NCBI RefSeq assembly: GCF_000526155.1
Contig: NZ_JAFN01000001.1
Coordinates: 3,350,264-3,414,263 of the forward strand
Direction: 5' to 3'
Origin: Deferrisoma camini S3R1
GTDB taxonomy: Bacteria; Desulfobacterota; Deferrisomatia; Deferrisomatales; Deferrisomataceae
Length of the DNA stretch: 64,000 bases
In this document: positions 1 to 64,000 of the stretch, one piece after another
Layout of the letters: each line of letters starts with the position of its first letter
Numbering within the stretch: position 1 is the stretch's first letter
Position numbers and translations under genes: made by a program
The notes under the pieces: model-generated
Databases searched by the model: none
Seen by the model: only the letters and a program-made list of their open reading frames with translations
What the model was told of the DNA's origin: nothing

Positions 1-752
1 AACAGGTCCGCGCCGGGTCCGTCGCCCACCCGATTGAAGTCGATCATCTCCAGGGCGAGCACGCCGCTGGCCAGGTCGCCCTGGCGGAACGCGTCCAGGG
101 CCTGCCCGTAGGGGCTGCGGTCGCCCGTGGGGCACGGCACGCCCCACAGGTAGCAGGCCACCAGGCCCAGGACCTTGTCCGTGTCGGTCTCGGGCGGGGG
201 GGCCTGCCGGGCGAGCACCCGGACTCGATCCATGTCCCCCTGCCAGTACGCGATGCCGGCTCGGGCCAGCGCCGCCGGGTAGCTGCGGGGTCGACCCCCT
301 TCGGCCCCGAACACGGCTCGGGCCTCGGCCAGGTCCCCCCGCCGCAGGGCCACCCAGCCCCTGCGCTCCACGAGGGCCCGGTCGCCGGAGGGGGCCCGGC
401 TCAGGTACAGGTGCTCCGTCTCGAGGAACAGGTCGTCCATGGCCCCGTACAGGTCGGAGAACGCCTGGTAGGTGCGCACCAGGCCGGGGCCGGGGGGGGC
501 GGCGGAAAACACCTGGATCGCGTCGTACAGCCGCATGTCCCGCAGGGCCCGCCAGCCGTCCCCGGCGGAGAGGAGCCGGGCGATCTGCGGATCCTTCCGG
601 GCATACCGCCCCATCCACCCCTCCTGGCAGGCCCGGACCTCGGGGTCGGGACCGGGGGGCTGGTCGGCCCGGCCCTCGGGGGCCTGGGTGCAGGCGATCC
701 CCAGGGCCAGAAGGAGCAGGCTAGCCGCCCAGCTTGGTCGCCAGGTACTCAA
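1..752 (-). CDS. TPR-like lipoprotein, 3' end outside window
   Basis: An open frame on the minus strand runs off the left edge; about 250 codons are visible. A TTG at 752 gives a hydrophobic leader (LLLLALGIAC) ending at Cys21, so a lipoprotein signal peptide is likely, though the lipobox is not canonical. The start overlaps the end of the PEGA-domain gene by 32 bases, which indicates translational coupling. The visible region is helical and contains a TPR-like stretch (GWVALRRGDLAEARAVF, from about residue 135). There is no ATG near the front of the frame, so the start is an inference. The exact role is unknown; it probably works in the envelope with the upstream PEGA protein. Confidence 0.6.
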   Translation of the reverse strand, partial: MSTWRPSWAASLLLLALGIACTQAPEGRADQPPGPDPEVRACQEGWMGRYARKDPQIARLLSAGDGWRALRDMRLYDAIQVFSAAPPGPGLVRTYQAFSDLYGAMDDLFLETEHLYLSRAPSGDRALVERRGWVALRRGDLAEARAVFGAEGGRPRSYPAALARAGIAYWQGDMDRVRVLARQAPPPETDTDKVLGLVACYLWGVPCPTGDRSPYGQALDAFRQGDLASGVLALEMIDFNRVGDGPGADL

Positions 753-2331
753 GGTTCTGGCGGTGGCGCCGGGCCCGTTCGACCCACTCCGGCGCCATGG
801 CGTCCGGGGCTTGCTCCAGGCGGGCGAAGAACACCTGCCAGGCCTGGGCCCCTTTCTGGATGAACCGGGCCTCTCCGGTCTCTTGGAACAGACGCTCACT
901 GGTCACCCCCAGGTAGTAGTAGGCTTTCAGAAGGAGCGGCTGACGCCGGCCCGCCGGCAGGAGCTCCGGGGTGGCCACGGCCCGTTCCAGGGCCTCGACC
1001 CCCTGGCGCAGAAGGGCCACGGCCTCCCCCGGGTCGGCCTGCCGCGCGGCCTGCCAGCACCAGTACCCCAGGGCCAGGTTGAGGGCAGGGTTCCGGCCCG
1101 TCTCCGGCCGGGCCACCAGCTCGGCCAGGACCGGGGGGATCTCCCGGATGCGGCCCGCCCGGGCCAGCAGGTCCACCATCTGGGCCCGGGCCCGGGCGAA
1201 GCTGGGGTGGTCCGGCGGCACCCGTCCCAGGAACCCCAGGGCCTCCTCGATCTGCCCCCGCTCGATCAGCTTCTGGGCGTTGGCGTAGTTCTCGTCCACC
1301 GGCGGGATGCGAAGGGGGCGGTCCCGGAAGTCCTCCACGTCGTCCCGGAACTGCACCGTGACCTCCAGGGGCGTGTACCCGGGCCGCTCGGCCGGGTCGA
1401 AGGCCAGCCGGAGCCGGTGGAGCCCCTTGGTCGCCCGGAACCCCAGGCCGTTCTCGTCGGCTTGGCCGATCTCCTTTCCGTCCAGCCACACCCGGGCGCC
1501 CGGGGGGTCGGTGTAGAGCCGCACCGAGCTGTCGTTGCGCACGGGCATGAGGGCCGCGATCACGGTGGTGGTGCGGCCGTTGCCCACCACCACGTCCCCG
1601 CGCTCCCAGGGGCGGTAGCCCTCGAGCTCCACCCGGACCCGGTGCACCCCGGGCGTCACCGGGTCCACCCGCAGGGGGCCCTGGGCCGTGCCCCGGGGCT
1701 CGTCGTCCACGAACACCCGTCCGCCCTCCGGGCTGGATACCACGAGGAGCGCCCCGTCCTCCGGGGCCAACGTGAGCGCGACCTCCTGGGCGGCTGCGCC
1801 GGCGCTCACCTCCACGGCGGCCTCGGCGGGCTGGAACCCCTGCTTGGCCGCCCGGATCACGTGGCGGCCGGCCTTCAGGGGGATCTCCAGGGGGGCCAGG
1901 CCCACGGGCTTGCCGTCCACCTCCACCCGGGCGTCGGCCGGGTCGGTGGTCACGGACACGAGCCCGATCCCGATGCCGGTCTCCTCGTCCAGGTCCACGA
2001 AGATGCGGCCGCCGGGCCCCTCCACGGTCTGCCGGAACGCGCCCTTGCCCGGCAGGTACAGGATCACCTCGTGCTCTCCCTCGGACAGGTTCCGCACGTA
2101 CAGGGGGGTGGTGCCCTTCTCCTCCCCGTCCACGAACACCCGGGCCCCCTCGGGCCGGGACAGGATCGACAGCACCCCGGGCTCGTCCGCCTCCTGCTGG
2201 TAGGTGGCCGGGTTCCGGAGGACCTCGTCCGAGCCGGAGGGCGAGCCCCCCTCCACGGCCCGCGCCCAGGGGGGCGAGAGGGGGGGGAACGCGACGACGG
2301 CCAGCAACAGCAGCAGCCAGATCCGTTTCAT
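721..2331 (-). CDS. Exported protein with four PEGA domains and a helical C-terminal half
   Basis: 536 residues. Residues 1-25 are a Sec signal peptide (MKRIWLLLLLAVVAFPPLSP, cut near ARA). Four PEGA-type beta repeats are visible at about 52-98, 123-169, 193-242 and 268-312, each with the pattern xxPxGARVxVDGxxxGxxPL followed by GxHxVxxxxxGY. Residues 350-536 look like TPR-type helices. PEGA domains are found in surface and periplasmic proteins and are thought to bind cell-envelope components. The gene is followed by an overlapping lipoprotein gene and preceded by another exported beta protein, so the three probably form an envelope-associated set. No enzymatic motif is seen. Confidence 0.8.
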   Translation of the reverse strand: MKRIWLLLLLAVVAFPPLSPPWARAVEGGSPSGSDEVLRNPATYQQEADEPGVLSILSRPEGARVFVDGEEKGTTPLYVRNLSEGEHEVILYLPGKGAFRQTVEGPGGRIFVDLDEETGIGIGLVSVTTDPADARVEVDGKPVGLAPLEIPLKAGRHVIRAAKQGFQPAEAAVEVSAGAAAQEVALTLAPEDGALLVVSSPEGGRVFVDDEPRGTAQGPLRVDPVTPGVHRVRVELEGYRPWERGDVVVGNGRTTTVIAALMPVRNDSSVRLYTDPPGARVWLDGKEIGQADENGLGFRATKGLHRLRLAFDPAERPGYTPLEVTVQFRDDVEDFRDRPLRIPPVDENYANAQKLIERGQIEEALGFLGRVPPDHPSFARARAQMVDLLARAGRIREIPPVLAELVARPETGRNPALNLALGYWCWQAARQADPGEAVALLRQGVEALERAVATPELLPAGRRQPLLLKAYYYLGVTSERLFQETGEARFIQKGAQAWQVFFARLEQAPDAMAPEWVERARRHRQNLEYLATKLGG

Positions 2332-2445
2332 GGGGTTCCTCGTCAGCGCCGGTAGGCCACTGGGTGGCCTGTTTTCGAAAAAGGAACTTGCGAACCCAAC
2401 CCCGCGTTTCGGCGGCGGGGCGTGGGGTCTGTTTCCGGCCGGGCA

Positions 2446-2536
2446 GAGACCGGAGACTAGAGACTAGAAACTAGAGCATGCTCTCGATACTTGGCGGGTT
2501 CGAGAGCCGCCTGGCCGCCCAGCGGGCCGGAGGCCC
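2446..2536. repeat. Intergenic repeat: CTAG units plus GGGCC hairpin
   Basis: The spacer between the two exported-protein genes holds, in reverse orientation, the 14-bp unit TTTCTAGTCTCTAG (about 2460-2476, with a degenerate neighbour). At 2524-2536 lies GGGCCGGAGGCCC, a variant of the hairpin found in six other spacers of this window. Confidence 0.6.
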
Positions 2537-2567
2537 CAGACCGACGACCAACGGCCGACGGCTACCT

Positions 2568-3770
2568 TCATGGATTCAGGCGCGGGCCTGCCCCCTGGGG
2601 GACCACCTCGGCGGGGCCCAGCGTCAGGTGTTGGGCCAGGTCCAGGTCCAGGTCGGGAACCGGCTCGCCCACCAGATCGATCCGCTCCACCCGGATCGGG
2701 GGCACCCGGTTCTCCCGGTAGCTCTCGGCCGACACCCGGGCCCGGCCCACCGAGTACCCCTTGCGGTACGCGAACACCTCGTAGTCCCCCCCGAACAGCG
2801 GCCGGTCGGCCGGCTCCCCCTCCTTGGGCGTGAGCACCTTCCTGCGGGAGATCCGGAACGCCCCCGCCTCGTCGGACAGCACCTCCATGGTGTAGGGCGA
2901 GGTCCATACCTCCATCCCCGCCAGCGGCGCCCCCCGCTCGTCCCGGACCTCGCCCACCAGGACGGTGGGGGTGACCCGGATGGGGATGTCCGCCTGGATC
3001 TCGGCGAACGAGTCGGCCGGGATCTCCACCTTCACCTCCCGGGCCTTCTGGAACCGGGGGTCCTTGATGTCGAGGTTCAGTTTCACGGCCACCGGCAGCT
3101 TGGGGATCCCCTCGATCCGGAACCGGCCGGTGTCGTCGGTGCGGGCGATCACGAACCGGTCGAGCTTGATCAGCACCTGGCCCAGGGGCAGGTCCCGGTC
3201 CACGGTCTCGGCCAGCCGCAGCCGGCCCTCCAGGGTGGTGCCCGGGAACGTGGGGTAGCTCTCCTTCATCTTCAGCCGGAACACCTCCCGGGCGATCCGG
3301 GCCCGGTACTTGCTCTTGGGGAAGAACCCGAGGAACTCCAGGTAGGCCGGGATGCGGTTCGTGCGGATCACCCGGGCCGCGGCCTCGCGTTCGGACTCGC
3401 GGGCCAACCGGTCGCCGGGGGACACCGAGAACCGCCCCGCCGGCTTGAGCAGATACACGCCCTTGTCCAGCTCCCGCTCGATCACGGCCTTGCCCACCCT
3501 GCGCATCCCCTGGCCGAACACCACCATCCACTCCCGGGGCTTGGCCCCCCCCGGGATCTCGGCCACCACCGGCCCCCCCCGGGAGAAGATGACCGTTCCG
3601 ATGAACACGTCCTTGCCCTTCCGGGGGCGCACCGCCGGCCGGGGGCGCGAGGTCTCAGGGGCCAACAGGACGGGTTTCCTGACCTTGATGGCGGCGTGCC
3701 CCCGTGCTGGCACGGCGACCACGGCGGCCGCCAGAAAGAGGGTCACGGTGATCCTTCGCAAACCAGCCAT
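2568..3770 (-). CDS. Exported protein with carboxypeptidase-regulatory-like beta domains
   Basis: 400 residues from the ATG at 3770. This start is preferred over upstream codons because it opens a good signal peptide (MAGLRRITVTLFLAAAVVAV...GHA). Two segments resemble CarboxypepD_reg/transthyretin-like domains: about 175-235 (GRL...TDDTGRFRIEGIP) and 265-330 (GEVRDERGAPLAGMEVW followed by SDEAGAFRIS). The central part also has a predicted SH3-like or LysM-like stretch (DRLARESEREAAARV) that I cannot assign. It is likely periplasmic or outer-membrane associated. It is transcribed toward the PEGA protein. Function unknown. Confidence 0.7.
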   Translation of the reverse strand: MAGLRRITVTLFLAAAVVAVPARGHAAIKVRKPVLLAPETSRPRPAVRPRKGKDVFIGTVIFSRGGPVVAEIPGGAKPREWMVVFGQGMRRVGKAVIERELDKGVYLLKPAGRFSVSPGDRLARESEREAAARVIRTNRIPAYLEFLGFFPKSKYRARIAREVFRLKMKESYPTFPGTTLEGRLRLAETVDRDLPLGQVLIKLDRFVIARTDDTGRFRIEGIPKLPVAVKLNLDIKDPRFQKAREVKVEIPADSFAEIQADIPIRVTPTVLVGEVRDERGAPLAGMEVWTSPYTMEVLSDEAGAFRISRRKVLTPKEGEPADRPLFGGDYEVFAYRKGYSVGRARVSAESYRENRVPPIRVERIDLVGEPVPDLDLDLAQHLTLGPAEVVPQGAGPRLNP

Positions 3771-3939
3771 GCCACGGCCTCCTCCAGGGGTTGGATCGGC
3801 AAGGACCAAGGTGAGGTCTGATAGCACAAACCGTGCCGGGCGTCCAAGGTGCCTCCCGGCCGAAGTCGGCCGGAGGGCTGGTCTTCGTGGGGTCATCCGG
3901 GCTGAGTCTTATCGCGCACGAGCAGGCGAAATGCCCCCG

Positions 3940-4012
3940 GCAACGGTCGTTGCGAGCGGTCGGTTTCGATGCTACAGTCAGCATCCTTTTCTTTTCGGAA
4001 CCGCAAGCGGTT
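3940..4012 (+). promoter_or_regulatory. Candidate promoter and two palindromes ahead of the 35-haem cytochrome
   Basis: The 405-base divergent spacer 3771-4175 holds no gene. A sigma70-like promoter fits TTGCGA (3950-3955), a 17-base spacer and TACAGT (3973-3978). A 6+2+6 palindrome GCAACGGTCGTTGC (3940-3953) overlaps the -35, as an operator would. A second one, AACCGCAAGCGGTT (3999-4012), lies just downstream of the expected start site. These are sequence matches only. Confidence 0.4.
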
Positions 4013-4175
4013 TCTTGACGGCGCGAGGCGGTCCCGTTTCGGGGGGGAGGCCTTCCGCCACACAGCAGGCCTCCCCGCTTCGGCCCCTCCCCCGGGAGAC
4101 CCTTCGGCGGCGTCCGGCCACCCGTTCGGGGCGTCGATCCAACGGTCGCCCGCGCATCCGGAAGGTCCGACACCC

Positions 4176-6989
4176 ATGCACCCCTCCCCTGGCACACGTC
4201 GCCGTCCCATCGGAAAGCTCCGGGCCCTGGCGGTGGGGCTGGGCCTCTTGGGCGCAGCGATCCTCCCCCGGTCCGTGGGGGCCGGGGAGGTCAGCATCAT
4301 CGCCCCTGTGGACGGCTCGGTGGTGAAAGAGGACTCCCTGCTCATCCTGGGCGCGGCGCCCCGGGGCAGCCAGGTCCCGTGGTCCGTGCGGAGCGCCTCG
4401 GGCGTGCTCGAGGACTCCGCCCGGGCGGACTGGGGCGACCTGTTCGAGATCTTCGTGCTGCTGGACCCCGGGCTCAACGAGTTCCAGATCGGGGATCGGC
4501 GGCTTCGGGTGTTCTACGACGACGGGTCCCGGGAGCCGCCCGAGGGGTTCCGGCCGGTGCGCGTGCACGCGGGCGACGTGTCGCGATGCTCCGACTGCCA
4601 CGACCGGCTGAGCATGGAGCTGCTCGAGGGGGGCTACCCCGGCGTGTGCCTGGCCTGCCACGTGGTCGTGTCGGTGAACCCCGCCAACCAGGGGCCCGCC
4701 ACGGACACCCCCCATTTCCGGAAGGCCGTGGCCCGGTGCGGCCGGTGCCACGAGCCCCACGCCTCCCTGGACCCCAAGCTGCTCCGCAGGCCCGGGCCGG
4801 AGCTGTGCCGGTCGTGCCACCCCGAGCGGACCGTGTCGGACGCCTCCCATCCGGTGCTGGCCGAGGAGGGGTGCTCGGCCTGCCACGACTCCCACTACTC
4901 GGGGTACCCCAACGACCTCCACAAGCCACAGCCCGAGCTGTGTCAGGACTGCCACGACCAGGGCGGGGGGGACGCGGAGGGCCTTCACCCGCCCCTGGTG
5001 GAGGAGAGGTCCTGCTCCACCTGCCACGACCCCCACGGCGATCAGCCCGGGCTCCTGCGCTCGGGGCTGCCGGACCTGTGCCTGGGCTGCCACGAGACGG
5101 TCATGGACCAGGGCCACGGCGACACGCTGGCCGAGTGCACCCGGTGCCACGATCCCCACGGCCGCACCGACCGGGGGCTGCTCGGAGACGGGGTCAGCCC
5201 CAGGTGCCTCGAATGCCACGAGGGGATCGACCGGGGCGAGACGGTCCACCCGGCGCTGCAGGAGGGGTGCCAGGCCTGCCACGATCCCCATGCCGACGAC
5301 AGCGTGGAGCAGGCCCGGGTCTCCTGCGGCAAATGTCACGATCTCCAGGGGGACGAGGAGCTGGGGGCCCTGCACGGCGGGCTGTCGATCCCGGCCGGGG
5401 CGTGCCTGCGCTGCCATCCGGCCCACGCCGCCGATGGGGACCGGCTCGTCCGGGGTCGGCTCCACCCCCCCCTGGCCAAGGGCAAGTGCACGGTGTGCCA
5501 CGGCGGCGGGGCGGACCGGAGCATCCGGATCGAGAACCCCGCTACCCGCTGCCGCATGTGCCACTCGTTCGAGAAAGACCTGCGGGAGGCGGGGGCCAGG
5601 GAGCACGACCCGGTGGCCGGGGGCGAGTGCACGGCCTGCCACGACCCCCACATGTCGTCGGAGCCCGCGTTCCTGCGGGGGCCCCAGCCCGAGGTGTGCG
5701 GCCGGTGCCACGACGAGGCCCGGCTGGGACCCGGCCGGGAGCGTCACCCCGCGGCCGAGACCTGCACCGATTGCCACGGCGCCCACGGCGGGCGGGGACC
5801 GGCGTTCCTGGCATCCCAACCCCCGGAGCTGTGCCTCGACTGCCACGACGACCCAACCGAGGGGCTGGAGAGCCCCCATCCCGCGGTCGAGGAGGGGTGC
5901 CTCGTGTGCCACGATCCCCACCAGGGGTTCCGGCCGGGGTACCTGAAGGGCGACACCCCGCGGGCGGCCTGCCAGGAGTGCCACGACGTGCCCGACCTGT
6001 CGGAGGGCCGCACGCTCCATTCCGCGGCCGACACCTGCACGGCCTGCCACGACCCCCACGGCCGGGGCGGCCCCCGGTACCTGGCCTCGCAGCCGCCGGA
6101 CCTGTGCCTGGAGTGTCACGACGACCCGGCCGAGGGGGTGGAGGATCCCCACCCGGCCCTGGAGGAGGGGTGCCTCGTGTGCCACAGCCCCCACAGCGGG
6201 TTCGGGGGGGCGAACCTGGTGAAGCCCCAGCGGGAGCTGTGCCTCGGCTGCCACGACGATCCGGCCGAAGGGTTCCCCCGGGTCCACGCCCCGGCGCGGG
6301 ACCGGTGCTCCGGGTGCCACGACCCCCACGGCGACGCATCCGCAGCCCTGTTGAAGGAGGCGCGCCCCGGTCTGTGCCTGGGCTGCCACGCGGTCCAGGC
6401 GCCGGCCTCCGGCCGACCGGCCCACCCGCCCGCGGCCGAGGACTGCGCCAACTGCCACGAGGAGGCCCCCCACGGCGGCACCTCGCCCCGGTTCCTCCCG
6501 AAGACCCCGCCGGAGCTGTGCCTGGAGTGCCACGACGACCCGCGCGAGGGGGCCCAGACCCTGCACCCGGCCCTGGAGGAGGGGTGCCTGGTGTGCCACG
6601 ATCCCCATCGGGGAGCCCGGCCGGGGTTCCTGCGGGGCGCCGACGCCAACGCCCCCTGCCTGGACTGCCACGAGGTGCTGACCGGAAAGCCCGTGCGGCA
6701 CGCCGCCCTGGATCAGGGGTGCACGGTGTGCCACGATCCCCACCGTGCGGATGCCGAGCACCAGCTGCGCAGGCCCGGCAATGCCCTGTGCCTGGGGTGC
6801 CACGACCTGACCGGCCACGCCCACACCGTGGACGTGGCCCGGGGGGAGCGGTTCCCCGGGGCCCGAGGGTTTCCCACGGACGGCGGACAGTACCTGTGCA
6901 CGGGATGCCACGCCCCCCACGAGGCGGAGGACGAGGGGCTGTTCATCCGGCCCCGCGAGGTGCTGTGCCAGGAGTGCCACCGGATCTGA
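4176..6989 (+). CDS. Exported multiheme c-type cytochrome with 35 CxxCH motifs
   Basis: 937 residues from the ATG at 4176, chosen because it opens a signal peptide (RRRPIGKLRALAVGLGLLG, cut near VGAGE). Residues 40-135 look like an Ig-like beta domain (APVDGSVVKEDSLLILGAAP). From about residue 138 to the C-terminus I count 35 CxxCH haem c sites, spaced about 14-36 residues and mostly paired as in the doubled-CXXCH family (CLECHDDP...EEGCLVCHDPH). HP and DPH histidines between sites can serve as distal ligands. The length and haem number suit an electron conduit outside the inner membrane. The neighbouring sensor kinase/sigma54 regulator may control it. No membrane anchor or lipobox is seen, so partner proteins must supply localisation. 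Confidence 0.93.
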   Translation: MHPSPGTRRRPIGKLRALAVGLGLLGAAILPRSVGAGEVSIIAPVDGSVVKEDSLLILGAAPRGSQVPWSVRSASGVLEDSARADWGDLFEIFVLLDPGLNEFQIGDRRLRVFYDDGSREPPEGFRPVRVHAGDVSRCSDCHDRLSMELLEGGYPGVCLACHVVVSVNPANQGPATDTPHFRKAVARCGRCHEPHASLDPKLLRRPGPELCRSCHPERTVSDASHPVLAEEGCSACHDSHYSGYPNDLHKPQPELCQDCHDQGGGDAEGLHPPLVEERSCSTCHDPHGDQPGLLRSGLPDLCLGCHETVMDQGHGDTLAECTRCHDPHGRTDRGLLGDGVSPRCLECHEGIDRGETVHPALQEGCQACHDPHADDSVEQARVSCGKCHDLQGDEELGALHGGLSIPAGACLRCHPAHAADGDRLVRGRLHPPLAKGKCTVCHGGGADRSIRIENPATRCRMCHSFEKDLREAGAREHDPVAGGECTACHDPHMSSEPAFLRGPQPEVCGRCHDEARLGPGRERHPAAETCTDCHGAHGGRGPAFLASQPPELCLDCHDDPTEGLESPHPAVEEGCLVCHDPHQGFRPGYLKGDTPRAACQECHDVPDLSEGRTLHSAADTCTACHDPHGRGGPRYLASQPPDLCLECHDDPAEGVEDPHPALEEGCLVCHSPHSGFGGANLVKPQRELCLGCHDDPAEGFPRVHAPARDRCSGCHDPHGDASAALLKEARPGLCLGCHAVQAPASGRPAHPPAAEDCANCHEEAPHGGTSPRFLPKTPPELCLECHDDPREGAQTLHPALEEGCLVCHDPHRGARPGFLRGADANAPCLDCHEVLTGKPVRHAALDQGCTVCHDPHRADAEHQLRRPGNALCLGCHDLTGHAHTVDVARGERFPGARGFPTDGGQYLCTGCHAPHEAEDEGLFIRPREVLCQECHRI

Positions 6990-7068
6990 TCCCTCCCCTG
7001 TCGGCCGCCAGGGTTCCGTGGTAAGAGGAACCGACGGACCCCTTGCCTTCTCCCAGGAACGATTCCCG

Positions 7069-8199
7069 ATGCGCGAGCGGTTGGCCAGCCTGCTCCTTTC
7101 ATCCATGCGCTGCGGCGTGATCGCGGTGGACGCCGAGGGCACCGTGATGCTCTGGAACCGTCCGGCGTCCGAGATTCTGGGCATCGGGCCGGAGGGTGCC
7201 GAGGGGCGCCACTGCCGGGAGGTGCTCGCCCCGTACCCGGCCCTGGCCCACCTGCTGCTGGAGGCCCTGGGCCGCACTACCCTGCCCGACCGGGCCGAGC
7301 TCGAGCTGGAGCGGCCGGAAGGCGGGCGGGAGCTGGTGGGGTTCAGCCTCTCGCGGGTGGAGGCCCCGGACGGGGCCGTGCTGGGCTCGGCCCTGTTCTT
7401 CAAGGACCTGACCGTGGTCGAGGAGGAGCGGGAGCGGGAGGCCCTGCGCAGCCGGCTGGCCAGCCTGGGGGAGGTGGCCGCCCAGCTGGCCCACGAGATC
7501 CGCAACCGCCTGGGGGGCATCCGCTTGTTCCTGGGCCTGGCGCGGCGCAGACTGGACCACGACCCCGAGGGGACGGAGTTCCTGGACCGGGCCGAGCAGG
7601 AGCTCCTGGAGGCGAACCGGAAAATGGGGGAGATCCTGGCCTTCGTGCGGCCCCTGCGGCTCGAGACCGGGCCGGTGGACGTCGAGGCGCTGTGCCGGGA
7701 GGCTTGGCAGGGGGTGGTGGCCCGGTTCGGGGGGGAGGCGCCGCGTCTGCGCTGGGAGGCGGCGCCCCAACTGCCCCCGGCCCGGGCCGACCGGGAGAAG
7801 CTGCGGGACGCCCTGTCCAACGTGCTGGCCAATGCGGTCGAGGCGGCCGGGCCCGAGGGAAACGTGCGGGTTCGGCTCTCGCTGGAGGAGGTGCCCACCC
7901 TGGTGGCCGAACCGGGAGCGACCGCGCTCCCTGGGCTGCGGCAGTTCGAGCAGCACCCGGCCGCCCGGCTGCGCATCGAGGTGGAGGACGACGGCCCCGG
8001 CATGGAGCCGGAGGTGCTCCGGCGGGTGTTTCACCCCTTCTTCACCACCAAGGAGGGCGGCTCGGGCCTGGGGGTTCCCACGGCCCAGAAGATCCTGGAC
8101 GCCCACGGCGGAGGCCTGGACGTGACCTCCGAGCCGGGCCGGGGGACCCGGTTCGTGCTGCGGGTGCCGGTGGTCACCGAGGAGACGGAACGTGGCTGA
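7069..8199 (+). CDS. PAS-domain sensor histidine kinase (NtrB-like)
   Basis: 376 residues from the ATG at 7069, which has AGGA about 11 bases upstream; an earlier GTG at 7018 lacks a ribosome site. Residues 10-125 form a PAS domain (GVIAVDAEGTVMLWN). The phospho-acceptor box is QLAHEIRNRLGG at about 142. The ATP-binding part has the N box (NVLANAVEAAG), DDGPGM, HPFFTTKEGGSGLG and GRGTRF. No membrane segment is present, so it is cytoplasmic. It overlaps the next gene by eight bases and is surely the cognate kinase of that NtrC-type regulator. The signal sensed is unknown; redox or electron-acceptor status is a guess from the adjacent cytochrome. Confidence 0.92.
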   Translation: MRERLASLLLSSMRCGVIAVDAEGTVMLWNRPASEILGIGPEGAEGRHCREVLAPYPALAHLLLEALGRTTLPDRAELELERPEGGRELVGFSLSRVEAPDGAVLGSALFFKDLTVVEEEREREALRSRLASLGEVAAQLAHEIRNRLGGIRLFLGLARRRLDHDPEGTEFLDRAEQELLEANRKMGEILAFVRPLRLETGPVDVEALCREAWQGVVARFGGEAPRLRWEAAPQLPPARADREKLRDALSNVLANAVEAAGPEGNVRVRLSLEEVPTLVAEPGATALPGLRQFEQHPAARLRIEVEDDGPGMEPEVLRRVFHPFFTTKEGGSGLGVPTAQKILDAHGGGLDVTSEPGRGTRFVLRVPVVTEETERG

Positions 8200-9628
8200 C
8201 ATTCTGATCGTGGAGGACCACGCGGCCCTGCGGGACGCCCTTGCCATCGCGGCCGGGGCCCGGGGCCACCGGGTGGTCACGGCCGAACGGGGGGACGCGG
8301 CGGTGCGGGCGCTGGAGAGCCGCTCGTTCGACCTGGTGGTGACCGACCTCAAGCTGCCCGGGGCCGACGGGTTCGCCGTGCTCGAGGCCGTGCGGGCCCA
8401 CCAGCCGCGCACGCCCGTGGTCGTGATGACCGCCCACGGATCCATGGAGGCGGCGGTGCGGGCCCTCCGGCTGGGGGCCCTGGACTTCATCGAGAAGCCG
8501 TTCGACATCGACGAGATGGAGGCCCGGATCGAACGGGCCCTGCAGCAGGGGGACCTGGCCGAGACCGTGCGGGGCCTGCGCGAGCACCTGCTCGAGCCCT
8601 ACCGGCCCGAGAACATCGTGGGCGACAGCCCGGGCATCCGGGCCGCCCTGGATCTGGCCCGGAAGGTGGCGCCGGCCCCCACCACCGTGCTGATCACGGG
8701 GGAGACGGGCACCGGCAAGGAGCTGGTGGCGGGCGCGATCCACGCCATGGGCCCGCGGCGCGAGGGGGAGTTCGTGGCGGTGAACTGCGCGGCCGTGCCC
8801 GACACCCTGCTGGAGAGCGAGCTGTTCGGGTACGAGCGCGGCGCGTTCACCGGGGCGGCGCGCCGGCGCGTGGGGCGGTTCGAGCGGGCCCACGGCGGCA
8901 CCCTGTTTCTGGACGAGATCGGCGACATGAGCCTGGCCACCCAGGCCAAGATCCTGCGGGCCATCGAGGACGGCCGCATCGAGCGGCTGGGCGGCGACGC
9001 GCCCCTGGAGGTGGACGTCCGGATCATCGCGGCCACCCACCGGGACCTGTCGGAGATGGTGCGGCAGGGCAAGTTCCGGGAGGATCTGTTCTACCGGCTG
9101 AACGTGGTCACCATCCGGCTGCCGCCCCTGCGGGAGCGGGGGGACGACGTGATCCTGCTGGCCCGCCACTTCGCCCGGCAGTTCTGCACCGAGTTCAAGC
9201 GCCCGCCCGTGGAGTTCGGCGACGACGCCATGGAGACCCTGCGGCGCCACCCCTGGCCCGGCAACGTCCGGGAGCTCCGAAACGCGGTGGAGCGGGCCGT
9301 GCTCCTCAGCGAGGGGCCGGTGATCTCGGCGTCGGACCTGGGGTTGCCCGAGGCGGCGCCCCCGGTTCCCAAGGACTGGGAGGGGGAGGCGTTCCGGTTT
9401 TACTTCCCCCCGGGCGGGGTGCGCCTGGACGTGGCGGAGAAGGAGCTCCTGCTGGCCGCCCTGCGCCGGGCCCGGTGGGTGCAGAAGGACGCCGCCCGGC
9501 TGCTGGGCATCACCAAGAGGGCCATCCACTACAAGATCGAGAAGTACGGGATCACTCACCCCTCCTGGACCAAGAACCGGCCCCCCCCGGACCCGGAGGG
9601 TGACACCGGCCCGGCGGATCGGGTATAG
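8192..9628 (+). CDS. Sigma54-dependent response regulator, NtrC family
   Basis: 478 residues; the GTG start at 8192 overlaps the kinase stop and follows GGAGACGG. Domains in order: receiver with phospho-acceptor Asp52 (VVTDLKLPGADG); AAA+ domain with Walker A GETGTGKE near 170, the sigma54-contact loop GAFTGA near 217 and Walker B GGTLFLDEIGD; and a Fis-type helix-turn-helix at the C-terminus (DAARLLGITKRAIHYKIEKYG). All key residues for a sigma54 activator are present. It acts on -24/-12 promoters. I found no clean -24/-12 site in front of the cytochrome gene, so its target may lie elsewhere. Confidence 0.95.
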   Translation: MADILIVEDHAALRDALAIAAGARGHRVVTAERGDAAVRALESRSFDLVVTDLKLPGADGFAVLEAVRAHQPRTPVVVMTAHGSMEAAVRALRLGALDFIEKPFDIDEMEARIERALQQGDLAETVRGLREHLLEPYRPENIVGDSPGIRAALDLARKVAPAPTTVLITGETGTGKELVAGAIHAMGPRREGEFVAVNCAAVPDTLLESELFGYERGAFTGAARRRVGRFERAHGGTLFLDEIGDMSLATQAKILRAIEDGRIERLGGDAPLEVDVRIIAATHRDLSEMVRQGKFREDLFYRLNVVTIRLPPLRERGDDVILLARHFARQFCTEFKRPPVEFGDDAMETLRRHPWPGNVRELRNAVERAVLLSEGPVISASDLGLPEAAPPVPKDWEGEAFRFYFPPGGVRLDVAEKELLLAALRRARWVQKDAARLLGITKRAIHYKIEKYGITHPSWTKNRPPPDPEGDTGPADRV

Positions 9629-9669
9629 GAACGGATCGGGATGCCGGAACCCCGAGCCCGGAGGGGACG

Positions 9670-10029
9670 ATGCTGTTCGAGCGGTACCGCAGGATGAACC
9701 ACAGGGATCGGGCGCTCCTGGACGGTCGCCTGATCACCTACCACTTCTACGTGGGGGGGGTGACGCTCCTGGCCCTGGGCTGGATCGGGATCGCCCAGCA
9801 CGGCAGGTACGCCTGGGTGGCCGTGGTGTTCGGGCTGGCGAGCCTGGCCATGGGGGCCGGCCTCCACTGGTTCCACCGCCGCATGATCCGGAGTCCCCAC
9901 CGGGACGCCTACCTGGTGACCATCACCGCGGCCCTGGGCCGGCACCGGTTCCCCCTGCTGCCGAGCCTGCTCGGCATCCTGATCGTGTTCAGCGTGGCCG
10001 TGACCCTGCTGTACCTGCTGAGCGGGTGA
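9670..10029 (+). CDS. Small membrane protein of unknown function
   Basis: 119 residues with a GAGGGGAC ribosome site just before the ATG. Three hydrophobic spans are visible at about 27-45 (FYVGGVTLLALGWIGIAQH), 48-66 (WVAVVFGLASLAMGAGLHW) and 95-117 (PLLPSLLGILIVFSVAVTLL), separated by basic loops (HRRMIRSPHR). It follows the two-component pair by 41 bases in the same direction and may be in the same transcript. I do not recognise the family. Confidence 0.6.
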   Translation: MLFERYRRMNHRDRALLDGRLITYHFYVGGVTLLALGWIGIAQHGRYAWVAVVFGLASLAMGAGLHWFHRRMIRSPHRDAYLVTITAALGRHRFPLLPSLLGILIVFSVAVTLLYLLSG

Positions 10030-10050
10030 GGCCGGGTTCCCAGTAACTTC

Positions 10051-10153
10051 GGTGGTCGTCGGTCGAGGGCCTTCGGCCCGCTGGGCGGCTAGGCAGCTAG
10101 GCGGCCGGGCGGCTCCAAAATCCAGTTTCTAGTCTCTAGTTTCTGGTCTCTAG
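10051..10153. repeat. Intergenic repeat: stable TTCG hairpin and two 14-bp CTAG units
   Basis: GGGCCTTCGGCCC at 10067-10079 would fold in RNA into a C(UUCG)G tetraloop hairpin. It is preceded by GGTCGTCGGTCGA. The 14-bp unit TTTCTAGTCTCTAG (10126-10139) is followed directly by TTTCTGGTCTCTAG (10140-10153). Confidence 0.65.
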
Positions 10154-10216
10154 CCCGCAGCGGCCGATGGGGGCTTCTCAGTGCCGGAGCCGAGCAGACA
10201 AGGGTTGGATCGAACG

Positions 10217-10705
10217 ATGAACCGAGACGAGCTCCTTTTGCGGGGCGCTGACGACTTCGTGCGCCTCGACAGCCTGTGCTCCGATCTGCTCCAGGAGTTC
10301 GCGGCCTGGCTGCGCGACCATCAGGGGCGCACCCCCCTCGAGGCGGGGGGCCTGGCCCACCAGGCCGACCGGTACCTGCGGGACTTCGTGGTGGACTGTA
10401 AGGAGACCGGGCCGGCGGACGAGGACCCCACCCTGGTGCGCCAGTACCTGGCCAACTGGTACATCGTGCACACCCTCTACCCCACCCACGACGAGATCGA
10501 CCGGATCCGGGAGGCCCTGGTGCTGCTCTACCGGTTCCTGATGGATCGGGGCGTGGTGGGGGAGGCGGCCTGCCGGGCGGCCGAGGCCGCCCTGGCGGAC
10601 GCCGGGTACTTCCACGCCCGGCTGGAGGCATTCTGGAACCTCACGCCGGAGGAGATCGACCCCTGGCGGGCCCAGGACGACTACCGCCGCCGGCGGCAGG
10701 GCTAG
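10217..10705 (+). CDS. Uncharacterised cytoplasmic helical protein
   Basis: 162 residues from the ATG at 10217; a GTG at 10181 is in frame but would add a tail of low complexity. The protein is mostly helical and acidic, with no signal peptide, membrane span or metal-binding cluster. Its central part (YLRDFVVDCKETGPADED then VRQYLANWYIVHTLYPTHDE) is compact and looks globular. It stands alone between intergenic repeats. I do not recognise the family and give no function. Confidence 0.6.
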   Translation: MNRDELLLRGADDFVRLDSLCSDLLQEFAAWLRDHQGRTPLEAGGLAHQADRYLRDFVVDCKETGPADEDPTLVRQYLANWYIVHTLYPTHDEIDRIREALVLLYRFLMDRGVVGEAACRAAEAALADAGYFHARLEAFWNLTPEEIDPWRAQDDYRRRRQG

Positions 10706-10836
10706 TTGGCTAGGCGGCCAGGCAACGTGCGGTGTAACCGGACGCCCTCCCGCCGCCGGGTTGGCGAGAGCCACTCGCCCTGGGGGGCCAGGGGACCGAA
10801 GACCGTGGACCGAAGTTCCTGAGCCTCCCAGCCCTT

Positions 10837-11274
10837 TTACGGCAGCTTGATCTTCCCGCCGCCCGGCCGAGGCATCGGGCCGCCCTTGAGCCCGGCGGTG
10901 AGATCGGGGCCCAGCCCCATGCCGGCCTCGGCCGGGGTCACGATGCGGGAGGCCTCGCGCATCTGGGCCTCGCGCACCTCCCGGACCAGGCGTTGGACGG
11001 CCTCGTTGATGGCCTGGGGGAACTTGTCGCAGGCCTCCTCCAGGGTGGCCGCGTCGATCGGGGCCTGCACGGGCAGCAGGCCCGCCGGGGTCAGGATCTG
11101 GGTCTCGCCCATGTACAGGGGCTGGCGGTCCGGGTCGTCGGACCCGTCGGCCCGCACCGGCACGAGCCGTCGGATCGTGGCGGCCCGCAGGTCGGTGAAC
11201 ATCTCCTCCCGGAACAGGTTGGCCTTGTCGACCTCCACCTGCACCGGTCCTTCGTTGGTCCTATCCTCGCTCAC
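10837..11274 (-). CDS. Small conserved cytoplasmic protein
   Basis: 145 residues. The sequence (VDKANLFREEMFTDLRAATIRRL, then PLYMGETQILTPAGLLPVQ and ATLEEACDKFPQAI) resembles a short cytoplasmic protein family that I recall from Geobacter-type bacteria and that has no assigned role. It has no signal peptide or membrane segment. The C-terminal 25 residues are rich in Gly and Pro. It starts 22 bases after the hydrolase stop in the same direction, so the two may be co-transcribed. Confidence 0.65.
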   Translation of the reverse strand: MSEDRTNEGPVQVEVDKANLFREEMFTDLRAATIRRLVPVRADGSDDPDRQPLYMGETQILTPAGLLPVQAPIDAATLEEACDKFPQAINEAVQRLVREVREAQMREASRIVTPAEAGMGLGPDLTAGLKGGPMPRPGGGKIKLP

Positions 11275-11296
11275 GTCGGATCTCCTGACAAAAGGT

Positions 11297-12106
11297 TTAG
11301 GCCCCGTCGGGGCCGGTGACCCGGTTGGTCAGCCGGCCGATGCCTTCGATCTCCACCGACACCAGGTCCCCGGGCTTCAGGAACACCGGCGGTGTCCGGG
11401 CGAAGCCGACGCCGGGGGGGGTGCCGGTGAGGATCACCGTGCCGGGCAGCAGGGTGGTGTCTCGGCTCAGGAAGCTCACCAGCCGGGCCACGGGAAAGAT
11501 CATGTCGTCGGTGCCCCCGTCCTGCACCAGCTCTCCGTTCAGGGCCGTGCGGATCCGCAGGGTCTGCGGGTCGGGGATCTCGTCCCGGGTGACCAGGGCC
11601 GGCCCCAGGGGGCAGAAGGTGTCGAAGGACTTTCCCCGGATCCACTGGCCGCCGTTGTGCTTCTGCCACCGCCGGGCCGACACGTCGTTGGCCACGGTGT
11701 AGCCCAGCACGAAGTCCAGGGCCCGGTCCTCGGGCACGTCCCGGGCCTTGCGGCCGATCACCACCGCGAGCTCCCCTTCGTAGTCCACCTCGGGCCCGCG
11801 CTCGCAGCAGGCCGGGATCCGAATCGGCTGGTCCGGCCCCACCACGGCCGTGGTGGGTTTCATGAACAGCACCGGGTCCTCGGGGATGGGCAGGCCGGCC
11901 TCCTGGGCGTGGGCCCGGTAGTTGAGGCCCACGCAGAAGATGTTCACCGGCTCCACCGGAGCCAGGAACCGCAGCACGTCGGCGGTACGAAACGTGGGGG
12001 AGAGCCCGTTGAAGGGGTCGCCTTCCATCTCCTCCACCACGCCGGGCGGATCCTCCCGGCCGTACCGGACGTTCCCCCGCATGTCTTCGTACCGGACGAT
12101 GCGCAT
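11297..12106 (-). CDS. Fumarylacetoacetate hydrolase family protein
   Basis: 269 residues, the usual length of the short FAH-domain enzymes. Family features seen: FCVGLNYRAHAQE near the front, PVLFMKPTTAVVGP, the metal-binding acidic set in DYEGELAVVIG and TVANDVSARR, then RGKSFDTFCPLGP and LLPGTVILTGTPPGVG. Members hydrolyse or decarboxylate 2,4-dioxo acids such as acylpyruvates or oxaloacetate, using Mg2+. The true substrate cannot be read from sequence. It sits downstream of the 2-oxoacid oxidoreductase operon, separated by a repeat-bearing spacer, so its link to that pathway is only suggestive. Confidence 0.88.
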   Translation of the reverse strand: MRIVRYEDMRGNVRYGREDPPGVVEEMEGDPFNGLSPTFRTADVLRFLAPVEPVNIFCVGLNYRAHAQEAGLPIPEDPVLFMKPTTAVVGPDQPIRIPACCERGPEVDYEGELAVVIGRKARDVPEDRALDFVLGYTVANDVSARRWQKHNGGQWIRGKSFDTFCPLGPALVTRDEIPDPQTLRIRTALNGELVQDGGTDDMIFPVARLVSFLSRDTTLLPGTVILTGTPPGVGFARTPPVFLKPGDLVSVEIEGIGRLTNRVTGPDGA

Positions 12107-12224
12107 GGAGAGCCTCGTTTCGCGGTTGCGGGCCCGGCGAGCTAGGGATCGTGCCCCTGGCCGGAGCGCCGGGTCCCTACAGGGTAGGCGGGGGGAGGGG
12201 TCGAGGGCAAGCCCTGGGATTCGG

Positions 12225-12262
12225 TCGTCGGTCTGGGGTCGTCGGTCTGGGGCCTTCGGCCC
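12225..12262. repeat. Intergenic repeat with stable hairpin
   Basis: GGTCGTCGGTCTGGGG occurs next to GGGCCTTCGGCCC (12250-12262), just past the stop of the oxidoreductase beta-subunit gene. On the minus-strand transcript the loop reads CGAAG, and the hairpin could act as a 3'-end barrier. Confidence 0.55.
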
Positions 12263-12266
12263 GCAC

Positions 12267-13145
12267 TTACCCGATTCGGGCCAGGGCCTTCAGCCGCTCC
12301 CAGTTCTCGTCCACCTGGGCCTGGATCCGGTCCAGGGCCTCGCGGGTCAGGTGCTTGAACCGGCCCTGGAGCCGGTAGTACTCGTCCACCAGGTAGCCCA
12401 CCGGCTCCAGATTGATGGTGTAGCGCACCCCGTCCTCCACCTCGTAGAGGGGGAAGATCCGGGTCTGCACCGCGAGCCGGGCGAGCTTCACGCTGATCTC
12501 GCTGGGCACCTTCCAGCCGGTGGGACACGGGGCGTACACGTGGAGGAACTTCGTGCCCGGCAGGGAGACCGCCTTCTGCACCTTGCGGACCATGTCCTCG
12601 GGGTAGGCGATGGAGGCGGTGGCGGCGTAGGGGATCCGGTGGGCCGCCATGATCTGCATGATGTCCTTCTTGCGGGTGGGCTTGGGCGAGCCGGTGGGCG
12701 TGGTGGTGGTCCAGGCCCCGGTGGGGGTGGCCCCCGAGCTTTGGACCCCGGTGTTCATGTACGCCTCGTTGTCGTAGCACACGTACAGGATGTTCTCGTT
12801 GCGATCGGCCGCGCCGGACAGGGACTGGAGCCCGATGTCGAAGGTGCCGCCGTCGCCGGCCCAGGTGACCACCTGGGTCTCGGTGTCGCCCCGGGCGTCC
12901 AGGGCGGCCCGGATGCCGCTGGCCACGGCCCCCCCGGTCTCGAACGCGGTGTGGAGCACCGGCACCTGGAGAGCCGTGTAGGGGAACGGTCCACCGATGA
13001 TCGACCAGCAGCACGCCGGGATCGACAGGATGGCCTTCTCCCCCAGGCCCTTCAGGAGGAACCGCATGGCGATGGCCGCACCGCAGCCGGGGCAGGCCAG
13101 GTGGCCCGAGTACATCCGCTCGTGCACGGGAAGTTCGATGGGCAT
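12267..13145 (-). CDS. porB: 2-oxoacid (pyruvate):ferredoxin oxidoreductase, beta subunit
   Basis: 292 residues from the ATG at 13145, which follows GGAG at a good distance; an upstream frame extension lacks a site. The beta subunit binds thiamine diphosphate and one [4Fe-4S] cluster. Seen here: CPGCGAA near the N-terminus, the second cysteine pair in PACCWS, the TPP-binding run GDGGTFDIGLQSLSG followed by NENILYVCYDNEAYMNTG, and a late cysteine (APCPTGW). The enzyme oxidatively decarboxylates a 2-oxoacid to acyl-CoA and reduces ferredoxin, or does the reverse. It is the last gene of a five-gene operon. Pyruvate is the most likely substrate but other 2-oxoacids cannot be excluded. Confidence 0.92.
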   Translation of the reverse strand: MPIELPVHERMYSGHLACPGCGAAIAMRFLLKGLGEKAILSIPACCWSIIGGPFPYTALQVPVLHTAFETGGAVASGIRAALDARGDTETQVVTWAGDGGTFDIGLQSLSGAADRNENILYVCYDNEAYMNTGVQSSGATPTGAWTTTTPTGSPKPTRKKDIMQIMAAHRIPYAATASIAYPEDMVRKVQKAVSLPGTKFLHVYAPCPTGWKVPSEISVKLARLAVQTRIFPLYEVEDGVRYTINLEPVGYLVDEYYRLQGRFKHLTREALDRIQAQVDENWERLKALARIG

Positions 13146-13156
13146 GGCGATCTCCG

Positions 13157-14317
13157 CTAGAGCTTGAGCCCTTCCCACAGGATGTCGGAGGGTGGCTCGT
13201 CCCCCAGGGCCCGGGTCACGACCGACTCGATGGTCTGGGGCGTGATGTCCCGGCCCCCGAGCCCCGCCACGAACGGGTACACCCGGGGCCTCCGGTCCAG
13301 GCCGGCCAGCGCCGCCCGGATCTCGCTGGCGAAGATGCCCCCGGCCCCGAACGAGATGTTTCGATCCAGCACGGCCACCCGCTCGTACGGGCCCAGCACC
13401 TCGCGGACCTCCTCGTGGGGGAACGGCCGGAACAGCTTGAGCTTCACCACGTCCACGTCGGTGCCCTTCTCCCGCAGCGCGGCCTGGGCCACCCGGGCCG
13501 TGCCGGTGACCGACCCGGTGGTCACCAGGGCCAGGGGGGCCAGCTCCCCCTCCCGGCAGGGGATCCGGCGCACCGCGCCGTAGGAGCGGCCGAACCGTCG
13601 GCCGAACTCGGCGTCGATCTCGTCGTGGGCCCGGAGGGCCTCCTCCATGGCCTGCTGGATCTTGTACCGGAACTCCATGTAGTACTCGGGGCTCGCCAGC
13701 TGGTTGAAGGCGTGGGGGTCGGCCGGGTCGAGGATCTCGGTGGGTTCCCAGGCCGGCAGGAACGCGTCCACCTCGTCCTGCTCGGGCACCTCCACCGGCT
13801 CGTAGGTGTGGGAGAGGAAGAACGCGTCCATCACCACCATGGCCGGCAGGCTCACCCGCTCGGCCAGCTTGTACGCCATGAGGATCGTGTCAAGCACCTC
13901 CTGCACGTCCTCGCAGTACAGCTGCATCCACCCCGTGTCCCGCTGGGACAGGCTGTCGGTCTGGTCGGCCCAGATGTTCCAGCCCGGTCCCATGGCCCGG
14001 TTCACCTCGGCCATCACGACGGGCAGCCGGGCGCCGGCGGCCCAGTGGAGCATCTCGTGCATCAGGGCCAGACCGTGGCTGGAGCTGGCCGTGAACGACC
14101 GGGCGCCGGCCGAGGCCGCTCCGATCACGGCGGCCATGGCCGAGTGCTCGCTCTCCACCCGGATGAACCGGGCGTCCAGCACCCCGTCGGCCACCAGCTC
14201 GGCCAGCCGCTCCACGATGTGGGTCTGGGGGGTGATGGGGTAGGCGCTGATCACCTTCACCCGGGCCAGTTCCACCGCGTGGCTGACGGCGTGGCTGCCC
14301 TCCAGCACCCGCCTCAT
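13157..14317 (-). CDS. porA: 2-oxoacid (pyruvate):ferredoxin oxidoreductase, alpha subunit
   Basis: 386 residues; the ATG at 14317 overlaps the previous stop as ATGA. It matches the alpha subunit of four-subunit oxidoreductases: AYPITPQTHIVERLAEL near residue 25, ESEHSAMAAVIGAASAGARSF, EMLHWAAGARLPVVM, and the C-terminal transketolase-like domain with DRNISFGAGGI. It forms the active site together with the beta subunit and binds the diphosphate end of TPP. It is translationally coupled to the flavoprotein gene upstream and lies 11 bases before porB. Confidence 0.92.
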   Translation of the reverse strand: MRRVLEGSHAVSHAVELARVKVISAYPITPQTHIVERLAELVADGVLDARFIRVESEHSAMAAVIGAASAGARSFTASSSHGLALMHEMLHWAAGARLPVVMAEVNRAMGPGWNIWADQTDSLSQRDTGWMQLYCEDVQEVLDTILMAYKLAERVSLPAMVVMDAFFLSHTYEPVEVPEQDEVDAFLPAWEPTEILDPADPHAFNQLASPEYYMEFRYKIQQAMEEALRAHDEIDAEFGRRFGRSYGAVRRIPCREGELAPLALVTTGSVTGTARVAQAALREKGTDVDVVKLKLFRPFPHEEVREVLGPYERVAVLDRNISFGAGGIFASEIRAALAGLDRRPRVYPFVAGLGGRDITPQTIESVVTRALGDEPPSDILWEGLKL

Positions 14318-16077
14318 CGGGGCTCCTCCTCCAGGACCATGGCGTTGCGGGGGCACTCCACCACGCACACGCCGCAGCCCTTGCAGTAGTCGTAGTTGAT
14401 CTCCCGGGTGCCGGCGCGCAGGTCCCGCAGCACCGACACGTCGGGGCAGAACAGGTAGCAGTTGTCGCACTGGTCGCACTGGCCGCAGTGGAAGCAGCGC
14501 TCCGACTCCTTGAGGGCCAGCGAGGCCGAGATGCGCATCTTCACCTCGTCGAACCCGGTTCGGCGCTCCTCCAGGGTGATGCGGGGCCGCTCCCGTCGCT
14601 CCTGGAACCGGAAGTAGATGGTGTTGAGCTCGTCGTAGCGCACCACGTGGTCCTGCTGGGCCGCGCGGTCGCCGCCACGGTACCGGTTCATCGAGACCCC
14701 GCCCTGGCGGCCCACCCGGATCGAGGGCCAGATCGAGGCCGGATCCCGACCCCGGAGCCGCGCATCGATCACGAGCGCCGCCTCCTTGCCCGAGGCTACG
14801 GCCGTGACCACGGCCTTGCGGTCGTTCACCAGGTCGCCGCCCACGAACACCGGCGGCCGGTCGGCCCACTCGCCCTCGGGCGCGATCCGCTTCAGGTGGA
14901 GCCCCTCCGAGACCAGACCCCCTCCGCCGGCCACCTCGGCCGGCACCCCCTCGGACGGTCCGGCGCCGATGGCCGTGACCACGGCGTCCACATCCACCTC
15001 CACGTCGGGATGGCCCGAGGGCACCACCCGCGGCCGACCCCCTTCGTCCTCCTCGAGGATCTCCATGGTGGTGAGCACGAGCCGGAACCCGCCTTGGGGC
15101 AGGGGCTCGATGCGCTTGGGGGCGAGCAGGGTCTGGAACGGAATGCCCTCCTCCCGGGCCTCGTGGATCTCCTCGGGCAGGGCCGGCATGTCCTGGAGCC
15201 GGCGGCGGTAGTACACCACCGGCTCGGCGCCGAGCCGCAGGAGCGAGCGGGCCACGTCCATGGCCGTGTTGCCGCCGCCGATCACGGCCACCTTGCCGGA
15301 GACCTCGGGGGTCTCGCCCCGCCGGATCGCTTCCAAAAGGGCCAGGCCGTCCCGGGCGTGCTCCTCGCCCTCGGCCCCCAGGGGCGCCGGCCTCCAGGTG
15401 CCCACGGCCAGGAACACGGCGTCGTAGCCCGAGAGCTCGTCCCAGGTGAGGTCCGCGCCCAGGCGGCGGTTTCCGTGGAACCGCACCCCGTCGTTCAGGA
15501 TGAGCCCCACCTCCCAGGCCAAGGCGTCCAGGGGCAAGCGGTACTCGGGGATGCCGTACCGCAGCAGCCCGCCCGGCTCCGCACGGGCATCGAACAGGTC
15601 CACCTCGTGGCCCAGGCGGCGCAGGAAGTAAGCCGCGGCCAGCCCGGCGGGCCCGGCCCCCACCACGGCCACCCGGCCGCCGCCGACCCCCGGCTCGGGG
15701 GATGGGGGGGTGAGACCCAGCTTCCAGGCGTGGTCGGCCAGGAACCGCTCCAGGGAGTTGACCGAAACGGGGTCGTCGTACTCGCCCCGGTTGCAGGCCG
15801 CCTCGCAGGGGTGATGGCACACCCGGCCGCACACCCCCGGCAGGGGGTTCTCCTCGCGGATGCGCAGCCAGGCCGCCTCGAAGTCCCCCTGACCCAGCAG
15901 GATCTGGACCCGGGCGATGTCCTCGGCGGCCGGGCACCCCTCGGCGCAGGGAGCCACCTTGTCCTGATACCGGGGCCGGAGGAACCTCCAGGACCCGGTC
16001 CGGTTCCACAGCATGGTGTCGGCCGAGCGGGACATGGGGGGCAGGTCCCGGGCCGAGCGGAACGTCACTGGGCTCAT
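14314..16077 (-). CDS. GltD-like flavoprotein fused to a 2[4Fe-4S] ferredoxin (oxidoreductase delta subunit)
   Basis: 587 residues from the ATG at 16077, which has GGAGG seven bases upstream and overlaps the gamma-subunit stop as ATGA. N-terminal part: the iron-sulfur region of the glutamate-synthase small-chain family (CAEGCPAAEDIARVQ, then GVCGRVCHHPCEAACNRG). Middle: FAD site VAVVGAGPAGLAAAYFLRRLG and NAD(P) site VAVIGGGNTAMDVARSLLR. C-terminal 90 residues: cysteine-rich CFHCGQCDQCDNCYLFCP and CKGCGVCVVECP, the delta (ferredoxin) subunit. The fusion would let the complex pass electrons between its iron-sulfur chain and NAD(P)H. Fusion and operon position are seen; the electron route is inference. 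Confidence 0.88.
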   Translation of the reverse strand: MSPVTFRSARDLPPMSRSADTMLWNRTGSWRFLRPRYQDKVAPCAEGCPAAEDIARVQILLGQGDFEAAWLRIREENPLPGVCGRVCHHPCEAACNRGEYDDPVSVNSLERFLADHAWKLGLTPPSPEPGVGGGRVAVVGAGPAGLAAAYFLRRLGHEVDLFDARAEPGGLLRYGIPEYRLPLDALAWEVGLILNDGVRFHGNRRLGADLTWDELSGYDAVFLAVGTWRPAPLGAEGEEHARDGLALLEAIRRGETPEVSGKVAVIGGGNTAMDVARSLLRLGAEPVVYYRRRLQDMPALPEEIHEAREEGIPFQTLLAPKRIEPLPQGGFRLVLTTMEILEEDEGGRPRVVPSGHPDVEVDVDAVVTAIGAGPSEGVPAEVAGGGGLVSEGLHLKRIAPEGEWADRPPVFVGGDLVNDRKAVVTAVASGKEAALVIDARLRGRDPASIWPSIRVGRQGGVSMNRYRGGDRAAQQDHVVRYDELNTIYFRFQERRERPRITLEERRTGFDEVKMRISASLALKESERCFHCGQCDQCDNCYLFCPDVSVLRDLRAGTREINYDYCKGCGVCVVECPRNAMVLEEEPR

Positions 16078-16649
16078 GGGGCAGCCTCCGCTGGCGCCTC
16101 CGGGAGCACGACCGAGTCGTAGGCCTCCCGGGCGGCGGCGATGTTGGCCTCGTGGTGGGACGGCACCTCCTCCCGGATGGCCTCGCACACGGCGTCCACC
16201 GACACCAGCCCGGTGGCCCGGGCGAAGGCCCCCAGGATGGCGGTGTTCACGATGGGGTGGGTGCGGGACCCGAGCCGATGACGCAGGGCGATGCGGCTCG
16301 CATCCACCGTGGCCACCCGGAACGAGGCGAACCGGGGGAAGGCGTCGGGGGACTTGTCGGTGTTCAGCAGAAGGGTGGCCCCGGGTTTGAGCCCCCGGGT
16401 CACGTCCACCACCTCGATCAGGGTGGGGTCGAGCACCACCACGTGGTCGGGGGTGTACACGTTGGTTCGCAGGTGGATCTTCTGGTGGTCGATCCGGATG
16501 TACGCCTCCACGGGAGCCCCCCGCCGCTCCACGCCGAAGGCGGGGAACGCCTGCACGTACCTTCCCTCGAGGAAACACGCGGCGGCCAGGATGTTGCTCG
16601 CCACCACCGCGCCCTGTCCCCCCCGTCCGTGGAACCGGATCTCAACCAC
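16074..16649 (-). CDS. porG: 2-oxoacid (pyruvate):ferredoxin oxidoreductase, gamma subunit
   Basis: 191 residues from a GTG at 16649. The N-terminus VEIRFHGRGGQGAVVASNILA is the signature of the gamma subunit, with FPAFGVERRGAPVEAYIRI following. The subunit sits at the CoA-binding part of the complex. It starts three bases after the regulator stop and overlaps the flavoprotein start by four bases, so the operon is tightly packed. Length is normal for the family. Confidence 0.92.
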   Translation of the reverse strand: MVEIRFHGRGGQGAVVASNILAAACFLEGRYVQAFPAFGVERRGAPVEAYIRIDHQKIHLRTNVYTPDHVVVLDPTLIEVVDVTRGLKPGATLLLNTDKSPDAFPRFASFRVATVDASRIALRHRLGSRTHPIVNTAILGAFARATGLVSVDAVCEAIREEVPSHHEANIAAAREAYDSVVLPEAPAEAAP

Positions 16650-16652
16650 GGC

Positions 16653-17255
16653 TCACCCCCGTTCGCCGGTGTACACCACCACCAGGGCCCGGGCCTCCTT
16701 GTTGCCCAGGGCCCGGAAGGCGTGGGACACGTCGGACTCGAAGTACAGGCTGTCGCCGGGCTTCAGGGTGCGCACCTCGTCCGGGGTGCGGAACTCGATC
16801 TCGCCCTCGATCACGTGGACGAACTCCTCCCCCTCGTGGGAGTAGAACACCATGTCCTTCTTCTCCAGGGGCGGGAAGGTCACCAGCAAGGGCTCCATAT
16901 GCTTGCGGGACTTGTGGAGCTCGAGGGACTCGTACAGGTACCCCACCTCGCTCGCGTCCTGGTGGGACCGGCGGGTGAACCGGCGGCGCTCCGGCGCCCG
17001 GGTCACCGCGATCTTCTCTTCCTTCTCCTCCTCCTGGAAGAAGTAGGAGATGTTCACGTCCAGGGCCCGTGCGATCTTGAGCAGCGTGGCCACCGGGGGC
17101 ATGACGTGGCCGTTCTCCACCTGGGAGAGGAGGGGCTTCGACAGGCCGGTCTTGGCCGAGAGGTCCTGGAGGGTGTACCGCCGGCGCTGGCGGAGCTCCC
17201 GGATCTTCTGGCCGATGCCCAGGTCTTCGAGTTCGGGATCGATGCGTTTGGCCAT
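16653..17255 (-). CDS. XRE-family regulator with C-terminal cupin domain
   Basis: 200 residues. Residues 14-70 are a lambda-repressor-type helix-turn-helix (IRELRQRRRYTLQDLSAKTG, LSKPLLSQVENGHVMPPVATL). An acidic linker (FFQEEEKEEK) follows, then a cupin barrel at about 110-195 (HEGEEFVHVIEGEIEF, LKPGDSLYFESDVSHAF) that probably binds a small ligand. It is the first gene of the oxidoreductase operon and very likely regulates it. Candidate promoter and operator lie just upstream. Ligand unknown. Confidence 0.9.
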   Translation of the reverse strand: MAKRIDPELEDLGIGQKIRELRQRRRYTLQDLSAKTGLSKPLLSQVENGHVMPPVATLLKIARALDVNISYFFQEEEKEEKIAVTRAPERRRFTRRSHQDASEVGYLYESLELHKSRKHMEPLLVTFPPLEKKDMVFYSHEGEEFVHVIEGEIEFRTPDEVRTLKPGDSLYFESDVSHAFRALGNKEARALVVVYTGERG

Positions 17256-17289
17256 GGGGGGTCTCTCCTCCGTTGTGCGGAAGGCGAAC

Positions 17290-17337
17290 AGCCTATCCCG
17301 GGAAATGGTTTGATGTCAAGAAACATATTTTGAGAGA
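17290..17337 (-). promoter_or_regulatory. Promoter and possible operator of the XRE/oxidoreductase operon
   Basis: Reading the minus strand, a perfect -35 TTGACA (17319-17314) is followed after 18 bases by TAGGCT (17295-17290). An AT-rich imperfect palindrome TCAAGAAACATATTTTGAGA (17316-17335) overlaps the -35, the natural place for an autoregulatory XRE site. The leader to the ATG at 17255 is short. Confidence 0.5.
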
Positions 17338-17510
17338 ACCAACAAAGGGCGGCGGACGGGCACAGTATAGCGCGGGTTTGGCGCAAAGAAACCCTCGTTT
17401 CGGCAGGAGCTCGTGCCGTGCCGTGGGGAGGGGGCATCGGCAGGCCGCGTCGCGGACTGCCTGCGAAGTAGGAACTTCTTGTGCCGATCAGGCGGGCGGA
17501 GGGCATGGGG

Positions 17511-17690
17511 CCTGGTTCCGGCCGCGCGCGAAGCCGGGCATTGAGATTCGCCGCGCAGGCACGAGGCACCGGCGGGGGGTTCATGACGGTTCGGTGGGGC
17601 ACGAACGAATTCACGGTGCGAGCGTTGGAGGCGCTGCGCGGCGAGCTAAGGAGCCGCACGCGGCGCTCCACCAGGCCCCGTGCCCCCGAG
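17511..17690 (+). repeat. Decayed copy of the 263-bp inverted-repeat element
   Basis: The 640-base spacer 17256-17903 holds no gene. Its middle (from CCTGGTTCCGGCCGCGCGCG through GCCGGGCATTGAGATTCGCC and onward) matches the core of the elements at 42006-42268 and 55242-55504 in the same orientation as the former. The terminal inverted repeats are not recognisable here, so this looks like an old, truncated copy. Confidence 0.65.
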
Positions 17691-17734
17691 CTTTGGCGCG
17701 GTTCGAGAGCCGCCCGGCCGCCTAGCCACTTAGC

Positions 17735-17747
17735 GGGCCGAAGGCCC
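17735..17747. repeat. Intergenic hairpin repeat
   Basis: GGGCCGAAGGCCC, the reverse complement of the TTCG hairpin, preceded by GCCGCCTAGCCACTTAGC. It lies directly after the decayed 263-bp element copy. Confidence 0.55.
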
Positions 17748-17903
17748 TGAGCGCAGACCGAAGCTGCCGGGGGTTTCGCGGGACCAACCCGGCGTGGTAT
17801 CTTCCCGCCGCCCCACTAGGCCCCTTGCCCCCGAGCGGGGCGGAGAGGGCGCCCCTTTGGCGGGCGTAGTAGCGAGCGTCGACGATTTCGGGAGGTGGTT
17901 ACC

Positions 17904-19358
17904 ATGGGTGGGAGCAAAAGCGAACGGTATTTCGATCTGTGGAACGAGTCGGAGGCCCTGGCCACGAAGATGCTTCCGGTCCTGAGCGACCTGCGGGTGG
18001 ACCGGGGGGTGCTGGTGCACGTGTTCGGTCGGTCCATCGCCAAGGTGAGCTCGGTGGAGATCCTCAAGGTCCATCGCCACGCCCGGTTGATCCTGGGCCG
18101 GGAGCTCACGGTCCAAGACACGTTCCCCGTGCTCCAGGCCCTGGCCAGGCTGGACCTGGGGCCCTGCCGAATCGACCTGGGCAAGCTTACCGTGCGCCAC
18201 CAGAAGGAGGGGGGCGATCTGGACGCGTTTGTGGCCCGGGAGCTCGAGGCCGTGACCACGGGGGTGCGGCCGGTGTTGGAGCCTCCCCAGGACGTGGTCC
18301 TGTATGGGTTCGGCCGGATCGGCCGGCTGCTGGCCCGGATCCTGGTGGACAAGACCGGCAAGGGCGACAAGCTGCGGGTGCGGGCCGCGGTGGTGCGCCG
18401 GCCCAAGGAGCCCGACCTGTACAAGCGGGCATCCCTGTTCCGCCTGGACTCGGTCCACGGCGCGTTCCAGGGCACCACGATGGTGGACGAGGAAGAGAAC
18501 GCCATCGTGGCCAACGGCAACCTGATCCGCATCCTCTACGCGGACGACCCCGCATCGATGGACTACACCCAGTACGGCATCCGGGACGCCATCGTGGTGG
18601 ACAACACCGGCAGGTGGCGTGACCGCAAGGGGCTGGGCAAGCACCTGGAGGCCAAGGGGGTGAAGAGCGTGCTCCTCACGGCCCCGGGCAAGGGCGACAT
18701 CCCCAACATCGTGTACGGAGTGAACCACGACTCCCTTGATCCCGACGAGCGGATCGTGTCGGCGGCCTCGTGCACCACCAACGCCATCGTGCCGGTGCTC
18801 AAGGTGATCAACGACCGCTACGGCATCGAGTCGGGCCACGTGGAGACCTGTCACGCCTACACCAACGACCAGAACCTGATCGACAACTTCCACAGCAAGC
18901 CCCGGCGGGGCCGGGCCGCGGCCCTGAATATGGTGATCACCTCCACGGGCGCGGCCGTGGCCGCGGCCAAGGCCCTACCCGAGCTGAAGGGCAAGCTCAC
19001 CGGCAACGCCGTGCGGGTGCCCACCCCGGACGTGTCGCTGGCCATCCTGAACCTGCGGCTCCAGAAGGCCACCACCCGGGACGAGGTCAACGACTACCTG
19101 CGCCAGATCGCCCTGGACAGCCCCCTGCAGAACCAGATCGACTTCACCACCAGCCCGGACATCGTGAGCTCCGACCTGATCGGGTCGCGTCACGCGGGCG
19201 TGGTGGACGGCGAGGCCACCATCGTCAACGGCACGGACGGCCGGAACGTGGTGCTCTACGTGTGGTACGACAACGAGTTCGGCTACGCCTGCCAGGTGAT
19301 GCGGCTCCTGCAGCAGATGGCCGGCCTGGACCTGCCCGAGCTGCCGAAGTCGGTGTGA
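17904..19358 (+). CDS. gap: Long-form glyceraldehyde-3-phosphate dehydrogenase
   Basis: 484 residues from the ATG at 17904, which follows GGGAGG by about eight bases. The first ~125 residues are a helical extension absent from ordinary GAPDH. The catalytic part starts with the Rossmann loop LYGFGRIGRLLARIL near 133, the catalytic Cys289 in SAASCTTNAIVPV, His in ETCHAYTNDQNLIDNFH, the phosphate site TSTGAAVAAAKALPEL, and WYDNEFGYACQVMRL at the end. Long GAPDHs of this type are known in several proteobacteria. It oxidises or reduces GAP/1,3-bisphosphoglycerate with NAD(P). A normal-length paralogue lies at 54208-55230, so the two may serve opposite directions or conditions. Confidence 0.9.
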   Translation: MGGSKSERYFDLWNESEALATKMLPVLSDLRVDRGVLVHVFGRSIAKVSSVEILKVHRHARLILGRELTVQDTFPVLQALARLDLGPCRIDLGKLTVRHQKEGGDLDAFVARELEAVTTGVRPVLEPPQDVVLYGFGRIGRLLARILVDKTGKGDKLRVRAAVVRRPKEPDLYKRASLFRLDSVHGAFQGTTMVDEEENAIVANGNLIRILYADDPASMDYTQYGIRDAIVVDNTGRWRDRKGLGKHLEAKGVKSVLLTAPGKGDIPNIVYGVNHDSLDPDERIVSAASCTTNAIVPVLKVINDRYGIESGHVETCHAYTNDQNLIDNFHSKPRRGRAAALNMVITSTGAAVAAAKALPELKGKLTGNAVRVPTPDVSLAILNLRLQKATTRDEVNDYLRQIALDSPLQNQIDFTTSPDIVSSDLIGSRHAGVVDGEATIVNGTDGRNVVLYVWYDNEFGYACQVMRLLQQMAGLDLPELPKSV

Positions 19359-19395
19359 GGGAGGCTAAAAGGCTGGAAGGCGTGCAGGAAATCGG

Positions 19396-19423
19396 ACGGC
19401 CGGCCCCAAAAAGGGCCGGCCGT
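19396..19423 (+). terminator. Strong hairpin terminator after the long GAPDH gene
   Basis: An 11-bp perfect stem ACGGCCGGCCC / GGGCCGGCCGT closes a six-base A-rich loop and is followed by TCT. It lies 37 bases past the stop and between convergent genes, so it may serve both. The U-tract is short. Confidence 0.7.
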
Positions 19424-19480
19424 TCTCGCCACGGGCGGCATCAACAGTGTCGGGGGGCGCTGCGGGCTCGCCTTCCAGCC

Positions 19481-22183
19481 TCAAGCCCCGTCCAGAACTC
19501 GCCGAAGGGCCCCTGAGAGGGATGCCATGCTGATGGGCTTTGCCAAGACGACCGCAGGGGCACCGATTCCTTTCCGGCGCAGTTCGTGTTCGCTGATGGG
19601 CTGTCCGGAGCACAAGATCACCGGAACGTTTGGCTGTGCGGAGCGAGCTTGCCGGATGAGCTCCAGCCCGGTCACCTCAGGCATCATAAGGTCCACGAGG
19701 AGCACGTCGAATTTGTCGGGGTCGCGTTGCAAGATCTCGAGGGCTTGTGTTCCGTTTTCGACGCCCAGCACCTGATATCCCAACTCTCCGAGGATGTAGG
19801 CCAGCATGTCGACGATCGCCCGTTCGTCGTCCACCAGCAGAATGCGTTCCCGCCCACGCCGAAGGCGGGGCCCCTCCAAGGGTGTGCCCGAGCCGTAGGG
19901 TTTTCCCCGTAGGAGGGGAAGGTACACATCGAAACGGGCCCCACTCCCCTCCTGACTCGTCACGGTGATCGCTCCCCCCATCTCCTCTACGATTCTTCTC
20001 ACGTTCGCAAGGCCCATGCCCGTGCCGCCCTGGTGCCTCTTGGTGGTAAAAAAAGGCTCGAAGATCTTTGGCAGGATCTCGTCGGGAATCCCGGGCCCCG
20101 TGTCCGCGACCCAGAGACGGGCATAGGAGTGCGCCTGCGCCGGGGGGGCGGGCAACGACGGCAAATCATCCGCGGGGACGGATTCCAAGCCGATCTCCAC
20201 GGATCCCTTTCCTTTCAAGGCTTGCACAGCGTTCACGCAGAGGTTCATTACGATTTGGTGAATTTTTGTGGGCTCCGTTTGTATCGTTGCGTTTGCGACC
20301 CGAATGCTTTCGTTCAGTTGTATGGTGGCAGGGAGGCCGGAGCGCATGAATTTCACCGCTTCCTTGACGAGAGGTGCCAGATCCATGGGTCTTGGCTCCC
20401 CCCCGGTATCTCTGCTGAAAGAAAGAATCTGCTTTGCCAGATCAGCGGCCCGCTCGGCAGCCCGTACGATTTCACGAGCGTTGCTTTTAAGTGGGCTGTT
20501 GGGTGGGAGGTGATACTCCAAGATCTCTGCATGGGCGAGAATGGGGGTGAGTAGGTTGTTGAAATCGTGCGCCACGCCACCTGCCAGAACCCCAAGGCTC
20601 TCCATTCTCTCGGCTTGCTGCAGGCGCTCCTCGAACTGTCTGCGGTGTTCTGCTTCCTTTTTCTCTTCCGTCACGTCGATCAAAAAGCCTAGGAGCCGCC
20701 GCGATCCATCGTGGTTCTTGAACACCGTGGTCAAATTCAGAAACCAGCCCACCGCGCCATCAGGCTTCACGATGCGATACTCCACGCGCGCACTCCGGTC
20801 CTCCTGAATGGCTCGCCGAATCGAGGCCAAAGCCTGACGCCGGTCCTCCGGGTGCACCTTGCGCAGCCACGAGTCCAGACCGGTCCACGTCTCCGGGGGG
20901 TACCCCGTGATCAGCGCGGCCTGAGGCCCCACGTACGTGAACTTTTCCTTCTCGAGATCGAACTCCCAAGGCACGGCATGCGTGTGCTCCACCAGCGTGC
21001 GGAAGATCAGGTCTTTTCGCCGTTGTGTTTCCTCTTCACGCTTTTGCCGAGTGACGTCCCGCACGATGCCCACGACGCCGCGAATCCGCCCCTGGGGGTT
21101 CCGTCGGGGGGTGAATGTGCCCGAGACCCAGGTCTCGGGGCCGGTTCCCGGGCGGGAGTACCGGACGAAGTTGACGGAGACCTCGTGACCTTCAAGCGCT
21201 TTGCGCATCTGCGCCGCGAGAGACTTTCCGCCCGGACCCAGCACGTCCTCCACGGACGAGCCCAGCGCTCGTTCTGCCGACACCCCAGTACAGCGCTCCA
21301 TCGCGGGATTCCAGATCTGGCAACGGAGCTGTTCGTCCGTGACCACGATACCTTCCCCTGCGCTGTCCAGGATCTGTTCCTGGAGCCGAAGCAGGTCCCG
21401 GAGCTGGCGCTGCCGTTCCGCATGTTCCGTGATGTCTCGGAGGACCATCAGGCTTGGGGGCGGACCCTTTTCCGGTTCGCCAGGAGCGGGTAGCGGCACC
21501 CGAAGCAGGTGGTACGTTCGTTCCTCCCCGGTACGCAGCGACACCATAGCCTCGCCAATCTCCACATCGTTGGGGGGGCCAAACATATCCGGACACCAAG
21601 GGCACATCTCCCCCATGTTGAACAAGGCCTTGTGGCAGGGGTCTCCCGTGGCATCTCGGCCTAAGTGCCGGACCAGGGCGGGGTTCATGTACTCGATCCG
21701 CCGGCCGGGTGAACAGATCAACACGAAGTCCTGCATGCCCTCCAGGATTGCGCGGTACCGCGCCTCGCTGGCCTGGAGCTCGGCCATCATCTGGTGCCAT
21801 CGAGTCATGTCCCGGAACGACAGCACCCAACCGCCTTCGGGAAGGGGGGCTGCGTACCCCTCGGCGACGAAACCATCGGCTCTGGGGGTCTCCAAGGAGA
21901 CGAGGGGGGCACAAGAATCCAAGTCGGCCAGTCGCCGGGCCACCAGTTCCTCTTCCCGCTCCCTTGGGTACACCCCGTTTCGGCACGCCCACCGGATGCA
22001 ATCTTCGATGCGGGGCTTTTGCCGCAAGAACTCGGTCGGGAACCCCCACATCTCTTGGTATCGGCGGTTGTAGTAGATCACACGGCGGTCCTCATCGAGC
22101 ACGACGATGGCCCGTTCCGCGTGATCCAACGCCTGGATGAGGGAGGCCAAAAAGGGCTGGCTGGAGTGCGGCAAGGTTTGCAT
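19481..22183 (-). CDS. Hybrid histidine kinase with multiple PAS domains and a C-terminal receiver
   Basis: 900 residues from the ATG at 22183, chosen because GGAGG lies five bases upstream; a longer frame to 22318 has no such site. Four PAS-like domains occupy about residues 10-500 ([55 protein letters not shown]; the last carries [17 protein letters not shown]). The second contains a cysteine pair CPWCPDMF typical of PAS sensors in this group. The kinase core has [14 protein letters not shown] (His near 538), [18 protein letters not shown] and [10 protein letters not shown]. The receiver has [10 protein letters not shown] (Asp near 830). It is cytoplasmic and transcribed away from the receiver/winged-helix cluster, a likely partner. 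The base composition looks less GC-rich than its neighbours. Confidence 0.9.
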
Positions 22184-22425
22184 CGGCACCTCCATGTCGG
22201 TTCTGGGGTGAAAGCCTCCCGCCATGGGCTCTCCAGCGCCCACCCACCGGCGGCAACCTCGCAACGATCTCGGCGACCACCCGGGTTTTTCATCCCTTGC
22301 GATGGACACCCCGTCCATGGGGTACGCGGACCGTCCCTGCCGGCGCTTAGTGTTCCGGAAAAGGGATACCTAGGAAATCGGCCCGGCTCCCGTGTGCCTC
22401 CAGCCGGGATGTTCAAAGGAATGGA

Positions 22426-22451
22426 TTTTTGTTCGGCAAAACGAACAAAAA
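22426..22451. promoter_or_regulatory. Perfect 10-bp inverted repeat between divergent signalling genes
   Basis: TTTTTGTTCG and CGAACAAAAA flank the six-base loop GCAAAA. It lies in the 380-base spacer 22184-22563 between the hybrid kinase and the receiver gene; nothing else is recognisable there. It could be an operator for one of the regulators beside it or a two-way terminator. The divergent setting favours an operator. Confidence 0.5.
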
Positions 22452-22563
22452 GTGGTTGTCTGACCTGCCATTCCCTTGGGGGCAGATGAAACGGGGTCGA
22501 ACCATTAGAACAAAACCTGCTGAGATAGCAAATTCGCACGGTGCCGAAGCGAGGAGTTCCCCC

Positions 22564-22989
22564 ATGGCGCGGCCGCTGCGGGTATTGGTCGTAGACGACG
22601 AACCAGCCATCCTTCGAACCCTCCGGTTCTGTCTGGGACGAGAAGGGTTTGCCTGCGAAACCGAGACCGATCCACACAGGGCTCTCCGGCGGGTCCGGAC
22701 CGAACCCTCCGTACACATCCTCCTGACCGACATCGTCATGCCGGGGATGGACGGGATGACGCTGTTGCGGGCTCTGCGGGAGTCTGGGGCGTTGACGCAA
22801 ACGATCGTCATGACCGCATACAGCCGGCCGGACCGTGTCCTGGATGCGTACCAGCTAGGGGCTCTCGACTACCTGGTGAAACCGTTCGAGAGCTTGGACG
22901 AGGTGGTTCGGGTCGTCCGAAATGCAGAGCGCCGGTACCTCCGTTGGCAGAAGGCCGTGGAACGGACCCTGAAAGGAGAGGGGCGGTGA
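22564..22989 (+). CDS. Single-domain response regulator (receiver)
   Basis: 141 residues from the ATG at 22564, with GAGGAG upstream. It is a receiver with acidic pocket VVDDEPAI, phospho-acceptor in ILLTDIVMPGMDGMTLL, Thr in VMTAYSRP, and the Lys in YLVKPFESLDE. About 20 basic residues follow the domain and there is no output domain. It overlaps the winged-helix gene by four bases (GTGA), so the proteins are probably made in step. It may receive phosphate from the divergent hybrid kinase. Confidence 0.9.
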   Translation: MARPLRVLVVDDEPAILRTLRFCLGREGFACETETDPHRALRRVRTEPSVHILLTDIVMPGMDGMTLLRALRESGALTQTIVMTAYSRPDRVLDAYQLGALDYLVKPFESLDEVVRVVRNAERRYLRWQKAVERTLKGEGR

Positions 22990-23555
22990 ACCTTGAGCAC
23001 GTTTTAGGCAGTCCGGCCAGGGTCCGGGTCCTGCGGGCCCTGTTTTCGAAAGACGGTATGTCCGGCCGAAGCATCTCGGCCCGAGCGAGGGTGTCCCCTT
23101 CCTCGGGCAAGGCTGCCTTGGACGAACTGGTCTTTTGGGGGATCGTCTTGAAGGTGCCGTCCGGCAAGCGCCATCTGTACGAGCTGAACCAAAGCCACGT
23201 GTTCACCCCGGTGCTGTCCGAGCTGTTCGCCGTGGAGCGCCGATTGCTCTCTCGGATCGCCAAACGGGTGGCCCGGGCGCTGGGCCACGGCTCCCCGGGG
23301 GGAGTGCGGGGAGTCGGAGTGGATCGAGCCGGGCGGGCGGTCCTGCTCCTGGCCCCGCCGCTGCCTGGGAAACAAGAGAGCCAGCGGATCGAACGGCTGC
23401 TTTGGTTTTCCTTCGGGCTTCGTCTGGCTGCGCTCACCACCGACCCGGAAGAGATGCGCGGCTTGGATCATGTCTGGATCGCCGAGGCGGGAGCGGCGCG
23501 GAAACCGGACGAGGCGGTAAGAGAGTTGATTCGCTTTTTCGATCTTTCGGAGTGA
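22986..23555 (+). CDS. Winged helix-turn-helix regulator
   Basis: 189 residues from a GTG at 22986 that overlaps the receiver stop. The N-terminal half is a winged helix (VLGSPARVRVLRALFSKDGM, SARARVSPSSGKAALDELVF, GIVLKVPSGKRHLYELN). The C-terminal half (GVGVDRAGRAVLLLAPPLPG ... TDPEEMRGLDHVWIAEAG) resembles the degenerate nucleotidyltransferase-like fold often attached to such winged helices, but the catalytic acidic pair is not seen. It is the only DNA-binding protein between the kinase genes and the chemosensory genes, and so a candidate output of that system. Confidence 0.75.
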   Translation: MNLEHVLGSPARVRVLRALFSKDGMSGRSISARARVSPSSGKAALDELVFWGIVLKVPSGKRHLYELNQSHVFTPVLSELFAVERRLLSRIAKRVARALGHGSPGGVRGVGVDRAGRAVLLLAPPLPGKQESQRIERLLWFSFGLRLAALTTDPEEMRGLDHVWIAEAGAARKPDEAVRELIRFFDLSE

Positions 23556-23560
23556 GCACC

Positions 23561-24922
23561 ATGGACGCGCGTCCGGAAAAACAAACGAACGGGGCGGCCG
23601 CCAACCCCGCTGGAGGGGCGGCGTTTCGGATTCTGGTGGCGGACGATGAAGCGTCCCTGCGAAACGCCATGGCCCGGAGCCTGGAGGCTTTGGGTCACGA
23701 GGTGGTTTCGGCGGCCGACGGTTTGGAGGCGTGGATGCGGTTTCACGAAGCCCCCTTTCCGATCGTGGTGGCCGATATCCGCATGCCTGGGCTGACCGGC
23801 ATCGAGCTGCTGGAACGCATCCGCAACGAAAAGCCCGACACAGAGGTCGTGTTGGTCTCTGGGTTCGGCGATACCGGTGTGGTGATCGAAGCGCTTCGCC
23901 ACGGTGCAACCAACTTCGTCGAGAAGCCATTCAGCGAGTCGGAGTTCCTTCGGCAGATGGAACCGGCGTTCCAGCGGTGCGGGTTGGCGCTGGAGAAGGC
24001 CAGGTTGCAGCAAGAGCTCTCAAAACTCCGAGAGAGGGAGGAGAGGGAACGGCGGATGGCCGCATTGGGACGGCTTCTTTCGGGGCTCGCCCACGAGATC
24101 CATAACCCCCTGACGTTTATCAAGGGAAATGCGGAGTTGCTCGAGAGGTTCTGCCAGGAGACACGTAAGGGGTTGTCGGAAGGGGCGCTTCCTAACGAGG
24201 TGGCTGTCGCTGAGATGCTCGGTCTAGTGAAGGACCTGCGGCACGGGATCGAACGCATAGAGAGCATGGTCGAATCGGTGCGGCTTTTCGGAGGCCGTCC
24301 CCTGTCGTTCTGTCGGGAGGCGAAGCTGTCGGAGATCATGCGACTGTCTTTTCGGGAGGCCCTATCCAAAAAGCCGATCGGGGTGGCCGCAGATCTCGTC
24401 CCGCCGCCGGATTCCTTTTTGGTGGAGGTCAATGAAACGGAGATGGAGAGCTGCTTCGTGAATCTGCTGGTGAACGCGTTCGAGGCCGCTGCGTGCGGAG
24501 GGGGCTCGGTTCGTTTCTATACGCGGGAGATCCCGTACGACACGGACGAGTTTTTTGGGTTCGTGGAGATCGTGGTGGAGGACGACGGGCCGGGCATCCC
24601 CCAGGCCATCGTCGACGAGGTGTTCACACCGTTTTTTACCACGAAGCCGGGGGGCACCGGCCTGGGGTTGAGCGTCGCGTACGAGGCTGCCAAGCGCAAC
24701 GGGGCCCAGGTGGAGATCGACAGCGAAGAAGGAAAGGGAACCACCGTGACCGTGCGCCTGCCGTTCCGGCTTGCCAAGGAAGCGAGAGATGTTCGAAAAA
24801 CAGAACAAAAAAGCCGTGTTTTGCCGGCAGCACCCTCAAGGGGAGCAGCCGGTCGCTCGATCCGACCAACAAAGCGTGCGCACAAAAAGGGTTCCTCGCC
24901 CAGACATTCGCCAAAGGAGTGA
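23561..24922 (+). CDS. Receiver-histidine kinase hybrid
   Basis: 453 residues from the ATG at 23561, five bases after the winged-helix stop. The receiver comes first ([20 protein letters not shown]; Asp in [19 protein letters not shown] near 71; Lys in [12 protein letters not shown]), then a coiled coil ([18 protein letters not shown]). The kinase core has [16 protein letters not shown] (His near 177), [18 protein letters not shown] and [18 protein letters not shown]. The C-terminal 45 residues are basic and disordered. Receiver-first kinases usually relay a phosphoryl signal from another kinase. It is followed after four bases by the soluble chemoreceptor, so it is part of the same transcript. 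Confidence 0.9.
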
Positions 24923-24926
24923 TGCG

Positions 24927-26840
24927 ATGGGTCTGAAAAAGCACGCCACACCGCGTTCCGACACAGCGTCCAAACCGACATCGTCCCCGGCTGCCAAGCG
25001 GGAGGCAGAGGAGCGGCGGCGCCGGGCGCGCACCCTGGCCAAGCAGCAGCAGGCGGCGGAACGAATCTCGTCGGCGTCCACACAGCTCGCGAGTGCGATC
25101 GCCGAGGCGGTGGCCGCCCAAGAAGAGCTGAACCGGTCGATGGAACAGATCGCGGGGGGCGCCGAAGAGGCCGCAGGGGCTTGCCAGGAGAGCCTCGCGG
25201 CCATGAACCAGGTGGCCGGCCGCCTGAAACAGCAGGGCGAGGTGGCGGAGCTGTCCCGAAAAAAGAGCACGGAGCTCCAGGAGCTTTTGGACCGGGTGGG
25301 GGCAGAGGTCACCACCCTGGTGGAGAACGTGAAGGCCGGGGCCAAACGTCAGATGGCCTCGGTGGAGCGGATGGGCGAGCTCGAGAAACAGGCCGAGCGC
25401 ATCACCGAGGCGGTGAAGGCGGTCATGCGCATCGCGGATCAGACCAACCTGCTCGCCCTGAACGCGGCCATCGAGGCGGCCCGGGCCGGTAAGCACGGAA
25501 AGGGGTTCGCCGTGGTGGCCGACACCGTGCGGGGGCTTGCGGAGACCTCCGCCAAGAACGCGGCCGACATCGCAGACCTCATCGAGAAGGTCCAGGCGAA
25601 CACCCGGACCGTGTCCGAGGGGGTCAGGGCCGCGGCCGAGACCGCTCGAGCCGAGGTGGAAAAGGGCGGTGCCGTGACCGAGCAGCTCTCTAAAATCAAG
25701 GCGGACATGGAGGGGATTCGCGCCGGCGCCGATGAGATCGCCCAGGCCGCTGCCGAGGCGGCCACGGCCGGGGTGCAGGCCCAGAAGGGAACCGAGCAGA
25801 TCGCTGCCGCGGCCGAGGAGCAGTCCTCGGCATGCCAGGAATGCCTGAAGAGCCTGGATCAGCAGGCCCAGGCCCTGAGCGAGAGCGAGAAGGCGGCCCA
25901 GGAGCTCGAGGAGCTGGCAGAAGAGCTCAAGAACAGCACCGACATCGCCAAGAGTGCCGAGGAGGTGGCCGCGGCGGCCGAGGAGCTGTCGGCTGCGGTG
26001 GAGGAGATCAACCGGGCCTCGGATGAGATCCTGACCGCGATCGAGCAGATCAACCGGGGCGCCGAGCAGCAGGCTTCGGCTGCGGAAGAGGCCGTGGCCG
26101 GGATCACCCAGATCGAGAAGAGCACGGATCTTGCGGAGGCCAAGGCCCGACAGACCGTGGCCACCTGCGAATCCGTCGCCGAGCTCGTGGCCGAGAACAA
26201 GGCGAGCGTCGAGGAGATGATCCAGGGGATCCGCGAATCCGCAGAGACCGGCCGCAGAAACCTTGCCGCGGTCCGGGAGCTGGAGGTGCTGAGCCGGCGG
26301 ATCGACAAGATCGTGGACGGCATCGCGACGGTGGCGATCCAAACGAGCATGCTGGCCGTCACCGGAGCGGTGGAGGCTGCGCGGGCCGGTGAGTTCGGAA
26401 AAGGGTTCGCTGTGGTTTCCACCGACATCCAGAACCTGGCCAGCGATGCAGCCGAGAACGCCGAGCAGATCAAGGACCAGGTGAAGGCCATCCAGGATCT
26501 GGTGACTGTGGTGAGGGCCGAGCTGAACCAGATCGCCGACGTCGCCCTGGCCGAGGCCGACAAGGCCCAGGCGGTGAGCGAGAACCTCGTGGTCGTGGAG
26601 GCGGAGACCGACCAGGTTCTCAAGGGAAACCGGCAGGTGCTCGACGGCGCGGCCGAGATCGCCACGGCGGTCTCCCAGGCGAAGAAAGGGATGGAGCAGA
26701 TCAGTGCGGCAGCGGAGCAGGCCAGCCAGGCCACCGGCCAAGCTGCGGCTGCCGCCCGCCAGCTGTCCCAGGGCGCCGAGGAGCTCTCGGCAGCGATCGA
26801 GGAGATCGCCTCGACCGCGGACGAGCTCCAGACCGCCTGA
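24927..26840 (+). CDS. Soluble chemoreceptor with two tandem signalling hairpins
   Basis: 637 residues from the ATG at 24927 with AAAGGAG upstream. There is no membrane span, no periplasmic domain and no ligand domain. It is nearly all heptad coiled coil. A canonical hairpin tip is at about 168-205 ([19 protein letters not shown] then [16 protein letters not shown]). A second, degenerate tip about 300 residues later ([19 protein letters not shown] then [15 protein letters not shown]) shows an internal duplication. Methylation-type Glu/Gln pairs flank both tips, such as [12 protein letters not shown] and [12 protein letters not shown]. It would form cytoplasmic arrays with CheA and CheW. The second tip has lost the conserved LLALNA core, so it may bind a different CheW domain. 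Confidence 0.9.
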
Positions 26841-26885
26841 TCGGACGGATCCACACGACACTCCACGGCATGGCGGAGGCAACCG

Positions 26886-28487
26886 ATGGAACCAGCGGCA
26901 CGCATGCCCACCGGAGAGGGCCTGGGGGACTCGTTGGGCGAGGCGCAAGACCCCTCGTGCGATGACGGAGCCGTCCGGCAGTACGTGACCTGTCTCCTGG
27001 GGGAGGAGCGCTTCGCCTTCCCGATGGAGTCGGTGCTGGAGATCGTGCGTCTTCCGGAGACGGTGAGGGTCCCCCTTGCTCCCCCCAGCCTGAAGGGGCT
27101 CGCGAATCTACGGGGAACCGTGCTGCCCGTGGTGGACCTGCGGGGGCTTCTGGGCCTTCCCGGGGTGGAGCCCACCGACGCAACCCGGGTGGTGGTGATC
27201 GACTGCTCCCGGCCGGCCGGGTTGGTGGTGGACCGGGTCGAGCGGGTGCTGAGCGTGGAGGGGGATAGGGTCGAGCCCGCCACCGATGTGTCTGTGACGG
27301 TGGACTCAGCGCTGTTGGCCGGGGTGATCCGGTCTGAGGAAGACGGAGCCCTGATCCAGCTTCTGGACGGCCGCGCCCTCGTGGGGAGGGAGTTCGAGGC
27401 GTTTTGCGGGCCTTGCGACGGCGGCCTTCAGCCGGCGGCGACGGCGGCCTCGGCGCGGCCTGCCGGAACGGCCGAGGAGCCCGAAGACGACGGTTGGCAG
27501 TTGGTGAGCTTCGAGGTGGACGCCGAGGAGTACGCCTTCGATATCGCCGAGGTCCGGGAGATCGTCCGGGTGCCGGACGAGATCAGCCGGGTGCCCGGAG
27601 CCGGGGAGCACGTGCTCGGAATCATAGACCTCAGGGGGAGGGTGCTGCCGCTGGTGAGCCTGCGGCGCCTGTTCGGCTTGGCCGACGCGCCGGTGGAGGA
27701 GCACAACCGGATCTTGGTTGTGGGACTCGCCGAGGGAGATCGGCAGGTCACGGTAGGGATGGTGGTGGACCGGGTCCACGAGGTGTTCCAGGTCGGCGCG
27801 GATGCCCTGGATGAGGTGCCGGAGCTGTTGGCGAAGCAGGGCGTGGAGGGCGTCCAGGCCTTGTGCCGGTTGGAGGGAGGGAGGCGGCTCGTCTCGCTGT
27901 TGAGCGCGGAAGCGTTGTTCCAGCATCCGGCGGTGAAAGAAGCGGTGGAGACCCACGGGGAGGATGCGATGCAGACGGAAGAACGAGGGAGCGCCTCGGG
28001 GGCGGAGGAGAAGGAAGAACTTCAGTTCGTGGTGTTCCAACTCGCGGGTCAGGAATACGGGGTGGGCATCGAGTGGGTCCAGGAGATCATCTGGGTGCCG
28101 GATCAGATGAGCCACGTGCCGAAGGCGCCCGAGTTCATCGAGGGAATGGTGAACCTTCGCGGGACGGTTCTGCCGGTGGTGGACATGCGCGCCCGTTTCG
28201 GGCTCGAGCGGATGGAACGAAACGACCGGCAGCGGATCCTGGTGCTGAACCTCGACGGCACGCGCACCGGTTTCGTGGTGGACGCCATGAGCGAGGTGCT
28301 GCGGGTGCCCGCCCGGGCCGTGGAGGAGGCTCCCCGGCTGTCGGAGGACCAGGCGCGCATCATGGGCCGGGTGGTGAACCTGAAGGAACAGGGCCGGATG
28401 ATCCAGGTGATCGAAGCGCGCGAGCTGTTGGAGGCCGACGAGCGAGAGGCCGTGGCCCGGGCGGCCTCCGAAGAGGCCGCCGCGTAA
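26886..28487 (+). CDS. cheW: Triple CheW-domain coupling protein
   Basis: 533 residues with GGAGG seven bases before the ATG. Three complete CheW domains lie in tandem at about 30-165, 204-345 and 378-520. Each has the pattern of a first strand (VTCLLGEERFAFPM / VSFEVDAEEYAFDI / VVFQLAGQEYGVGI), a GxxNLRG or IDLRG turn (LANLRGTVLPVVDLR / GIIDLRGRVLPLVSLR / GMVNLRGTVLPVVDMR) and a VVDRV or VVDAM strand. The linkers are Ala/Glu-rich. Ordinary CheW has a single domain of about 150 residues, so this one could bridge several receptor tips. It follows the tandem receptor by 45 bases. Confidence 0.93.
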   Translation: MEPAARMPTGEGLGDSLGEAQDPSCDDGAVRQYVTCLLGEERFAFPMESVLEIVRLPETVRVPLAPPSLKGLANLRGTVLPVVDLRGLLGLPGVEPTDATRVVVIDCSRPAGLVVDRVERVLSVEGDRVEPATDVSVTVDSALLAGVIRSEEDGALIQLLDGRALVGREFEAFCGPCDGGLQPAATAASARPAGTAEEPEDDGWQLVSFEVDAEEYAFDIAEVREIVRVPDEISRVPGAGEHVLGIIDLRGRVLPLVSLRRLFGLADAPVEEHNRILVVGLAEGDRQVTVGMVVDRVHEVFQVGADALDEVPELLAKQGVEGVQALCRLEGGRRLVSLLSAEALFQHPAVKEAVETHGEDAMQTEERGSASGAEEKEELQFVVFQLAGQEYGVGIEWVQEIIWVPDQMSHVPKAPEFIEGMVNLRGTVLPVVDMRARFGLERMERNDRQRILVLNLDGTRTGFVVDAMSEVLRVPARAVEEAPRLSEDQARIMGRVVNLKEQGRMIQVIEARELLEADEREAVARAASEEAAA

Positions 28488-28520
28488 CCCGGTTCGAGCC
28501 GATCCATGGGAGTTGGGAGC

Positions 28521-29654
28521 GTGAAGCACAAGATCTTGGTGGTCGACGACTCCGCATTGATGCGCAAGTACCTGCGCCAGATGCTGGAGACCCAGGACGA
28601 CTTCGAGGTCCACACGGCAAGGGATGGGGAGGACGCGCTGCGTCAGATCCGGGAACTCGACCCGGACGTGGTGACCCTGGACATCAATATGCCGGTGATG
28701 GACGGGCTGACCTGCCTCAGCCACATCATGACCGAGTTCCCCCGGCCGGTGGTGATGGTGTCGTCCCTTACCGAGAAGGGAGCTCTGGCCACGTTCGAGG
28801 CCCTGGAGCTGGGGGCCGTGGACTACCTGCCCAAGCCGGACGGTACGGTCTCGCTTCGCATCAAGGATCTGACGGACGAATTGGTCGCCAAGGTGAGGGC
28901 GGCGCTGCGGGCCAAACGGCGTCCCCGCCGCAAGACCAGGGCGCGGGAGGAGGGGCTTCCGAAGCGTTCGGTTGGGGGACGAGCCTCACCCAAAAGTTCC
29001 ACCAGGCCCTCGACGGCCAGCCCGGCGGAGTGGGCGGCAGCGGAGGAGGGCGTCGTGTTGATCGGGGTCTCCACCGGCGGACCGCGCACGCTGGAGGAGA
29101 TCCTGCCGGAGCTCCCTGCTGATTTCCCCTTGCCAGTATTGGTAGCCCAGCACATGCCCGGCAAGTTCACCCGGGTGTTTGCCGAGCGCTTGAACCGGCA
29201 GTGTGCGCTGCGGGTGGCCGAGGTGGGGGGGCCGACCCCCCTGGAGCCGGGGACGGCGTGGATCGCTCGGGGGGACGCCGACGTGGTGGTGAGCCGCCGG
29301 AAGGGCCGCCTGGTGGCCCTGAGCGTTCCGGCGGACGAGCGTTTTTTGTGGCATCCCAGTGTGGAGCGAATGGTGCGTTCCGCTTTGGACCACGTTCCGC
29401 CGGAGCGCCTGATCGCGGTGGAGCTGACCGGCATGGGCAACGACGGCGCCGAGGCCATGGCCGAGGTGCACCGTCGGGGAGGGCGGACCGTGGCCGAGTC
29501 GGAGGAGACGGCGGTGGTTTTCGGGATGCCCCGGGAGCTGATCGAGCTGGGCGGCGCCAGCGCGGTGCTGCCGGCCGACCAGATCGCCGAGCAGCTCGTG
29601 GAGTGGGCTCTCGGACAGTCTCCGGCCGAAGGCCGCGGCGCCGCTCGCGCCTGA
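28521..29654 (+). CDS. cheB: Chemotaxis response regulator protein-glutamate methylesterase
   Basis: 377 residues if translation begins at the GTG at 28521, which has GGGAG eight bases upstream; an ATG at 28506 is in frame but has no ribosome site. Residues 3-120 are the receiver (ILVVDDSALMRKYLRQML, Asp54 in VTLDINMPVMDG). A basic Ser-rich linker leads to the methylesterase domain with Ser in GVSTGGP, His in VAQHMPGKFT and Asp in TGMGNDGAEAM, the full catalytic triad. It removes methyl groups from receptor glutamates when phosphorylated by CheA. Confidence 0.95.
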   Translation: MKHKILVVDDSALMRKYLRQMLETQDDFEVHTARDGEDALRQIRELDPDVVTLDINMPVMDGLTCLSHIMTEFPRPVVMVSSLTEKGALATFEALELGAVDYLPKPDGTVSLRIKDLTDELVAKVRAALRAKRRPRRKTRAREEGLPKRSVGGRASPKSSTRPSTASPAEWAAAEEGVVLIGVSTGGPRTLEEILPELPADFPLPVLVAQHMPGKFTRVFAERLNRQCALRVAEVGGPTPLEPGTAWIARGDADVVVSRRKGRLVALSVPADERFLWHPSVERMVRSALDHVPPERLIAVELTGMGNDGAEAMAEVHRRGGRTVAESEETAVVFGMPRELIELGGASAVLPADQIAEQLVEWALGQSPAEGRGAARA

Positions 29655-29670
29655 CCGAAGGGGGAACGCC

Positions 29671-30303
29671 ATGGCGCTCGTCAAGCGTACCGAAGATCGG
29701 ACGGCTCCGTCCAAGCCCCACATCCGTAAGTACGACAGGGACCTACAGGGGCTCTTGGCACAGCTCCAGGACGAGCAGGTCAAGGCGCGAAGGTGGGCCG
29801 CGCGAGACCTGGCTGCCCACCCGGAAGCGGTGAGCGCCCTCTGTGACCGGCTCCAAGCAGAGCCGGACCCGACGGTGCGAGAGGCGATCTTCGGAAGCCT
29901 GCTGACGATCGGAACCGATGCGGTGGCCGAGGGGTTGATCCCGTTGCTCCGGAGCGAGGACGCAGGGCTTCGCAACGGCGCGGTGGAGATCCTGCGGCAG
30001 CTTCCGGACGCGGTGGGCCATCGCATAGCCGCCCTGCTGGCGGACCCGGATCCGGACGTGCGGATCTTCGCCGTGGACATCCTCCGGGACCTGGCCCACC
30101 CGGAAGCCCCGGGGTGGCTGCTCGCGGTGGTGGAGACCGACGAGCACGTCAACGTGGTCACCACGGCGATCGACCGCTTGGCCGAGGTGGGGACCCCCGA
30201 CATGGCCCCGGCGATCCAGGGGGTCAAGGACCGGTTCCCCGGTGAGCCCTTTGTCGGGTTCGCCGTGGACACCGCCCTGAAACGTATCCTGGGAGAGGGG
30301 TGA
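29671..30303 (+). CDS. HEAT-repeat protein of the chemosensory cluster
   Basis: 210 residues, AAGGGGG ribosome site. After a charged N-terminal 35 residues it consists of HEAT/PBS-lyase-like helical pairs (VKARRWAARDLAAHPEAVSA, PTVREAIFGSLLTIGTDAVA, AGLRNGAVEILRQLPDAVG, PDVRIFAVDILRDLAHPEA). Such repeats bind proteins. It lies between cheB and cheR with three bases to cheR, so a role as scaffold or adaptor of the array is likely, but no partner is known from sequence. Confidence 0.8.
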   Translation: MALVKRTEDRTAPSKPHIRKYDRDLQGLLAQLQDEQVKARRWAARDLAAHPEAVSALCDRLQAEPDPTVREAIFGSLLTIGTDAVAEGLIPLLRSEDAGLRNGAVEILRQLPDAVGHRIAALLADPDPDVRIFAVDILRDLAHPEAPGWLLAVVETDEHVNVVTTAIDRLAEVGTPDMAPAIQGVKDRFPGEPFVGFAVDTALKRILGEG

Positions 30304-30306
30304 CCC

Positions 30307-31173
30307 ATGGGGCACAGCGGGGTGGCACGCGAGTCGGCATCCGACGTCCGCATCACGGACGCGGAGTTCGAGCGGTTCCGGGACTACTTCTACCGCAAGA
30401 CCGGAATCCGCTTCGAGGACTCCAAGCGCTACTTCGTGGACAAGCGCCTGATCCAGCGGATGCGCCAGACGGGCCACGAGAGCTTCCGGGAGTACTTCGC
30501 GTTCATGCGGTTCCAGGCCTCGGGCGAGGAGTTCCAGGAGCTGGTGAACCTCATGACCGTCAATGAGACGTACTTCTTCCGGGAGGAGTACCAGCTCAAG
30601 TGCATGGTCAACGCGCTCCTGGCCGAGGTGCTCCACCACAAACGCACCGGGGAGACCGTGAGAATCTGGTCCGTGCCGTGCTCCACGGGGGAGGAGCCCT
30701 ACTCGATCGCTCTGTATCTGCTGGAGTTCTGGGACCGGATCGACGAGGTGGACGTGGAGATCGTGGCATCCGACATCGACACCCAGGCCTTGGAGAAGGC
30801 CCGGGCGGGGGTGTTCTCCCGGCGGTCGGTGAGCCACCTGCCCCGCTGGATCCTGGAGAAGTACTTCGAACCCCTGGCCGGCGGGTACCACCGGCTATGC
30901 GACGACCTGCGGGCCAGCGTGGATTTCCGCCGGGTCAACCTCTGCGATCCCAAAGACACCCGGGGAATGCGGGACTTCGACATCATCTTCTGTCGGAACC
31001 TGCTGATCTATTTCGACGATGCGTCCCAGCGGCGGGCCGCGGAGACCCTGTACGACGCGTTGAACCCGGGAGGGTTCGTGCTCCTGGGGCACTCGGAGTC
31101 CATGAGCCGGATCACCTCGCTGTTCAAGGTGCGCCGGTTCGAGGACGCGATCGTCTATCAGAAGCCCCTCTAG
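30307..31173 (+). CDS. cheR: Chemotaxis protein-glutamate methyltransferase
   Basis: 288 residues. The N-terminal helical domain (FERFRDYFYRKTGIRFEDSK) is followed by the SAM-binding domain with NETYFFREEYQ, WSVPCSTGEEPYSIAL, ASDIDTQALEKARAGVFSRR, FDIIFCRNLLIYFD and LLGHSES, all typical of CheR. It methylates receptor glutamates with S-adenosylmethionine. No TPR extension and no pentapeptide-binding feature is obvious. The soluble tandem receptor is the likely substrate. Confidence 0.95.
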   Translation: MGHSGVARESASDVRITDAEFERFRDYFYRKTGIRFEDSKRYFVDKRLIQRMRQTGHESFREYFAFMRFQASGEEFQELVNLMTVNETYFFREEYQLKCMVNALLAEVLHHKRTGETVRIWSVPCSTGEEPYSIALYLLEFWDRIDEVDVEIVASDIDTQALEKARAGVFSRRSVSHLPRWILEKYFEPLAGGYHRLCDDLRASVDFRRVNLCDPKDTRGMRDFDIIFCRNLLIYFDDASQRRAAETLYDALNPGGFVLLGHSESMSRITSLFKVRRFEDAIVYQKPL

Positions 31174-31201
31174 CGCTACGGCCGGAACGGAAGGATCGGG
31201 C

Positions 31202-31579
31202 ATGAGACGAGCACTGATCGTGGACGATGCCGTCACGGTTCGCATGTACCACCGCCAGATCCTGGAGGGGGCCGGGTTCGAGGTGGACGAGGCCGAGAAC
31301 GGTGTGGAGGCCTTGGAGAAGGCGTTGGTGACCTCCTACGACCTGCTGCTGGTGGACGTGAACATGCCCAAGATGGACGGGTACACGTTTCTGAAGGAGG
31401 TCCGGGGCACCCCCGAGCTCCGGGCGGTCCCGGCGATCATGATCAGCACGGAGGCCGAGCGGCGGGACAAGGAACAGGCGTATCGGGCCGGGGCCAACCT
31501 GTACCTGGTCAAGCCGGTCCGGCCCGAAGCCCTAGCGTTACGGGCCACCCTGATGACGGCCCGGGGAGGGAGCCGATGA
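31202..31579 (+). CDS. cheY: CheY-like response regulator (first copy)
   Basis: 125 residues. All receiver residues are present: IVDDAVTVRMYHRQIL, Asp in LLLVDVNMPKMDGYTFLKE, Ser/Thr in IMISTEAERRDK, Lys in YLVKPVRPEAL. Its stop overlaps the cheA ATG by four bases, so CheA is the obvious phosphodonor. It may act as the output or as a phosphate sink; a second CheY is found downstream of cheA. Confidence 0.93.
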   Translation: MRRALIVDDAVTVRMYHRQILEGAGFEVDEAENGVEALEKALVTSYDLLLVDVNMPKMDGYTFLKEVRGTPELRAVPAIMISTEAERRDKEQAYRAGANLYLVKPVRPEALALRATLMTARGGSR

Positions 31580-34029
31580 ACCCGCTGCTGGCCGAGTTCA
31601 TCACCGAGACCCGGGATCTCCTGGAACAGGCGAGCCAGGGGTTTCTCGCCCTGGAAAAGGCTCCCGGCGACCCTGAGACCCTCAACGGGCTGTTCCGGGC
31701 CATGCACACCATCAAGGGGTCGTCGGGGTTCTTCGAGATCGGGCCGCTGACGCGCCTCGTGCACGCCGCCGAGGACGTACTGGACGCCGTTCGGCAGGGG
31801 GAACTCGACCTCACGCCGGACCGGGTGGACCTGTTCTTCGAGGTGCTGGATCGGGTCGGTGAGTGGGTGGACAGCCTGGAGGCCGAGGAGCGGCTCCCCC
31901 CGGAGGCCGAGGATGTGAGCAACGGCCTCGCAGGGCGCCTGAGGGGACTGTTGTCCGAAGCAACGGACGAAGAGCCCTCGGGGGCCGGCGATGCCGTGGC
32001 GGAAGAGGGGGACGCCGAAGACGAGAGGTCTGCATGCGAAAAGGTGGGAACGGCTCCCTCATGGATCCTGGAGGTCCCCGACGACATACGGCGAGAGCTG
32101 TACCAGATCAGCATCGAGGGCGGGCCGGGCGCGGTGGCCGTGACCTACACCCCGGACGAGCAGTGCTTTTTCGCCGGAGACGATCCGTTTCACACGGCCC
32201 GCCAGACCCCGGGCCTCCGCTGGGGGCGGGTGCAGACCCGGGAGCCGTGGCCTCCACCCGAGGAGCTCGACCCGTACCGCTGCGTGCTCCGGTTCCGCCT
32301 GGTGGCGGCCGCCCCGGTGGAGGAGGTGCGGGAGTGGTTCCGGTACGTGATGGACCAGGTGGAGCTCTACGAGGTCGCCCCAGAGGACTGGGGGGTCCCG
32401 GCCGGCGGGCCGGAGGAGGGGGGCTCCGGGCCGACAGCGAACGACGAAAAGGGTACCCGGTCCCCGGGAGGGAGTGAGCCGGGCGGGCCGGAGGACGAGC
32501 CCCTTGCCGCGGCGGTGGAGATCCTGCGGGCCCAGACCGAGCTTCTGGCCGCCCCGTGGGACCCGGACATCCGTTTGGGGGTGCTGGAGTCGGTCGCCGG
32601 GGTGCTGGGGTCGGTCTTGACGGAGTTGGGGGATGCGGCCGGCGAGGAGCGCGTTGCCGAGGCCTTGGAGACGGCCCGGGCCCAGGGGAGCGGGGAGCCG
32701 CTGAGGGCCTTGGCTCTGGATGTCCTTTCCCGCCTTTTGGGGGCGGAGAAGATGCAGCAGGAAGGGGCGGGGGTGGAGCCGGCTCCCCAAGCAGATGGGC
32801 CGGCCCCGGAGCGGTCGCCCCAGGAGAACGGAACGGCCTCGGGCCAGAAGATCCGGGTTCTCAAGGTGGACCAGGCCCGGATCGACGCCTTGATGGACCT
32901 GGTGGGGGAGCTGGTTGTGGCCAAAAACGCCCTGCCGTTCCTGGCCCGAAAGGCGGAAGAGGTGTTCAAGGTCCGGGATCTGGCCCGGGAGATCAAGAAC
33001 CAACACGCCGTCATCAACCGGATCGCGGAAGAGCTGCAAGGCGCCGTGATGCAGGTCCGGATGGTGCCGGTGTCCCACGCGTTCCAGCGCTTCCCCCGGC
33101 TGGTCCGCGACTTGTCTCGCAAGTTGGGCAAGAAGGTGCGGCTGGTCATGGAAGGGGAGGAGACCGAGGCGGACAAGAACGTGGTGGAGGACCTGGCCGA
33201 GCCCCTGGTCCATTTGGTCCGGAACAGCATCGACCACGGGATCGAGACTCCGGAGGAGCGGGAGGCTGCGGGCAAGCCGCCCGAAGGGGAGATTCGGCTG
33301 CGGGCGGTGCAGTTCGACGACCAGGTGTGGATCGAGGTGATCGACGACGGCCGGGGCATGGACCCGGAGGTCCTCAAGCGCAAGGCCTACGAGAAGGGCA
33401 TCCTGAGCGAGGAGCGGCTGGAGACGATCACGGACGACGAGGCGCTCCACCTGATCTTTGCGCCGGGGTTCAGCACCGCCGAGCAGGTGTCGGACGTGTC
33501 GGGCCGGGGCGTCGGCATGGACGCCGTGCGGGCCATGGTGGACCGGGTCGGGGGATCGGTATCCGTGCAGAGCACGCTGGGTCGGGGGACCCTCATCCGA
33601 TTGTCCTTGCCCCTGTCCATGGCCGTGACCCGGGTGATGATCGTGGAGGTGGGGGGCGAGACCCTGGGCGTTCCCATCGAGAACATCGTCGAGACGGTGC
33701 GGGTCCCCACGGACGAGATCCACCGGATCAAGCGCCACGAGGCGGTGGTGCTGCGGGACCGCCTGGTTCCCCTGTGCCGGCTGGGCCGGGTCCTCGATCT
33801 CGGGGGCGACGAGGCCGGGCCGGGCGAGGAAGAGGCCGTTCTCGTGGTGTCGATCGACGGAAGGGAGCTCGGGCTGGTGGTGGACCGGTTCCACGAAGGG
33901 GTGGACATCATCCTGAAACCCCTCGAGGGGATCATGGCGGGGTTTCGGCTCTACGCCGGCACGGCGCTCCTCGGCGACGGTCGGGTGCTCCTGGTGCTGA
34001 ATCTGAGGGAGTTGGTGGCATGCCTGTGA
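31576..34029 (+). CDS. cheA: Chemotaxis histidine kinase CheA
   Basis: 817 residues. P1 HPt domain with His44 in RAMHTIKGSSGFFEI. At about 165-270 in place of a normal P2 lies an unusual domain (VPDDIRRELYQISIEGGPG ... CVLRFRLVAAAPVEEVREWF), followed by acidic linkers. The dimerisation helices precede KNQHAVINRIAEELQ. The kinase core has VHLVRNSIDHGIETPEER, DDGRGMDPEVL and GRGVGMDAVRAMV. The CheW-like P5 domain is at the C-terminus (GGETLGVPIENIVETVRVP). It autophosphorylates under receptor control and feeds CheY and CheB. Its last ten bases overlap a small STAS-like gene. Confidence 0.95.
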   Translation: MNPLLAEFITETRDLLEQASQGFLALEKAPGDPETLNGLFRAMHTIKGSSGFFEIGPLTRLVHAAEDVLDAVRQGELDLTPDRVDLFFEVLDRVGEWVDSLEAEERLPPEAEDVSNGLAGRLRGLLSEATDEEPSGAGDAVAEEGDAEDERSACEKVGTAPSWILEVPDDIRRELYQISIEGGPGAVAVTYTPDEQCFFAGDDPFHTARQTPGLRWGRVQTREPWPPPEELDPYRCVLRFRLVAAAPVEEVREWFRYVMDQVELYEVAPEDWGVPAGGPEEGGSGPTANDEKGTRSPGGSEPGGPEDEPLAAAVEILRAQTELLAAPWDPDIRLGVLESVAGVLGSVLTELGDAAGEERVAEALETARAQGSGEPLRALALDVLSRLLGAEKMQQEGAGVEPAPQADGPAPERSPQENGTASGQKIRVLKVDQARIDALMDLVGELVVAKNALPFLARKAEEVFKVRDLAREIKNQHAVINRIAEELQGAVMQVRMVPVSHAFQRFPRLVRDLSRKLGKKVRLVMEGEETEADKNVVEDLAEPLVHLVRNSIDHGIETPEEREAAGKPPEGEIRLRAVQFDDQVWIEVIDDGRGMDPEVLKRKAYEKGILSEERLETITDDEALHLIFAPGFSTAEQVSDVSGRGVGMDAVRAMVDRVGGSVSVQSTLGRGTLIRLSLPLSMAVTRVMIVEVGGETLGVPIENIVETVRVPTDEIHRIKRHEAVVLRDRLVPLCRLGRVLDLGGDEAGPGEEEAVLVVSIDGRELGLVVDRFHEGVDIILKPLEGIMAGFRLYAGTALLGDGRVLLVLNLRELVACL

Positions 34030-34277
34030 CGTACAAGAAGACCGTAGCGGTCCTTGAGGGGGTGTGCACGGTGGAGGAAGCCGAGTCGCTCCTGGGATGG
34101 CTCCAGGAGCACCCGAAGGGCAAGGTGAACCTGAAGAAATGCGAGCACCTGCACGCCGCGGTGCTCCAGGTGCTCATGGCTGCGGGACCGGATGTGTCGG
34201 TCTGGCCGGAGGACCCGGGTTTGCAGGGATGGATCGAGACGGCCCTGGCAGGGAGGGGCGCCCAGGCGAGAAAGTAG
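34020..34277 (+). CDS. Small STAS-like protein coupled to cheA
   Basis: 85 residues: the ATG at 34020 lies inside the end of cheA in another frame (ten-base overlap) and the stop is at 34277. The sequence [20 protein letters not shown], then [20 protein letters not shown], has the beta-alpha pattern of a STAS domain (as in anti-sigma antagonists), with [12 protein letters not shown] in the place of the usual DLSxVxxIDSSG loop. No phosphorylatable Ser is seen at the exact site; a Cys and His are there instead. Such proteins bind partner kinases or arrays. The overlap indicates a fixed ratio to CheA. Easy to miss because it lies within a longer out-of-frame stretch. Confidence 0.75.
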
Positions 34278-34361
34278 GCGCACTTCGTCAGCGGGCGGGG
34301 CACGGGGCCCGTTGCTGGAGGCCGTCGTCCACGGAACTCCGGAGGAGGGAGGGAAGAGATC

Positions 34362-34733
34362 ATGAAGACGATCTTGTTGGTGGACGATTCCAGCACGCTG
34401 CGGATGAGCATGACCTCGATTCTCTCGAAAGCCGGGTACCAGGCCGAGGAGGCTCCGAGCGCGGAGCACGCTTTGGACAAGCTGAAGTCCGGTCTCAAAC
34501 CGAACCTCATCATCACCGACCTGAACATGCCGGGGATGGACGGGATCGGCCTGATTCGGGAGGCGCGCAAGCTTCCGGGCCTACGGTTCACCCCCATCCT
34601 GATGCTCACCACGGAGTCCCAGCAAGCCAAGCGCCAAGAGGCGCGGGCGGCCGGGGCGACCGGCTGGTTGGTGAAACCTGTTGCGGCCGAAGACCTTCTC
34701 AAGGTGATCAAGCAGGTCGTTCCCGGCGCGTAG
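34362..34733 (+). CDS. cheY: CheY-like response regulator (second copy)
   Basis: 123 residues with a strong GGAGGAGGG ribosome site. Receiver features: [17 protein letters not shown], Asp in [19 protein letters not shown], Thr in [13 protein letters not shown], Lys in [14 protein letters not shown]. It resembles CheY proteins of alternative-function chemosensory clusters more closely than the first copy does. It lies between the STAS-like gene and the membrane receptor. Confidence 0.93.
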
Positions 34734-34783
34734 AGAGTGGCTTGCGACACCTTTCCCCTGACCCCGAACACACAGAGGTTCCG

Positions 34784-36043
34784 ATGGACCGAGTGGATCC
34801 CCGCGCTCACGTGCTGATGACGCGCCGGACAACGTGGTGGATGGGAGCGCTGCTCCTCGGGGTGTCCGTGTGCGAAGTGGTAGCCCAAGGATGGACCGAT
34901 CTGGGGAGCCCTTCGACCCACGGGGCCGTCAAGGGGTGGCTGGGGCTCCTGACCGCCGGGTTGGCTGGGGGGGTAGGAAGCCTGCTCGTGGCCGCGGCGA
35001 TGCGGGATGCACAGGCCCTCAAAGAGTGTGTGCGAGCACAAGAGGACGCGCGTTGCTGGCGGGAGGTGGTGGACGCGATCCTGGGCTCATTGGATGCGTA
35101 CGCTAGGGTTCGGGGGATTCTTCGAGGACAACTGGAAGGAGTGAGCGAGATCACCGAGGAAGCAGCCCGGGACATCGTGGAGCGGCTCCAACGCTTGGAC
35201 ACTCTGGTGCGGGAGATGACGGTCCGTATCCAGACCGCCATGGAAGAGATCGAATCGTTGGCGGTGCAGGTTCGGGAAAACCGCGAGCGGGATCTGGAGG
35301 TGCTCCGGAGCATGCAGGCGTATCTAACAGGCCGGCATCAGGAGATGGAGGAGGAATGGCGTCGGGTGGAGCAGGTGTTGGCCGAGGCGGAGGAACTGCG
35401 CACGGTCACCGCCATGGTGAAGGATATCGCGGACCGGACCAACCTGTTGGCGTTGAACGCGGCCATCGAAGCGGCTCGGGTCGGACAGGCTGGGAAGGGG
35501 TTCGGTGTGGTCGCCGCGGAGATCCGGGCGCTGTCCCAAAAGTCGGCGGAGGCTGCGCGGAAGATCGAAAAGGGAATATCGGAGATGGTGGAGTCGGTGC
35601 GGGCCAAGTTCGCCCGCCAACTCGACGCCACGGCCCGGAAAAAGCAGATCCGGATGCTGGAGGAGGTGGGCACCGCCTTGACCACGGTCGGAGCCGCCTC
35701 TGCTGAGGTGCCGGCCGTAATTCAAGAGGTGCTGGATGCGACCCGGCGGACCAACGATGAAGTCGCCCGGGTGATCATGGACGGGTTGGCGAGCATCCAG
35801 TTCCAGGACATCACTCGCCAGCGGTTGGAGCAGGTGACGGGGGTGCTCGAACAAATGGATCACCACTCGGAGGTGCTGGTAGGATGCGGGCGAAGTGGTG
35901 ACGCGAAAGCGGTGCCGCCCTTCGATGTGGACGAGATTGCAGCGGGGTACACCATGCGCGGACAGCGAGCCATCCACCAGCAGGAGGGGGGCGCGGCACA
36001 AGACGTTTTGGAAGACGAGGGGCCCAAAATCGAGCTTTTCTAG
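34784..36043 (+). CDS. Membrane chemoreceptor-like protein with a CheZ-type DxxxQ motif
   Basis: 419 residues from the ATG at 34784 (AGAGG upstream). Two hydrophobic spans at about 17-36 and 52-71 have only a short loop between them, so there is no periplasmic sensor domain. A long coiled coil contains a hairpin tip ([37 protein letters not shown]). Beyond it, residues 338-350 read [13 protein letters not shown], with Asp342 and Gln346 spaced as in the catalytic Asp-Gln pair of CheZ phosphatase (DFQDLTGQ). The C-terminus is acidic and ends in KIELF, reminiscent of the CheY-binding tail of CheZ. It may combine receptor and CheY-phosphatase roles; that is inference. Confidence 0.8.
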
Positions 36044-36136
36044 AAAAGACGCTCGGGTGCGTGTAGGAAGGGGAACAGGGAGGGGCAGACGGAATGAGAA
36101 CGTTGTCCGTTCCCCCGCGCGGGAGGAGAGAGCGCG

Positions 36137-37144
36137 TTGCCAGGAGAGAGCCAAGAGGCTGAGCCACACGTTTCGGCGCTATCAGAGGCCGCCCGGCAGA
36201 CGGCGAAGTCGATCCGAACGCAGGTGTGGGTGATGGCCGGGGGGCTCTTGCTCGTCATCGGCGCTTCGTTGGGGTGGAATCTGTGGAGCGTCGAGAAGCA
36301 CGCCAGAGGCCTGGAATGGGAGGCTGCCCGGAGCATTGCGGATACCATTGTGGCCATGCGGGCGTGGACGGCGAAGCAAGGGGGGATCTACGTACCGGTT
36401 TCCGATCGCGTACCCCCCAACCCGTACCTGAAGGTGGCAGATCGGGACGTGACCGACGACCGGGGCCGACGGCTCACCAAGATAAACCCCGCCTACTTGA
36501 CGCGGCTCGTGGCTGGAGAATTGCCGAGCCAGACGGGGATCGAGATCCGTTTGGTGAGCGACCGGCCCCTGCGGCCGGACAACCGCCCCCGGCGGTGGGA
36601 AGCAGAGGCGTTGGAGTTCCTGAAGACCCAAGGGGCAACGGAATGGGGGCAAGAGGAACTACGGCGGGACGGGCGCGTGGCGTTCCGGTATGTCAGGGCC
36701 TTGCCGGCCGAGGCTGCTTGCCTCAAGTGCCATGGGGCGCAAGGGTACCGCAAAGGAGATCTCAAGGGAGGGCTGAGCATCTCCCTGGACTACACATCGG
36801 CGTTTGAGGTGACCAGGGCACGCCAGGGGAGCCTAGCGATCTGGCACGGGACCATTGCCCTGGTGTGCCTGCTCGGCCTGGGATGGCTCGGCCGGAAGCT
36901 TGTCCGGAAGGCAGAGGTCGTAGAGGGCTTCGTTGCTCGCCTTCGGGTGTTGGAGGGGCTGCTCCCGATCTGCTCGAGTTGCAAGAAGATCCGCCTGGAG
37001 GGGAGGGCGGAGTCCGATCAGGATGCATGGGTGGAGGTGGAAACCTACGTCGGGGAGCACACCCACGCCCAGTTCTCGCACGGCCTGTGCCCGGAGTGTT
37101 TGGAACGGTTGTATCCGGAGTTTTCGCGGCGGCGAGGCGGGTGA
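36137..37144 (+). CDS. Membrane sensor with Tll0287-like haem domain and Cys-rich C-terminal tail
   Basis: 335 residues from a TTG at 36137 behind GGAGGAGAG. Membrane spans lie at about 30-50 and 232-252. Between them is a DUF3365/Tll0287-like domain (GIYVPVSDRVPPNPYLKVAD, TKINPAYLTRLVAGEL, EAACLKCHGAQGYRKGDLKG) with one CxxCH for covalent haem. This domain is known as a periplasmic PAS-like redox or gas sensor. The C-terminal tail (LLPICSSCKKIRLEG ... FSHGLCPECLERLYPEF) is a four-cysteine motif I know from the ends of receiver proteins in Desulfobacterota. No kinase or receptor domain is attached, so the output must pass through a partner, possibly the adjacent chemosensory array. Confidence 0.8.
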   Translation: MPGESQEAEPHVSALSEAARQTAKSIRTQVWVMAGGLLLVIGASLGWNLWSVEKHARGLEWEAARSIADTIVAMRAWTAKQGGIYVPVSDRVPPNPYLKVADRDVTDDRGRRLTKINPAYLTRLVAGELPSQTGIEIRLVSDRPLRPDNRPRRWEAEALEFLKTQGATEWGQEELRRDGRVAFRYVRALPAEAACLKCHGAQGYRKGDLKGGLSISLDYTSAFEVTRARQGSLAIWHGTIALVCLLGLGWLGRKLVRKAEVVEGFVARLRVLEGLLPICSSCKKIRLEGRAESDQDAWVEVETYVGEHTHAQFSHGLCPECLERLYPEFSRRRGG

Positions 37145-37185
37145 CGTCCGTCGCCAGGTTGATAGCCTTTCATCCGCCCAGCATC

Positions 37186-37848
37186 TCAACGACCCGTCGA
37201 TCCGTCCGTGCGCAGCACCCCCGTGATCACGCCGTGGCAGCGGCAGGCCGTGGCCACCAGCGCCGGGCCGGTGTGGGCCGTGAGCCGGGCCAGCAGGTCG
37301 AGGAACTCCTCCGGCCGGCACCCGCCGACCCCCGGTGCGAGCTGGTGGCTTCGCAGGACGAACGGGCGAAAGGTGGGAACTTCCAGCTCTGCGAGCAGGC
37401 GGAACAGGTCCTTCGGCCTGGGCTTCCCCGTGACCGTGCACCGGTCGGCCGGTTCGGGGCAGTCGGGGGGGCATCGCCAGTCGGCGTGGCTCGTGTAGAT
37501 CTCGTCGGCCGAGGCCCGCAGGGCGTGGGGAACCGCCCGCTCCACCTCGGCGGGGATCGGATGGCGGACCAGCCGGTCGGGCCCCAGCTCGGCCAGGCAC
37601 CACAAGGCCGCCAGGTGCACCGGCACGGCCGGCACGATCCAGTCGGCCCCGCCCGGGCCCAGCACATGCTCCTTTTGTTCGGAGAGGAACCCCACCGCGT
37701 CGGCCACCTGGGTCTCGGCGCCGAGGCGCCGGGCGGCCTCCAGCCCTGCGGGGTCCCGGTCCACCACCCGCACCGAGGCCCCGGCCGCGACCAGCTTGGC
37801 CGCGGCCCGGGTACCGAACCGTCCTCCCCCCAGAATCCAGACGCGCAA
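37186..37848 (-). CDS. NAD(P)-binding Rossmann-fold protein of unknown role
   Basis: 220 residues if translation starts at the TTG at 37848, which has AGGAG seven bases upstream; an ATG at 37869 is in frame but has no site. The N-terminus RVWILGGGRFGTRAAAKLVAAG is a dinucleotide-binding fold with an acidic residue at the end of strand 2 (RVVDRDP). The rest contains a cysteine group CPPDCPEPADRC and a late CRCHG, possibly metal or cluster ligands. Length and the first half resemble siroheme-synthase-like or TrkA-N-like proteins but no closer match is clear. It lies between the chemosensory and corrinoid regions, convergent with the former. Confidence 0.6.
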   Translation of the reverse strand: MRVWILGGGRFGTRAAAKLVAAGASVRVVDRDPAGLEAARRLGAETQVADAVGFLSEQKEHVLGPGGADWIVPAVPVHLAALWCLAELGPDRLVRHPIPAEVERAVPHALRASADEIYTSHADWRCPPDCPEPADRCTVTGKPRPKDLFRLLAELEVPTFRPFVLRSHQLAPGVGGCRPEEFLDLLARLTAHTGPALVATACRCHGVITGVLRTDGSTGR

Positions 37849-37879
37849 AGCTTCGGCTCCTGTTTCCATGTAACTTCGG

Positions 37880-38068
37880 TCTGCGGTCGTCGGTCGTCGG
37901 TCGACGGTCTTCGGTCTGGGGCCTTCGGCCCGCTAGGCAGCTAGGCGGCCGGGCGGCTCTCGGATCGTGCCAAAGGCCGGGGAGCATGGGGCCTCCTGGA
38001 GCGCCCGCCCAACGGTCAGAGGTCCCCGGAATTTCTCTAGTTTCTAGTCTCTAGTTTCTAGTCTCTAG
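37880..38068. repeat. Intergenic repeat block: TTCG hairpin and tandem 14-bp CTAG units
   Basis: The 337-base spacer 37849-38185 holds no gene. It contains GGTCGTCGGTCGTCGGTCGA, the hairpin GGGCCTTCGGCCC (37919-37931), CTAGGCAGCTAGGCGGCCGG, and two perfect tandem copies of TTTCTAGTCTCTAG (38041-38054 and 38055-38068) preceded by a partial one. The block resembles that at 10051-10153 nearly unit for unit. Confidence 0.7.
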
Positions 38069-38185
38069 CTCGCCCCGGGCCAACGAACGTTACCCTTCCC
38101 CTTGTAGGGCCCCGAAGGGGCCTGGACGGGCATCCCAGCGGGTCAAAGGCCCCATTCTCCCCTTGGCGTCGGCCGAGGGGCAAGG

Positions 38186-39301
38186 TCACCCCGAGCGGTT
38201 GAGGGAGAACCGCACGGGCACCACCACCTCGGACGCCACGGGCTCGCCACCGCGCACCGCCGGACGGAACCGCCAGCCTCGCACCGCCTCGAGGGCGGCC
38301 CGGTCGAGCACCCGGTAGCCCGAGCTCTGCTCCACCGAGGCGTCGAGCACCCGGCCGTCGGGCGACACCCGTACCCGGAGCCGCACCACCCCCTGCCACC
38401 CCCGCCGCCGGGCCAGGCGCGGGTAGGGGGGCGGCGTGATCGCGGCGTAGTCGGGTTGGGCGTCCCGGTCCCCCACGTTCGTCCTGGCAGTGCCGGTCCC
38501 TTCGGAAGGCGCCGGCCCGGGCATGCTTCCGGCCCCGGAGGGTGGGTCGGGCGCGGCCTGGGCGCTGGGAACCGCACCCGCCCGGGCAGGAGGGCCGGCC
38601 GGCGCTTTCGGAGCAGGCCCCTCCACGGCGAGGGAGGCGGCCGCCGGGCCAGCCAGAGGTCCGTCCGTCCGGGCCGGCGCGGAACGCTCGGCCTCCGGGG
38701 GTGCCGCAGGTTCCTTGGGCAGGGCCTCGGCCGCCCGCGGTGGTTCGGACGGCGGGGGGGGCTCTGGAAGGTCGGCCGGCCGAGCCTCCGCAGGGGGAGC
38801 GGGGGGCTCGGGCTCGGGGACCTCGTGGGAGGCCGCGGCGGGAGGAGGGGGCTGCGGCTTCGGCTCGGAAACCGGCACCGGCTCCGGCCGGGGCCGTGGG
38901 GGGGCGGCCTCCTTAGCGGGTTCGGGCCTGGGGCGGTGCTCGATCGTGCGTGGCGCGGTTCGGTCGGTCCGCCGGGGGATGCGGGCCGGCTGGCGGCGGC
39001 GGATCTCCACGGTGGTCCGGCCGGACCGCTTCGGCGGGGCGGAGGTCTTGACCGCGGTCTCGCGCCGGACGGGTCGGCGCGGCGCGGCCCTCGGGGCCTC
39101 GCCGCCCCGGCCCTTGGCCGATACCCCCTTCTCTCCCCCCGGGGCGGGGGCCGGAGCCGCGTCCACCAGCAGGACCCGCACGGGCACCGGGGCGGAGGGT
39201 CTGGCCCTGCCGCCCGGCCCTGCGGCCACCCACAGCGAGATCCCCAGGGCGTGGATCGCGAGGGAGACCGCGAGCCACCGCTCCAGCCCGGATGCGGTCA
39301 T
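38186..39301 (-). CDS. tonB: TonB energy-transducing protein
   Basis: 371 residues; the ATG at 39301 overlaps the ABC ATPase stop as ATGA. An N-terminal membrane anchor (WLAVSLAIHALGISLWVAAG) is followed by a very long Pro/Glu/Ala/Arg-rich span (about 40-285) able to cross the periplasm. The C-terminal TonB domain is clear (TPPPYPRLARRRGWQGVVRL, GRVLDASVEQSSGYRVLDRA, VRGWRFRPA). It couples the proton-motive force to outer-membrane receptors through ExbB/ExbD, which are not in this window. Its place at the end of the btu operon suggests a TonB dedicated to corrinoid uptake. Confidence 0.9.
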   Translation of the reverse strand: MTASGLERWLAVSLAIHALGISLWVAAGPGGRARPSAPVPVRVLLVDAAPAPAPGGEKGVSAKGRGGEAPRAAPRRPVRRETAVKTSAPPKRSGRTTVEIRRRQPARIPRRTDRTAPRTIEHRPRPEPAKEAAPPRPRPEPVPVSEPKPQPPPPAAASHEVPEPEPPAPPAEARPADLPEPPPPSEPPRAAEALPKEPAAPPEAERSAPARTDGPLAGPAAASLAVEGPAPKAPAGPPARAGAVPSAQAAPDPPSGAGSMPGPAPSEGTGTARTNVGDRDAQPDYAAITPPPYPRLARRRGWQGVVRLRVRVSPDGRVLDASVEQSSGYRVLDRAALEAVRGWRFRPAVRGGEPVASEVVVPVRFSLNRSG

Positions 39302-40107
39302 GGGGACTCCTCCGCGACCGGATCCCTGGCGGGCAGCACCGGCAGCACCCGGGGCCGGCCGGTGGCCGGGTCGGGCTCCACCCGCACGACCACCGAGAAC
39401 GCCTCCCGGATCCTCGCCGGCGTCAGCACCTGCCACGGGGTGCCCACGGCCAACGGTTCTCCCCCGGGAGAGAGCAGCAGCAGCCGGTCCGAGATGGCGG
39501 CGGCCAGGTCGAAGTCGTGGGTCACGTGCACGATGGTCCGGTCCTCGTCCCGGTGGAGCCGTACCAGGAGCTCGGCGATGCCGAGGCGGTGGCGGATGTC
39601 CAGGTGGCTGGTGGCCTCGTCCAGCAGCAGGATCGGGGTCTCCTGGGCGAGCGCCCGGGCCAGCACCACCCGCTGGAGCTCCCCGCCGCTCAACCGGGTG
39701 ACCGGCCGCCGGGCGAGGTGCAGGGTGTCGGTCAGGGTCAGGGCCTTGTCCACCGCTGCCCGGTCGCCTCGTCGCGGTCCTCCGATCCCCGGGGCGTGGG
39801 CGAAGCGGCCCATGGCCACGAACTCCCACGCCGTGTACGGAAACGGCGTGGCCGTGGCTTGGGGCACCACGGCCATCCAGCGGGCCAGCTCCCGCCGCCG
39901 GTACCGGTGTACGGGCCGGCCGTCGAGCCGCACCCGCCCGGCTTCCGGCACGAGCGCCCCGCGCATCAGGCGCAGCAGGGTGGACTTGCCGCACCCGTTG
40001 GGACCCAGGACGCCCAGGATCTCGCCCCGGCGCACCTCCAGGGTCAACCCGCGGAGCACCGGCGGGCCGTCCCCGAACCGGAACGTGAGCTCCTCGATCC
40101 GGATCAC
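39298..40107 (-). CDS. btuD: ABC transporter ATP-binding protein, corrinoid type
   Basis: 269 residues from a GTG at 40107 overlapping the permease stop. Walker A is GPNGCGKSTLLRLM, the Q-loop VPQATATPFPYTAWEF, the signature LSGGELQRVVLARAL and Walker B PILLLDEATSHLDI, with the switch His in VHVTHDFD. It is the ATPase of a BtuCD/FecCDE-type importer. The family cannot be told apart by sequence alone; the corrinoid assignment rests on the riboswitch-headed operon. Confidence 0.9.
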   Translation of the reverse strand: MIRIEELTFRFGDGPPVLRGLTLEVRRGEILGVLGPNGCGKSTLLRLMRGALVPEAGRVRLDGRPVHRYRRRELARWMAVVPQATATPFPYTAWEFVAMGRFAHAPGIGGPRRGDRAAVDKALTLTDTLHLARRPVTRLSGGELQRVVLARALAQETPILLLDEATSHLDIRHRLGIAELLVRLHRDEDRTIVHVTHDFDLAAAISDRLLLLSPGGEPLAVGTPWQVLTPARIREAFSVVVRVEPDPATGRPRVLPVLPARDPVAEESP

Positions 40108-41099
40108 GCCCGTCCGTCCTTCTGGCGCAGCAGGTACAGGAAGAACGGAGCGCCCACCAGGGCCGTGACCACGCCCACCGGGACCTCGGCCGGCGCGAGC
40201 ACCGTGCGGGCCACGGCGTCGGCCCCGAGCAGGAACGCGGCGCCCAGCAGCGCGGAGGCGGGGAGCAGCCGCCGGTGCCCCGGGCCCCACACCAGGCGCA
40301 CGGCGTGAGGCACCACCAGTCCCACGAATCCCACCAGGCCGGCCAGGGCCACGGCCGCGGCGGTCAGCCCCCCGGCCGCTCCGAGCAGCAGCAGCCGCGC
40401 CCGTCCCACGTCCAGGCCCAGGTCGGCCGCGGTCTCCTCCCCCTGGGTCAGCAGGTCCAGGGCCGGGGCCTGGAGCCAGAGAACCAGGAATGCGACCCCG
40501 GCCCACAGCCCGGCAGCCGGAAGCCACCCGGGCGACGCCCCCGACAGGTCCCCGGCCAGCCAGAAGATCGCGGTTCGTACCGGGTCGGAGGGGGAAGTCC
40601 ACAGCAGGAACAGGAGCAGGGCTGAGCAGAAGCTGCCCACCATCACGCCCGACAGGATCAGGGTGCGGGGCGAGCCCCGGTGGGCCCGGGCCACCACGTA
40701 CACGAACCCCAAGGCTGCCACCGCGCCCAGGAACGCGGCCGCGGGCACGGCCAGGGGGGTGGTCAGGCCCAGGGACAGCGCGGCCACGGCCCCCAGGGCC
40801 GCGCCTCCGGACACCCCCAGGATGTACGGGTCGGCCAAGGGGTTGCGCAGCAGGCCCTGGAACGCCCCGCCGGCCGCGCCCAGCCCCGCCCCCACCAGGG
40901 CGGCCAGGGCCGCCCTGGGCAGCCGCACCCGGAGCACGATCGCCACGTGTGTCGGGTCGGCGCGGCCGTTGCCCAGCAGGATGCTGCCGATCTCGCCCCA
41001 CGAGAGCCGCAGCGACCCGGCCCACAGGGACAGGCCCAGGCTCGCGAGGACCAGGGCGGGGAGCACGGCCGCCCAGGGCAGTCGCCGTTGGGGGGTCAT
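40104..41099 (-). CDS. btuC: ABC transporter permease, corrinoid type
   Basis: 331 residues from the ATG at 41099, overlapping the binding-protein stop as ATGA. The sequence is strongly hydrophobic with about ten spans. FecCD-family hallmarks: RLPRAALAALVGAGLGAAGG, FQGLLRNPLADPYILGVSGGA, ATPase-contact region VALAGLVGFVGLVVPHAVRL and the C-terminal EVPVGVVTALVGAPFFLYLL. It forms the membrane channel with the ATPase encoded downstream. Confidence 0.92.
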   Translation of the reverse strand: MTPQRRLPWAAVLPALVLASLGLSLWAGSLRLSWGEIGSILLGNGRADPTHVAIVLRVRLPRAALAALVGAGLGAAGGAFQGLLRNPLADPYILGVSGGAALGAVAALSLGLTTPLAVPAAAFLGAVAALGFVYVVARAHRGSPRTLILSGVMVGSFCSALLLFLLWTSPSDPVRTAIFWLAGDLSGASPGWLPAAGLWAGVAFLVLWLQAPALDLLTQGEETAADLGLDVGRARLLLLGAAGGLTAAAVALAGLVGFVGLVVPHAVRLVWGPGHRRLLPASALLGAAFLLGADAVARTVLAPAEVPVGVVTALVGAPFFLYLLRQKDGRA

Positions 41100-41995
41100 G
41101 GGCCTTCCTCCGGAAACGCGTCCGGGTGGATGGCGCGGGCCAGGGCCCGCAAGCCCCGTGCGAGCCGCGGCCCGGGGCGGTGGATCCAGTCGGCCGGGAT
41201 CTCGACCACCCGGCCGGCGGCCACGGCCTTGAGTTCGGGCCACCGGTCGAACAGCCGGCCCGGCGAGGGCTGGCCCGGATGGGGCGACACCACCACCACG
41301 TCCGGGTCTGCCGCCAGCAGGGACTCGGGGCCCCACGTGGGGTACCGCGACGGTCCGGCGGGCACCACGTTGCGGCCTCCGGCCGTTTCGATGAGGTCGT
41401 GGGCCAGGGTGCCGGGGCCGGCCACCACCAGGGGCTCGACCATGACGCACAGGAGCACGCGGGGCCGGGGAAGATCCCGCACCCGGTCCCGGACCTCTGC
41501 CACGGCGCGCTCCAGGCCGGCCGCGAGCCGCTCGCCCGCCCGGGCCGCCCCCACCACCCGGCCCACCCGGCGGAGCATCGCCACGGTGCTGGCGAGGCTC
41601 CGGGGATACACCACGTACACCGGGATCCCCAGGCCCTCGAGGCGGTCGATCAGCGGGGGAGGGGTCGCGTCGGCCGAGCCGAACACGAGATCCGGGGCCA
41701 GGGCCACGATGGCCTCCAGGCTGGGGTCTGCGTAGCCGCCCACCTTGGGCTTGGATTGGGCCTCGGCCGGAAAGGTGCAGAACCGGGTGACCCCGGCCAC
41801 CCGGTCCTGCACGCCCAGGGCGTAGAGCACCTCGGTCACGCTGGGCACCAGCGACACGATCCGCCCCGGCCGGTCCGGCACCTCGACCCGGCGGCCGAGC
41901 GCATCGGTCCAGGCGGCCGCGCCGGCGACCGACGCGCCCGCCACCAGCATCAGGGCGAGGATGCCCGCTCTCAGGAAAAGGGCTCGGCCGCTCAA
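41096..41995 (-). CDS. btuF: Periplasmic corrinoid-binding protein of the ABC importer
   Basis: 299 residues if the TTG at 41995 is the start; this gives a compact signal peptide (FLRAGILALMLVAGASVAGA). No good ribosome site is seen because the 263-bp repeat element ends only ten bases upstream. A longer frame continues into the element and is unlikely. BtuF/FecB-type features: RRVEVPDRPGRIVSLVPSVT, ALGVQDRVAGVTRFC, GYADPSLEAIVALAPDLVF, and ESLLAADPDVVVVSP. It captures the ligand from the receptor and hands it to the permease. Confidence 0.85.
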   Translation of the reverse strand: MSGRALFLRAGILALMLVAGASVAGAAAWTDALGRRVEVPDRPGRIVSLVPSVTEVLYALGVQDRVAGVTRFCTFPAEAQSKPKVGGYADPSLEAIVALAPDLVFGSADATPPPLIDRLEGLGIPVYVVYPRSLASTVAMLRRVGRVVGAARAGERLAAGLERAVAEVRDRVRDLPRPRVLLCVMVEPLVVAGPGTLAHDLIETAGGRNVVPAGPSRYPTWGPESLLAADPDVVVVSPHPGQPSPGRLFDRWPELKAVAAGRVVEIPADWIHRPGPRLARGLRALARAIHPDAFPEEGP

Positions 41996-42005
41996 TGGGA
42001 GTTCA

Positions 42006-42268
42006 TACCGAGTTGGGTTCAAACCGAGAGCCCTGGGGGGCGGGGCAAGGGACCTGTCTCCGGCCGGGCGCGAAGCCGGGCATTGAGATTCGCCGCGCAG
42101 GCACGGGACGGCGGAGCTGGCTTCATGGCTACCCGGTGGAATCCGTACCATTTCGCAGTCCAAACGCCGGAAGCGGTGCGCGGCGAGCCAAGGGGCCGCG
42201 CCCGGCTCTCCGACAGGTTCCTTGCCCCTCCGAGCAGAGGGCCTAATAGCTTTAAAGGCAACTTGGTA
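42006..42268 (+). mobile_element. MITE-like 263-bp inverted-repeat element, copy 1
   Basis: Flanked by TA at each end. The terminal inverted repeats read TACCGAGTTGGG and, on the other strand, TACCAAGTTGCC, and the inverted symmetry extends to GGGGCAAGG a little further in. It encodes no transposase. It fills exactly the gap between the beta-propeller stop codon (42269-42271) and the btuF start, so it looks inserted into a tight operon. A copy of identical length lies at 55242-55504. TA duplication points to mobilisation by an IS630/Tc1-mariner-type transposase. Confidence 0.75.
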
Positions 42269-43405
42269 TCAGAACACCGCGATGGAGTTCGGCGGCAGGC
42301 CCACGTTCACCGGGCTGCCCTCCACCTCCTGGTCGGTCGCGGTGTCATAGATGCGCACGCCCGGGCTGGTGGTGTCCCGGTCGGGCACCAGGAGCCGCCC
42401 CTGGCCGTCCAGGGCGAGGCTCGGGATGAAGGCGCCGGACAGACCCAACGTACCCTGTTTCTGCCACGATCCGTCGATTTTTTCCACCACGGCCACGTCG
42501 TTGGCCCACGACGAGTCGGTGACCACCACGTAGGCCTTGGCGCCGTCCACCACGGCGAGGGCTCCCACGTCGCCCCCCAGGTCCCCCTCGGTCACGAGGA
42601 ACCCTTCGGCCTTGTACGTGATCGGGTCCACCGTCTCCAGGCCGCCGTCCTGGGCGCCGTAGGTTCCGGTCTCCGAGACCACGATCTTGCCCAGGGCCTC
42701 GTCGTAGACCATGAACTGCGGGTTCGTGCCGGTCAGCACGATCGGGTCCTTCGTGTCGGGCGTGGAGGAGTCCGCGTCCACGATCTCGTCCGTGGCCGTG
42801 TCGACCACCACCACGTACGAGGCGTCGGTGGGGGCGAACCAGCTGTTGCGGTCCAGCCTCTGGAGGGCCACGAACAGCTTCCCGTCCACGATCGCCATGG
42901 CCGAGGCCTCGGGGATGCCGTCGGCATCGGCAAAGTCGCTCAGGTCCACCCGGCCGACCTCCTCGCCCGTGGTAGGGTTCACGATCAGTAGGTAGTCGGC
43001 CCCGTACAGGCTCACGTAGGCCTTGGCGTCGCTCACGAAGGCCATGGCGTGGGGGTTCGTGCCGTTGCCGGTGGTGAACTGGACAACCGGAGCGGTCAGA
43101 TCCGAGGGGTCCATCACCGTGATGTTGTCGAACCCGTAGCGGTTGATCACGTAGATCCTGCCGCCGTAGGTCGTGACGGCGTTGTCGCTCTCCACGATGC
43201 CGTTTCCTTGGAACGTCCGGGCCGCGAGGGTGTCGAGGTCGATCGTGGCGTACCCTCCCGTGGAGTAGTCGGTGGTGGCCACGAAGGCCGTGCCGGGCAG
43301 GGCCGGGGCGGCAGCGTCGGACCCGCCGGAGCTTCCCCCGCAGCCGGCCAGCAGCAGGCAGGCCGCGGCCAGGAACATCGCAGAGCGTTGGATCGTGTGC
43401 CTCAT
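42269..43405 (-). CDS. Beta-propeller lipoprotein (YncE/BtuG-like) of the corrinoid operon
   Basis: 378 residues with GGAGGAG before the ATG. The lipobox LLLAGC places it on a membrane, probably the outer one. Repeated blade-like strands are seen (YATIDLDTLAARTFQ, GRIYVINRYGFDNITVMDP, KAYVSLYGADYLLIVNP, GKLFVALQRLDRNSWFAP, GRLLVPDRDTTSPGVRIYD), the pattern of a seven-bladed YncE-type propeller. It lies between btuB and btuF under a cobalamin riboswitch. In Bacteroides the surface propeller BtuG binds corrinoid and caps BtuB; position, anchor and fold suggest the same job here, though I infer it without sequence comparison. Confidence 0.8.
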   Translation of the reverse strand: MRHTIQRSAMFLAAACLLLAGCGGSSGGSDAAAPALPGTAFVATTDYSTGGYATIDLDTLAARTFQGNGIVESDNAVTTYGGRIYVINRYGFDNITVMDPSDLTAPVVQFTTGNGTNPHAMAFVSDAKAYVSLYGADYLLIVNPTTGEEVGRVDLSDFADADGIPEASAMAIVDGKLFVALQRLDRNSWFAPTDASYVVVVDTATDEIVDADSSTPDTKDPIVLTGTNPQFMVYDEALGKIVVSETGTYGAQDGGLETVDPITYKAEGFLVTEGDLGGDVGALAVVDGAKAYVVVTDSSWANDVAVVEKIDGSWQKQGTLGLSGAFIPSLALDGQGRLLVPDRDTTSPGVRIYDTATDQEVEGSPVNVGLPPNSIAVF

Positions 43406-43436
43406 GGTTTTCTCCTCCTTCTTGGGGGGGACGGGG

Positions 43437-45467
43437 TCAGAGCTGGGCCGAGACCGTGACGTAGTAGCTGCGGCCGGGCAGCGGGAACCCCAGGGCGTCC
43501 GACACCTGCTCGTCGGTCAGGTTCTTGAGCTCGAACGTGACGGTCAGGCCCCGGCCGGGTTGAACCGACAGCCCCAGATTGTGGATGCGCCGGGTCTCGG
43601 CCTTCTCGAAGTTGGCCGCGTCCAGGTAGTTGCCCGAGGTCCACGAGAGTTCGTGGAACACCTTGCCCCATCCAAAGAGCAGCTCCAACCGGTTGAACAG
43701 CTCGTGCTCGGGCCGGGCCGGGAGCTGGTTGCCCCGGTAGTAGGGGATGTCGCTGGTGTTCTCGGTGTGCTGGAAGGTGTAGTTGCCGCTGACGGCCAAC
43801 CGCCGGGTCACCTCGAGGCTCCAGGCGGTCTCCAGGCCCCAGACCCAGGCGCTCGACACGTTGGTGGCCCGTACGGTGCGCTGGGAGGTCTGCTCGAACA
43901 GGATCAGGTCGTCGGTGCGGCTCTGGAAGTAGGCGGCCTCCAGATGGACCCGGCCGGCCGGCCAGACCGGATCCACCGCAACCCCGAGGTCCCAGTTGAC
44001 CCCCCGCTCGGGCACCAGCTCGGGGTTGCCGATCACCGTGCCGCGATCGCCGAACAGCTCGGTCAGGGTGGGGAACCGGTAGGCCCGGGCCGCGTTGGCC
44101 CGGACCTTGATCCAGGGGCGGGGTTGGTAGGAGAGCCCCAGCCGGTACGTCCAGTACCCCCGGTCGTCCGGGGAGGGGAGCTCCTTCCAGGAGAACGGCG
44201 CCCGGCCGCCGAATTCGTGGTCGAGGAAGGTGTAGAGCACCTGGGGCACCAGCACGAGGCGGTCGTCCAGGAGGTAGACCTCGTCCTCGACCCCGGCCTG
44301 GTAGGTGGTGCGCTCCTGGGTGTCGCCCTCGGCCGGCTCGGCGAGCTCGTCGCGGGACTCGGCCCGCTCGTTCCGGTAGGCCCCCAGCAGGGTGAGCACC
44401 TGGTGCTCGCCCCAGTAGTAGGTGAGCATGCCATCCGCGCCCCAGCCGACGGTCTCGTTCACGTTGTCCTGGCGGCCCACCCCGATCTCGCCCAGCGGGT
44501 CCAGGAAGGCGGTGGTCTCGTCGATCCGGTGCAGGAACAGCTCCGCGCCCAGGTTCTCGGAGAGGAACTCGTCGCGCACGGCCCGCACCGACAGCACGTT
44601 GCGATAGGTGCGAAGCCGCGCCGTGTCCGATTGGTTCGAGCCGATCCCGGGCACGCCCTCGCGTTTGTCGAAGTAGTCGTCCGAGAGCTCGAGGCGCAGC
44701 ACCGGCGAGGGCTCCCAGGAGAACTTGGCCAGGAGGTTACGGGCGTAGAAGGCGTTGTTGCGGCGGGTGGTGGTCTCGTCGTCGTCCGGGTTGGCTCGGG
44801 TGCCGTTGTCGTCCAGGAACTCGAAGTCCCCGTCGGACGAGGTGTAGCTGCCCGAGACCAGGAGCCCCAGCCGGTCGCCCTTCCACGAGACCACGCCCCG
44901 CGTGTCCAGGGTGTCGAACGAGCCGTAGGTGGCGTCGGCCCGGGCGTTCCAGCCCTGCTTCGCCTTGCGGGTCACGATGTTGATCACACCCCCGATGGCC
45001 GGGGAGCGCAGCCGCAGGGGCGACGCGCCCCGGTACACCTCGATCCGCTCCACGTCGCCCAGGGGGAGGTCGCCGAGGTTCACCAGACCGGTGCCGGGGC
45101 CGGCCAGCGGCACGCCGTCCAGGAGCACCGCCACCTGCTGGGCCGTGGACCCGCGGATCGACGCCGTGGAGAACGCGCCCAGGCCGCCGAACCGGCGGAT
45201 CGTGAGGCCCACCGACTGCTCCAGGACCTCCGGAACCGAGGTGGCCTTCTCCTGGAAGCTCTCGGCCGGGATCACCGTGACCGCGGCCGTGCGTTCCGGG
45301 GTCTCCGTCGGCTCCGGGGGCGGCGCCTCGGCAGACACCACCACCTCTTGGAGAACGGGGCTCTCATCCGCGGGCGCGGGGTGGGCGCGGAATGCCAGCA
45401 GCAGGGCCAGCCCCACGACGGCCCGGACGGATCTCCCCACACGTTGGCGATACGTGCAGCGTTCCAT
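43437..45467 (-). CDS. btuB: TonB-dependent outer-membrane corrinoid receptor
   Basis: 676 residues from the ATG at 45467 with GAGAGGAG upstream. Signal peptide to about residue 33, then a TonB box (VLQEVVVSA). The plug has ESFQEKATSVPEVLEQSVGL, STASIRGSTAQQVAVLLDGV and DVERIEVYRGASPLRL. The barrel ends in the aromatic-type closing strand SYYVTVSAQL. The gene is headed by a cobalamin riboswitch, the best evidence that the ligand is a corrinoid; size is close to that of BtuB. Confidence 0.92.
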   Translation of the reverse strand: MERCTYRQRVGRSVRAVVGLALLLAFRAHPAPADESPVLQEVVVSAEAPPPEPTETPERTAAVTVIPAESFQEKATSVPEVLEQSVGLTIRRFGGLGAFSTASIRGSTAQQVAVLLDGVPLAGPGTGLVNLGDLPLGDVERIEVYRGASPLRLRSPAIGGVINIVTRKAKQGWNARADATYGSFDTLDTRGVVSWKGDRLGLLVSGSYTSSDGDFEFLDDNGTRANPDDDETTTRRNNAFYARNLLAKFSWEPSPVLRLELSDDYFDKREGVPGIGSNQSDTARLRTYRNVLSVRAVRDEFLSENLGAELFLHRIDETTAFLDPLGEIGVGRQDNVNETVGWGADGMLTYYWGEHQVLTLLGAYRNERAESRDELAEPAEGDTQERTTYQAGVEDEVYLLDDRLVLVPQVLYTFLDHEFGGRAPFSWKELPSPDDRGYWTYRLGLSYQPRPWIKVRANAARAYRFPTLTELFGDRGTVIGNPELVPERGVNWDLGVAVDPVWPAGRVHLEAAYFQSRTDDLILFEQTSQRTVRATNVSSAWVWGLETAWSLEVTRRLAVSGNYTFQHTENTSDIPYYRGNQLPARPEHELFNRLELLFGWGKVFHELSWTSGNYLDAANFEKAETRRIHNLGLSVQPGRGLTVTFELKNLTDEQVSDALGFPLPGRSYYVTVSAQL

Positions 45468-45504
45468 CGGCTCCTCTCGAAACCGAGCCCTGGATGGGGC
45501 GACG

Positions 45505-45775
45505 AAAAAAGCCCGCACGCCATGGACGGCGTGCGGGCTTCCCGTTTTCGAAGCACCGCTTCAGGGGCCCACCCTCCCAAAAGCCCGGGGAGGTTCGCGT
45601 GGGCCGCCCAGCCGGCAGGTCTTCTGGCTCGCGATTCATCCTCCGGGCCGCCTTCCCAGCCTCTCGGCCAGTGGCATCCGTGGCCCTTCGTCCTCGCTTA
45701 CAGCGGCGGGTCCGCGGGGGACTTGCACCCCACTTCCCTTTTCAGCCCCAAGAGGCACCGGCGGGCAGATTCGAT
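45505..45775 (-). ncRNA. Cobalamin riboswitch with terminator, ahead of btuB
   Basis: On the minus strand the aptamer core reads GGCTGAAAAGGGAA, then GGTGCAAGTCCCCCGCGGAC, CCGCCGCTGTAAGCG, a GCCACTGG element, and the B12-box region AGCCAGAAGACCTGCCGGC (45630-45611). It is followed by a perfect stem AAGCCCGCACGCC / GGCGTGCGGGCTT (45540-45509) and a run of T, an intrinsic terminator. Ligand binding should stop transcription before btuB. Nearly the same sequence lies at 50037-50310. Confidence 0.93.
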
Positions 45776-46039
45776 TTTCGAGCCTTCTAGCCCCAGTGAA
45801 CCCCTCGTGTCAACGCCATCTTTTGGATCTTCGGCCCTCTGGGTGGCCAATGTCCCGTTCCGCAAGAAGAGATACGGATTGCGGTGGGGCTGGGGGCTCC
45901 GACGAGGCGCGACGGCCGAGCGGGCCGGGCCGCCCGGCGCAGCGAACCGAGCCGAGGCGGCCCCTGCGAGGCCGTTCAGCGAAGGAAGGGCCCTCAGCCC
46001 CGCCGCCTCGGGAAATGCACGACCTTGCGGAGCATGACA

Positions 46040-47140
46040 TTAGAACTCCACGGCGAGCTGGGCGGTCACCAGGTCCCGGGAGTCCACCCCTCCCCCAAAG
46101 TCCTCGTCGTACTCCCCGTGCAGGTACTCCAAGCTCAGGCTCACCCCCTCCATGGGCCCCCACGAAACGACCGCCCCGTACTGGAGCTCCGGCTGCCCCC
46201 CCAGCTCCCGGCTCCCCTCCACACGCACCGCCACCTCCACCACCTCGCTCACGTCCCACGCCCCCTCCACGTTCCACGCCAGCGGCCGGTCCCCCCTGCC
46301 GTCCTCGTCCTCGTCCAGGTCCGCCTCGTCAAACGCCCCCACCGAACCCAGCACCTCCCCCAACACCTCGAACGGCCCGAACCCCACCACCGCATACGCG
46401 CTCCATCCCCCCACCCGGTCCCGGTACTCCCCCACCAGCTCCGCGTCCGTGTCCGCCAGGTCCGACAAAAAGCTCGCCCCCACCTCCACCCCCTCCACCG
46501 GCGTCACCACCACGCTCACCCCCCAGTCCTTCACGTGGTCCTCCTCCGCTTCCCCCGCCCCGTTCACCTTCTCCGTGTCCCCGTTGAACACGAACGCGCT
46601 CGCCGTCCATCCCTCCCCCTCGTACCCCACCTGCACCGCCGTCTCCCGGATCTCGCCCAGCTCCAGGGTCAGGGGGTCCGAGATCATGTGGCTCGGGTAC
46701 GCCCCGAACGGCAGGTACTGGCGGCCGAACCGGGCGGTCCAGCCGTCTCGGGCGTAGTCCACGGTGGCCTCGTCCACCTCGATGGGCTCGGTCTCGTCCT
46801 CCTCGAACAGCAGCACCAGGGCGGCGGTGAGCTGGTCGTTGACCTGGGCGTCGAACCCGAGCTGGGCGGTGGCCACGGTGAGGTCGCTGGTGGCCTCGCG
46901 GTCGCCGTCGGCAGGGTCGGTGCTCTCGTAGGCGGCCTCGAGCTCGAGCAGGCCGGAGAACGAGATCTTCTCGGAGATCTTGGTCATCAGGCCCGCCTGC
47001 TTCTTCTGCTGCAGGGTGTGGTAGAGCTCGGCGTTCTTCTTCTCCAACGCCTCCACCCGTTCCTCCAGCGTGGTCGCGGCCGAGGCGAGCGGAAAGGCGA
47101 GGACCAGGGCGGTTGCGGCGGTGAGACGGCGGGTCAACAT
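46040..47140 (-). CDS. LbtU-like outer-membrane porin
   Basis: 366 residues from the ATG at 47140, GGAGGAA upstream. Signal peptide to about residue 21, then a short coiled coil (TLEERVEALEKKNAELYHTL) and a beta barrel of alternating strands (FSGLLELEAAYEST, LTVATAQLGFDAQVN, ending LVTAQLAVEF with a terminal Phe). This layout is that of the LbtU family, first known as a siderophore receptor of Legionella that works without TonB. Acidic loops (EEDETEPIEVDE, DEADLDEDEDGRGD) could bind cations. The nearby cobalt-chelatase genes raise the possibility of metal or corrinoid passage. The ligand is not known. The 45791-46039 spacer downstream shows no gene. Confidence 0.75.
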   Translation of the reverse strand: MLTRRLTAATALVLAFPLASAATTLEERVEALEKKNAELYHTLQQKKQAGLMTKISEKISFSGLLELEAAYESTDPADGDREATSDLTVATAQLGFDAQVNDQLTAALVLLFEEDETEPIEVDEATVDYARDGWTARFGRQYLPFGAYPSHMISDPLTLELGEIRETAVQVGYEGEGWTASAFVFNGDTEKVNGAGEAEEDHVKDWGVSVVVTPVEGVEVGASFLSDLADTDAELVGEYRDRVGGWSAYAVVGFGPFEVLGEVLGSVGAFDEADLDEDEDGRGDRPLAWNVEGAWDVSEVVEVAVRVEGSRELGGQPELQYGAVVSWGPMEGVSLSLEYLHGEYDEDFGGGVDSRDLVTAQLAVEF

Positions 47141-47224
47141 CGGTCGTCTTCCTCCCAAGAACTTCAGTGGTCAGTGATCAGTGGTCAGTCGGGCCTGTGG
47201 CCGGGTAGGCGAAAAAGGCGTCTG

Positions 47225-47797
47225 TCAGGCCCCCCACATGGCCCACGCCATCCCCAGCAGCAGCACCGTGAACACGGCGCCCCACAGGGCTAGGTGCCGC
47301 CAGCTGCGGCGCCAGGCCCCCGGAACGGCCAGGCCGGTCACGAGCGAGGCCACCAGAAGAACCGACACCAGGTCCGCGAGCCAAACCCAGGGCCCGGGGG
47401 TCTTAAACGCCTTGTGGAGACGGTTGAGGGTGCTCCACGGCTCCACCGGCCGCTTCTCGATCCGGGTCATCCGGCCGGCCTCGGGGTCAATCACATAGGT
47501 GACCTGGCCGTGGGAGCCGTACAGGAACTCCACGGTCCGTCCGTTCTTGATCCGGATCACCGCGGGGTCGTCGTCCCGGCCGATCTCGGCCTTGTAGAAC
47601 GCCAGGAACTCCCGTAGGGGCCCCAGGTCCTTCTTCGCCACCGGCCGGACCCGGGCGGTGCGGTCCTGGAAGTAGTCGAACGCCTGGCGGTGGTTCAGCA
47701 GCACCCCCGTGACCGCGTAGAACACCAGGGGCAGCGCCACGGCCGCGCTGCCCACGCGGTGCCACACGGGCCAGCGGGGCCGGTGTTTCGCGTGCAT
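47225..47797 (-). CDS. PepSY-associated membrane protein
   Basis: 190 residues from the ATG at 47797. Membrane spans at about 12-33 (VGSAAVALPLVFYAVTGVLL), 135-157 (WLADLVSVLLVASLVTGLAV) and 167-187 (HLALWGAVFTVLLLGMAWAM). The periplasmic part contains a PepSY-like stretch (NGRTVEFLYGSHGQVTYVID, then GRMTRIEKRP). Such proteins often accompany TonB-type or siderophore-porin systems and some are iron or flavin reductases of the inner membrane. It lies past a terminator downstream of cbiK and before the porin gene. Confidence 0.75.
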   Translation of the reverse strand: MHAKHRPRWPVWHRVGSAAVALPLVFYAVTGVLLNHRQAFDYFQDRTARVRPVAKKDLGPLREFLAFYKAEIGRDDDPAVIRIKNGRTVEFLYGSHGQVTYVIDPEAGRMTRIEKRPVEPWSTLNRLHKAFKTPGPWVWLADLVSVLLVASLVTGLAVPGAWRRSWRHLALWGAVFTVLLLGMAWAMWGA

Positions 47798-47833
47798 CTC
47801 GTGGTCGTCTCCCGAAAGGTCTGGCGGCCGGTC

Positions 47834-47867
47834 CAAAAAAAGGTGGGGGAGGGATCCCCTCCCCCAC
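47834..47867 (-). terminator. Intrinsic terminator between cbiK and the PepSY gene
   Basis: On the minus strand, an 11-bp perfect stem GTGGGGGAGGG / CCCTCCCCCAC with a three-base loop is followed by C and seven T. The distal genes lie just 37 bases beyond, so they must rely on read-through. Confidence 0.88.
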
Positions 47868-47898
47868 GACGAAAGGAGCGTTTGGGACCGGGGTTGGG

Positions 47899-48828
47899 CT
47901 ATAGGCGCTTCAGGGCCCTTTGGATCTCCTTGATGAAGATCTCGTTGACCTCCGGGTAGAAGCCCAGGCCTTTGTAGTAGGTGTCGCCCTCGTAGGTCAC
48001 CGTGGTCACGTCGGTCTGGATGCCGGCCCGTTTGAGCTCGGTGTTCCAGCTGGGGTTCTCGGGGTCCTCTTCGTCGCCCATGATGTCGTTCATGATGTGG
48101 TCGCCGGCCACGTACATGAACGGGATGAACCGCACCCGCTTCTTGGGGCAGGCCTTGGCCGCGCCCAGGGCGTCCTCGCGGGTGATGATGCCGTCCACCG
48201 CGCCCAGGAACGCGTTGGGGTACTTCTTGGACAGGTGCCGCTCCAGGCCCAGGTAGGTGATGTTCGACCCCACGTGGGACGAGGGCGTGCCGTGGGCGGT
48301 GAGCACGTTGCACCCCTCCTCGGGGGGCAGGAAGTCCTGGGAGATCACCTCCACCACCTCGAACAGGCTCTCCCACCGCTGAAGCAGGGTTTCCCCGGTC
48401 TCGATCCGCAGACCCGGGTAGTGCTCCACGATCTTCAAGACCTCCTCGTACTCCTCACCGGGGAAGATGTGCAGGGGCTGCACCACCACCTTGGTGTACC
48501 CCTCAGCCTCCAGGTCGCCGAGGGTCTGCTGCAGGCTCTTCAGGCGCTTCTGGATGCCCTGCTTGGCCCAGCGCTTGTTGACCCGCTCCCGGATGATCTC
48601 CGAGGTAAAGGCCCAGCGGATCTCGTAGCCGGGCACCTCCTTGCGAAGCTGCTTCTCGAAGGCGTCGAAGGTGACCTGGGCCCGGGTGCTGGTGCCGAAG
48701 GCCGCGATCACGATGGCCGGCTTGTCCTTGAGGGTTCGGGTCAGCAGCTGGGCCGCACCCGCCGGCCCGGGCACGGCCCACAGGGCCGCCAGGATCAGAA
48801 GGGGCAGGGTCAGGGTCCAACGTCGCAT
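47899..48828 (-). CDS. cbiK: Exported sirohydrochlorin cobaltochelatase
   Basis: 309 residues from the ATG at 48828; upstream codons in frame would lie before the signal peptide. A Sec leader (LTLPLLILAALWAVPGPAGA) makes it periplasmic, as known for CbiK(P) of Desulfovibrio. Chelatase features: AIVIAAFGTSTRAQVTFDAF, the acidic/His site VVVQPLHIFPGEEYEEVL, His in VLTAHGTPSSHVG, and VRFIPFMYVAGDHIMNDIMG. It inserts cobalt into sirohydrochlorin, the branch toward B12; the periplasmic version may also handle iron and haem. It is third in a cobA operon under a cobalamin riboswitch. Confidence 0.92.
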   Translation of the reverse strand: MRRWTLTLPLLILAALWAVPGPAGAAQLLTRTLKDKPAIVIAAFGTSTRAQVTFDAFEKQLRKEVPGYEIRWAFTSEIIRERVNKRWAKQGIQKRLKSLQQTLGDLEAEGYTKVVVQPLHIFPGEEYEEVLKIVEHYPGLRIETGETLLQRWESLFEVVEVISQDFLPPEEGCNVLTAHGTPSSHVGSNITYLGLERHLSKKYPNAFLGAVDGIITREDALGAAKACPKKRVRFIPFMYVAGDHIMNDIMGDEEDPENPSWNTELKRAGIQTDVTTVTYEGDTYYKGLGFYPEVNEIFIKEIQRALKRL

Positions 48829-48875
48829 GGTTCCTCCTTTCTGGGGGAAATGGGGGAATGGGGACTCGCCGGGGC

Positions 48876-49136
48876 TCACCCCAGCATTCGGTATCCGTGG
48901 GCTGAAACCCGGATCTTCCCGGCCGGCTCGGGGTGCGCGGCCCGGAACTCGATCCGGTGGGCGCCCCGCTCGGCCAGGGAGAGCATGGCATCCTGGGGCG
49001 TGGGCCACCCGGGCGCCGAGCCTGCCACCGCCACCCAGTGGGGATCGAAGCCCAGGGCTGCGGCCCGGGCCGGGAGCTCCACGGGGTCGGGGGCGTGCTT
49101 CGCATCGGTGATGTACAGGACGGTGCCGGTGTTCAT
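48876..49136 (-). CDS. Small uncharacterised protein between cobA and cbiK
   Basis: 86 residues with a clear GGAGGTGG ribosome site. No signal peptide or membrane span. It starts TGTVLYITDAKHAPDPVELP and has AARAAALGFDPHWVAVAGSA and ERGAHRIEFRAA, a small alpha/beta pattern. Fixed between the methyltransferase and the chelatase genes, it is probably linked to corrinoid or sirohydrochlorin handling. I do not recognise the family. Confidence 0.65.
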   Translation of the reverse strand: MNTGTVLYITDAKHAPDPVELPARAAALGFDPHWVAVAGSAPGWPTPQDAMLSLAERGAHRIEFRAAHPEPAGKIRVSAHGYRMLG

Positions 49137-49170
49137 GGTTCCACCTCCAGACGGAGTTCGGGTTGGGATC

Positions 49171-49998
49171 TCAATCGGGGACCGCTTTCTTCCAGGTCAG
49201 GGCCGCCTCGTGCCAGAGGGGTCGGTCGGTCCCGGCCGCCTCGCTCTGGTCCCGGGGGACGCCCGGGCGGAACCAGGCCAGGTCCTGGGCCAGGTTCACC
49301 ACCTCGCCCACCACGACCGTGGCCGGGGCACCCAGACCCAGTTCCCGGGCCCGGATCGGGAGGGTGGCGAGGGTCGCCTGCACCACCCGCTGGCGATCGG
49401 TGGAGCCGTGCCGCACCGCCATCGCGGGCGTGTCGGGGGCGCGGCCCGCGCGGATCAGCCCCTCGCAGATCTGGGGCAGGCGTCCCATGCCCATGAGGAT
49501 GACCAGGGTGGGCACCCGGGCCACGGCCCCCCAGTCCGAGACCTCTTGCTCGTTCGAGCGGTGGCCGGTGACCACGGCGAAGGCATGGGCCACCCCCCGG
49601 TGGGTCACCGGCACGCCGGCGTAGGCCGGGGCGGCAACGGCCGAGGTCACACCAGGGACCACCTCGAACGGGAGGCCCGCCCCCGCGAGGGCCAGGGCTT
49701 CTTCGCCTCCCCGCCCCAGCACGAACGGGTCACCCCCCTTTAGGCGCACCACCCGCCGGCCGGCCCGCACCCGCTCCACGAGGATCTGGTTGATCCGGTC
49801 CTGGGGCAGCGCGTGGCGGCCCGGGGCCTTGCCCACGTCGATGCGTTCGGCCGCGGACGGTGCCTCGTCCACCAGTTCCTTTGCCACGAGCCGGTCGTAC
49901 ATCACCACCTCGGCCCGCCGCAGGACCCGAAGCCCCCGCACCGTGATCAGATCGGGCCGCCCCGGTCCGGCGCCCACCAAATAGGCTTTTCCTGCCAC
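49171..49998 (-). CDS. cobA: Uroporphyrinogen-III C-methyltransferase
   Basis: 275 residues from a GTG at 49998; a longer frame would read into the riboswitch terminator and is false. SUMT signatures are clear: KAYLVGAGPGRPDLITVRGL, AEVVMYDRLVAKELVDEAP, RVVRLKGGDPFVLGRGGEEA, VVPGVTSAVAAPAYAGVPVT and VVVGEVV. It makes precorrin-2 by two SAM-dependent methylations at C2 and C7. There is no fused HemD or CysG part. First gene of the riboswitch-controlled operon. Confidence 0.95.
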   Translation of the reverse strand: MAGKAYLVGAGPGRPDLITVRGLRVLRRAEVVMYDRLVAKELVDEAPSAAERIDVGKAPGRHALPQDRINQILVERVRAGRRVVRLKGGDPFVLGRGGEEALALAGAGLPFEVVPGVTSAVAAPAYAGVPVTHRGVAHAFAVVTGHRSNEQEVSDWGAVARVPTLVILMGMGRLPQICEGLIRAGRAPDTPAMAVRHGSTDRQRVVQATLATLPIRARELGLGAPATVVVGEVVNLAQDLAWFRPGVPRDQSEAAGTDRPLWHEAALTWKKAVPD

Positions 49999-50036
49999 CG
50001 CTCCCGCGTCTCCCCGGCGCCGGCGCGCCACAAAAA

Positions 50037-50310
50037 AAGCCCGCACGCGCCAAGGCGTGCGGGCTTCCCGTTTTCGAAGCACCGCTTCACGATCCCACCC
50101 TCCCAAGAGCCCGGGGAGGTTCGTGTGGGCAGCCCATGCCGGCAGGTCTTCTGGCTCGCGCGTCGTCCTCGGGGCCGCCTTCCCAGCCTTCCGGCCAGTG
50201 GCTTCGTGGCCCTTCGTCAGCGCTCACAGCGGCGGGTCCGCGGGGGATTCGCACCCCTCTTCCCTTTTCAGCCCCAGCGGGGCACCGGCGGGCGTCGATC
50301 CGAATTGTGG
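50037..50310 (-). ncRNA. Cobalamin riboswitch with terminator, ahead of cobA
   Basis: The minus strand shows GGGGCTGAAAAGGGAA, GGTGCGAATCCCCCGCGGAC, CCGCCGCTGTGAGCG, GCCACTGGCCGG and AGCCAGAAGACCTGCCGGC, the conserved order of the AdoCbl class. A 12-bp stem AAGCCCGCACGC / GCGTGCGGGCTT (50066-50037) plus seven T ends it. It resembles the btuB riboswitch so closely that one is likely a duplicate of the other. Confidence 0.93.
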
Positions 50311-50407
50311 CGCGTACGCTACCGCGGGGATGGCAGGCGTGTCAAGCCGGACTGCCGGGACCGGTGAGGGACCACGGCCTGTCCGCGATCTCGTTGGGGG
50401 GTATATT

Positions 50408-50446
50408 AGGAAATTTTCTTGACAAGGGTTTATTCCTGGGTAGGTT
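50408..50446 (+). promoter_or_regulatory. Candidate promoter and operator of rubrerythrin
   Basis: TTGACA (50419-50424) is followed after 16 bases by TAGGTT (50441-50446), the same -10 style as the XRE operon promoter. An AT-rich near-palindrome AGGAAATTTTCTT (50408-50420) overlaps the -35 and could bind the Fur/PerR-type regulator encoded downstream. Confidence 0.45.
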
Positions 50447-50503
50447 TGCCTCCGGACCATCACCTGCCCGGCATCGGCCGGGCCCAACCACAGGAGGAAC
50501 ACC

Positions 50504-51079
50504 ATGGCGTCGATCAAGGGAACCCGCACCGAAAAGAACCTCCTCACCGCGTTCTGCGGGGAGTCCCAGGCCCGCAACCGGTACACGTACTTCGCAAGCA
50601 AGGCCAAGAAGGAGGGGTTCGTACAGATCTCGGCGATCTTCCAGGAGACGGCGGATCAGGAGAAGGAGCACGCGAAACGGCTGTTCAAGTTCCTGGAGGG
50701 CGGCGAGGCCGAGGTGCAGGCCGCGTTTCCGGCCGGGGTGATCGGGTCCACCCTGGAGAACCTGCTCGCCGCGGCCGAGGGCGAGAACTACGAGCACACC
50801 CAGATGTACCCCGAGTTCGCCCGGGTGGCCCGGGAGGAGGGGTTTGACGAGATCGCCAAGGTGTTCCTGGCGATCGCGGTGGCCGAGAAACACCACGAGG
50901 AGCGCTACCGGGCCCTGGCGGCCAACGTGGAGGCCGGGCGGGTGTTCCGCCGGGACGAGCCGGTGGTGTGGCGGTGCCGGAACTGCGGGTACCTCCACGA
51001 GGGCACCGAGGCCCCGGAGGAGTGTCCCTCGTGCGCCCACCCCCAGGCCCACTTCGAGATCCTGGCCGAGGCCTGGTAA
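50504..51079 (+). CDS. rbr: Rubrerythrin
   Basis: 191 residues, the normal length, with AGGAGG before the ATG. The ferritin-like domain holds the di-iron ligands in the ExxQARN, DQEKEH, ENYEH and EKHHEER motifs (Glu20, Glu53, Glu94, Glu128, His131 region). The C-terminal rubredoxin site has Cys158, Cys161, Cys174 and Cys177 (CRNCGY, CPSCAH). It reduces hydrogen peroxide in the cytoplasm of anaerobes. It is followed by a flavodiiron protein and a Fur-type regulator, forming an oxygen-defence set. Confidence 0.96.
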
Positions 51080-51084
51080 CTTCC

Positions 51085-51276
51085 GCTAGGACGCTAGGAG
51101 GCTGGGAGGTTAGGACGCTAGGGCGCATGAAAGCCTACTTGATTCCAGAGTGTTCCAAGCATGGCCCCCGGACCATGAGGTGCAGGTGAAGAGGCATGGT
51201 GATGCCTAGAAGGTGGGGGATCCTTTCAAGCCCCCTAACCTCCCAGCCTCCCAGCATTCCAGCGGGCCAAAGGCCC
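51085..51276. repeat. Intergenic repeats between rubrerythrin and flavodiiron protein genes
   Basis: The spacer starts with several GCTAGGA/GCTAGGG units (51087-51122), has a 6+4+6 palindrome AGGCATGGTGATGCCT (51192-51207), and ends with CCTCCCAGCCTCCCAGC and the hairpin variant GGGCCAAAGGCCC (51264-51276). Confidence 0.55.
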
Positions 51277-51292
51277 AACGAAAGGAGTTGCC

Positions 51293-52507
51293 ATGCCTCC
51301 CGTGAGAATCCGAGACGGGATCTTTTGGATCGGCGTGAACGACCGCACCACCGACCTGTTCGAGGGGCTTTGGCCGATCACCCCAGGGGGGGTGTCGTAC
51401 AACGCGTACCTGGTCCGCGGCGAGCGGACGGCCGTGGTGGACCTGGCCAAGGCCATCAAGGTGGACGAGTTCCTGGACCAGGTGGCGGCCGTGGCCGATC
51501 CCCGGTCGCTGGACTACGTGGTGATCAACCACATGGAGCCCGACCACTCGGGGCTTCTGCGAACCCTGCTCAGGATCGCGCCTCAGGTCACGATCCTGGG
51601 CACGGACAAGACCGTGGCCCTGCTGGACTCGTTCTACGGGATCCGCAGAAACGTGCGGGCCGTGGCCGACGGCGAGGTCCTCTCTCTGGGGAACCGGAGC
51701 CTGCGGTTCTTCTCGACCCCGTTCGTGCACTGGCCCGAGACCATGATGACCCTGGAGGAGTCGGAGCGGGTGCTGTTCTCCTGCGACGCCTTCGGCGGGT
51801 ACGGCGCGCTGCGCGGCGGGGTGTTCGACGACCAGTGCCCCGACCTGGCCGGGTACGAGGAGGAGGCCCTGCGCTACTACGTGAACATCGTGGCCAAGTT
51901 CAGCCCCATGGTCCTGAAGGCGATCGCCAAGCTGGCCGAGGTTCGGGTGGACGTGGTCGCGCCGTCCCACGGCCTGATCTGGCGGAAGGACCCGGGGCGC
52001 ATCGTGGGGTTGTACGAGCGGTGGGCCCGGTACGGCGGGGAGGCGGGGGATCCCGGGATTACCCTGCTGTACGGGTCCATGTACGGCAACACCGAGGCGG
52101 TGATGAACGCGGTGGCCCAGGGGGTGTCGGCCGAAGGGGTGCCGGTGGAGATCTTCGACGTGACCCGGGCCCACGTGAGCTACATCCTGCCGTCCTTGTG
52201 GACCCGCTCGGGGGTTCTGATCGGGGCCCCCACCTACGAGGCCGGGCTGTTCCCACCCATGGCCCACGTGCTGGACATGGCCGGCCGCAAGGCCGTGCGG
52301 GCCAAGAAGGTGGCCCGGTTCGGCAGCTACGGGTGGAGCGGCGGGGCCCAGAGGGAACTGGAGCGGTGGTTCGAGACCCTTCGCTGGGATCAGGTGCTCG
52401 AGCCCTTCGAGTTCGTGGGGGCCCCGAGCGACGCCGACCTGGAGCGGGGGGGGCGCTTCGGGCGGGACTTCGCCCGGGCCCTCAGGGGCAAGGGGGAGGC
52501 GCCGTGA
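51293..52507 (+). CDS. fprA: Flavodiiron protein (A-type flavoprotein, oxygen/NO reductase)
   Basis: 404 residues, GAAAGGAG upstream. The beta-lactamase-like domain carries the di-iron ligands His80, Glu82, Asp84, His85 (HMEPDH), His146, Asp165 and His226, all present. The flavodoxin domain follows with LLYGSMYGNTEAVMNAVAQG and GAPTYEAGLFPPMAHVL. The protein ends without a rubredoxin or NADH domain. It reduces O2 to water or NO to N2O using electrons from rubredoxin. It overlaps the next gene's GTG by four bases. Confidence 0.96.
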   Translation: MPPVRIRDGIFWIGVNDRTTDLFEGLWPITPGGVSYNAYLVRGERTAVVDLAKAIKVDEFLDQVAAVADPRSLDYVVINHMEPDHSGLLRTLLRIAPQVTILGTDKTVALLDSFYGIRRNVRAVADGEVLSLGNRSLRFFSTPFVHWPETMMTLEESERVLFSCDAFGGYGALRGGVFDDQCPDLAGYEEEALRYYVNIVAKFSPMVLKAIAKLAEVRVDVVAPSHGLIWRKDPGRIVGLYERWARYGGEAGDPGITLLYGSMYGNTEAVMNAVAQGVSAEGVPVEIFDVTRAHVSYILPSLWTRSGVLIGAPTYEAGLFPPMAHVLDMAGRKAVRAKKVARFGSYGWSGGAQRELERWFETLRWDQVLEPFEFVGAPSDADLERGGRFGRDFARALRGKGEAP

Positions 52508-52980
52508 GCACCCCCGGCGACGGCGTCCACGCCAGCCTGGAGCGGCTCCAGGAGGTGTGCCGTCACCACGGGTTCAAGCTGACCCACCAGCGGTTGGAGA
52601 TCCTCCGGGCGTTGACCGGGAAGCCGGGGCACCCCACGGTTGAAGAGGTGTACGGCCGGGTCCGGCCGAGGCTGCCCACGGTCTCGATGGACACCGTGTA
52701 CCGGGCCCTGGCCGCGTTCGAGCGGATGGGGCTGATCGCCCGGGTCCAGCCCGGCGGGCCTGCGGTCCGGTACGACGCCGACCCGACCTCCCATCACCAC
52801 CTGATCTGCCGGCGGTGTCGGGAGATCCGAGACTTCCGATGGCCCGAGTTCGACCGCATGTCGCCGCCCATCGAGTCGGGCGCCTGGGGGTCCGTGGAGG
52901 GGCGGCGGGTGGAGATCTGGGGGTTGTGCCCCAGATGCGCGGCCGAGGCCGGGAACCCCCCTCAGGCCCCATGCCCCTGA
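52504..52980 (+). CDS. Fur-family regulator, probably PerR-like
   Basis: 158 residues from a GTG at 52504 overlapping the flavodiiron stop (GTGA). The winged helix (HHGFKLTHQRLEILRALTG, HPTVEEVYGRVRPRLPTVSM, DTVYRALAAFERMGLI) is followed by metal ligands in DPTSHHHLICRRCREI and a late CPRC, the structural zinc Cys sites. Co-occurrence with peroxide and oxygen reductases suggests PerR rather than Fur. It likely represses this set in the absence of oxidants. Confidence 0.9.
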   Translation: MSTPGDGVHASLERLQEVCRHHGFKLTHQRLEILRALTGKPGHPTVEEVYGRVRPRLPTVSMDTVYRALAAFERMGLIARVQPGGPAVRYDADPTSHHHLICRRCREIRDFRWPEFDRMSPPIESGAWGSVEGRRVEIWGLCPRCAAEAGNPPQAPCP

Positions 52981-53022
52981 ATCATGGTGCCCGCAGCGCC
53001 CAAGGACAAAAGAGCTTCTTAT

Positions 53023-54127
53023 TAACCCGGTGGCTAAATAGGCGCGATTATGGTACACTGTCGTCATGGACAAAGTCGATGCTCGCAGCATCAGCCGAGA
53101 GGCCCAGCAGACCTTACGCCGCCAGGCGATCCGCTTGCGAAAGGCCGGTCGGACCTTCGCAGAGATTGCCGAGATCGTCGGCGTTCATCCTTCCACGGTG
53201 CGCAAGTGGTGGAAGATCTATGAACGCGACGGTACCCAAGGAATCCGCCTCAAGAAACGGGGGCGGAAGCCCGGGCAAAAACGAACGTTGAGCCGCGAAC
53301 TGGAACAGGAACTCCGGCGGCTCATCACCGACAAAACCCCCGAGCAGCTCAAGATGCCCTTTGCCCTGTGGACGCGTCGAAACATCCAGGAGCTGATCCG
53401 GCGCCGATGGGGTATCGAGATGCCGGTGCGCACGATCGGGGACTACCTGAAGCGCTGGGGATTCACGCCGCAAAAGCCGTTGCGGCGGGCCTATGAGCAA
53501 AACCCTCAGGCGGTCCAGAAGTGGCTGGATGAGGACTACCCCGCCATTGTCGCCCGTGCGAAGCGAGAAAACGCAGAGATTCATTGGGGCGACGAAACGG
53601 GACTTCGTTCGGACAGCCAACATGGACGCTCCTACGCGCCTCGGGGAAAAACGCCGGTGGTTCGGCTCAACGCCAAACGTGAATCCATCAGCCTGATCTC
53701 CAGCATCACCAACCAGGGCAAGGTTCGGTTCATGACCTACCGGGGCGCGATGAACAGTCGGACGTTGATCCGGTTCCTCCGGAGACTGATCAAAGACGCG
53801 GACCGGAAGGTGTTTCTCATCTTGGACAATCTCCGAGTGCACCACAGTAAGCCGGTGAAGGCCTGGCTGGAGAAGCACCGGGAGGAGATCGAGGTGTTCT
53901 ACCTGCCTTCGTACTCGCCAGAGCTGAATCCGGACGAGTATCTGAACTGCGACCTCAAGGCCGGTGTGCACTCGGGACCGCCGGCACGCACGGGAGAGCA
54001 ACTCCGGGCGAAGGCGATCTCCCACTTGCGCAAGCTCCAGAAGTTGCCCGACCGCGTGCGCTCGTACTTCCGTCACCCGAAGATTCGATACGCAGCCGCC
54101 TAGCGCGCCTATTTAATCGCCGGGTTA
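53023..54127 (+). mobile_element. Intact IS630-family insertion sequence
   Basis: The element starts at TAACCCGGTGGCTAAATAGG and ends at the matching inverted end. The 22-bp terminal repeats (53025-53046 and 54104-54125) differ in three positions inside the GG(T/C)G run. TA flanks both ends, the IS630 target. It carries one complete transposase gene and separates the oxygen-defence cluster from the second GAPDH gene. Confidence 0.92.
53066..54103 (+). CDS. IS630-family transposase
   Basis: 345 residues, uninterrupted. The N-terminal part has helix-turn-helix sequence (RLRKAGRTFAEIAEIVGVHP, STVRKWWKIYERDG), then the winged helix-like middle and the DDE catalytic domain: Asp in IHWGDETGLRSDSQHG, Asp in FLILDNLRVHHSKPV, Glu in SPELNPDEYLNCDLK. 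All three acidic residues and the typical Asn-Pro-Asp-Glu context are present, so the element should be active. A promoter-like TATGGTACACT lies just ahead of the ATG. Confidence 0.95.
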   Translation: MDKVDARSISREAQQTLRRQAIRLRKAGRTFAEIAEIVGVHPSTVRKWWKIYERDGTQGIRLKKRGRKPGQKRTLSRELEQELRRLITDKTPEQLKMPFALWTRRNIQELIRRRWGIEMPVRTIGDYLKRWGFTPQKPLRRAYEQNPQAVQKWLDEDYPAIVARAKRENAEIHWGDETGLRSDSQHGRSYAPRGKTPVVRLNAKRESISLISSITNQGKVRFMTYRGAMNSRTLIRFLRRLIKDADRKVFLILDNLRVHHSKPVKAWLEKHREEIEVFYLPSYSPELNPDEYLNCDLKAGVHSGPPARTGEQLRAKAISHLRKLQKLPDRVRSYFRHPKIRYAAA

Positions 54128-54143
54128 ATAACCGTCCGGCCTT

Positions 54144-54177
54144 CTAGCTTTCCAGCTTCCCAGCGGGCCGAAGGCCC
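54144..54177. repeat. Intergenic hairpin repeat downstream of gap
   Basis: CTAGCTTTCCAGCTTCCCAGC precedes GGGCCGAAGGCCC (54165-54177). On the minus-strand gap transcript the loop reads UUCG. It lies 30 bases beyond the gap stop and may terminate or protect that message. Confidence 0.55.
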
Positions 54178-54193
54178 TTCCCGCCCCCCCAGA

Positions 54194-54237
54194 TACCAAA
54201 CCGCCCGCTATGAGCTCATCTTGATCGCAAATTGGTA
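54194..54237. mobile_element. Possible 44-bp remnant of the inverted-repeat element
   Basis: TACCAAACCG at one end and, on the other strand, TACCAATTTGCG at the other, with a central ATGAGCTCAT palindrome. Both ends resemble the ends of the 263-bp element. The gap stop codon (54208-54210) is inside it, so the last nine residues of that protein come from it. Confidence 0.4.
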
Positions 54238-55230
54238 TGAGAACCTTAACGCCAGGTCCACCAGCCGGTTCGCGTACCCCCACTCGTTGTCGTACCAGGC
54301 CTGGAGCTTCACGAAGTCGCCGCCCACCATCCGGGTCTGGGGGCCGTCCACCACGGCCGAGAAGGGGCTGCCCACGTGGTCCACGGAGACCAGCGGCTCC
54401 TCGGTGTAGGCCAGGATGCCCCGCAGGGGGCCTTCGGCGGCCCGCTTGAGCTCGGCGTTCACCTGGTCGGCCGTCGCCCGGGCTTCCAGTGCGACCGTGA
54501 TATCGGCCAGGGACACGTCGGGGGTGGGCACCCGCACCGAGACCCCGTCCAGTCGGTCGGCCAGCTCCGGAAGCACCAGCCCCACCGCCCGGGCCGCCCC
54601 CGTGGTGGTGGGCACCATCGAGACCCCGGCCGCCCGAGCCCGGCGCAGGTCGGGGTGGGGCGAGTCGAGGAGCTTCTGGTCGTTGGTGTAGCTGTGCACC
54701 GTGGTCACCAGCCCCCTCCGGACCCCGAACCCCTGGTGGAGCACCTTGAGGATCGGGGCCAGGCAGTTGGTGGTGCACGAGGCGTTGCTCACGATCCGGT
54801 GCCGGTCGGGGTCGAGCAGATGGTCGTTGACCCCCAGCACCACGGTGAGGTCGGCCCCCTCGGCCGGAGCCGACACGACCACCCACCGGGCCCCGGCCTC
54901 CAGGTGCCGGGCCGCCCGCCCCCGCACCGTGTTGCGGCCGGTGCACTCGAGCACCAGGTCCACGCCCAGGTCGGCCCAGGGGCAGCGGGTGGGGGCATCG
55001 GCCCGGACGAACGGGATCTCCCGGTTCTCCACGCGGAGGCGGTCGGTCCCGGCCTCCACCGTGCCCCGGAACCGACCGTGGACCGTGTCGTACTGGAGCA
55101 GGTGCCCCAAGGCCCGGGGGTCCTCCCGGTCGGATACGGCGGCGATCTCCACACCGGCTCGTTCCCACGCGGCCCGAAACGCGCTGCGGCCGATCCGGCC
55201 GAAGCCGTGGATGGCGATGCGAATGGCCAT
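54208..55230 (-). CDS. gap: Glyceraldehyde-3-phosphate dehydrogenase, standard length
   Basis: 340 residues from the ATG at 55230 with GAGGAG upstream. Rossmann loop AIHGFGRIGRSAFRAAWERA, catalytic Cys in SNASCTTNCLAPILKVLHQG, His in TTVHSYTNDQKLLD, VPTTTGAARAVGLVLPEL and WYDNEWGYANRLVDLALRFS are all standard. The C-terminus (YQFAIKMSS) is replaced by sequence from a small inverted-repeat remnant. This is the usual glycolytic/gluconeogenic enzyme; the longer paralogue lies at 17904-19358. Confidence 0.94.
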   Translation of the reverse strand: MAIRIAIHGFGRIGRSAFRAAWERAGVEIAAVSDREDPRALGHLLQYDTVHGRFRGTVEAGTDRLRVENREIPFVRADAPTRCPWADLGVDLVLECTGRNTVRGRAARHLEAGARWVVVSAPAEGADLTVVLGVNDHLLDPDRHRIVSNASCTTNCLAPILKVLHQGFGVRRGLVTTVHSYTNDQKLLDSPHPDLRRARAAGVSMVPTTTGAARAVGLVLPELADRLDGVSVRVPTPDVSLADITVALEARATADQVNAELKRAAEGPLRGILAYTEEPLVSVDHVGSPFSAVVDGPQTRMVGGDFVKLQAWYDNEWGYANRLVDLALRFSYQFAIKMSS

Positions 55231-55241
55231 GGAACTCCTCA

Positions 55242-55504
55242 CACCAAGTCGCGTTCAAAGCTATTGCCCCCCTGCCCAGAGGGGCAAGGGTCCTGTCGGA
55301 GAGCCGGGCGCGGCCCCTTCGCTCGCCGCGCAGTGCCTCCGGCGTCTGGACTGCAAAAGGGTTCGGATTCCAACGGGTTGTCATGAAGCCAGCTCCCCCG
55401 CCCCATGCCTGCGCGGCGAATCTCAATGCCTGGCTTCGCGCCCGGCCGGAGGCAGGTCCCTTGCCCCGCCCCCGGCTGGGTATCCTATGGATGGCAACTT
55501 GGTA
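55242..55504 (-). mobile_element. MITE-like 263-bp inverted-repeat element, copy 2
   Basis: Same length as copy 1 but in the opposite orientation. It fills most of the 360-base spacer 55231-55590 between gap and the Rrf2 gene; nothing else is seen there. Ends are CACCAAGTCGCG (one base off TA) and, reversed, TACCAAGTTGCC. The core shares GCATTGAGATTCGCCGCGCA with the other copies. It ends just 11 bases upstream of the gap ATG, so it may carry or displace the gap promoter. Confidence 0.75.
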
Positions 55505-55590
55505 TCACACCAAAACGACTCCGCCCCGGGCATTCCGGGGCGGACGGGGCGCGGCAAGGGCCTCCTCCGAACGGGACGGGGCCGAGCGGG

Positions 55591-56064
55591 CTAAATGTAG
55601 TACATGAACCGGGCGTCCAGTTGGCGCTGGATGCCCAGCTCCTCGGCCCTGTGGCACAGGTCCTGGATCGTGGTGCTCCGGAAGATGTCGGCGATCTTGT
55701 CCCCGATCTCCTTCCACATGGGGCTGGCCACGCACTGGGGTTTGCGCTCGCAGGGTGGGGCCGCGCACTCGTCGTCGATGTCGCTGACGCAGAACACCAG
55801 CTCAATGGGGCCCTCGGTGCAGGTGACGATGTCGTACAGGGTGATCTCGCTCGGCTTCTTCAGCAGGAAGTAGCCCCCACGGGGCCCCCGCTTGCTCCCC
55901 AGGATCCCGGCCTTCTTGAGTTTTTGGAAGATCTGCTCCAGATAGCGGGGGCTGATCTGCTGGCGATCCGAAATGTCCTTGATCTGCGCGGGAAGGCCTC
56001 CCGCATGGTAGGCGATATCAAAGACCGCCCGGACGCCGTACCTGCTCTTCGTTGTGAGTTTCAT
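55591..56064 (-). CDS. Rrf2-family transcriptional regulator
   Basis: 157 residues from the ATG at 56064 with GAGGT upstream. The winged helix is typical (MKLTTKSRYGVRAVFDIAYH, ISPRYLEQIFQKLKKAGILG, GPRGGYFLLKKPSEITLYDI). Cysteines at 82, 92, 100, 105 and 111 (FCVSDIDDECAAPPCERKPQC region) could hold an iron-sulfur cluster as in IscR or NsrR, although the spacing differs from IscR. The isc genes are not adjacent. Its targets are unknown; it sits alone between a repeat element and aspS. Confidence 0.88.
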   Translation of the reverse strand: MKLTTKSRYGVRAVFDIAYHAGGLPAQIKDISDRQQISPRYLEQIFQKLKKAGILGSKRGPRGGYFLLKKPSEITLYDIVTCTEGPIELVFCVSDIDDECAAPPCERKPQCVASPMWKEIGDKIADIFRSTTIQDLCHRAEELGIQRQLDARFMYYI

Positions 56065-56125
56065 GGTCTGCACCTCGTCGGTTCCCGATATGGATGTGCG
56101 AAATTACCAGCCGCCGCATACCGGG

Positions 56126-57928
<1,803 letters not shown>

Positions 57929-58025
57929 GGCAGGACTCTCCTTGGCGGTGAAGCGGCTCGGCACCGGCGGCCGCCGCTCGGCTCCGGGCCGGACCGGGCC
58001 CGGAGCGCGCTCGGGAACGCCGGGG

Positions 58026-58412
58026 CTACCCGGCCCGCATCAGTTTGTAGCTTTTTTGGCTTCCGTGGGGGTCGTGGCACGAAAGGCAGCGGCCGCCCGC
58101 CTTGGTGTGCTGGGTTCCGGTTCCCCGCTCGTGGCACAGCAGGCACAGCCGTGCCGGCTTGGTCTTGAACCGGAACTTCCCGGCCTTCTTGGCGGTGCAG
58201 GCCGGGCCCGCGGGCACGTGGCACGACACGCACCCCGGCGCCCCCGCCTGTTCGGCCGCCACGGGGCCGTGGAGGAACTGGGGCGCCATGAGGTCCTGGT
58301 GGCAGCCCCCGTCCACGCAGCTCCCCGCGGTTGCCGGCGCGCAGGTGACGACCAGGATCGCCGCCACGGCGAACGCGGCCGAGCCGAGCACTCGGAATCG
58401 TCGGTGGGTCAT
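58026..58412 (-). CDS. Small exported tetrahaem-type cytochrome c
   Basis: 128 residues, GGGAG upstream. Signal peptide to about residue 30. Four haem sites: an unusual CX4CH (Cys32, Cys37, His38) and three CxxCH (61-65, 90-94, 109-113), the last followed by DPHGS as in doubled-CXXCH cytochromes. CX4CH haem sites are known in cytochromes c3. It would be a soluble periplasmic electron carrier. It is placed between aspS and hisS, an odd setting for a respiratory protein. Confidence 0.88.
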
Positions 58413-58430
58413 TGTTGTCTCCCTGGGGGG

Positions 58431-59696
58431 TCAGGAGGGGGTGGCGATGCGGCCCATAAGATACGAGATCAGTTCGCCGACCGCCACGGTTTCCTGGTTG
58501 CCGGTGGAGAGGTCCTTCACGGTCACCGTGCCGGAGGCCATCTCGTCCTCGGCCAGGATCAGCGCGAACCGGGCTCCGCTGCGGTCGGCGGCGCGCATCT
58601 GGGCCTTGAAGCTGCGGGCGGCCAGGTCCATCGCGCTGCCCATCCCGCGGGCCGCCAACTCCCGCCGCAGGGCCAGGGCCCGGGCGGCGGCCTCGGGCCC
58701 CCGGGTCACCCAGTAGGCCGTGGGTACCGGCGCAGGGGCCGCCTCGGGGTCCAGCAGGAGCCCCAACCGCTCCATGCCCAGGGCGAACCCCAGGGCCGGC
58801 ACCGGCGGGCCTCCCAGGGCCTCGGCCAACCCGTCGTACCGGCCGCCGGCGGCCACCGCGTTTTGGGCCCCGAGCCCCTCGGCCAGAAGCTCGAAGGTGG
58901 TGCGGTTGTAGTAATCGAGCCCGCGCACCATGCGGGGGTTCACCCGGTACGCGAGGCCCACCCCGTCGAGGATCTCCCTCACCCGGGCGAAGTGTTCCGA
59001 GCACTTCGGGCACACCGCCTCCGTGATGCGGGGGGCGTCCGAGGTGAGCTGCCGGCACCGCTCTTTCTTGCAGTCGAGCACCCGAAGGGGGTTGGTGTCG
59101 ATGCGGCGCTGGCAGTCGGGGCACAGGTCGGACCGCAGACCCTGCAGGTGGGCCCGCAGGGTCTGCACGTAGGCCGCCCGGTCCGCCGAGCACCCCAGGG
59201 TGTTGATCTCGAGCCGCAGGCGATCCGAGAGGCCGAAGGCCGCGAACAGGTCCCACAGCAGCGTCAGCACCTCGGCGTCGGCCTCGGCCTCGGCCCAGCC
59301 GAAGCACTCGACCCCGATCTGGTGGAACTGTCGCAACCGCCCCTTCTGGGGCCGCTCCCGACGGAACATGGGTCCCAGGTAGTACCACCGGGCCTTGGGT
59401 GCCGACCGGGCGAACCCGTTCTCCAGGTACGCCCGCACGGCCGAGGCCGTGCCCTCGGGCCGCAGGGTGACCGAGTTCCCGCCCGTGTCGACGAAGGTGT
59501 ACATCTCCTTTTCGACGATGTCGGTGGCCTCGCCGATGGAGCGGCGAAACAGGGCCGTGTCCTCGAGCAGGGGAAGCCGCACCTCCCGGTACCCGAAGGC
59601 CTCCAGGACCCGGCGGGCCTTGGCCTCCATGTATTGCCACAGGGGGGTTTCGTCCGGGAGCAGGTCCCGGAATCCTTTGAGCTTTTTCAGTTCCAT
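58431..59696 (-). CDS. hisS: Histidyl-tRNA synthetase
   Basis: 421 residues, normal length. Class II motifs: MELKKLKGFRDLLPDETPLW at the start, EMYTFVDTGGNSVTLRPEGT, motif 2 around YYLGPMFRRERPQKGRLRQF, the His-specific LVRGLDYYNRTTFE-like GLAYRVNPRMVRGLDYYNRT, and FALGMERLGLLLD in place of motif 3. The C-terminal anticodon-binding domain is complete. It is expressed in the same direction as aspS, with the small cytochrome between. Confidence 0.96.
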   Translation of the reverse strand: MELKKLKGFRDLLPDETPLWQYMEAKARRVLEAFGYREVRLPLLEDTALFRRSIGEATDIVEKEMYTFVDTGGNSVTLRPEGTASAVRAYLENGFARSAPKARWYYLGPMFRRERPQKGRLRQFHQIGVECFGWAEAEADAEVLTLLWDLFAAFGLSDRLRLEINTLGCSADRAAYVQTLRAHLQGLRSDLCPDCQRRIDTNPLRVLDCKKERCRQLTSDAPRITEAVCPKCSEHFARVREILDGVGLAYRVNPRMVRGLDYYNRTTFELLAEGLGAQNAVAAGGRYDGLAEALGGPPVPALGFALGMERLGLLLDPEAAPAPVPTAYWVTRGPEAAARALALRRELAARGMGSAMDLAARSFKAQMRAADRSGARFALILAEDEMASGTVTVKDLSTGNQETVAVGELISYLMGRIATPS

Positions 59697-59711
59697 GGGT
59701 GGGGTCGTCCG

Positions 59712-61103
59712 TCAGAGAAGTCGGGCCTCGTACACGGCGTCGCGCGAGGCCTCCTTGTTCCGGTACATGGCCCGGTCGGCTTTGTCCACGAGCTCTTCGC
59801 GGGACGAGGCGTCCCGGGGGTAGGTGGCCACCCCCACCGAGGCGGTGAGATGGATGGACCGGCCCTCCCGGCCGAGGAACCGGTGGGAACGGATCGCTTG
59901 GCGGATTCGCTCGGCCACCTCCACGGCCGCGGCGGTGTCGGCCCCCGGCAGCAGGGCCACGAACTCGTCCCCCCCGTACCGGATGAGGGTGTCGTTCTCC
60001 CTCACGTTGGCTTGGAGCAGTCGGCTCACCTCGATCAGAACCTTCCCCCCGGTCAGATGGCCGTGGGCGTCGTTGATCTCCTTGAACCGGTCCAGGTCCA
60101 GGAACAGCAGGCTGAACGGCAGCCCCGACCGCTCCGACTCGCGGATCGCGTCGTCGAGGACCCTCTCCAGGTAACGGGCGTTGTAGAGGTCGGTCAGGGG
60201 GTCCACGAACGCCAGTTGTCGCGCCTCGCGGAACCTCTCGGCAGCGTCCAGGGCCAGCTCCATCTGCTGGCTCAGGAAGAAGGCGTTTTCCGTGTCCTCC
60301 TGGGAGAAGCGCTCCCCGCCCGAGCCCCGGGCCAACGCCACCACGCCGTCGAGGCCGCCCCGGAGGCGCAGGGGCAGGAGCAGCAGCTCCCGGGCCTCGG
60401 GCACGCCGGGGCAGCCCGCCAGAACCCGCAGCAGCCGGGCCCGGCCGAGCACCCGGGGCGCCTCGAGCCCCCGCAGGTACCTCTCGGCCCGCAGCACCAA
60501 GGCGTCCCGCAGGGCCTCGGCCTGGTCCTGGCCCAGGCCGAACCGCGCCGCAACGCCCAGCGGTCCCGCCCCCGGCCCGTGGCGCAGCACCATCCCCAGC
60601 TCGCTTCGGGTGGCCCGGGCCACGGCCTCGAGTCCCAGGGCCACCACCCGGTCCGGCTCGTCCGAGCCCAGGAACGACCGAGCCAGCTCGTAGAGCTCCA
60701 GCTGGCGCTTCAGCCGGGAGTGCTCCCGGACCAGCTGGCGCTGCTCCAGGGTGGCGCGCACCACCGCGGCCAGCTCCTCGGCCGCGAACGGCTTGCGCAG
60801 ATAGTCTGCGGCGCCGTGCTTGAGCGCCCGGACCGCGGTGTCGATGGAGGCGTACCCGGTCATGATCAGCACGTCCACCGAGGGGCGCCTCGCCTTCACG
60901 GCCTGGAGCAGCTCCAGCCCCGTCATCTCGGGCATGTAGATGTCGGCGAGCACCAGGTCCGGTGGATCCTCCTCCAGCCGGGCGAGGGCCTCCGTCCCGG
61001 TGGACGCGGTGCGCACGCGCAACCCTTCCTGCCGAAGCACGTCGGAGCAGAACGAGCGGAAGAACACGTCGTCGTCGACGACGATTACAGAGGCAGGATG
61101 CAT
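59712..61103 (-). CDS. Response regulator with GAF-like and GGDEF domains (diguanylate cyclase)
   Basis: 463 residues from the ATG at 61103; the frame continues further but only as a shadow of comEC. Receiver with Asp54 (VLADIYMPEMTGLELLQAV) and Lys in ADYLRKPFAAEEL. A coiled coil leads to a GAF-like domain (about 145-285). GGDEF domain: VDPLTDLYNARYLERVLDDA, DLDRFKEINDAHGHLTGG and YGGDEFVALLPGAD (about 375). The RxxD inhibitory site (RENDTLIRYGGDEF) is present, so product inhibition by c-di-GMP is expected. It should make c-di-GMP when phosphorylated; the kinase is unknown. Confidence 0.93.
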   Translation of the reverse strand: MHPASVIVVDDDVFFRSFCSDVLRQEGLRVRTASTGTEALARLEEDPPDLVLADIYMPEMTGLELLQAVKARRPSVDVLIMTGYASIDTAVRALKHGAADYLRKPFAAEELAAVVRATLEQRQLVREHSRLKRQLELYELARSFLGSDEPDRVVALGLEAVARATRSELGMVLRHGPGAGPLGVAARFGLGQDQAEALRDALVLRAERYLRGLEAPRVLGRARLLRVLAGCPGVPEARELLLLPLRLRGGLDGVVALARGSGGERFSQEDTENAFFLSQQMELALDAAERFREARQLAFVDPLTDLYNARYLERVLDDAIRESERSGLPFSLLFLDLDRFKEINDAHGHLTGGKVLIEVSRLLQANVRENDTLIRYGGDEFVALLPGADTAAAVEVAERIRQAIRSHRFLGREGRSIHLTASVGVATYPRDASSREELVDKADRAMYRNKEASRDAVYEARLL

Positions 61104-61156
61104 GGACGGCCCTGAACCAAAGGGATTTTGAAAGCTAGCAAAAGCCCCCAGGGGTG

Positions 61157-63556
61157 TCAACGCGCCGGCCCGGCGCGGGATCCGGTCGGGCCGAGATCCA
61201 GGCGCACACACCCCAGGTCGTAGGTGCCGAAAACCGAGACCCCGAACCCTTCGGCACCCCGCACGAAGCGTTCGGACGGCAGCCCCCGCCTGCCGCCGGC
61301 GGATACCAGCACCCACCGGGGCGCCACGGCCCGGAAGAACGGCGGATACCAGGCGTCGGCCGCACCGTGGTGGGGGGCCACCAGCGTCTCGGCCTCCAAG
61401 GGGACGCCGCTCGCGAGCGCCGCGGCCTGGCCCTTGGTCTCCAGGTCGGCGGGCAGGAGCACGGCCCGGCCCCAGGCCTCCCACCGCATAAGGAGGCTCC
61501 GGTCGTTCTCCCCCGGCCCGGGGCCGCACCACGTCAGGACTCGTGCCCCGCCCAAGGTCCGTTCTTCGGCGGCCCGGCCGATCCATCGCACCCGGGCCCC
61601 CACCTGGCGGCCGGCGGCCAGCAGTTCCCGGTACCGGGGGTCGCCCCGGAACCCGGCCGGGAGCCAGACCTCGCGGGGGCGGCCCCACCGGACCACGGTT
61701 GGGAGCCCTCCAACGTGGTCCGGATGGGGGTGGGTCGAGATGACCAGGTCCAGGCCCCGGCATCCCAGTGCTTCCAAGGCCGGCACGAGGATCCTGGCCC
61801 CGGGGTCGAACGGGCTCTGGGGGAAGCCCCCGCCGTCCACGGCGACCCAGCCGCCGTCGGGCAGCCGGAGCGCCAGGGCCTGGCCCTGGCCCACGTCGAA
61901 CGCCCACAACCGCAGGCGGTGGTCCAGGGTGGTCCGGATTCCTGGCAACGCCAGGGCAAGGAGGGCGAGGCCCGCGGCCCCCGCCGCCCACCGCCCCCCG
62001 CCGGGCCGGCGCCACACCCACAGCCCCAAGGCCACGAGCCCGGTCAGTCCGGCCGCCAGCCCCAGAGGGGTTTCCAGGGCGGGCAGGCGAACCGAGAGGG
62101 CCCAGGGCTCCAAGGCCGTCATGGCCGCGGCCCACCGGTCGAGAACGGTCCCGGCCACGGCCCACAGGAGCCGCGCCGCCCCGGGCAGGGGTTCGTACGC
62201 GAGGATCCCTGCCAGCCCCAGGGGGAGGCACAGCCAGCCCACCAGGGGGACCGACACCAGGTTCGTGAGGATCCCGGCCAAGGGCGCCGAGCCGAAGTGG
62301 AACAGGGAGATCGGCAGGGTGGCCAGGGTCGCTCCGGCCGAGGCGCAGGAGATCCGCACCACCGCCCTGCCGCCGGTCGCCGCCGCCCGGGAGAGGCCCC
62401 GGCGGCGGAGCAAGCGGGTCTCCCATGCGGGCCGGCAGGGCAAGAAGCGGGCCTCCAGCCCCGGCGCCAGCCAGAACAACCCGGCCAGGGCCGCCAGGGA
62501 AAGGTGCAGCGCCGGGTCCTCCAGCACCGGCGGCCAGATCACCCCCAGCGCCAGGGCCGTGGCCGCGAGCACCGACGGCACCGAGCGGGGCCGGGCCAGG
62601 GCCGCGGACACCAGGGCCAGGGTGACCATGACCAGGGCCCGGACCGTGCTCACCTGCCAGCCCGAGAGGGCCGCGTAGCCGATCAGGACGGGGACGGCTG
62701 CGGCGTGGGCCCAGGGGGCGGCCGGCCGGCCCACGAACCAGTGGGGTGCCCACCGCAGAAGGGCCCACCGGGCCGCGGGCACGATCAGCAGGGCCACGAT
62801 GCCCAGGTGGAGCCCGGACACCGCCACCAGGTGCGACACCCCGGTCCGCCGCAGAACGCCGCGCAACCGGGGGGACAATCCGGACCGGTCGCCCAGGGTG
62901 ACGGCCCGGAGCACCGACCCGCCCGGGCCGGGCGCCGCGCGCTCGATGGCGCCGGCGACCTCCCGACGCCAGCCGGGCCAGGCCGCGCCTTCCGGCCGGA
63001 ACACCACCTCGCCCGGCCAGCGGGCCCCCGCCCGGGCCGCTACCCCCTTGCGCCGCAGGTACGAGGCGTACCCCTCGGTCCCCGGGTTCCGAAACGCCAG
63101 CGGCGGACGAAGCTCCGCCCGGAACCAGCAGGCAGCCCCCCGGGAAGGGGGAGGGTCTGGACTTCCGGTCACCGAGAGCCGGATCCGGCCCCACGCGGGC
63201 CTCCAGGGCCCCGGCGGGCTCGGGGCCGCGGCTCCGAGATCCACCAACACCGACCATCCCTGCGGGGTGGGCCGGGGGTCGGCCGCCACGAGCCCGTAGA
63301 ACCGGCCTCGGGTGCCCACGGAGGGGTGAAGGGGAAGGGGACGGGTGGCTGCGGCATACCCTGCGGCGGCCAGGGCCAGCAGCCCAACGAACGCGATGAG
63401 GCGGGTGATCTTGGTCGGGGCCTGGAACCAGGCTCCCACGCCGGCCGAGAGCGCTGCGGCCGCGGCCCATCCGGGGTGATGGGGGAACCATACGCCCCCG
63501 GCCAGGGCCAGCAGGGGAACCAGGGGAAGGATGCGAGGATCCCGCGGCCGCAGCAC
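61157..63556 (-). CDS. comEC: ComEC/Rec2-family DNA-uptake channel
   Basis: 799 residues from a GTG at 63556. N-terminal spans, an OB-fold-like domain (about 80-190), then the competence domain with about nine membrane helices including GVSHLVAVSGLHLGIVALLI, ALSGWQVSTVRALVMVTLAL and LHLSLAALAGLFWLAPGLEA. The C-terminal metallo-beta-lactamase-like domain has WAFDVGQGQALALRLPDGGW, STHPHPDHVGGL (about 608) and VAPHHGAADAWYPPF. It is a full-length ComEC, the inner-membrane pore for single-stranded DNA, so the organism may be naturally competent. Confidence 0.94.
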   Translation of the reverse strand: MLRPRDPRILPLVPLLALAGGVWFPHHPGWAAAAALSAGVGAWFQAPTKITRLIAFVGLLALAAAGYAAATRPLPLHPSVGTRGRFYGLVAADPRPTPQGWSVLVDLGAAAPSPPGPWRPAWGRIRLSVTGSPDPPPSRGAACWFRAELRPPLAFRNPGTEGYASYLRRKGVAARAGARWPGEVVFRPEGAAWPGWRREVAGAIERAAPGPGGSVLRAVTLGDRSGLSPRLRGVLRRTGVSHLVAVSGLHLGIVALLIVPAARWALLRWAPHWFVGRPAAPWAHAAAVPVLIGYAALSGWQVSTVRALVMVTLALVSAALARPRSVPSVLAATALALGVIWPPVLEDPALHLSLAALAGLFWLAPGLEARFLPCRPAWETRLLRRRGLSRAAATGGRAVVRISCASAGATLATLPISLFHFGSAPLAGILTNLVSVPLVGWLCLPLGLAGILAYEPLPGAARLLWAVAGTVLDRWAAAMTALEPWALSVRLPALETPLGLAAGLTGLVALGLWVWRRPGGGRWAAGAAGLALLALALPGIRTTLDHRLRLWAFDVGQGQALALRLPDGGWVAVDGGGFPQSPFDPGARILVPALEALGCRGLDLVISTHPHPDHVGGLPTVVRWGRPREVWLPAGFRGDPRYRELLAAGRQVGARVRWIGRAAEERTLGGARVLTWCGPGPGENDRSLLMRWEAWGRAVLLPADLETKGQAAALASGVPLEAETLVAPHHGAADAWYPPFFRAVAPRWVLVSAGGRRGLPSERFVRGAEGFGVSVFGTYDLGCVRLDLGPTGSRAGPAR

Positions 63557-63580
63557 CCCAGCCCCCCGCGGTCACCCCGG

Positions 63581-63964
63581 TCAGCCCGCCGGCTTGGTGG
63601 GGGGGCGGGAGAACGCCTTGGGGACCACGGCCTTCTCCTGCTGGCGGAGGTATCGCTCCATCTCGGCGCGCAGCTCCTCCCGGACGAACCGCACCACCTC
63701 GTCCAGGTGCTCCTGGAGCTCCTCGATGGTGCGCCGCATCTCGAGGATCACCTGGATGCCCGCCAGATTGACCCCCAGGTCCCGGCGCAGGCGCCGGATT
63801 CGCTGCACGGTCTCGACGGTCTCCTCGTCGTAGAGATACCTCCGGCCCTCCCGCGCCGCGGGTTCGATCAGGCCCGCCTCCCGGTAGACCCGCAGGGTCG
63901 AGGCGCTCACGCCGGTGGCCTCCACGAGCTCCCGGAGTCGGTACAGCTTCACGGCCTTGTCCAT
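63581..63964 (-). CDS. MerR-family (HspR-like) regulator
   Basis: 127 residues. The MerR helix-turn-helix is at the N-terminus (YRLRELVEATGVSASTLRVY, REAGLIEPAAREGRRYLYDE), followed by the coil RRLRRDLGVNLAGIQVILEM, which is typical of HspR-like and CbpM-like members that act with chaperone genes. No metal-binding cysteines are present. A TGA lies 22 bases upstream of the start on the minus strand, and an upstream gene (often a DnaJ-type chaperone) could end there, outside the visible sequence. It starts 24 bases before comEC. Confidence 0.85.
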   Translation of the reverse strand: MDKAVKLYRLRELVEATGVSASTLRVYREAGLIEPAAREGRRYLYDEETVETVQRIRRLRRDLGVNLAGIQVILEMRRTIEELQEHLDEVVRFVREELRAEMERYLRQQEKAVVPKAFSRPPTKPAG

Positions 63965-64000
63965 GACTGGCTCCCCTCGGTGCTCACATCCGGCCCCGCA

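Follow-up and report, generated by a model that had tools for sequence, protein, structure and literature searches.

The window analyzed here, a 64,000-nucleotide stretch of the Deferrisoma camini S3R1 genome, contains on its forward strand a gene for a paired-CXXCH cytochrome of 937 amino acids with 35 haem sites (positions 4176 to 6989), as judged by its reading frame, motif count, Pfam matches and orthologues. An earlier sequence-only reading had given this number, and a count by program found it exact: 35 CxxCH motifs occur in the frame, a stop codon follows residue 937, and no motif occurs in the five alternative frames of the same region. Shuffling the cytochrome sequence 5,000 times gave a mean of 0.40 motifs and a maximum of 5. 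Of the 319 frames in the window that run from stop to stop over 100 amino acids or more, 315 lack the motif; besides the single frame with 35, there is one with 3 and there are two with a single motif each. The protein matches two paired-CXXCH models above their cutoffs, PF09699 with 438.5 bits and TIGR01905 with 373.4 bits, each over 14 stretches. An orthologue from the same genus shows 89% amino acid identity, an equal mature length, and coincidence of all 35 motif positions, with a dN/dS of 0.25. By this sequence comparison the 35-motif cytochrome is a real gene, and a sequencing artefact that breaks the frame, which had been named as a possible source of error, is ruled out by the identical motif layout.

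The protein begins with a Sec-like leader peptide (4176 to 4283), recognized by inspection of the sequence only, that has no lipobox cysteine. No membrane anchor or lipobox was seen anywhere on the cytochrome. The leader is followed by an Ig-like beta domain of eight strands (4284 to 4523; mature residues 1 to 80), modelled with confidence (pLDDT blocks of 66 to 92). Its best fold match among the matches listed is a glucodextranase domain, 1ug9 (Z of 9.9, rmsd of 1.6 over 74 aligned residues). Both the exported leader and the N-terminal Ig-like domain had been proposed from the letters alone, and both are borne out. The Ig-like head is present in 11 of the 12 Deferrisomatales genomes, and a Pfam search with the head alone gave zero matches. 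The mature protein contains 72 histidines, 35 of them proximal and 37 others, or about one spare histidine per haem, and no cysteine lies outside the CxxCH motifs. Nearly every segment between motifs holds a spare histidine, whose offset from the motif switches between 7 and about 15 along the chain, and we infer that every haem is bis-histidine ligated. The mature chain amounts to 25.7 amino acids, or 2.75 kDa, per haem, and the cytochrome therefore falls in the "peptide minimized" class of multihaem proteins, which is described as serving electron transfer only (PMC7096707, section 7).

A match to the cytochrome was found in all 12 Deferrisomatales genomes. The nine full-length orthologues of the order have 23, 25, 29, 31, 31, 31, 35, 35, and 35 haems, and what they have in common is the first 20 and the last 3. 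The conserved head (haems 1 to 20; 4587 to 5969) has nearly fixed motif spacing across the nine, and the conserved tail (haems 33 to 35; 6789 to 6986) is kept in all of them. Between the two lies an optional array (haems 21 to 32; 5970 to 6788), which is represented by 0, 2, 6, 8, or 12 haems in the orthologues, so that the differences in length are whole haem pairs in the middle. The present protein has the Ig-like head, 20-haem head and 3-haem tail that define an order-wide family of Ig-headed putative wires. A strict rule of odd haem numbers was considered and set aside; all nine full-length orthologues are odd, yet they provide only five distinct counts, and one further copy (G011) has 18 motifs and ends without the tail. 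The claim is therefore limited to changes in pairs. One relative (L008) carries 41 motifs.

The haem-pair modules are related to each other as well. Two-haem modules are 35 to 65% identical in amino acid sequence to their best partner inside the same cytochrome. The longest DNA repeat family in the gene (D1) is 241 nucleotides and represents a four-haem duplication unit, with a reference copy at 5705 to 5945, a second copy at 5978 to 6218 (74% nucleotide identity, offset by 273 nucleotides, which equals four haems), and a third at 6392 to 6632 (63% identity), all on the forward strand. These repeats support the view that the cytochrome was built from haem-pair modules duplicated within the gene. 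The sequence-only reading had described the units as near-identical and had suggested growth by internal duplication; the repeats stand, but the near-identity does not, and duplication is unlikely to be the whole account. The 23- and 25-haem variants are nested in a clade whose remaining members have 35, so haem-pair loss is likely to have shaped the family in addition to duplication.

Divergent to the cytochrome gene, on the reverse strand, are three non-haem genes with export signals. The nearest encodes a protein of 400 amino acids with a leader, seen by inspection, and a CarboxypepD_reg domain (2568 to 3770). The next encodes 536 amino acids with a leader, likewise seen by inspection, and four PEGA stretches (721 to 2331); no other frame with PEGA was found in this genome. 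The third is a TPR protein whose N terminus resembles that of a lipoprotein and whose start is inferred at a TTG; its window part spans 1 to 752, and it runs past the window edge to window coordinate -771. Its hydrophobic leader ends in a cysteine in 9 of the 10 genomes read. Each member of this triad (CarboxypepD-like, PEGA/TPR, and lipoprotein-like TPR) adjoins the cytochrome in all 9 other loci tested. The CarboxypepD-like partner is confined to 11 of 395 genomes of the phylum, all of them Deferrisomatales, and its tree and that of the cytochrome head divide into the same two main clades. Downstream of the cytochrome, on the forward strand, are a PAS sensor histidine kinase (7018 to 8199) and a sigma-54 response regulator (8192 to 9628), both also downstream in 5 of the 9 other loci, and a small protein with no assigned function (10181 to 10705) that is near the cytochrome in 8 of the 9. 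Genes were first called by a script using GC content by codon position, and some of its calls where GC is high are certainly wrong. Sigma-54 promoter patterns with at most one mismatch gave no match in the divergent region (3771 to 4175) and 13 matches in the window, which is within chance.

No porin or second haem gene adjoins the cytochrome by Pfam between -771 and 10705, and MtrB_PioB (PF11854) gave 0 matches in this genome and 1 weak match across the 12 Deferrisomatales genomes. A porin-cytochrome cluster of the MtrAB type was rejected on these grounds. The earlier statement that no porin, lipobox or partner conduit gene lies beside the cytochrome is correct as to a porin or a second haem gene, but it is incomplete, since it overlooked the conserved triad with its lipoprotein-like member.

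By sequence and by modelled fold, the cytochrome appears closer to MtrA than to OmcS or OmcZ. The match to MtrA was 2.1e-16 by phmmer and 1.1e-23 by profile search, and the NCBIfam model for DmsE-type decahaem proteins (TIGR03508) scored 304.9 bits, summed over seven stretches, against a cutoff of 192.2. The 67-row repeat alignment (510 columns) was out of register, and a 10-haem fragment was folded from 14 rows chosen for staying in register, with 53 dropped, a choice that favors regular modules. The fragment model, made without haem and of moderate confidence (pLDDT of 62.1), matched MtrA (6r2q_A) with an E of 1.9e-6, a probability of 1.00, and a TMq of 0.53. The haem region of the full-length model, also made without haem, is poor (mean pLDDT of 44.8); among the matches listed, where a single domain occupies most entries, residues 391 to 555 matched 6r2q_A with a Z of 8.2. 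Weak sequence matches were obtained to OmcS (6ef8, 4.5e-4) and OmcE (7tfs, 9e-6). An OmcS/OmcZ-type subunit as the nearest relative was therefore rejected, since sequence and fold both favor MtrA. The electron wire envisaged by the sequence-only reading remains plausible, although its likeness to OmcS and OmcZ is the weaker one. The Geobacter proteins OmcS, OmcE, and OmcZ are polymerizing subunits of 4 to 8 haems each; a stacked haem wire is the idea in common, whereas the present protein has 35 haems in one chain. With the MtrA/DmsE decahaem proteins (6r2q chain A; TIGR03508) the cytochrome shares the paired-CXXCH module and its distal-histidine CxxCH-x-PH motif, and the sequence of its haem-pair array and the fragment fold place it with them. 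However, members of that family carry ten haems in about 330 amino acids and function within an MtrB-type porin whose gene is adjacent, and the cytochrome has 35 motifs in 937; it adds an Ig-like head and an optional middle array to the MtrA plan, and no MtrB-type porin was found alongside it or in the rest of the genome.

Giant multihaem wires and bridging of the periplasm are already known, and the 35-haem family is no record. It had been placed at the high end of known cytochromes, a claim not supported as it stands, given single proteins with 85 to 86 haem motifs already in print (PMC7096707, PMC5566968, PMC9012536) and the relative with 41. The PCC3 cytochromes of iron oxidizers, compared here by published description, have many haems, repeats, and 22 to 39 amino acids per haem, and in the portion of PMC5566968 that describes them they are proposed to span the periplasm, as we propose for the 35-haem cytochrome. 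At 25.7 amino acids per haem the latter lies within their range. PCC3 genes are clustered with genes for a large porin and for an inner-membrane protein of five helices (PMC5566968), whereas the 35-haem gene adjoins the triad and a two-component system; no PCC3-type beta-barrel, extracellular cytochrome, or inner-membrane protein was found by Pfam between -771 and 10705. The large multihaem cytochromes of ANME (PMC9012536) likewise carry tens of motifs on one exported polypeptide, but they are archaeal, and in their types A and B an S-layer domain is combined with a membrane helix at the C terminus; an S-layer-type domain is not listed by Pfam for the 35-haem protein. Closer at hand, a leader, an Ig-like head, and a paired-CXXCH array are also seen together in cytochromes from other parts of the phylum (G032, G069, G270, and G299) and in paralogues in the D. 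camini genome. These relatives and paralogues have 4 to 28 motifs; two paralogues have 24 and 17, and a third, whose head is alike by eye, has 10. A search found the CarboxypepD-like partner with none of them. Literature searches, with subscription papers and preprints outside their scope, gave no description of the 35-haem family and no paper for multiheme with Ig-like domain, for Deferrisomatales with cytochrome or heme, or for a PEGA domain with Geobacter cytochrome clusters.

The interpretation that we prefer, with about an even chance of being right, is that the cytochrome is an exported, soluble wire of the MtrA type whose length is adjustable. It would probably span the periplasm, kept in place by the triad; its location and its conduction are what we infer. 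The haems would stack in a single line, as in MtrA, and that line would be about 26 nm long, extrapolated from the relation of haem number to length in PMC7096707. While the cell respires external acceptors, such a wire would be the path for electrons between the cytochromes of the inner membrane and those of the outer membrane. The triad would scaffold the wire or anchor it to a membrane, and the Ig-like head would serve for docking. Where present, the sensor kinase and sigma-54 regulator may control the cytochrome. Counting against a periplasmic bridge are the lack of an MtrB-type porin match in the genome and of an inner-membrane quinol oxidase beside the gene, which leaves the two ends of the wire unassigned, and the span of about 17 to 26 nm expected for 23 to 35 haems, which is wide for one compartment.

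The Ig-like head and the lipoprotein-like partner would equally suit a wire on the cell surface or outside the cell, docked by that head and the lipoprotein and PEGA proteins and donating to minerals, electrodes, or partner cells, an alternative that we regard as possible but distinctly less probable. The cysteine ending the leader of the TPR partner in 9 of 10 genomes favors it, and there are parallels in the OetF cytochrome, which has a fibronectin-type domain and is placed with an extracellular conduit in the relevant section of PMC10553843, and in the median of 34 motifs that the PCC3 portion of PMC5566968 gives for extracellular cytochromes. The cytochrome itself has no lipobox or membrane anchor, however, there is neither an adjoining porin nor an MtrB_PioB match in the genome, and MtrA, the nearest solved relative, is located at the periplasmic and outer-membrane side. 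Quite unlikely, in our estimation, is an electron store, a periplasmic capacitor buffering up to 35 electrons while an acceptor is absent and needing no contact with both membranes. A haem number free to vary between fixed ends fits loose selection on capacity rather than reach, and storage is among the roles that PMC7096707 gives for the peptide-minimized class, but the near-invariant spacing over the first 20 haems suggests a defined shape, and the fixed triad suggests a placed part, not a free reservoir.

Two further possibilities seem to us very improbable. A terminal reductase would have some haems lacking a sixth ligand and would reduce substrate directly, and the segments after haems 1, 14, and 35 indeed have no following histidine. 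There are nonetheless 37 spare histidines for 35 haems, and His 131, which precedes haem 1, and the doubled histidines in segments 5, 13, 32, and 33 could fill these gaps; moreover, multihaem proteins that are catalytic have >7 kDa per haem (PMC7096707), far more than the 2.75 kDa of this cytochrome. The motifs could also be relics in a decaying gene or a largely unfilled apoprotein with few haems attached, and PMC7096707 does call full haem loading of such proteins unknown. It is hard to reconcile such decay with the agreement of 35 of 35 motif positions at a dN/dS of 0.25 or with the match in every one of the 12 Deferrisomatales genomes.

Single multihaem proteins of about 27 haems have been proposed to be able to cross the whole periplasm, with the need for so many haems and their full loading called unclear (PMC7096707). 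A more specific and rather doubtful extension of the periplasmic wire is that it acts as a ruler, in which the number of haem pairs would tune the reach to the periplasm or partner gap of each lineage, between a fixed docking head and exit tail, clamped by the CarboxypepD-like/PEGA/lipoprotein-TPR scaffold. If that were true, it would provide an electron route without an MtrB-type porin complex of its own. The family offers, among related genomes, natural length variants of 23 to 35 haems that share both ends and have fixed candidate partners, and it is suited to asking whether wire length matches reach or is mere capacity. The host belongs to an iron-reducing group. With constant ends and lengths that change by two haems, the family is a good case for what sets the length of a biological wire.

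The 35-haem cytochrome of Deferrisoma camini is encoded by an open frame at 4176-6989 on the plus strand (937 amino acids plus stop), in a window at G000:C1:3350264-3414263; the genome is one contig of 4,236,551 bases. A count by program gave exactly the 35 CxxCH motifs that a sequence-only reading had reported. The five other frames across 4176-6989 contained no CxxCH motif, and shuffling the cytochrome (n=5000 shuffles) gave a mean of 0.40 and a maximum of 5. The same-genus orthologue (G007, locus L045) has an equal mature length, 89% amino acid and 91% nucleotide identity, and all 35 motifs at the same positions (35/35), with a dN/dS of 0.25 (NG86) between the two. Judged by these sequence comparisons, the gene is real. 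Matches at an E value of ≤1e-20 occurred in 12/12 genomes of the order Deferrisomatales, part of them being paralogues, and the Ig-headed form was present in 11 of the 12; the twelfth (G005, 650 contigs) has just a 273-amino-acid C-terminal piece at a contig edge. Fe(III) reduction is known for the genus Deferrisoma (PMC10052568, PMC9769843).

The protein consists of a hydrophobic leader, an Ig-like domain (mature residues 1 to 80), and then the 35 haem motifs. The exported leader of the earlier reading was retained by inspection, and its Ig-like domain by the full-length model, in which this is the sole confident region, and by a match to glucodextranase 1ug9 (Z 9.9). Of the 72 His residues of the mature chain, 35 belong to motifs, and every Cys lies within a CxxCH motif. 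In the regular part, motif spacing is 22/23, and a spare His lies 7 residues past one motif and ∼15 past the next, so that one distal His per haem is possible; all haems would then be bis-His. The polypeptide amounts to 2.75 kDa, or 25.7 amino acids, per haem.

Full-length orthologues were available from nine of the 12 Deferrisomatales genomes. There are 35 motifs in G000 (D. camini), G007, and G010, 31 in G001, G002, and G004, 29 in G003, 25 in G009, and 23 in G008. The three other genomes are incomplete at the cytochrome; in G006 it lies in two pieces, of 15 and 4 motifs, at two separate contig edges, and G011 has one copy with 18 motifs that ends without the tail and a second copy, of 29 motifs, lying at the edge of a contig. 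Aligned, all nine full-length orthologues (9/9) share their first 20 haems and their last 3, motif spacing across haems 1 to 20 is nearly invariant among them, and the G008 protein consists of these 20 + 3 haems alone. The optional middle therefore comprises 0, 2, 6, 8, or 12 haems.

Within the middle, some two-haem modules were closer to a module of their own protein than to any from another genome: 3/15 typed modules in G000, 2/15 in G010, 3/13 in G002, 3/13 in G004, and 2/14 in G003, with near relatives excluded for G000 and G002 and modules off the a-b pattern left untyped. A 241-nucleotide DNA unit is also repeated at an offset of 273 nucleotides, equal to four haems, with 74% identity. 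Because of these two observations, duplication within the gene is supported at the sequence level, as had been proposed, but growth by itself probably does not account for the family, since the 23- and 25-haem forms are nested in a clade of 35-haem forms in the trees. G000 and G010, which belong to two families, have the 35-haem layout in common, down to an odd module near haems 27 and 28, and the short forms of G008 and G009 come from those same two families. The simplest reading is that whole modules have been lost as well as gained.

Searched against solved structures, the cytochrome matched 6r2q_A, the MtrA chain of the Mtr complex, at 2.1e-16 by phmmer; by profile it matched 6r2q_A at 1.1e-23, ahead of OmcE (9e-6; 7tfs, which we take to be OmcE) and OmcS (4.5e-4). 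The structure listing labels 6r2q_A "Structure of the Mtr complex" and the sequence file "Cystathionine beta-synthase," a name that would mislead a reader who goes by labels. A fragment covering ten haems (window 5691-6368) was modelled together with 13 in-register repeats taken from relatives; the haem-free model had a mean pLDDT of 62.1 and a pTM of 0.44. Among solved structures, Foldseek once more placed 6r2q_A first for this fragment (E 1.9e-6, prob 1.00, TMq 0.53, 26% identity), and the second match stood at 0.021. Residues 391 to 555 of the haem-free full-length model aligned with 6r2q_A over 156 residues (rmsd 3.8) at a Z of 8.2, barely above the usual background. Because sequence, profile, and fragment fold all match 6r2q_A, the haem array is most aptly described as an MtrA-type chain of extended length. 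Of the comparisons suggested earlier, the one with OmcS/OmcZ-like filaments holds less well, MtrA being nearer in both profile and fragment fold.

Divergent from the cytochrome lie three minus-strand genes, encoding a CarboxypepD_reg protein (2568-3770, 400 amino acids), a PEGA protein (721-2331, 536 amino acids), both with hydrophobic leaders by inspection, and a TPR protein that runs beyond the window (752 to −771). Each of the three adjoins the cytochrome in 9/9 other loci examined, spanning four families, and in G006, as the tenth genome, a CarboxypepD-like gene and the cytochrome piece are neighbours on one small contig. The CarboxypepD-like protein was found in 11/395 genomes of the phylum, 11/11 of them within the 12 Deferrisomatales genomes, with extra copies away from any cytochrome in two of the 11. 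No PEGA frame other than that of the PEGA protein was found in the D. camini genome. In 9/10 genomes read, a Cys closes the hydrophobic leader of the TPR protein; only some fit a strict lipobox. Downstream, a small uncharacterised protein is kept in 8/9 loci and a sensor kinase with a sigma-54 regulator in 5/9. The earlier statement that no porin, lipobox, or partner conduit gene lies beside the cytochrome overlooked this conserved triad, although the missing lipobox agrees with the lack of Cys outside the motifs. A search for the MtrB_PioB porin family alone found none in the D. camini genome and one weak match among the 12 Deferrisomatales genomes. A Porin_4/Porin_O_P barrel (46040-47158, minus strand) and a TonB-dependent receptor (43437-45518, minus strand) are ∼40 kb from the cytochrome, with no sign of a link.

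Related haem proteins occur elsewhere. Like architecture is seen in D. camini paralogues of 24 and 17 motifs and, judged by eye, in a further one of 10. The 24-motif paralogue (frame at L057:8166-10316) has 24 motifs in 10/10 frames read (loci L031 to L037 and L040 to L042), unlike the variable-length 35-haem family. Outside Deferrisomatales, the Ig head was found in 4/384 genomes, where the adjoining arrays have 4 to 28 motifs, and a Candidatus Krumholzibacteriota contig carries a 41-motif relative without an Ig head (L008:7887-11009), in a cluster with seven or more multihaem frames. In an unrelated genome, a 17-motif frame is directly followed by a 6-motif frame in the same direction (L109:7784-9865), apparently one gene split by a single stop. 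The window itself has a small second cytochrome gene (58026-58412, minus strand, 128 amino acids, 3 CxxCH, Paired_CXXCH match). Two large haem frames of D. camini, L054:6630-9809 (near 325 kb, 30 CxxCH) and L055:5611-9759 (near 3,710 kb, 24 CxxCH), are, with the smaller cytochromes adjoining each, candidates for the outer conduit of the organism.

In peptide-minimized cytochromes, haem number is linear with length, and ∼27 haems are estimated for a 200-Å periplasm (PMC7096707). On that scale, we computed ∼26 nm for 35 haems and 17 to 26 nm for the orthologues. This length, the relation to MtrA, and the missing lipobox are why we favor, at about even confidence, a periplasmic bridge with a scaffold. 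A surface wire, which would also be compatible with the Ig head and the triad, we consider rather unlikely, and electron storage seems quite improbable. As to novelty, PMC5566968, PMC7096707, and PMC9012536 describe proteins of 85 to 86 motifs and periplasm-spanning repeats with 22 to 39 amino acids per haem, so the 35 haems that the earlier reading placed at the high end for known cytochromes do not mark the known limit. The literature searched contained no description of a Deferrisomatales-wide family whose ends are fixed, whose haem pairs are in part optional, and which has a divergent triad beside it. Giant multihaem and periplasm-spanning proteins are thus known already; what appears to be new here is a variant in which haem pairs come and go between fixed ends and a triad lies divergently beside the gene.

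Follow-up and report, generated by a model that had tools for sequence, protein, structure and literature searches.

The window analysed here, a stretch of 64,000 nucleotides (64 kb) from Deferrisoma camini S3R1, contains an island of 15 genes at positions 19481-37144, which were identified by six-frame open reading frames, a codon-usage gene finder and Pfam (Table 1). All gene classes listed in a preliminary description of this DNA were recovered, with support from Pfam and, for the STAS gene, from the predicted fold. REC1, the membrane receptor and all genes between them form a single co-directional run with gaps ranging from -10 to +84 bp, in which three gene pairs overlap; the start of the winged-helix gene (wHTH), for example, overlaps REC1 by 4 bp. 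The only divergent gene of the island is the one for the PAS hybrid kinase. GC3 is 0.74-0.93 in the island compared to mostly about 0.95 in the flanking genes, and also differs between the phosphorelay arm and the array core. Because two sister species have kept the same order of genes, the arrangement is more than chance.

Table 1. Genes of the island and the block that contains it, in window positions. The starts of REC1 (22564), wHTH (22986), REC-kinase (23561), DosM (24927), STAS (34020) and the membrane receptor (34784) were re-chosen by frame and ribosome-binding context.
Feature	Position	Strand	Support
Mobile block (island A), 17.7 kb, between the GapDH and TrkA-N genes	19435-37173		Absent there in two sister species
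Hybrid histidine kinase: several PAS, HisKA, HATPase_c, C-terminal receiver	19481-22318	-	Pfam
REC1, stand-alone receiver without output domain	22564-22989	+	Pfam, E=3.7e-25
Winged-helix protein (wHTH)	22986-23555	+	NCBIfam HTH_metalloreg, E=6e-6, below its cut-off
REC-kinase (RECHK), REC-HisKA-HATPase, soluble	23561-24922	+	Pfam
DosM, soluble receptor, two tandem MCP signalling domains	24927-26840	+	Pfam MCPsignal, several stretches
CheW3, three concatenated CheW domains	26886-28487	+	Pfam CheW, 3 stretches, E=2.7e-96
CheB, receiver and methylesterase	28506-29654	+	Pfam
HEAT-repeat protein, starts MALVKR	29671-30303	+	Pfam HEAT_2, E=5e-22
CheR	30307-31173	+	Pfam
CheY1, stand-alone receiver	31202-31579	+	Pfam
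CheA, domains Hpt, dimerisation, kinase, CheW	31576-34029	+	Pfam
STAS-fold protein, 85 aa	34020-34277	+	AlphaFold, Foldseek
CheY2, stand-alone receiver	34362-34733	+	Pfam
Membrane receptor, ends -IELF	34784-36043	+	Pfam MCPsignal; hydrophobic segment near residue 52
Tll0287-like c-type haem (CLKCH) membrane sensor, four-cysteine C-terminus	36137-37144	+	Pfam, E=4e-20

The core of the island has the order DosM-CheW3-CheB-HEAT-CheR-CheY1-CheA-STAS-CheY2-membrane receptor. DosM is a protein of 637 amino acids with an N-terminus beginning MGLKK, for which neither a sensor domain (Pfam) nor a transmembrane segment (hydrophobic-segment check) was found. The STAS gene is weak in Pfam (E=0.06); the AlphaFold model of its product, built with 19 sequences, has a pLDDT of 92.3, and the top Foldseek matches are RsbV, SpoIIAA and MlaB. 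Two signalling domains in one soluble receptor and a triple CheW have been described as features unique to class F9 (PMC9321776). The presence of DosM and the triple CheW thus assigns the core, almost certainly, to a complete class F9 chemosensory system. This finding, together with the lack of any recognised pilus gene in the window, does not bear out membership in the ACF or Tfp classes, with which a comparison had been proposed. The HEAT-repeat protein had also made Myxococcus xanthus Che7 a candidate for the closest relative, but this was dropped in view of DosM and CheW3. Che7 likewise has a HEAT-repeat protein associated with the che system, and its output is developmental, but the portion consulted of a secondary source does not report DosM or a triple CheW for it (PMC9040617). 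In a tree of 59 CheA rows, the island CheA groups with the CheA proteins of other F9 loci, although support for the wider F9 grouping is only moderate (83-88) and the loci L191, L192 and L194 fall outside; one row (L062), a mis-picked kinase, was disregarded.

The reference for class F9 is cluster I of Vibrio cholerae, including CheA VC1397, triple CheW VC1402, DosM VC1403 and the 24H transmembrane receptor VC1394 (PMC7534058). In V. cholerae, the arrays are cytoplasmic and double-layered, with the layers held together by DosM and the triple CheW. By published description, not by sequence, cluster I (VC1394-VC1403) and the island have in common DosM, triple CheW, CheB, CheR, two CheY, CheA and a transmembrane receptor, which in the island is VC1394-like in topology and place. 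What sets the island apart from cluster I are linked genes for two kinases (the PAS hybrid kinase and the REC-kinase), for REC1 and wHTH, and for the c-haem sensor. The array adds a new member to an already known class and is not a new kind of system, and the well-bounded, real island with its linked, co-moving phosphorelay is to be regarded as an F9 variant.

The same core order has been identified in Marinomonas ostreistagni, Allopseudospirillum japonicum and gammaproteobacterial MAGs, in 9 of 391 Marinomonas-order genomes (found by CheA similarity), and in several genera of Desulfobacterota. With some genes lost, it is present on plasmids of Methylosinus, Eleftheria, Sphaerotilus, Methylobacterium, Azospirillum and Agrobacterium vitis, so that the F9-type order spans gamma-, beta- and alphaproteobacteria, other Desulfobacterota, and plasmids.

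For D. camini itself, a second, divergent F9 copy coexists with the island; the island is referred to as copy A and the second locus (L054) as copy B. In the sister species G001 and G002, the GapDH and TrkA-N genes that flank the island are adjacent, which represents an empty site, and homology of the flanks to G001 breaks off at position 19434 of the window and restarts at 37174. The description of a self-contained island was thus upheld, with almost exact bounds at 19435 and 37173. In G001, the same 15 genes are located at another site, and G002 contains that flank with 14 of the 15 genes. This second insertion site is empty in the D. camini S3R1 genome, so that empty sites are seen in both directions. 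Identity between species is 90-98% for the flanking DNA and 98.4% for copy B (over 13.3 kb), but only 72-85% for copy A. These values indicate that copy A did not simply descend in place; it was exchanged or relocated, and its kinases went with it. Within the block, no integrase was detected. Import from outside the genus is unsupported, as the CheA tree joins the copies A of the three species, with copy B as their sister.

On the evidence of joint synteny and joint movement, the phosphorelay genes, namely those for the PAS hybrid kinase, REC1, wHTH and the REC-kinase, form one evolutionary unit with the array that has moved as a block of 17.7 kb, which is the new result for this locus; the kinase and che genes behave as such a unit and not as unrelated neighbours, as had been envisaged as an alternative. 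Third-position identity between species is 0.49-0.58 in the phosphorelay arm and mostly 0.66-0.86 in the array core, and the greater divergence of the arm suggests that the coupling between the two may be looser than their synteny implies. Synteny and joint movement make the F9 array inseparable from a handful of ordinary signalling proteins, which provides concrete candidates for its partners and narrows the question of what F9 talks to down to a few proteins.

Among these proteins, the hybrid kinase contains no hydrophobic segment and is predicted to be soluble, and its orthologs (72-74%) in G001 and G002 occupy the same position. For REC1, orthologs at 78-81% and relatives at 40-44% inside the clusters L191 and L192 were identified. 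The REC-kinase, in which one N-terminal receiver was seen, is encoded immediately 5' of DosM in both copies A and B and is about 60% identical between them. In all receivers of the island, the D/D/T-or-S/K residues are kept, as judged by eye. The wHTH protein, in which no receiver domain was found, is the only candidate for a DNA-binding protein among the island genes, in agreement with the preliminary description. Its AlphaFold model has pLDDT values of mostly 80-92 for residues 11-70, and Foldseek led to generic winged helices of the MarR, IclR and ArsR types. A winged helix is backed for the first ~70 residues only, while the C-terminal half is of low confidence and has no recognised fold; a fusion to a degenerate nucleotidyltransferase, which was also considered, is unsupported for the same reason. 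A wHTH relative of 28% identity adjoins L191. The c-haem sensor is present in two of the three species, with a 70% ortholog in G001, and the G002 contig gave no match beyond the membrane receptor.

Linkage of kinases to che clusters was counted with a kinase profile built from the loci, for matches with E<1e-20 on the same strand and inside or <=3 kb from the cluster. A linked kinase was present in 8 of 18 F9 lineages versus 4 of 35 other che lineages (uncorrected Fisher p=0.013), an exploratory comparison with che controls that were not phylogenetically matched and a threshold settled on after two previous counts. The first count dropped true kinases through weak CheA matches, and a looser E-value cut, at which CheA fragments were taken in, gave p=0.075. 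At the strict threshold, no adjacent kinase was found in 10 of the 18 F9 lineages, showing that a kinase partner is not obligatory for F9. The position also varies: in L191 and L192, a kinase and a REC1-like receiver are located between CheB and HEAT; in L072 and L186, kinases are found at the 3' end of the cluster; and a pair of a kinase and a transcription-factor response regulator is found immediately 5' of DosM in the plasmid cluster of Eleftheria and, in A. vitis, at a distance of a few kb upstream. This is enough to say that kinase linkage recurs in F9, but does not define it. The combination of phosphorelay and array genes, which had been called unusual, is present as described, but with a linked kinase in 8 of 18 F9 lineages its rarity was overstated.

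The best explanation for the linkage, which is put forward tentatively, is an output from CheA via the REC-kinase to REC1 that is attached to the F9 array. The array would integrate internal signals through its partner receptors, and CheA would pass phosphate to CheY1, CheY2 and CheB and also to the N-terminal receiver of the REC-kinase, thereby switching this kinase. The REC-kinase and the hybrid kinase would then control how far the free receiver REC1 is phosphorylated, and REC1 with the winged-helix protein would produce a response to redox or energy state that is slow and probably transcriptional; beyond CheA, we infer every step. A redox or energy input is proposed because the block encodes a c-haem sensor and a PAS kinase, and on the basis of V. 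cholerae, where F9 arrays are conditional on low oxygen and carbon starvation (PMC9321776) and assemble at low oxygen (PMC7534058).

Signalling from CheA to the REC-kinase is favoured by the Che3-like layout, by the position of REC-kinase and REC1 5' of DosM, and by the presence of a REC-kinase in copy B. The kinase linkage in F9 and the conserved receiver residues also speak for it; against it stand the F9 lineages that lack an adjacent kinase, the dependence of the linkage statistic on the threshold and its unmatched controls, the greater divergence of the phosphorelay arm, and the wHTH protein, which lacks a receiver and a recognised fold in its C-terminal half. In Che3 of Rhodospirillum centenum, the best precedent from experiment, phosphorylation of a CheS3 receiver by CheA3 leads to inhibition, and CheS3 phosphorylates the free receiver CheY3, which controls cyst formation (PMC3868531). 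The island shares with Che3 a REC-containing second kinase and a free receiver encoded with the che cluster, and the CheS3-type layout, an N-terminal receiver followed by the histidine kinase, is present together with che genes and a free receiver. The output of Che3 is development, not motility. However, Che3 has been placed in class ACF and CheA3 has a receiver of its own, and DosM and CheW3 are not described in the consulted parts of that work.

The main rival explanation, which appears possible but rather unlikely, reverses the direction: the kinases, REC1 and wHTH would act upstream of the array, sensing starvation or low oxygen and timing the expression of the F9 operon, and would not be targets of CheA. 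Consistent with this are their location at the 5' end of the operon, the conditional production of the V. cholerae arrays (PMC9321776), and the upstream pairs of kinase and transcription-factor response regulator in Eleftheria and A. vitis. However, REC1 is devoid of a DNA-binding domain and the N-terminal receiver of the REC-kinase represents a phosphate input rather than a sensor, and the kinases of L072 and L186 (at the 3' end) and of L191 and L192 (inside the cluster) are not in a comparable position.

Ranked next, and to be considered unlikely, is a role in motility, in which the F9 array would tune flagellar or type IV pilus movement via diffusible CheY1 and CheY2, like the cytoplasmic array of Rhodobacter sphaeroides, with the kinases as a side branch. 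It had been noted that motility genes are not nearby. This is correct for the 64-kb window, in which no flagellar or pilus gene was recognised, but the genome bears flagella and type IV pili elsewhere, with FlhA at C1:853370 and five PilT genes that score above the family cut-off; FlhA is also present in 6 of the 6 genomes reached through relatives, and full flagellar gene sets were reported for 97% of F9 species (PMC9321776). In view of these genes and of eight CheA loci in the genome, distance from motility genes is no proof of a non-motility role. The same eight loci, which include one at about 27 kb from FlhA, offer other candidates for motility control, and the coexistence of two divergent F9 copies also argues against this role. 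In Halobacterium, a HEAT protein links the Che system with the motor (PMC2666748), which would favour it, but deletion of the F9 cheA in V. cholerae resulted in no detected phenotype, including in chemotaxis (PMC7534058), so that for class F9 no output, motile or not, has been established. The earlier proposal that the island acts on transcription instead of movement is likewise unproven. R. sphaeroides CheOp3 (TlpT, PpfA) has in common with F9 a soluble receptor array and, as in most F9 clusters examined, a ParA-type gene; it differs in that it controls the flagellum, and DosM and CheW3 are not described for it.

That the kinase genes are passengers on a mobile F9 cassette with no functional tie is highly improbable, since despite the differences of arm and core in divergence and GC3 and the many F9 clusters without kinases, the reading frames overlap or abut in one run, the arrangement is kept in three species though the blocks are only 72-85% identical, and copy B also keeps the REC-kinase.

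As a quite doubtful generalisation of the CheA to REC-kinase to REC1 output, F9 arrays might serve as the front end of ordinary phosphorelays rather than motility, commonly driving a linked pair of REC-kinase and free receiver, with a MALVKK-type tag on HEAT and DosM docking a ParA-family positioning ATPase and the whole forming a mobile cassette. In the F9 loci examined, a HEAT gene between CheB and CheR and a STAS gene after CheA are near-universal, and both go unmentioned in the F9 descriptions PMC9321776 and PMC7534058. Judging by their place in cluster I, VC1400 and VC1396 would be the candidate HEAT and STAS proteins of V. cholerae. A ParA-family gene is present in most F9 clusters examined, where it separates STAS from CheY2 or follows the membrane receptor; for cytoplasmic receptors, the occurrence of such genes in che operons had been reported earlier (PMC2829493). 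Unlike partitioned cytoplasmic clusters of the PpfA/TlpT type, the island block contains no ParA; copy B holds only broken ParA pieces as a remnant, and the closest other ParA in the D. camini genome is at 36%. A shared N-terminal M-x-L-(V)-K/R motif was found in 22 of 28 DosM and 22 of 24 HEAT proteins, compared to 6 of 201 sequences from other genes of the clusters. By analogy with TlpT and PpfA (PMC3964821), we infer that this tag may contact ParA. The accessory set of HEAT, STAS, ParA, the IELF-tailed receptor and the N-terminal tag of DosM and HEAT provides handles on assembly and positioning of the array. IELF is the C-terminal end of the full-length F9 membrane receptors examined; it resembles the W/F pentapeptide for CheR/CheB, yet differs from it.

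For the phosphorelay arm of the island (PAS hybrid kinase, free receiver REC1, winged-helix protein wHTH and REC-kinase; 19481-24922), identity at third codon positions between species is 0.49-0.58, as against mostly 0.66-0.86 for the array core (24927-34733). By this measure the arm has diverged far more than the core, although the order of the genes is retained. Elsewhere in the window, genes for a PAS kinase and a sigma-54 activator of the NtrC type come after that for a large multihaem c-type cytochrome (4233-9628), and an IS630-type transposase (DDE_3/HTH_33; 53198-54103) with a low GC3 of 0.78 is located 16 kb downstream of the island.

The same genome contains a second F9 cluster, copy B, which has a REC-kinase of its own; the hybrid kinase, REC1, wHTH and c-haem sensor were not found in the stretch read around it (locus L054). 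Its ParA consists of broken pieces placed between STAS and CheY2. An IS66 TnpB-like open reading frame is present upstream.

In many lineages, DosM, the soluble receptor with two signalling domains, and the HEAT-repeat protein of one operon share the N-terminal tag M-[AGPST]-[LI]-(V)-[KR], which was identified in 22 of 28 DosM and 22 of 24 HEAT proteins, versus 6 of 201 other cluster genes. IELF forms the C-terminus of the F9 membrane receptor in those full-length relatives that were read, and may be a docking tail distinct from the W/F pentapeptide.

Positions of the tags, the receptor tail and copy B
Feature	Position	Homologs
DosM tag	window 24927-24965	L070-L204
HEAT protein tag	window 29671-29688	L070-L204
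IELF tail	window 36027-36043	most F9 loci
Copy B	L054 1765-14900 (genome C1:2413764-2426900)	

Among the other che loci, L191, L192 and L194 encode DosM and multi-CheW proteins together with a CheA that does not group with the CheA of F9; these clusters may be F9 hybrids. A kinase and a receiver are placed between CheB and HEAT in L191 and L192, and a wHTH relative lies upstream of the cluster in L191. The Desulfovibrio loci L073-L079 represent a distinct cluster type, also with HEAT and ParA genes, in the order CheB-HEAT-CheR-ParA-CheW-CheY-CheA and with two Hpt domains in CheA. A conjugative Agrobacterium vitis plasmid (L204, NZ_AP023275.1) carries an F9-type cluster without HEAT, with IS6 elements nearby.
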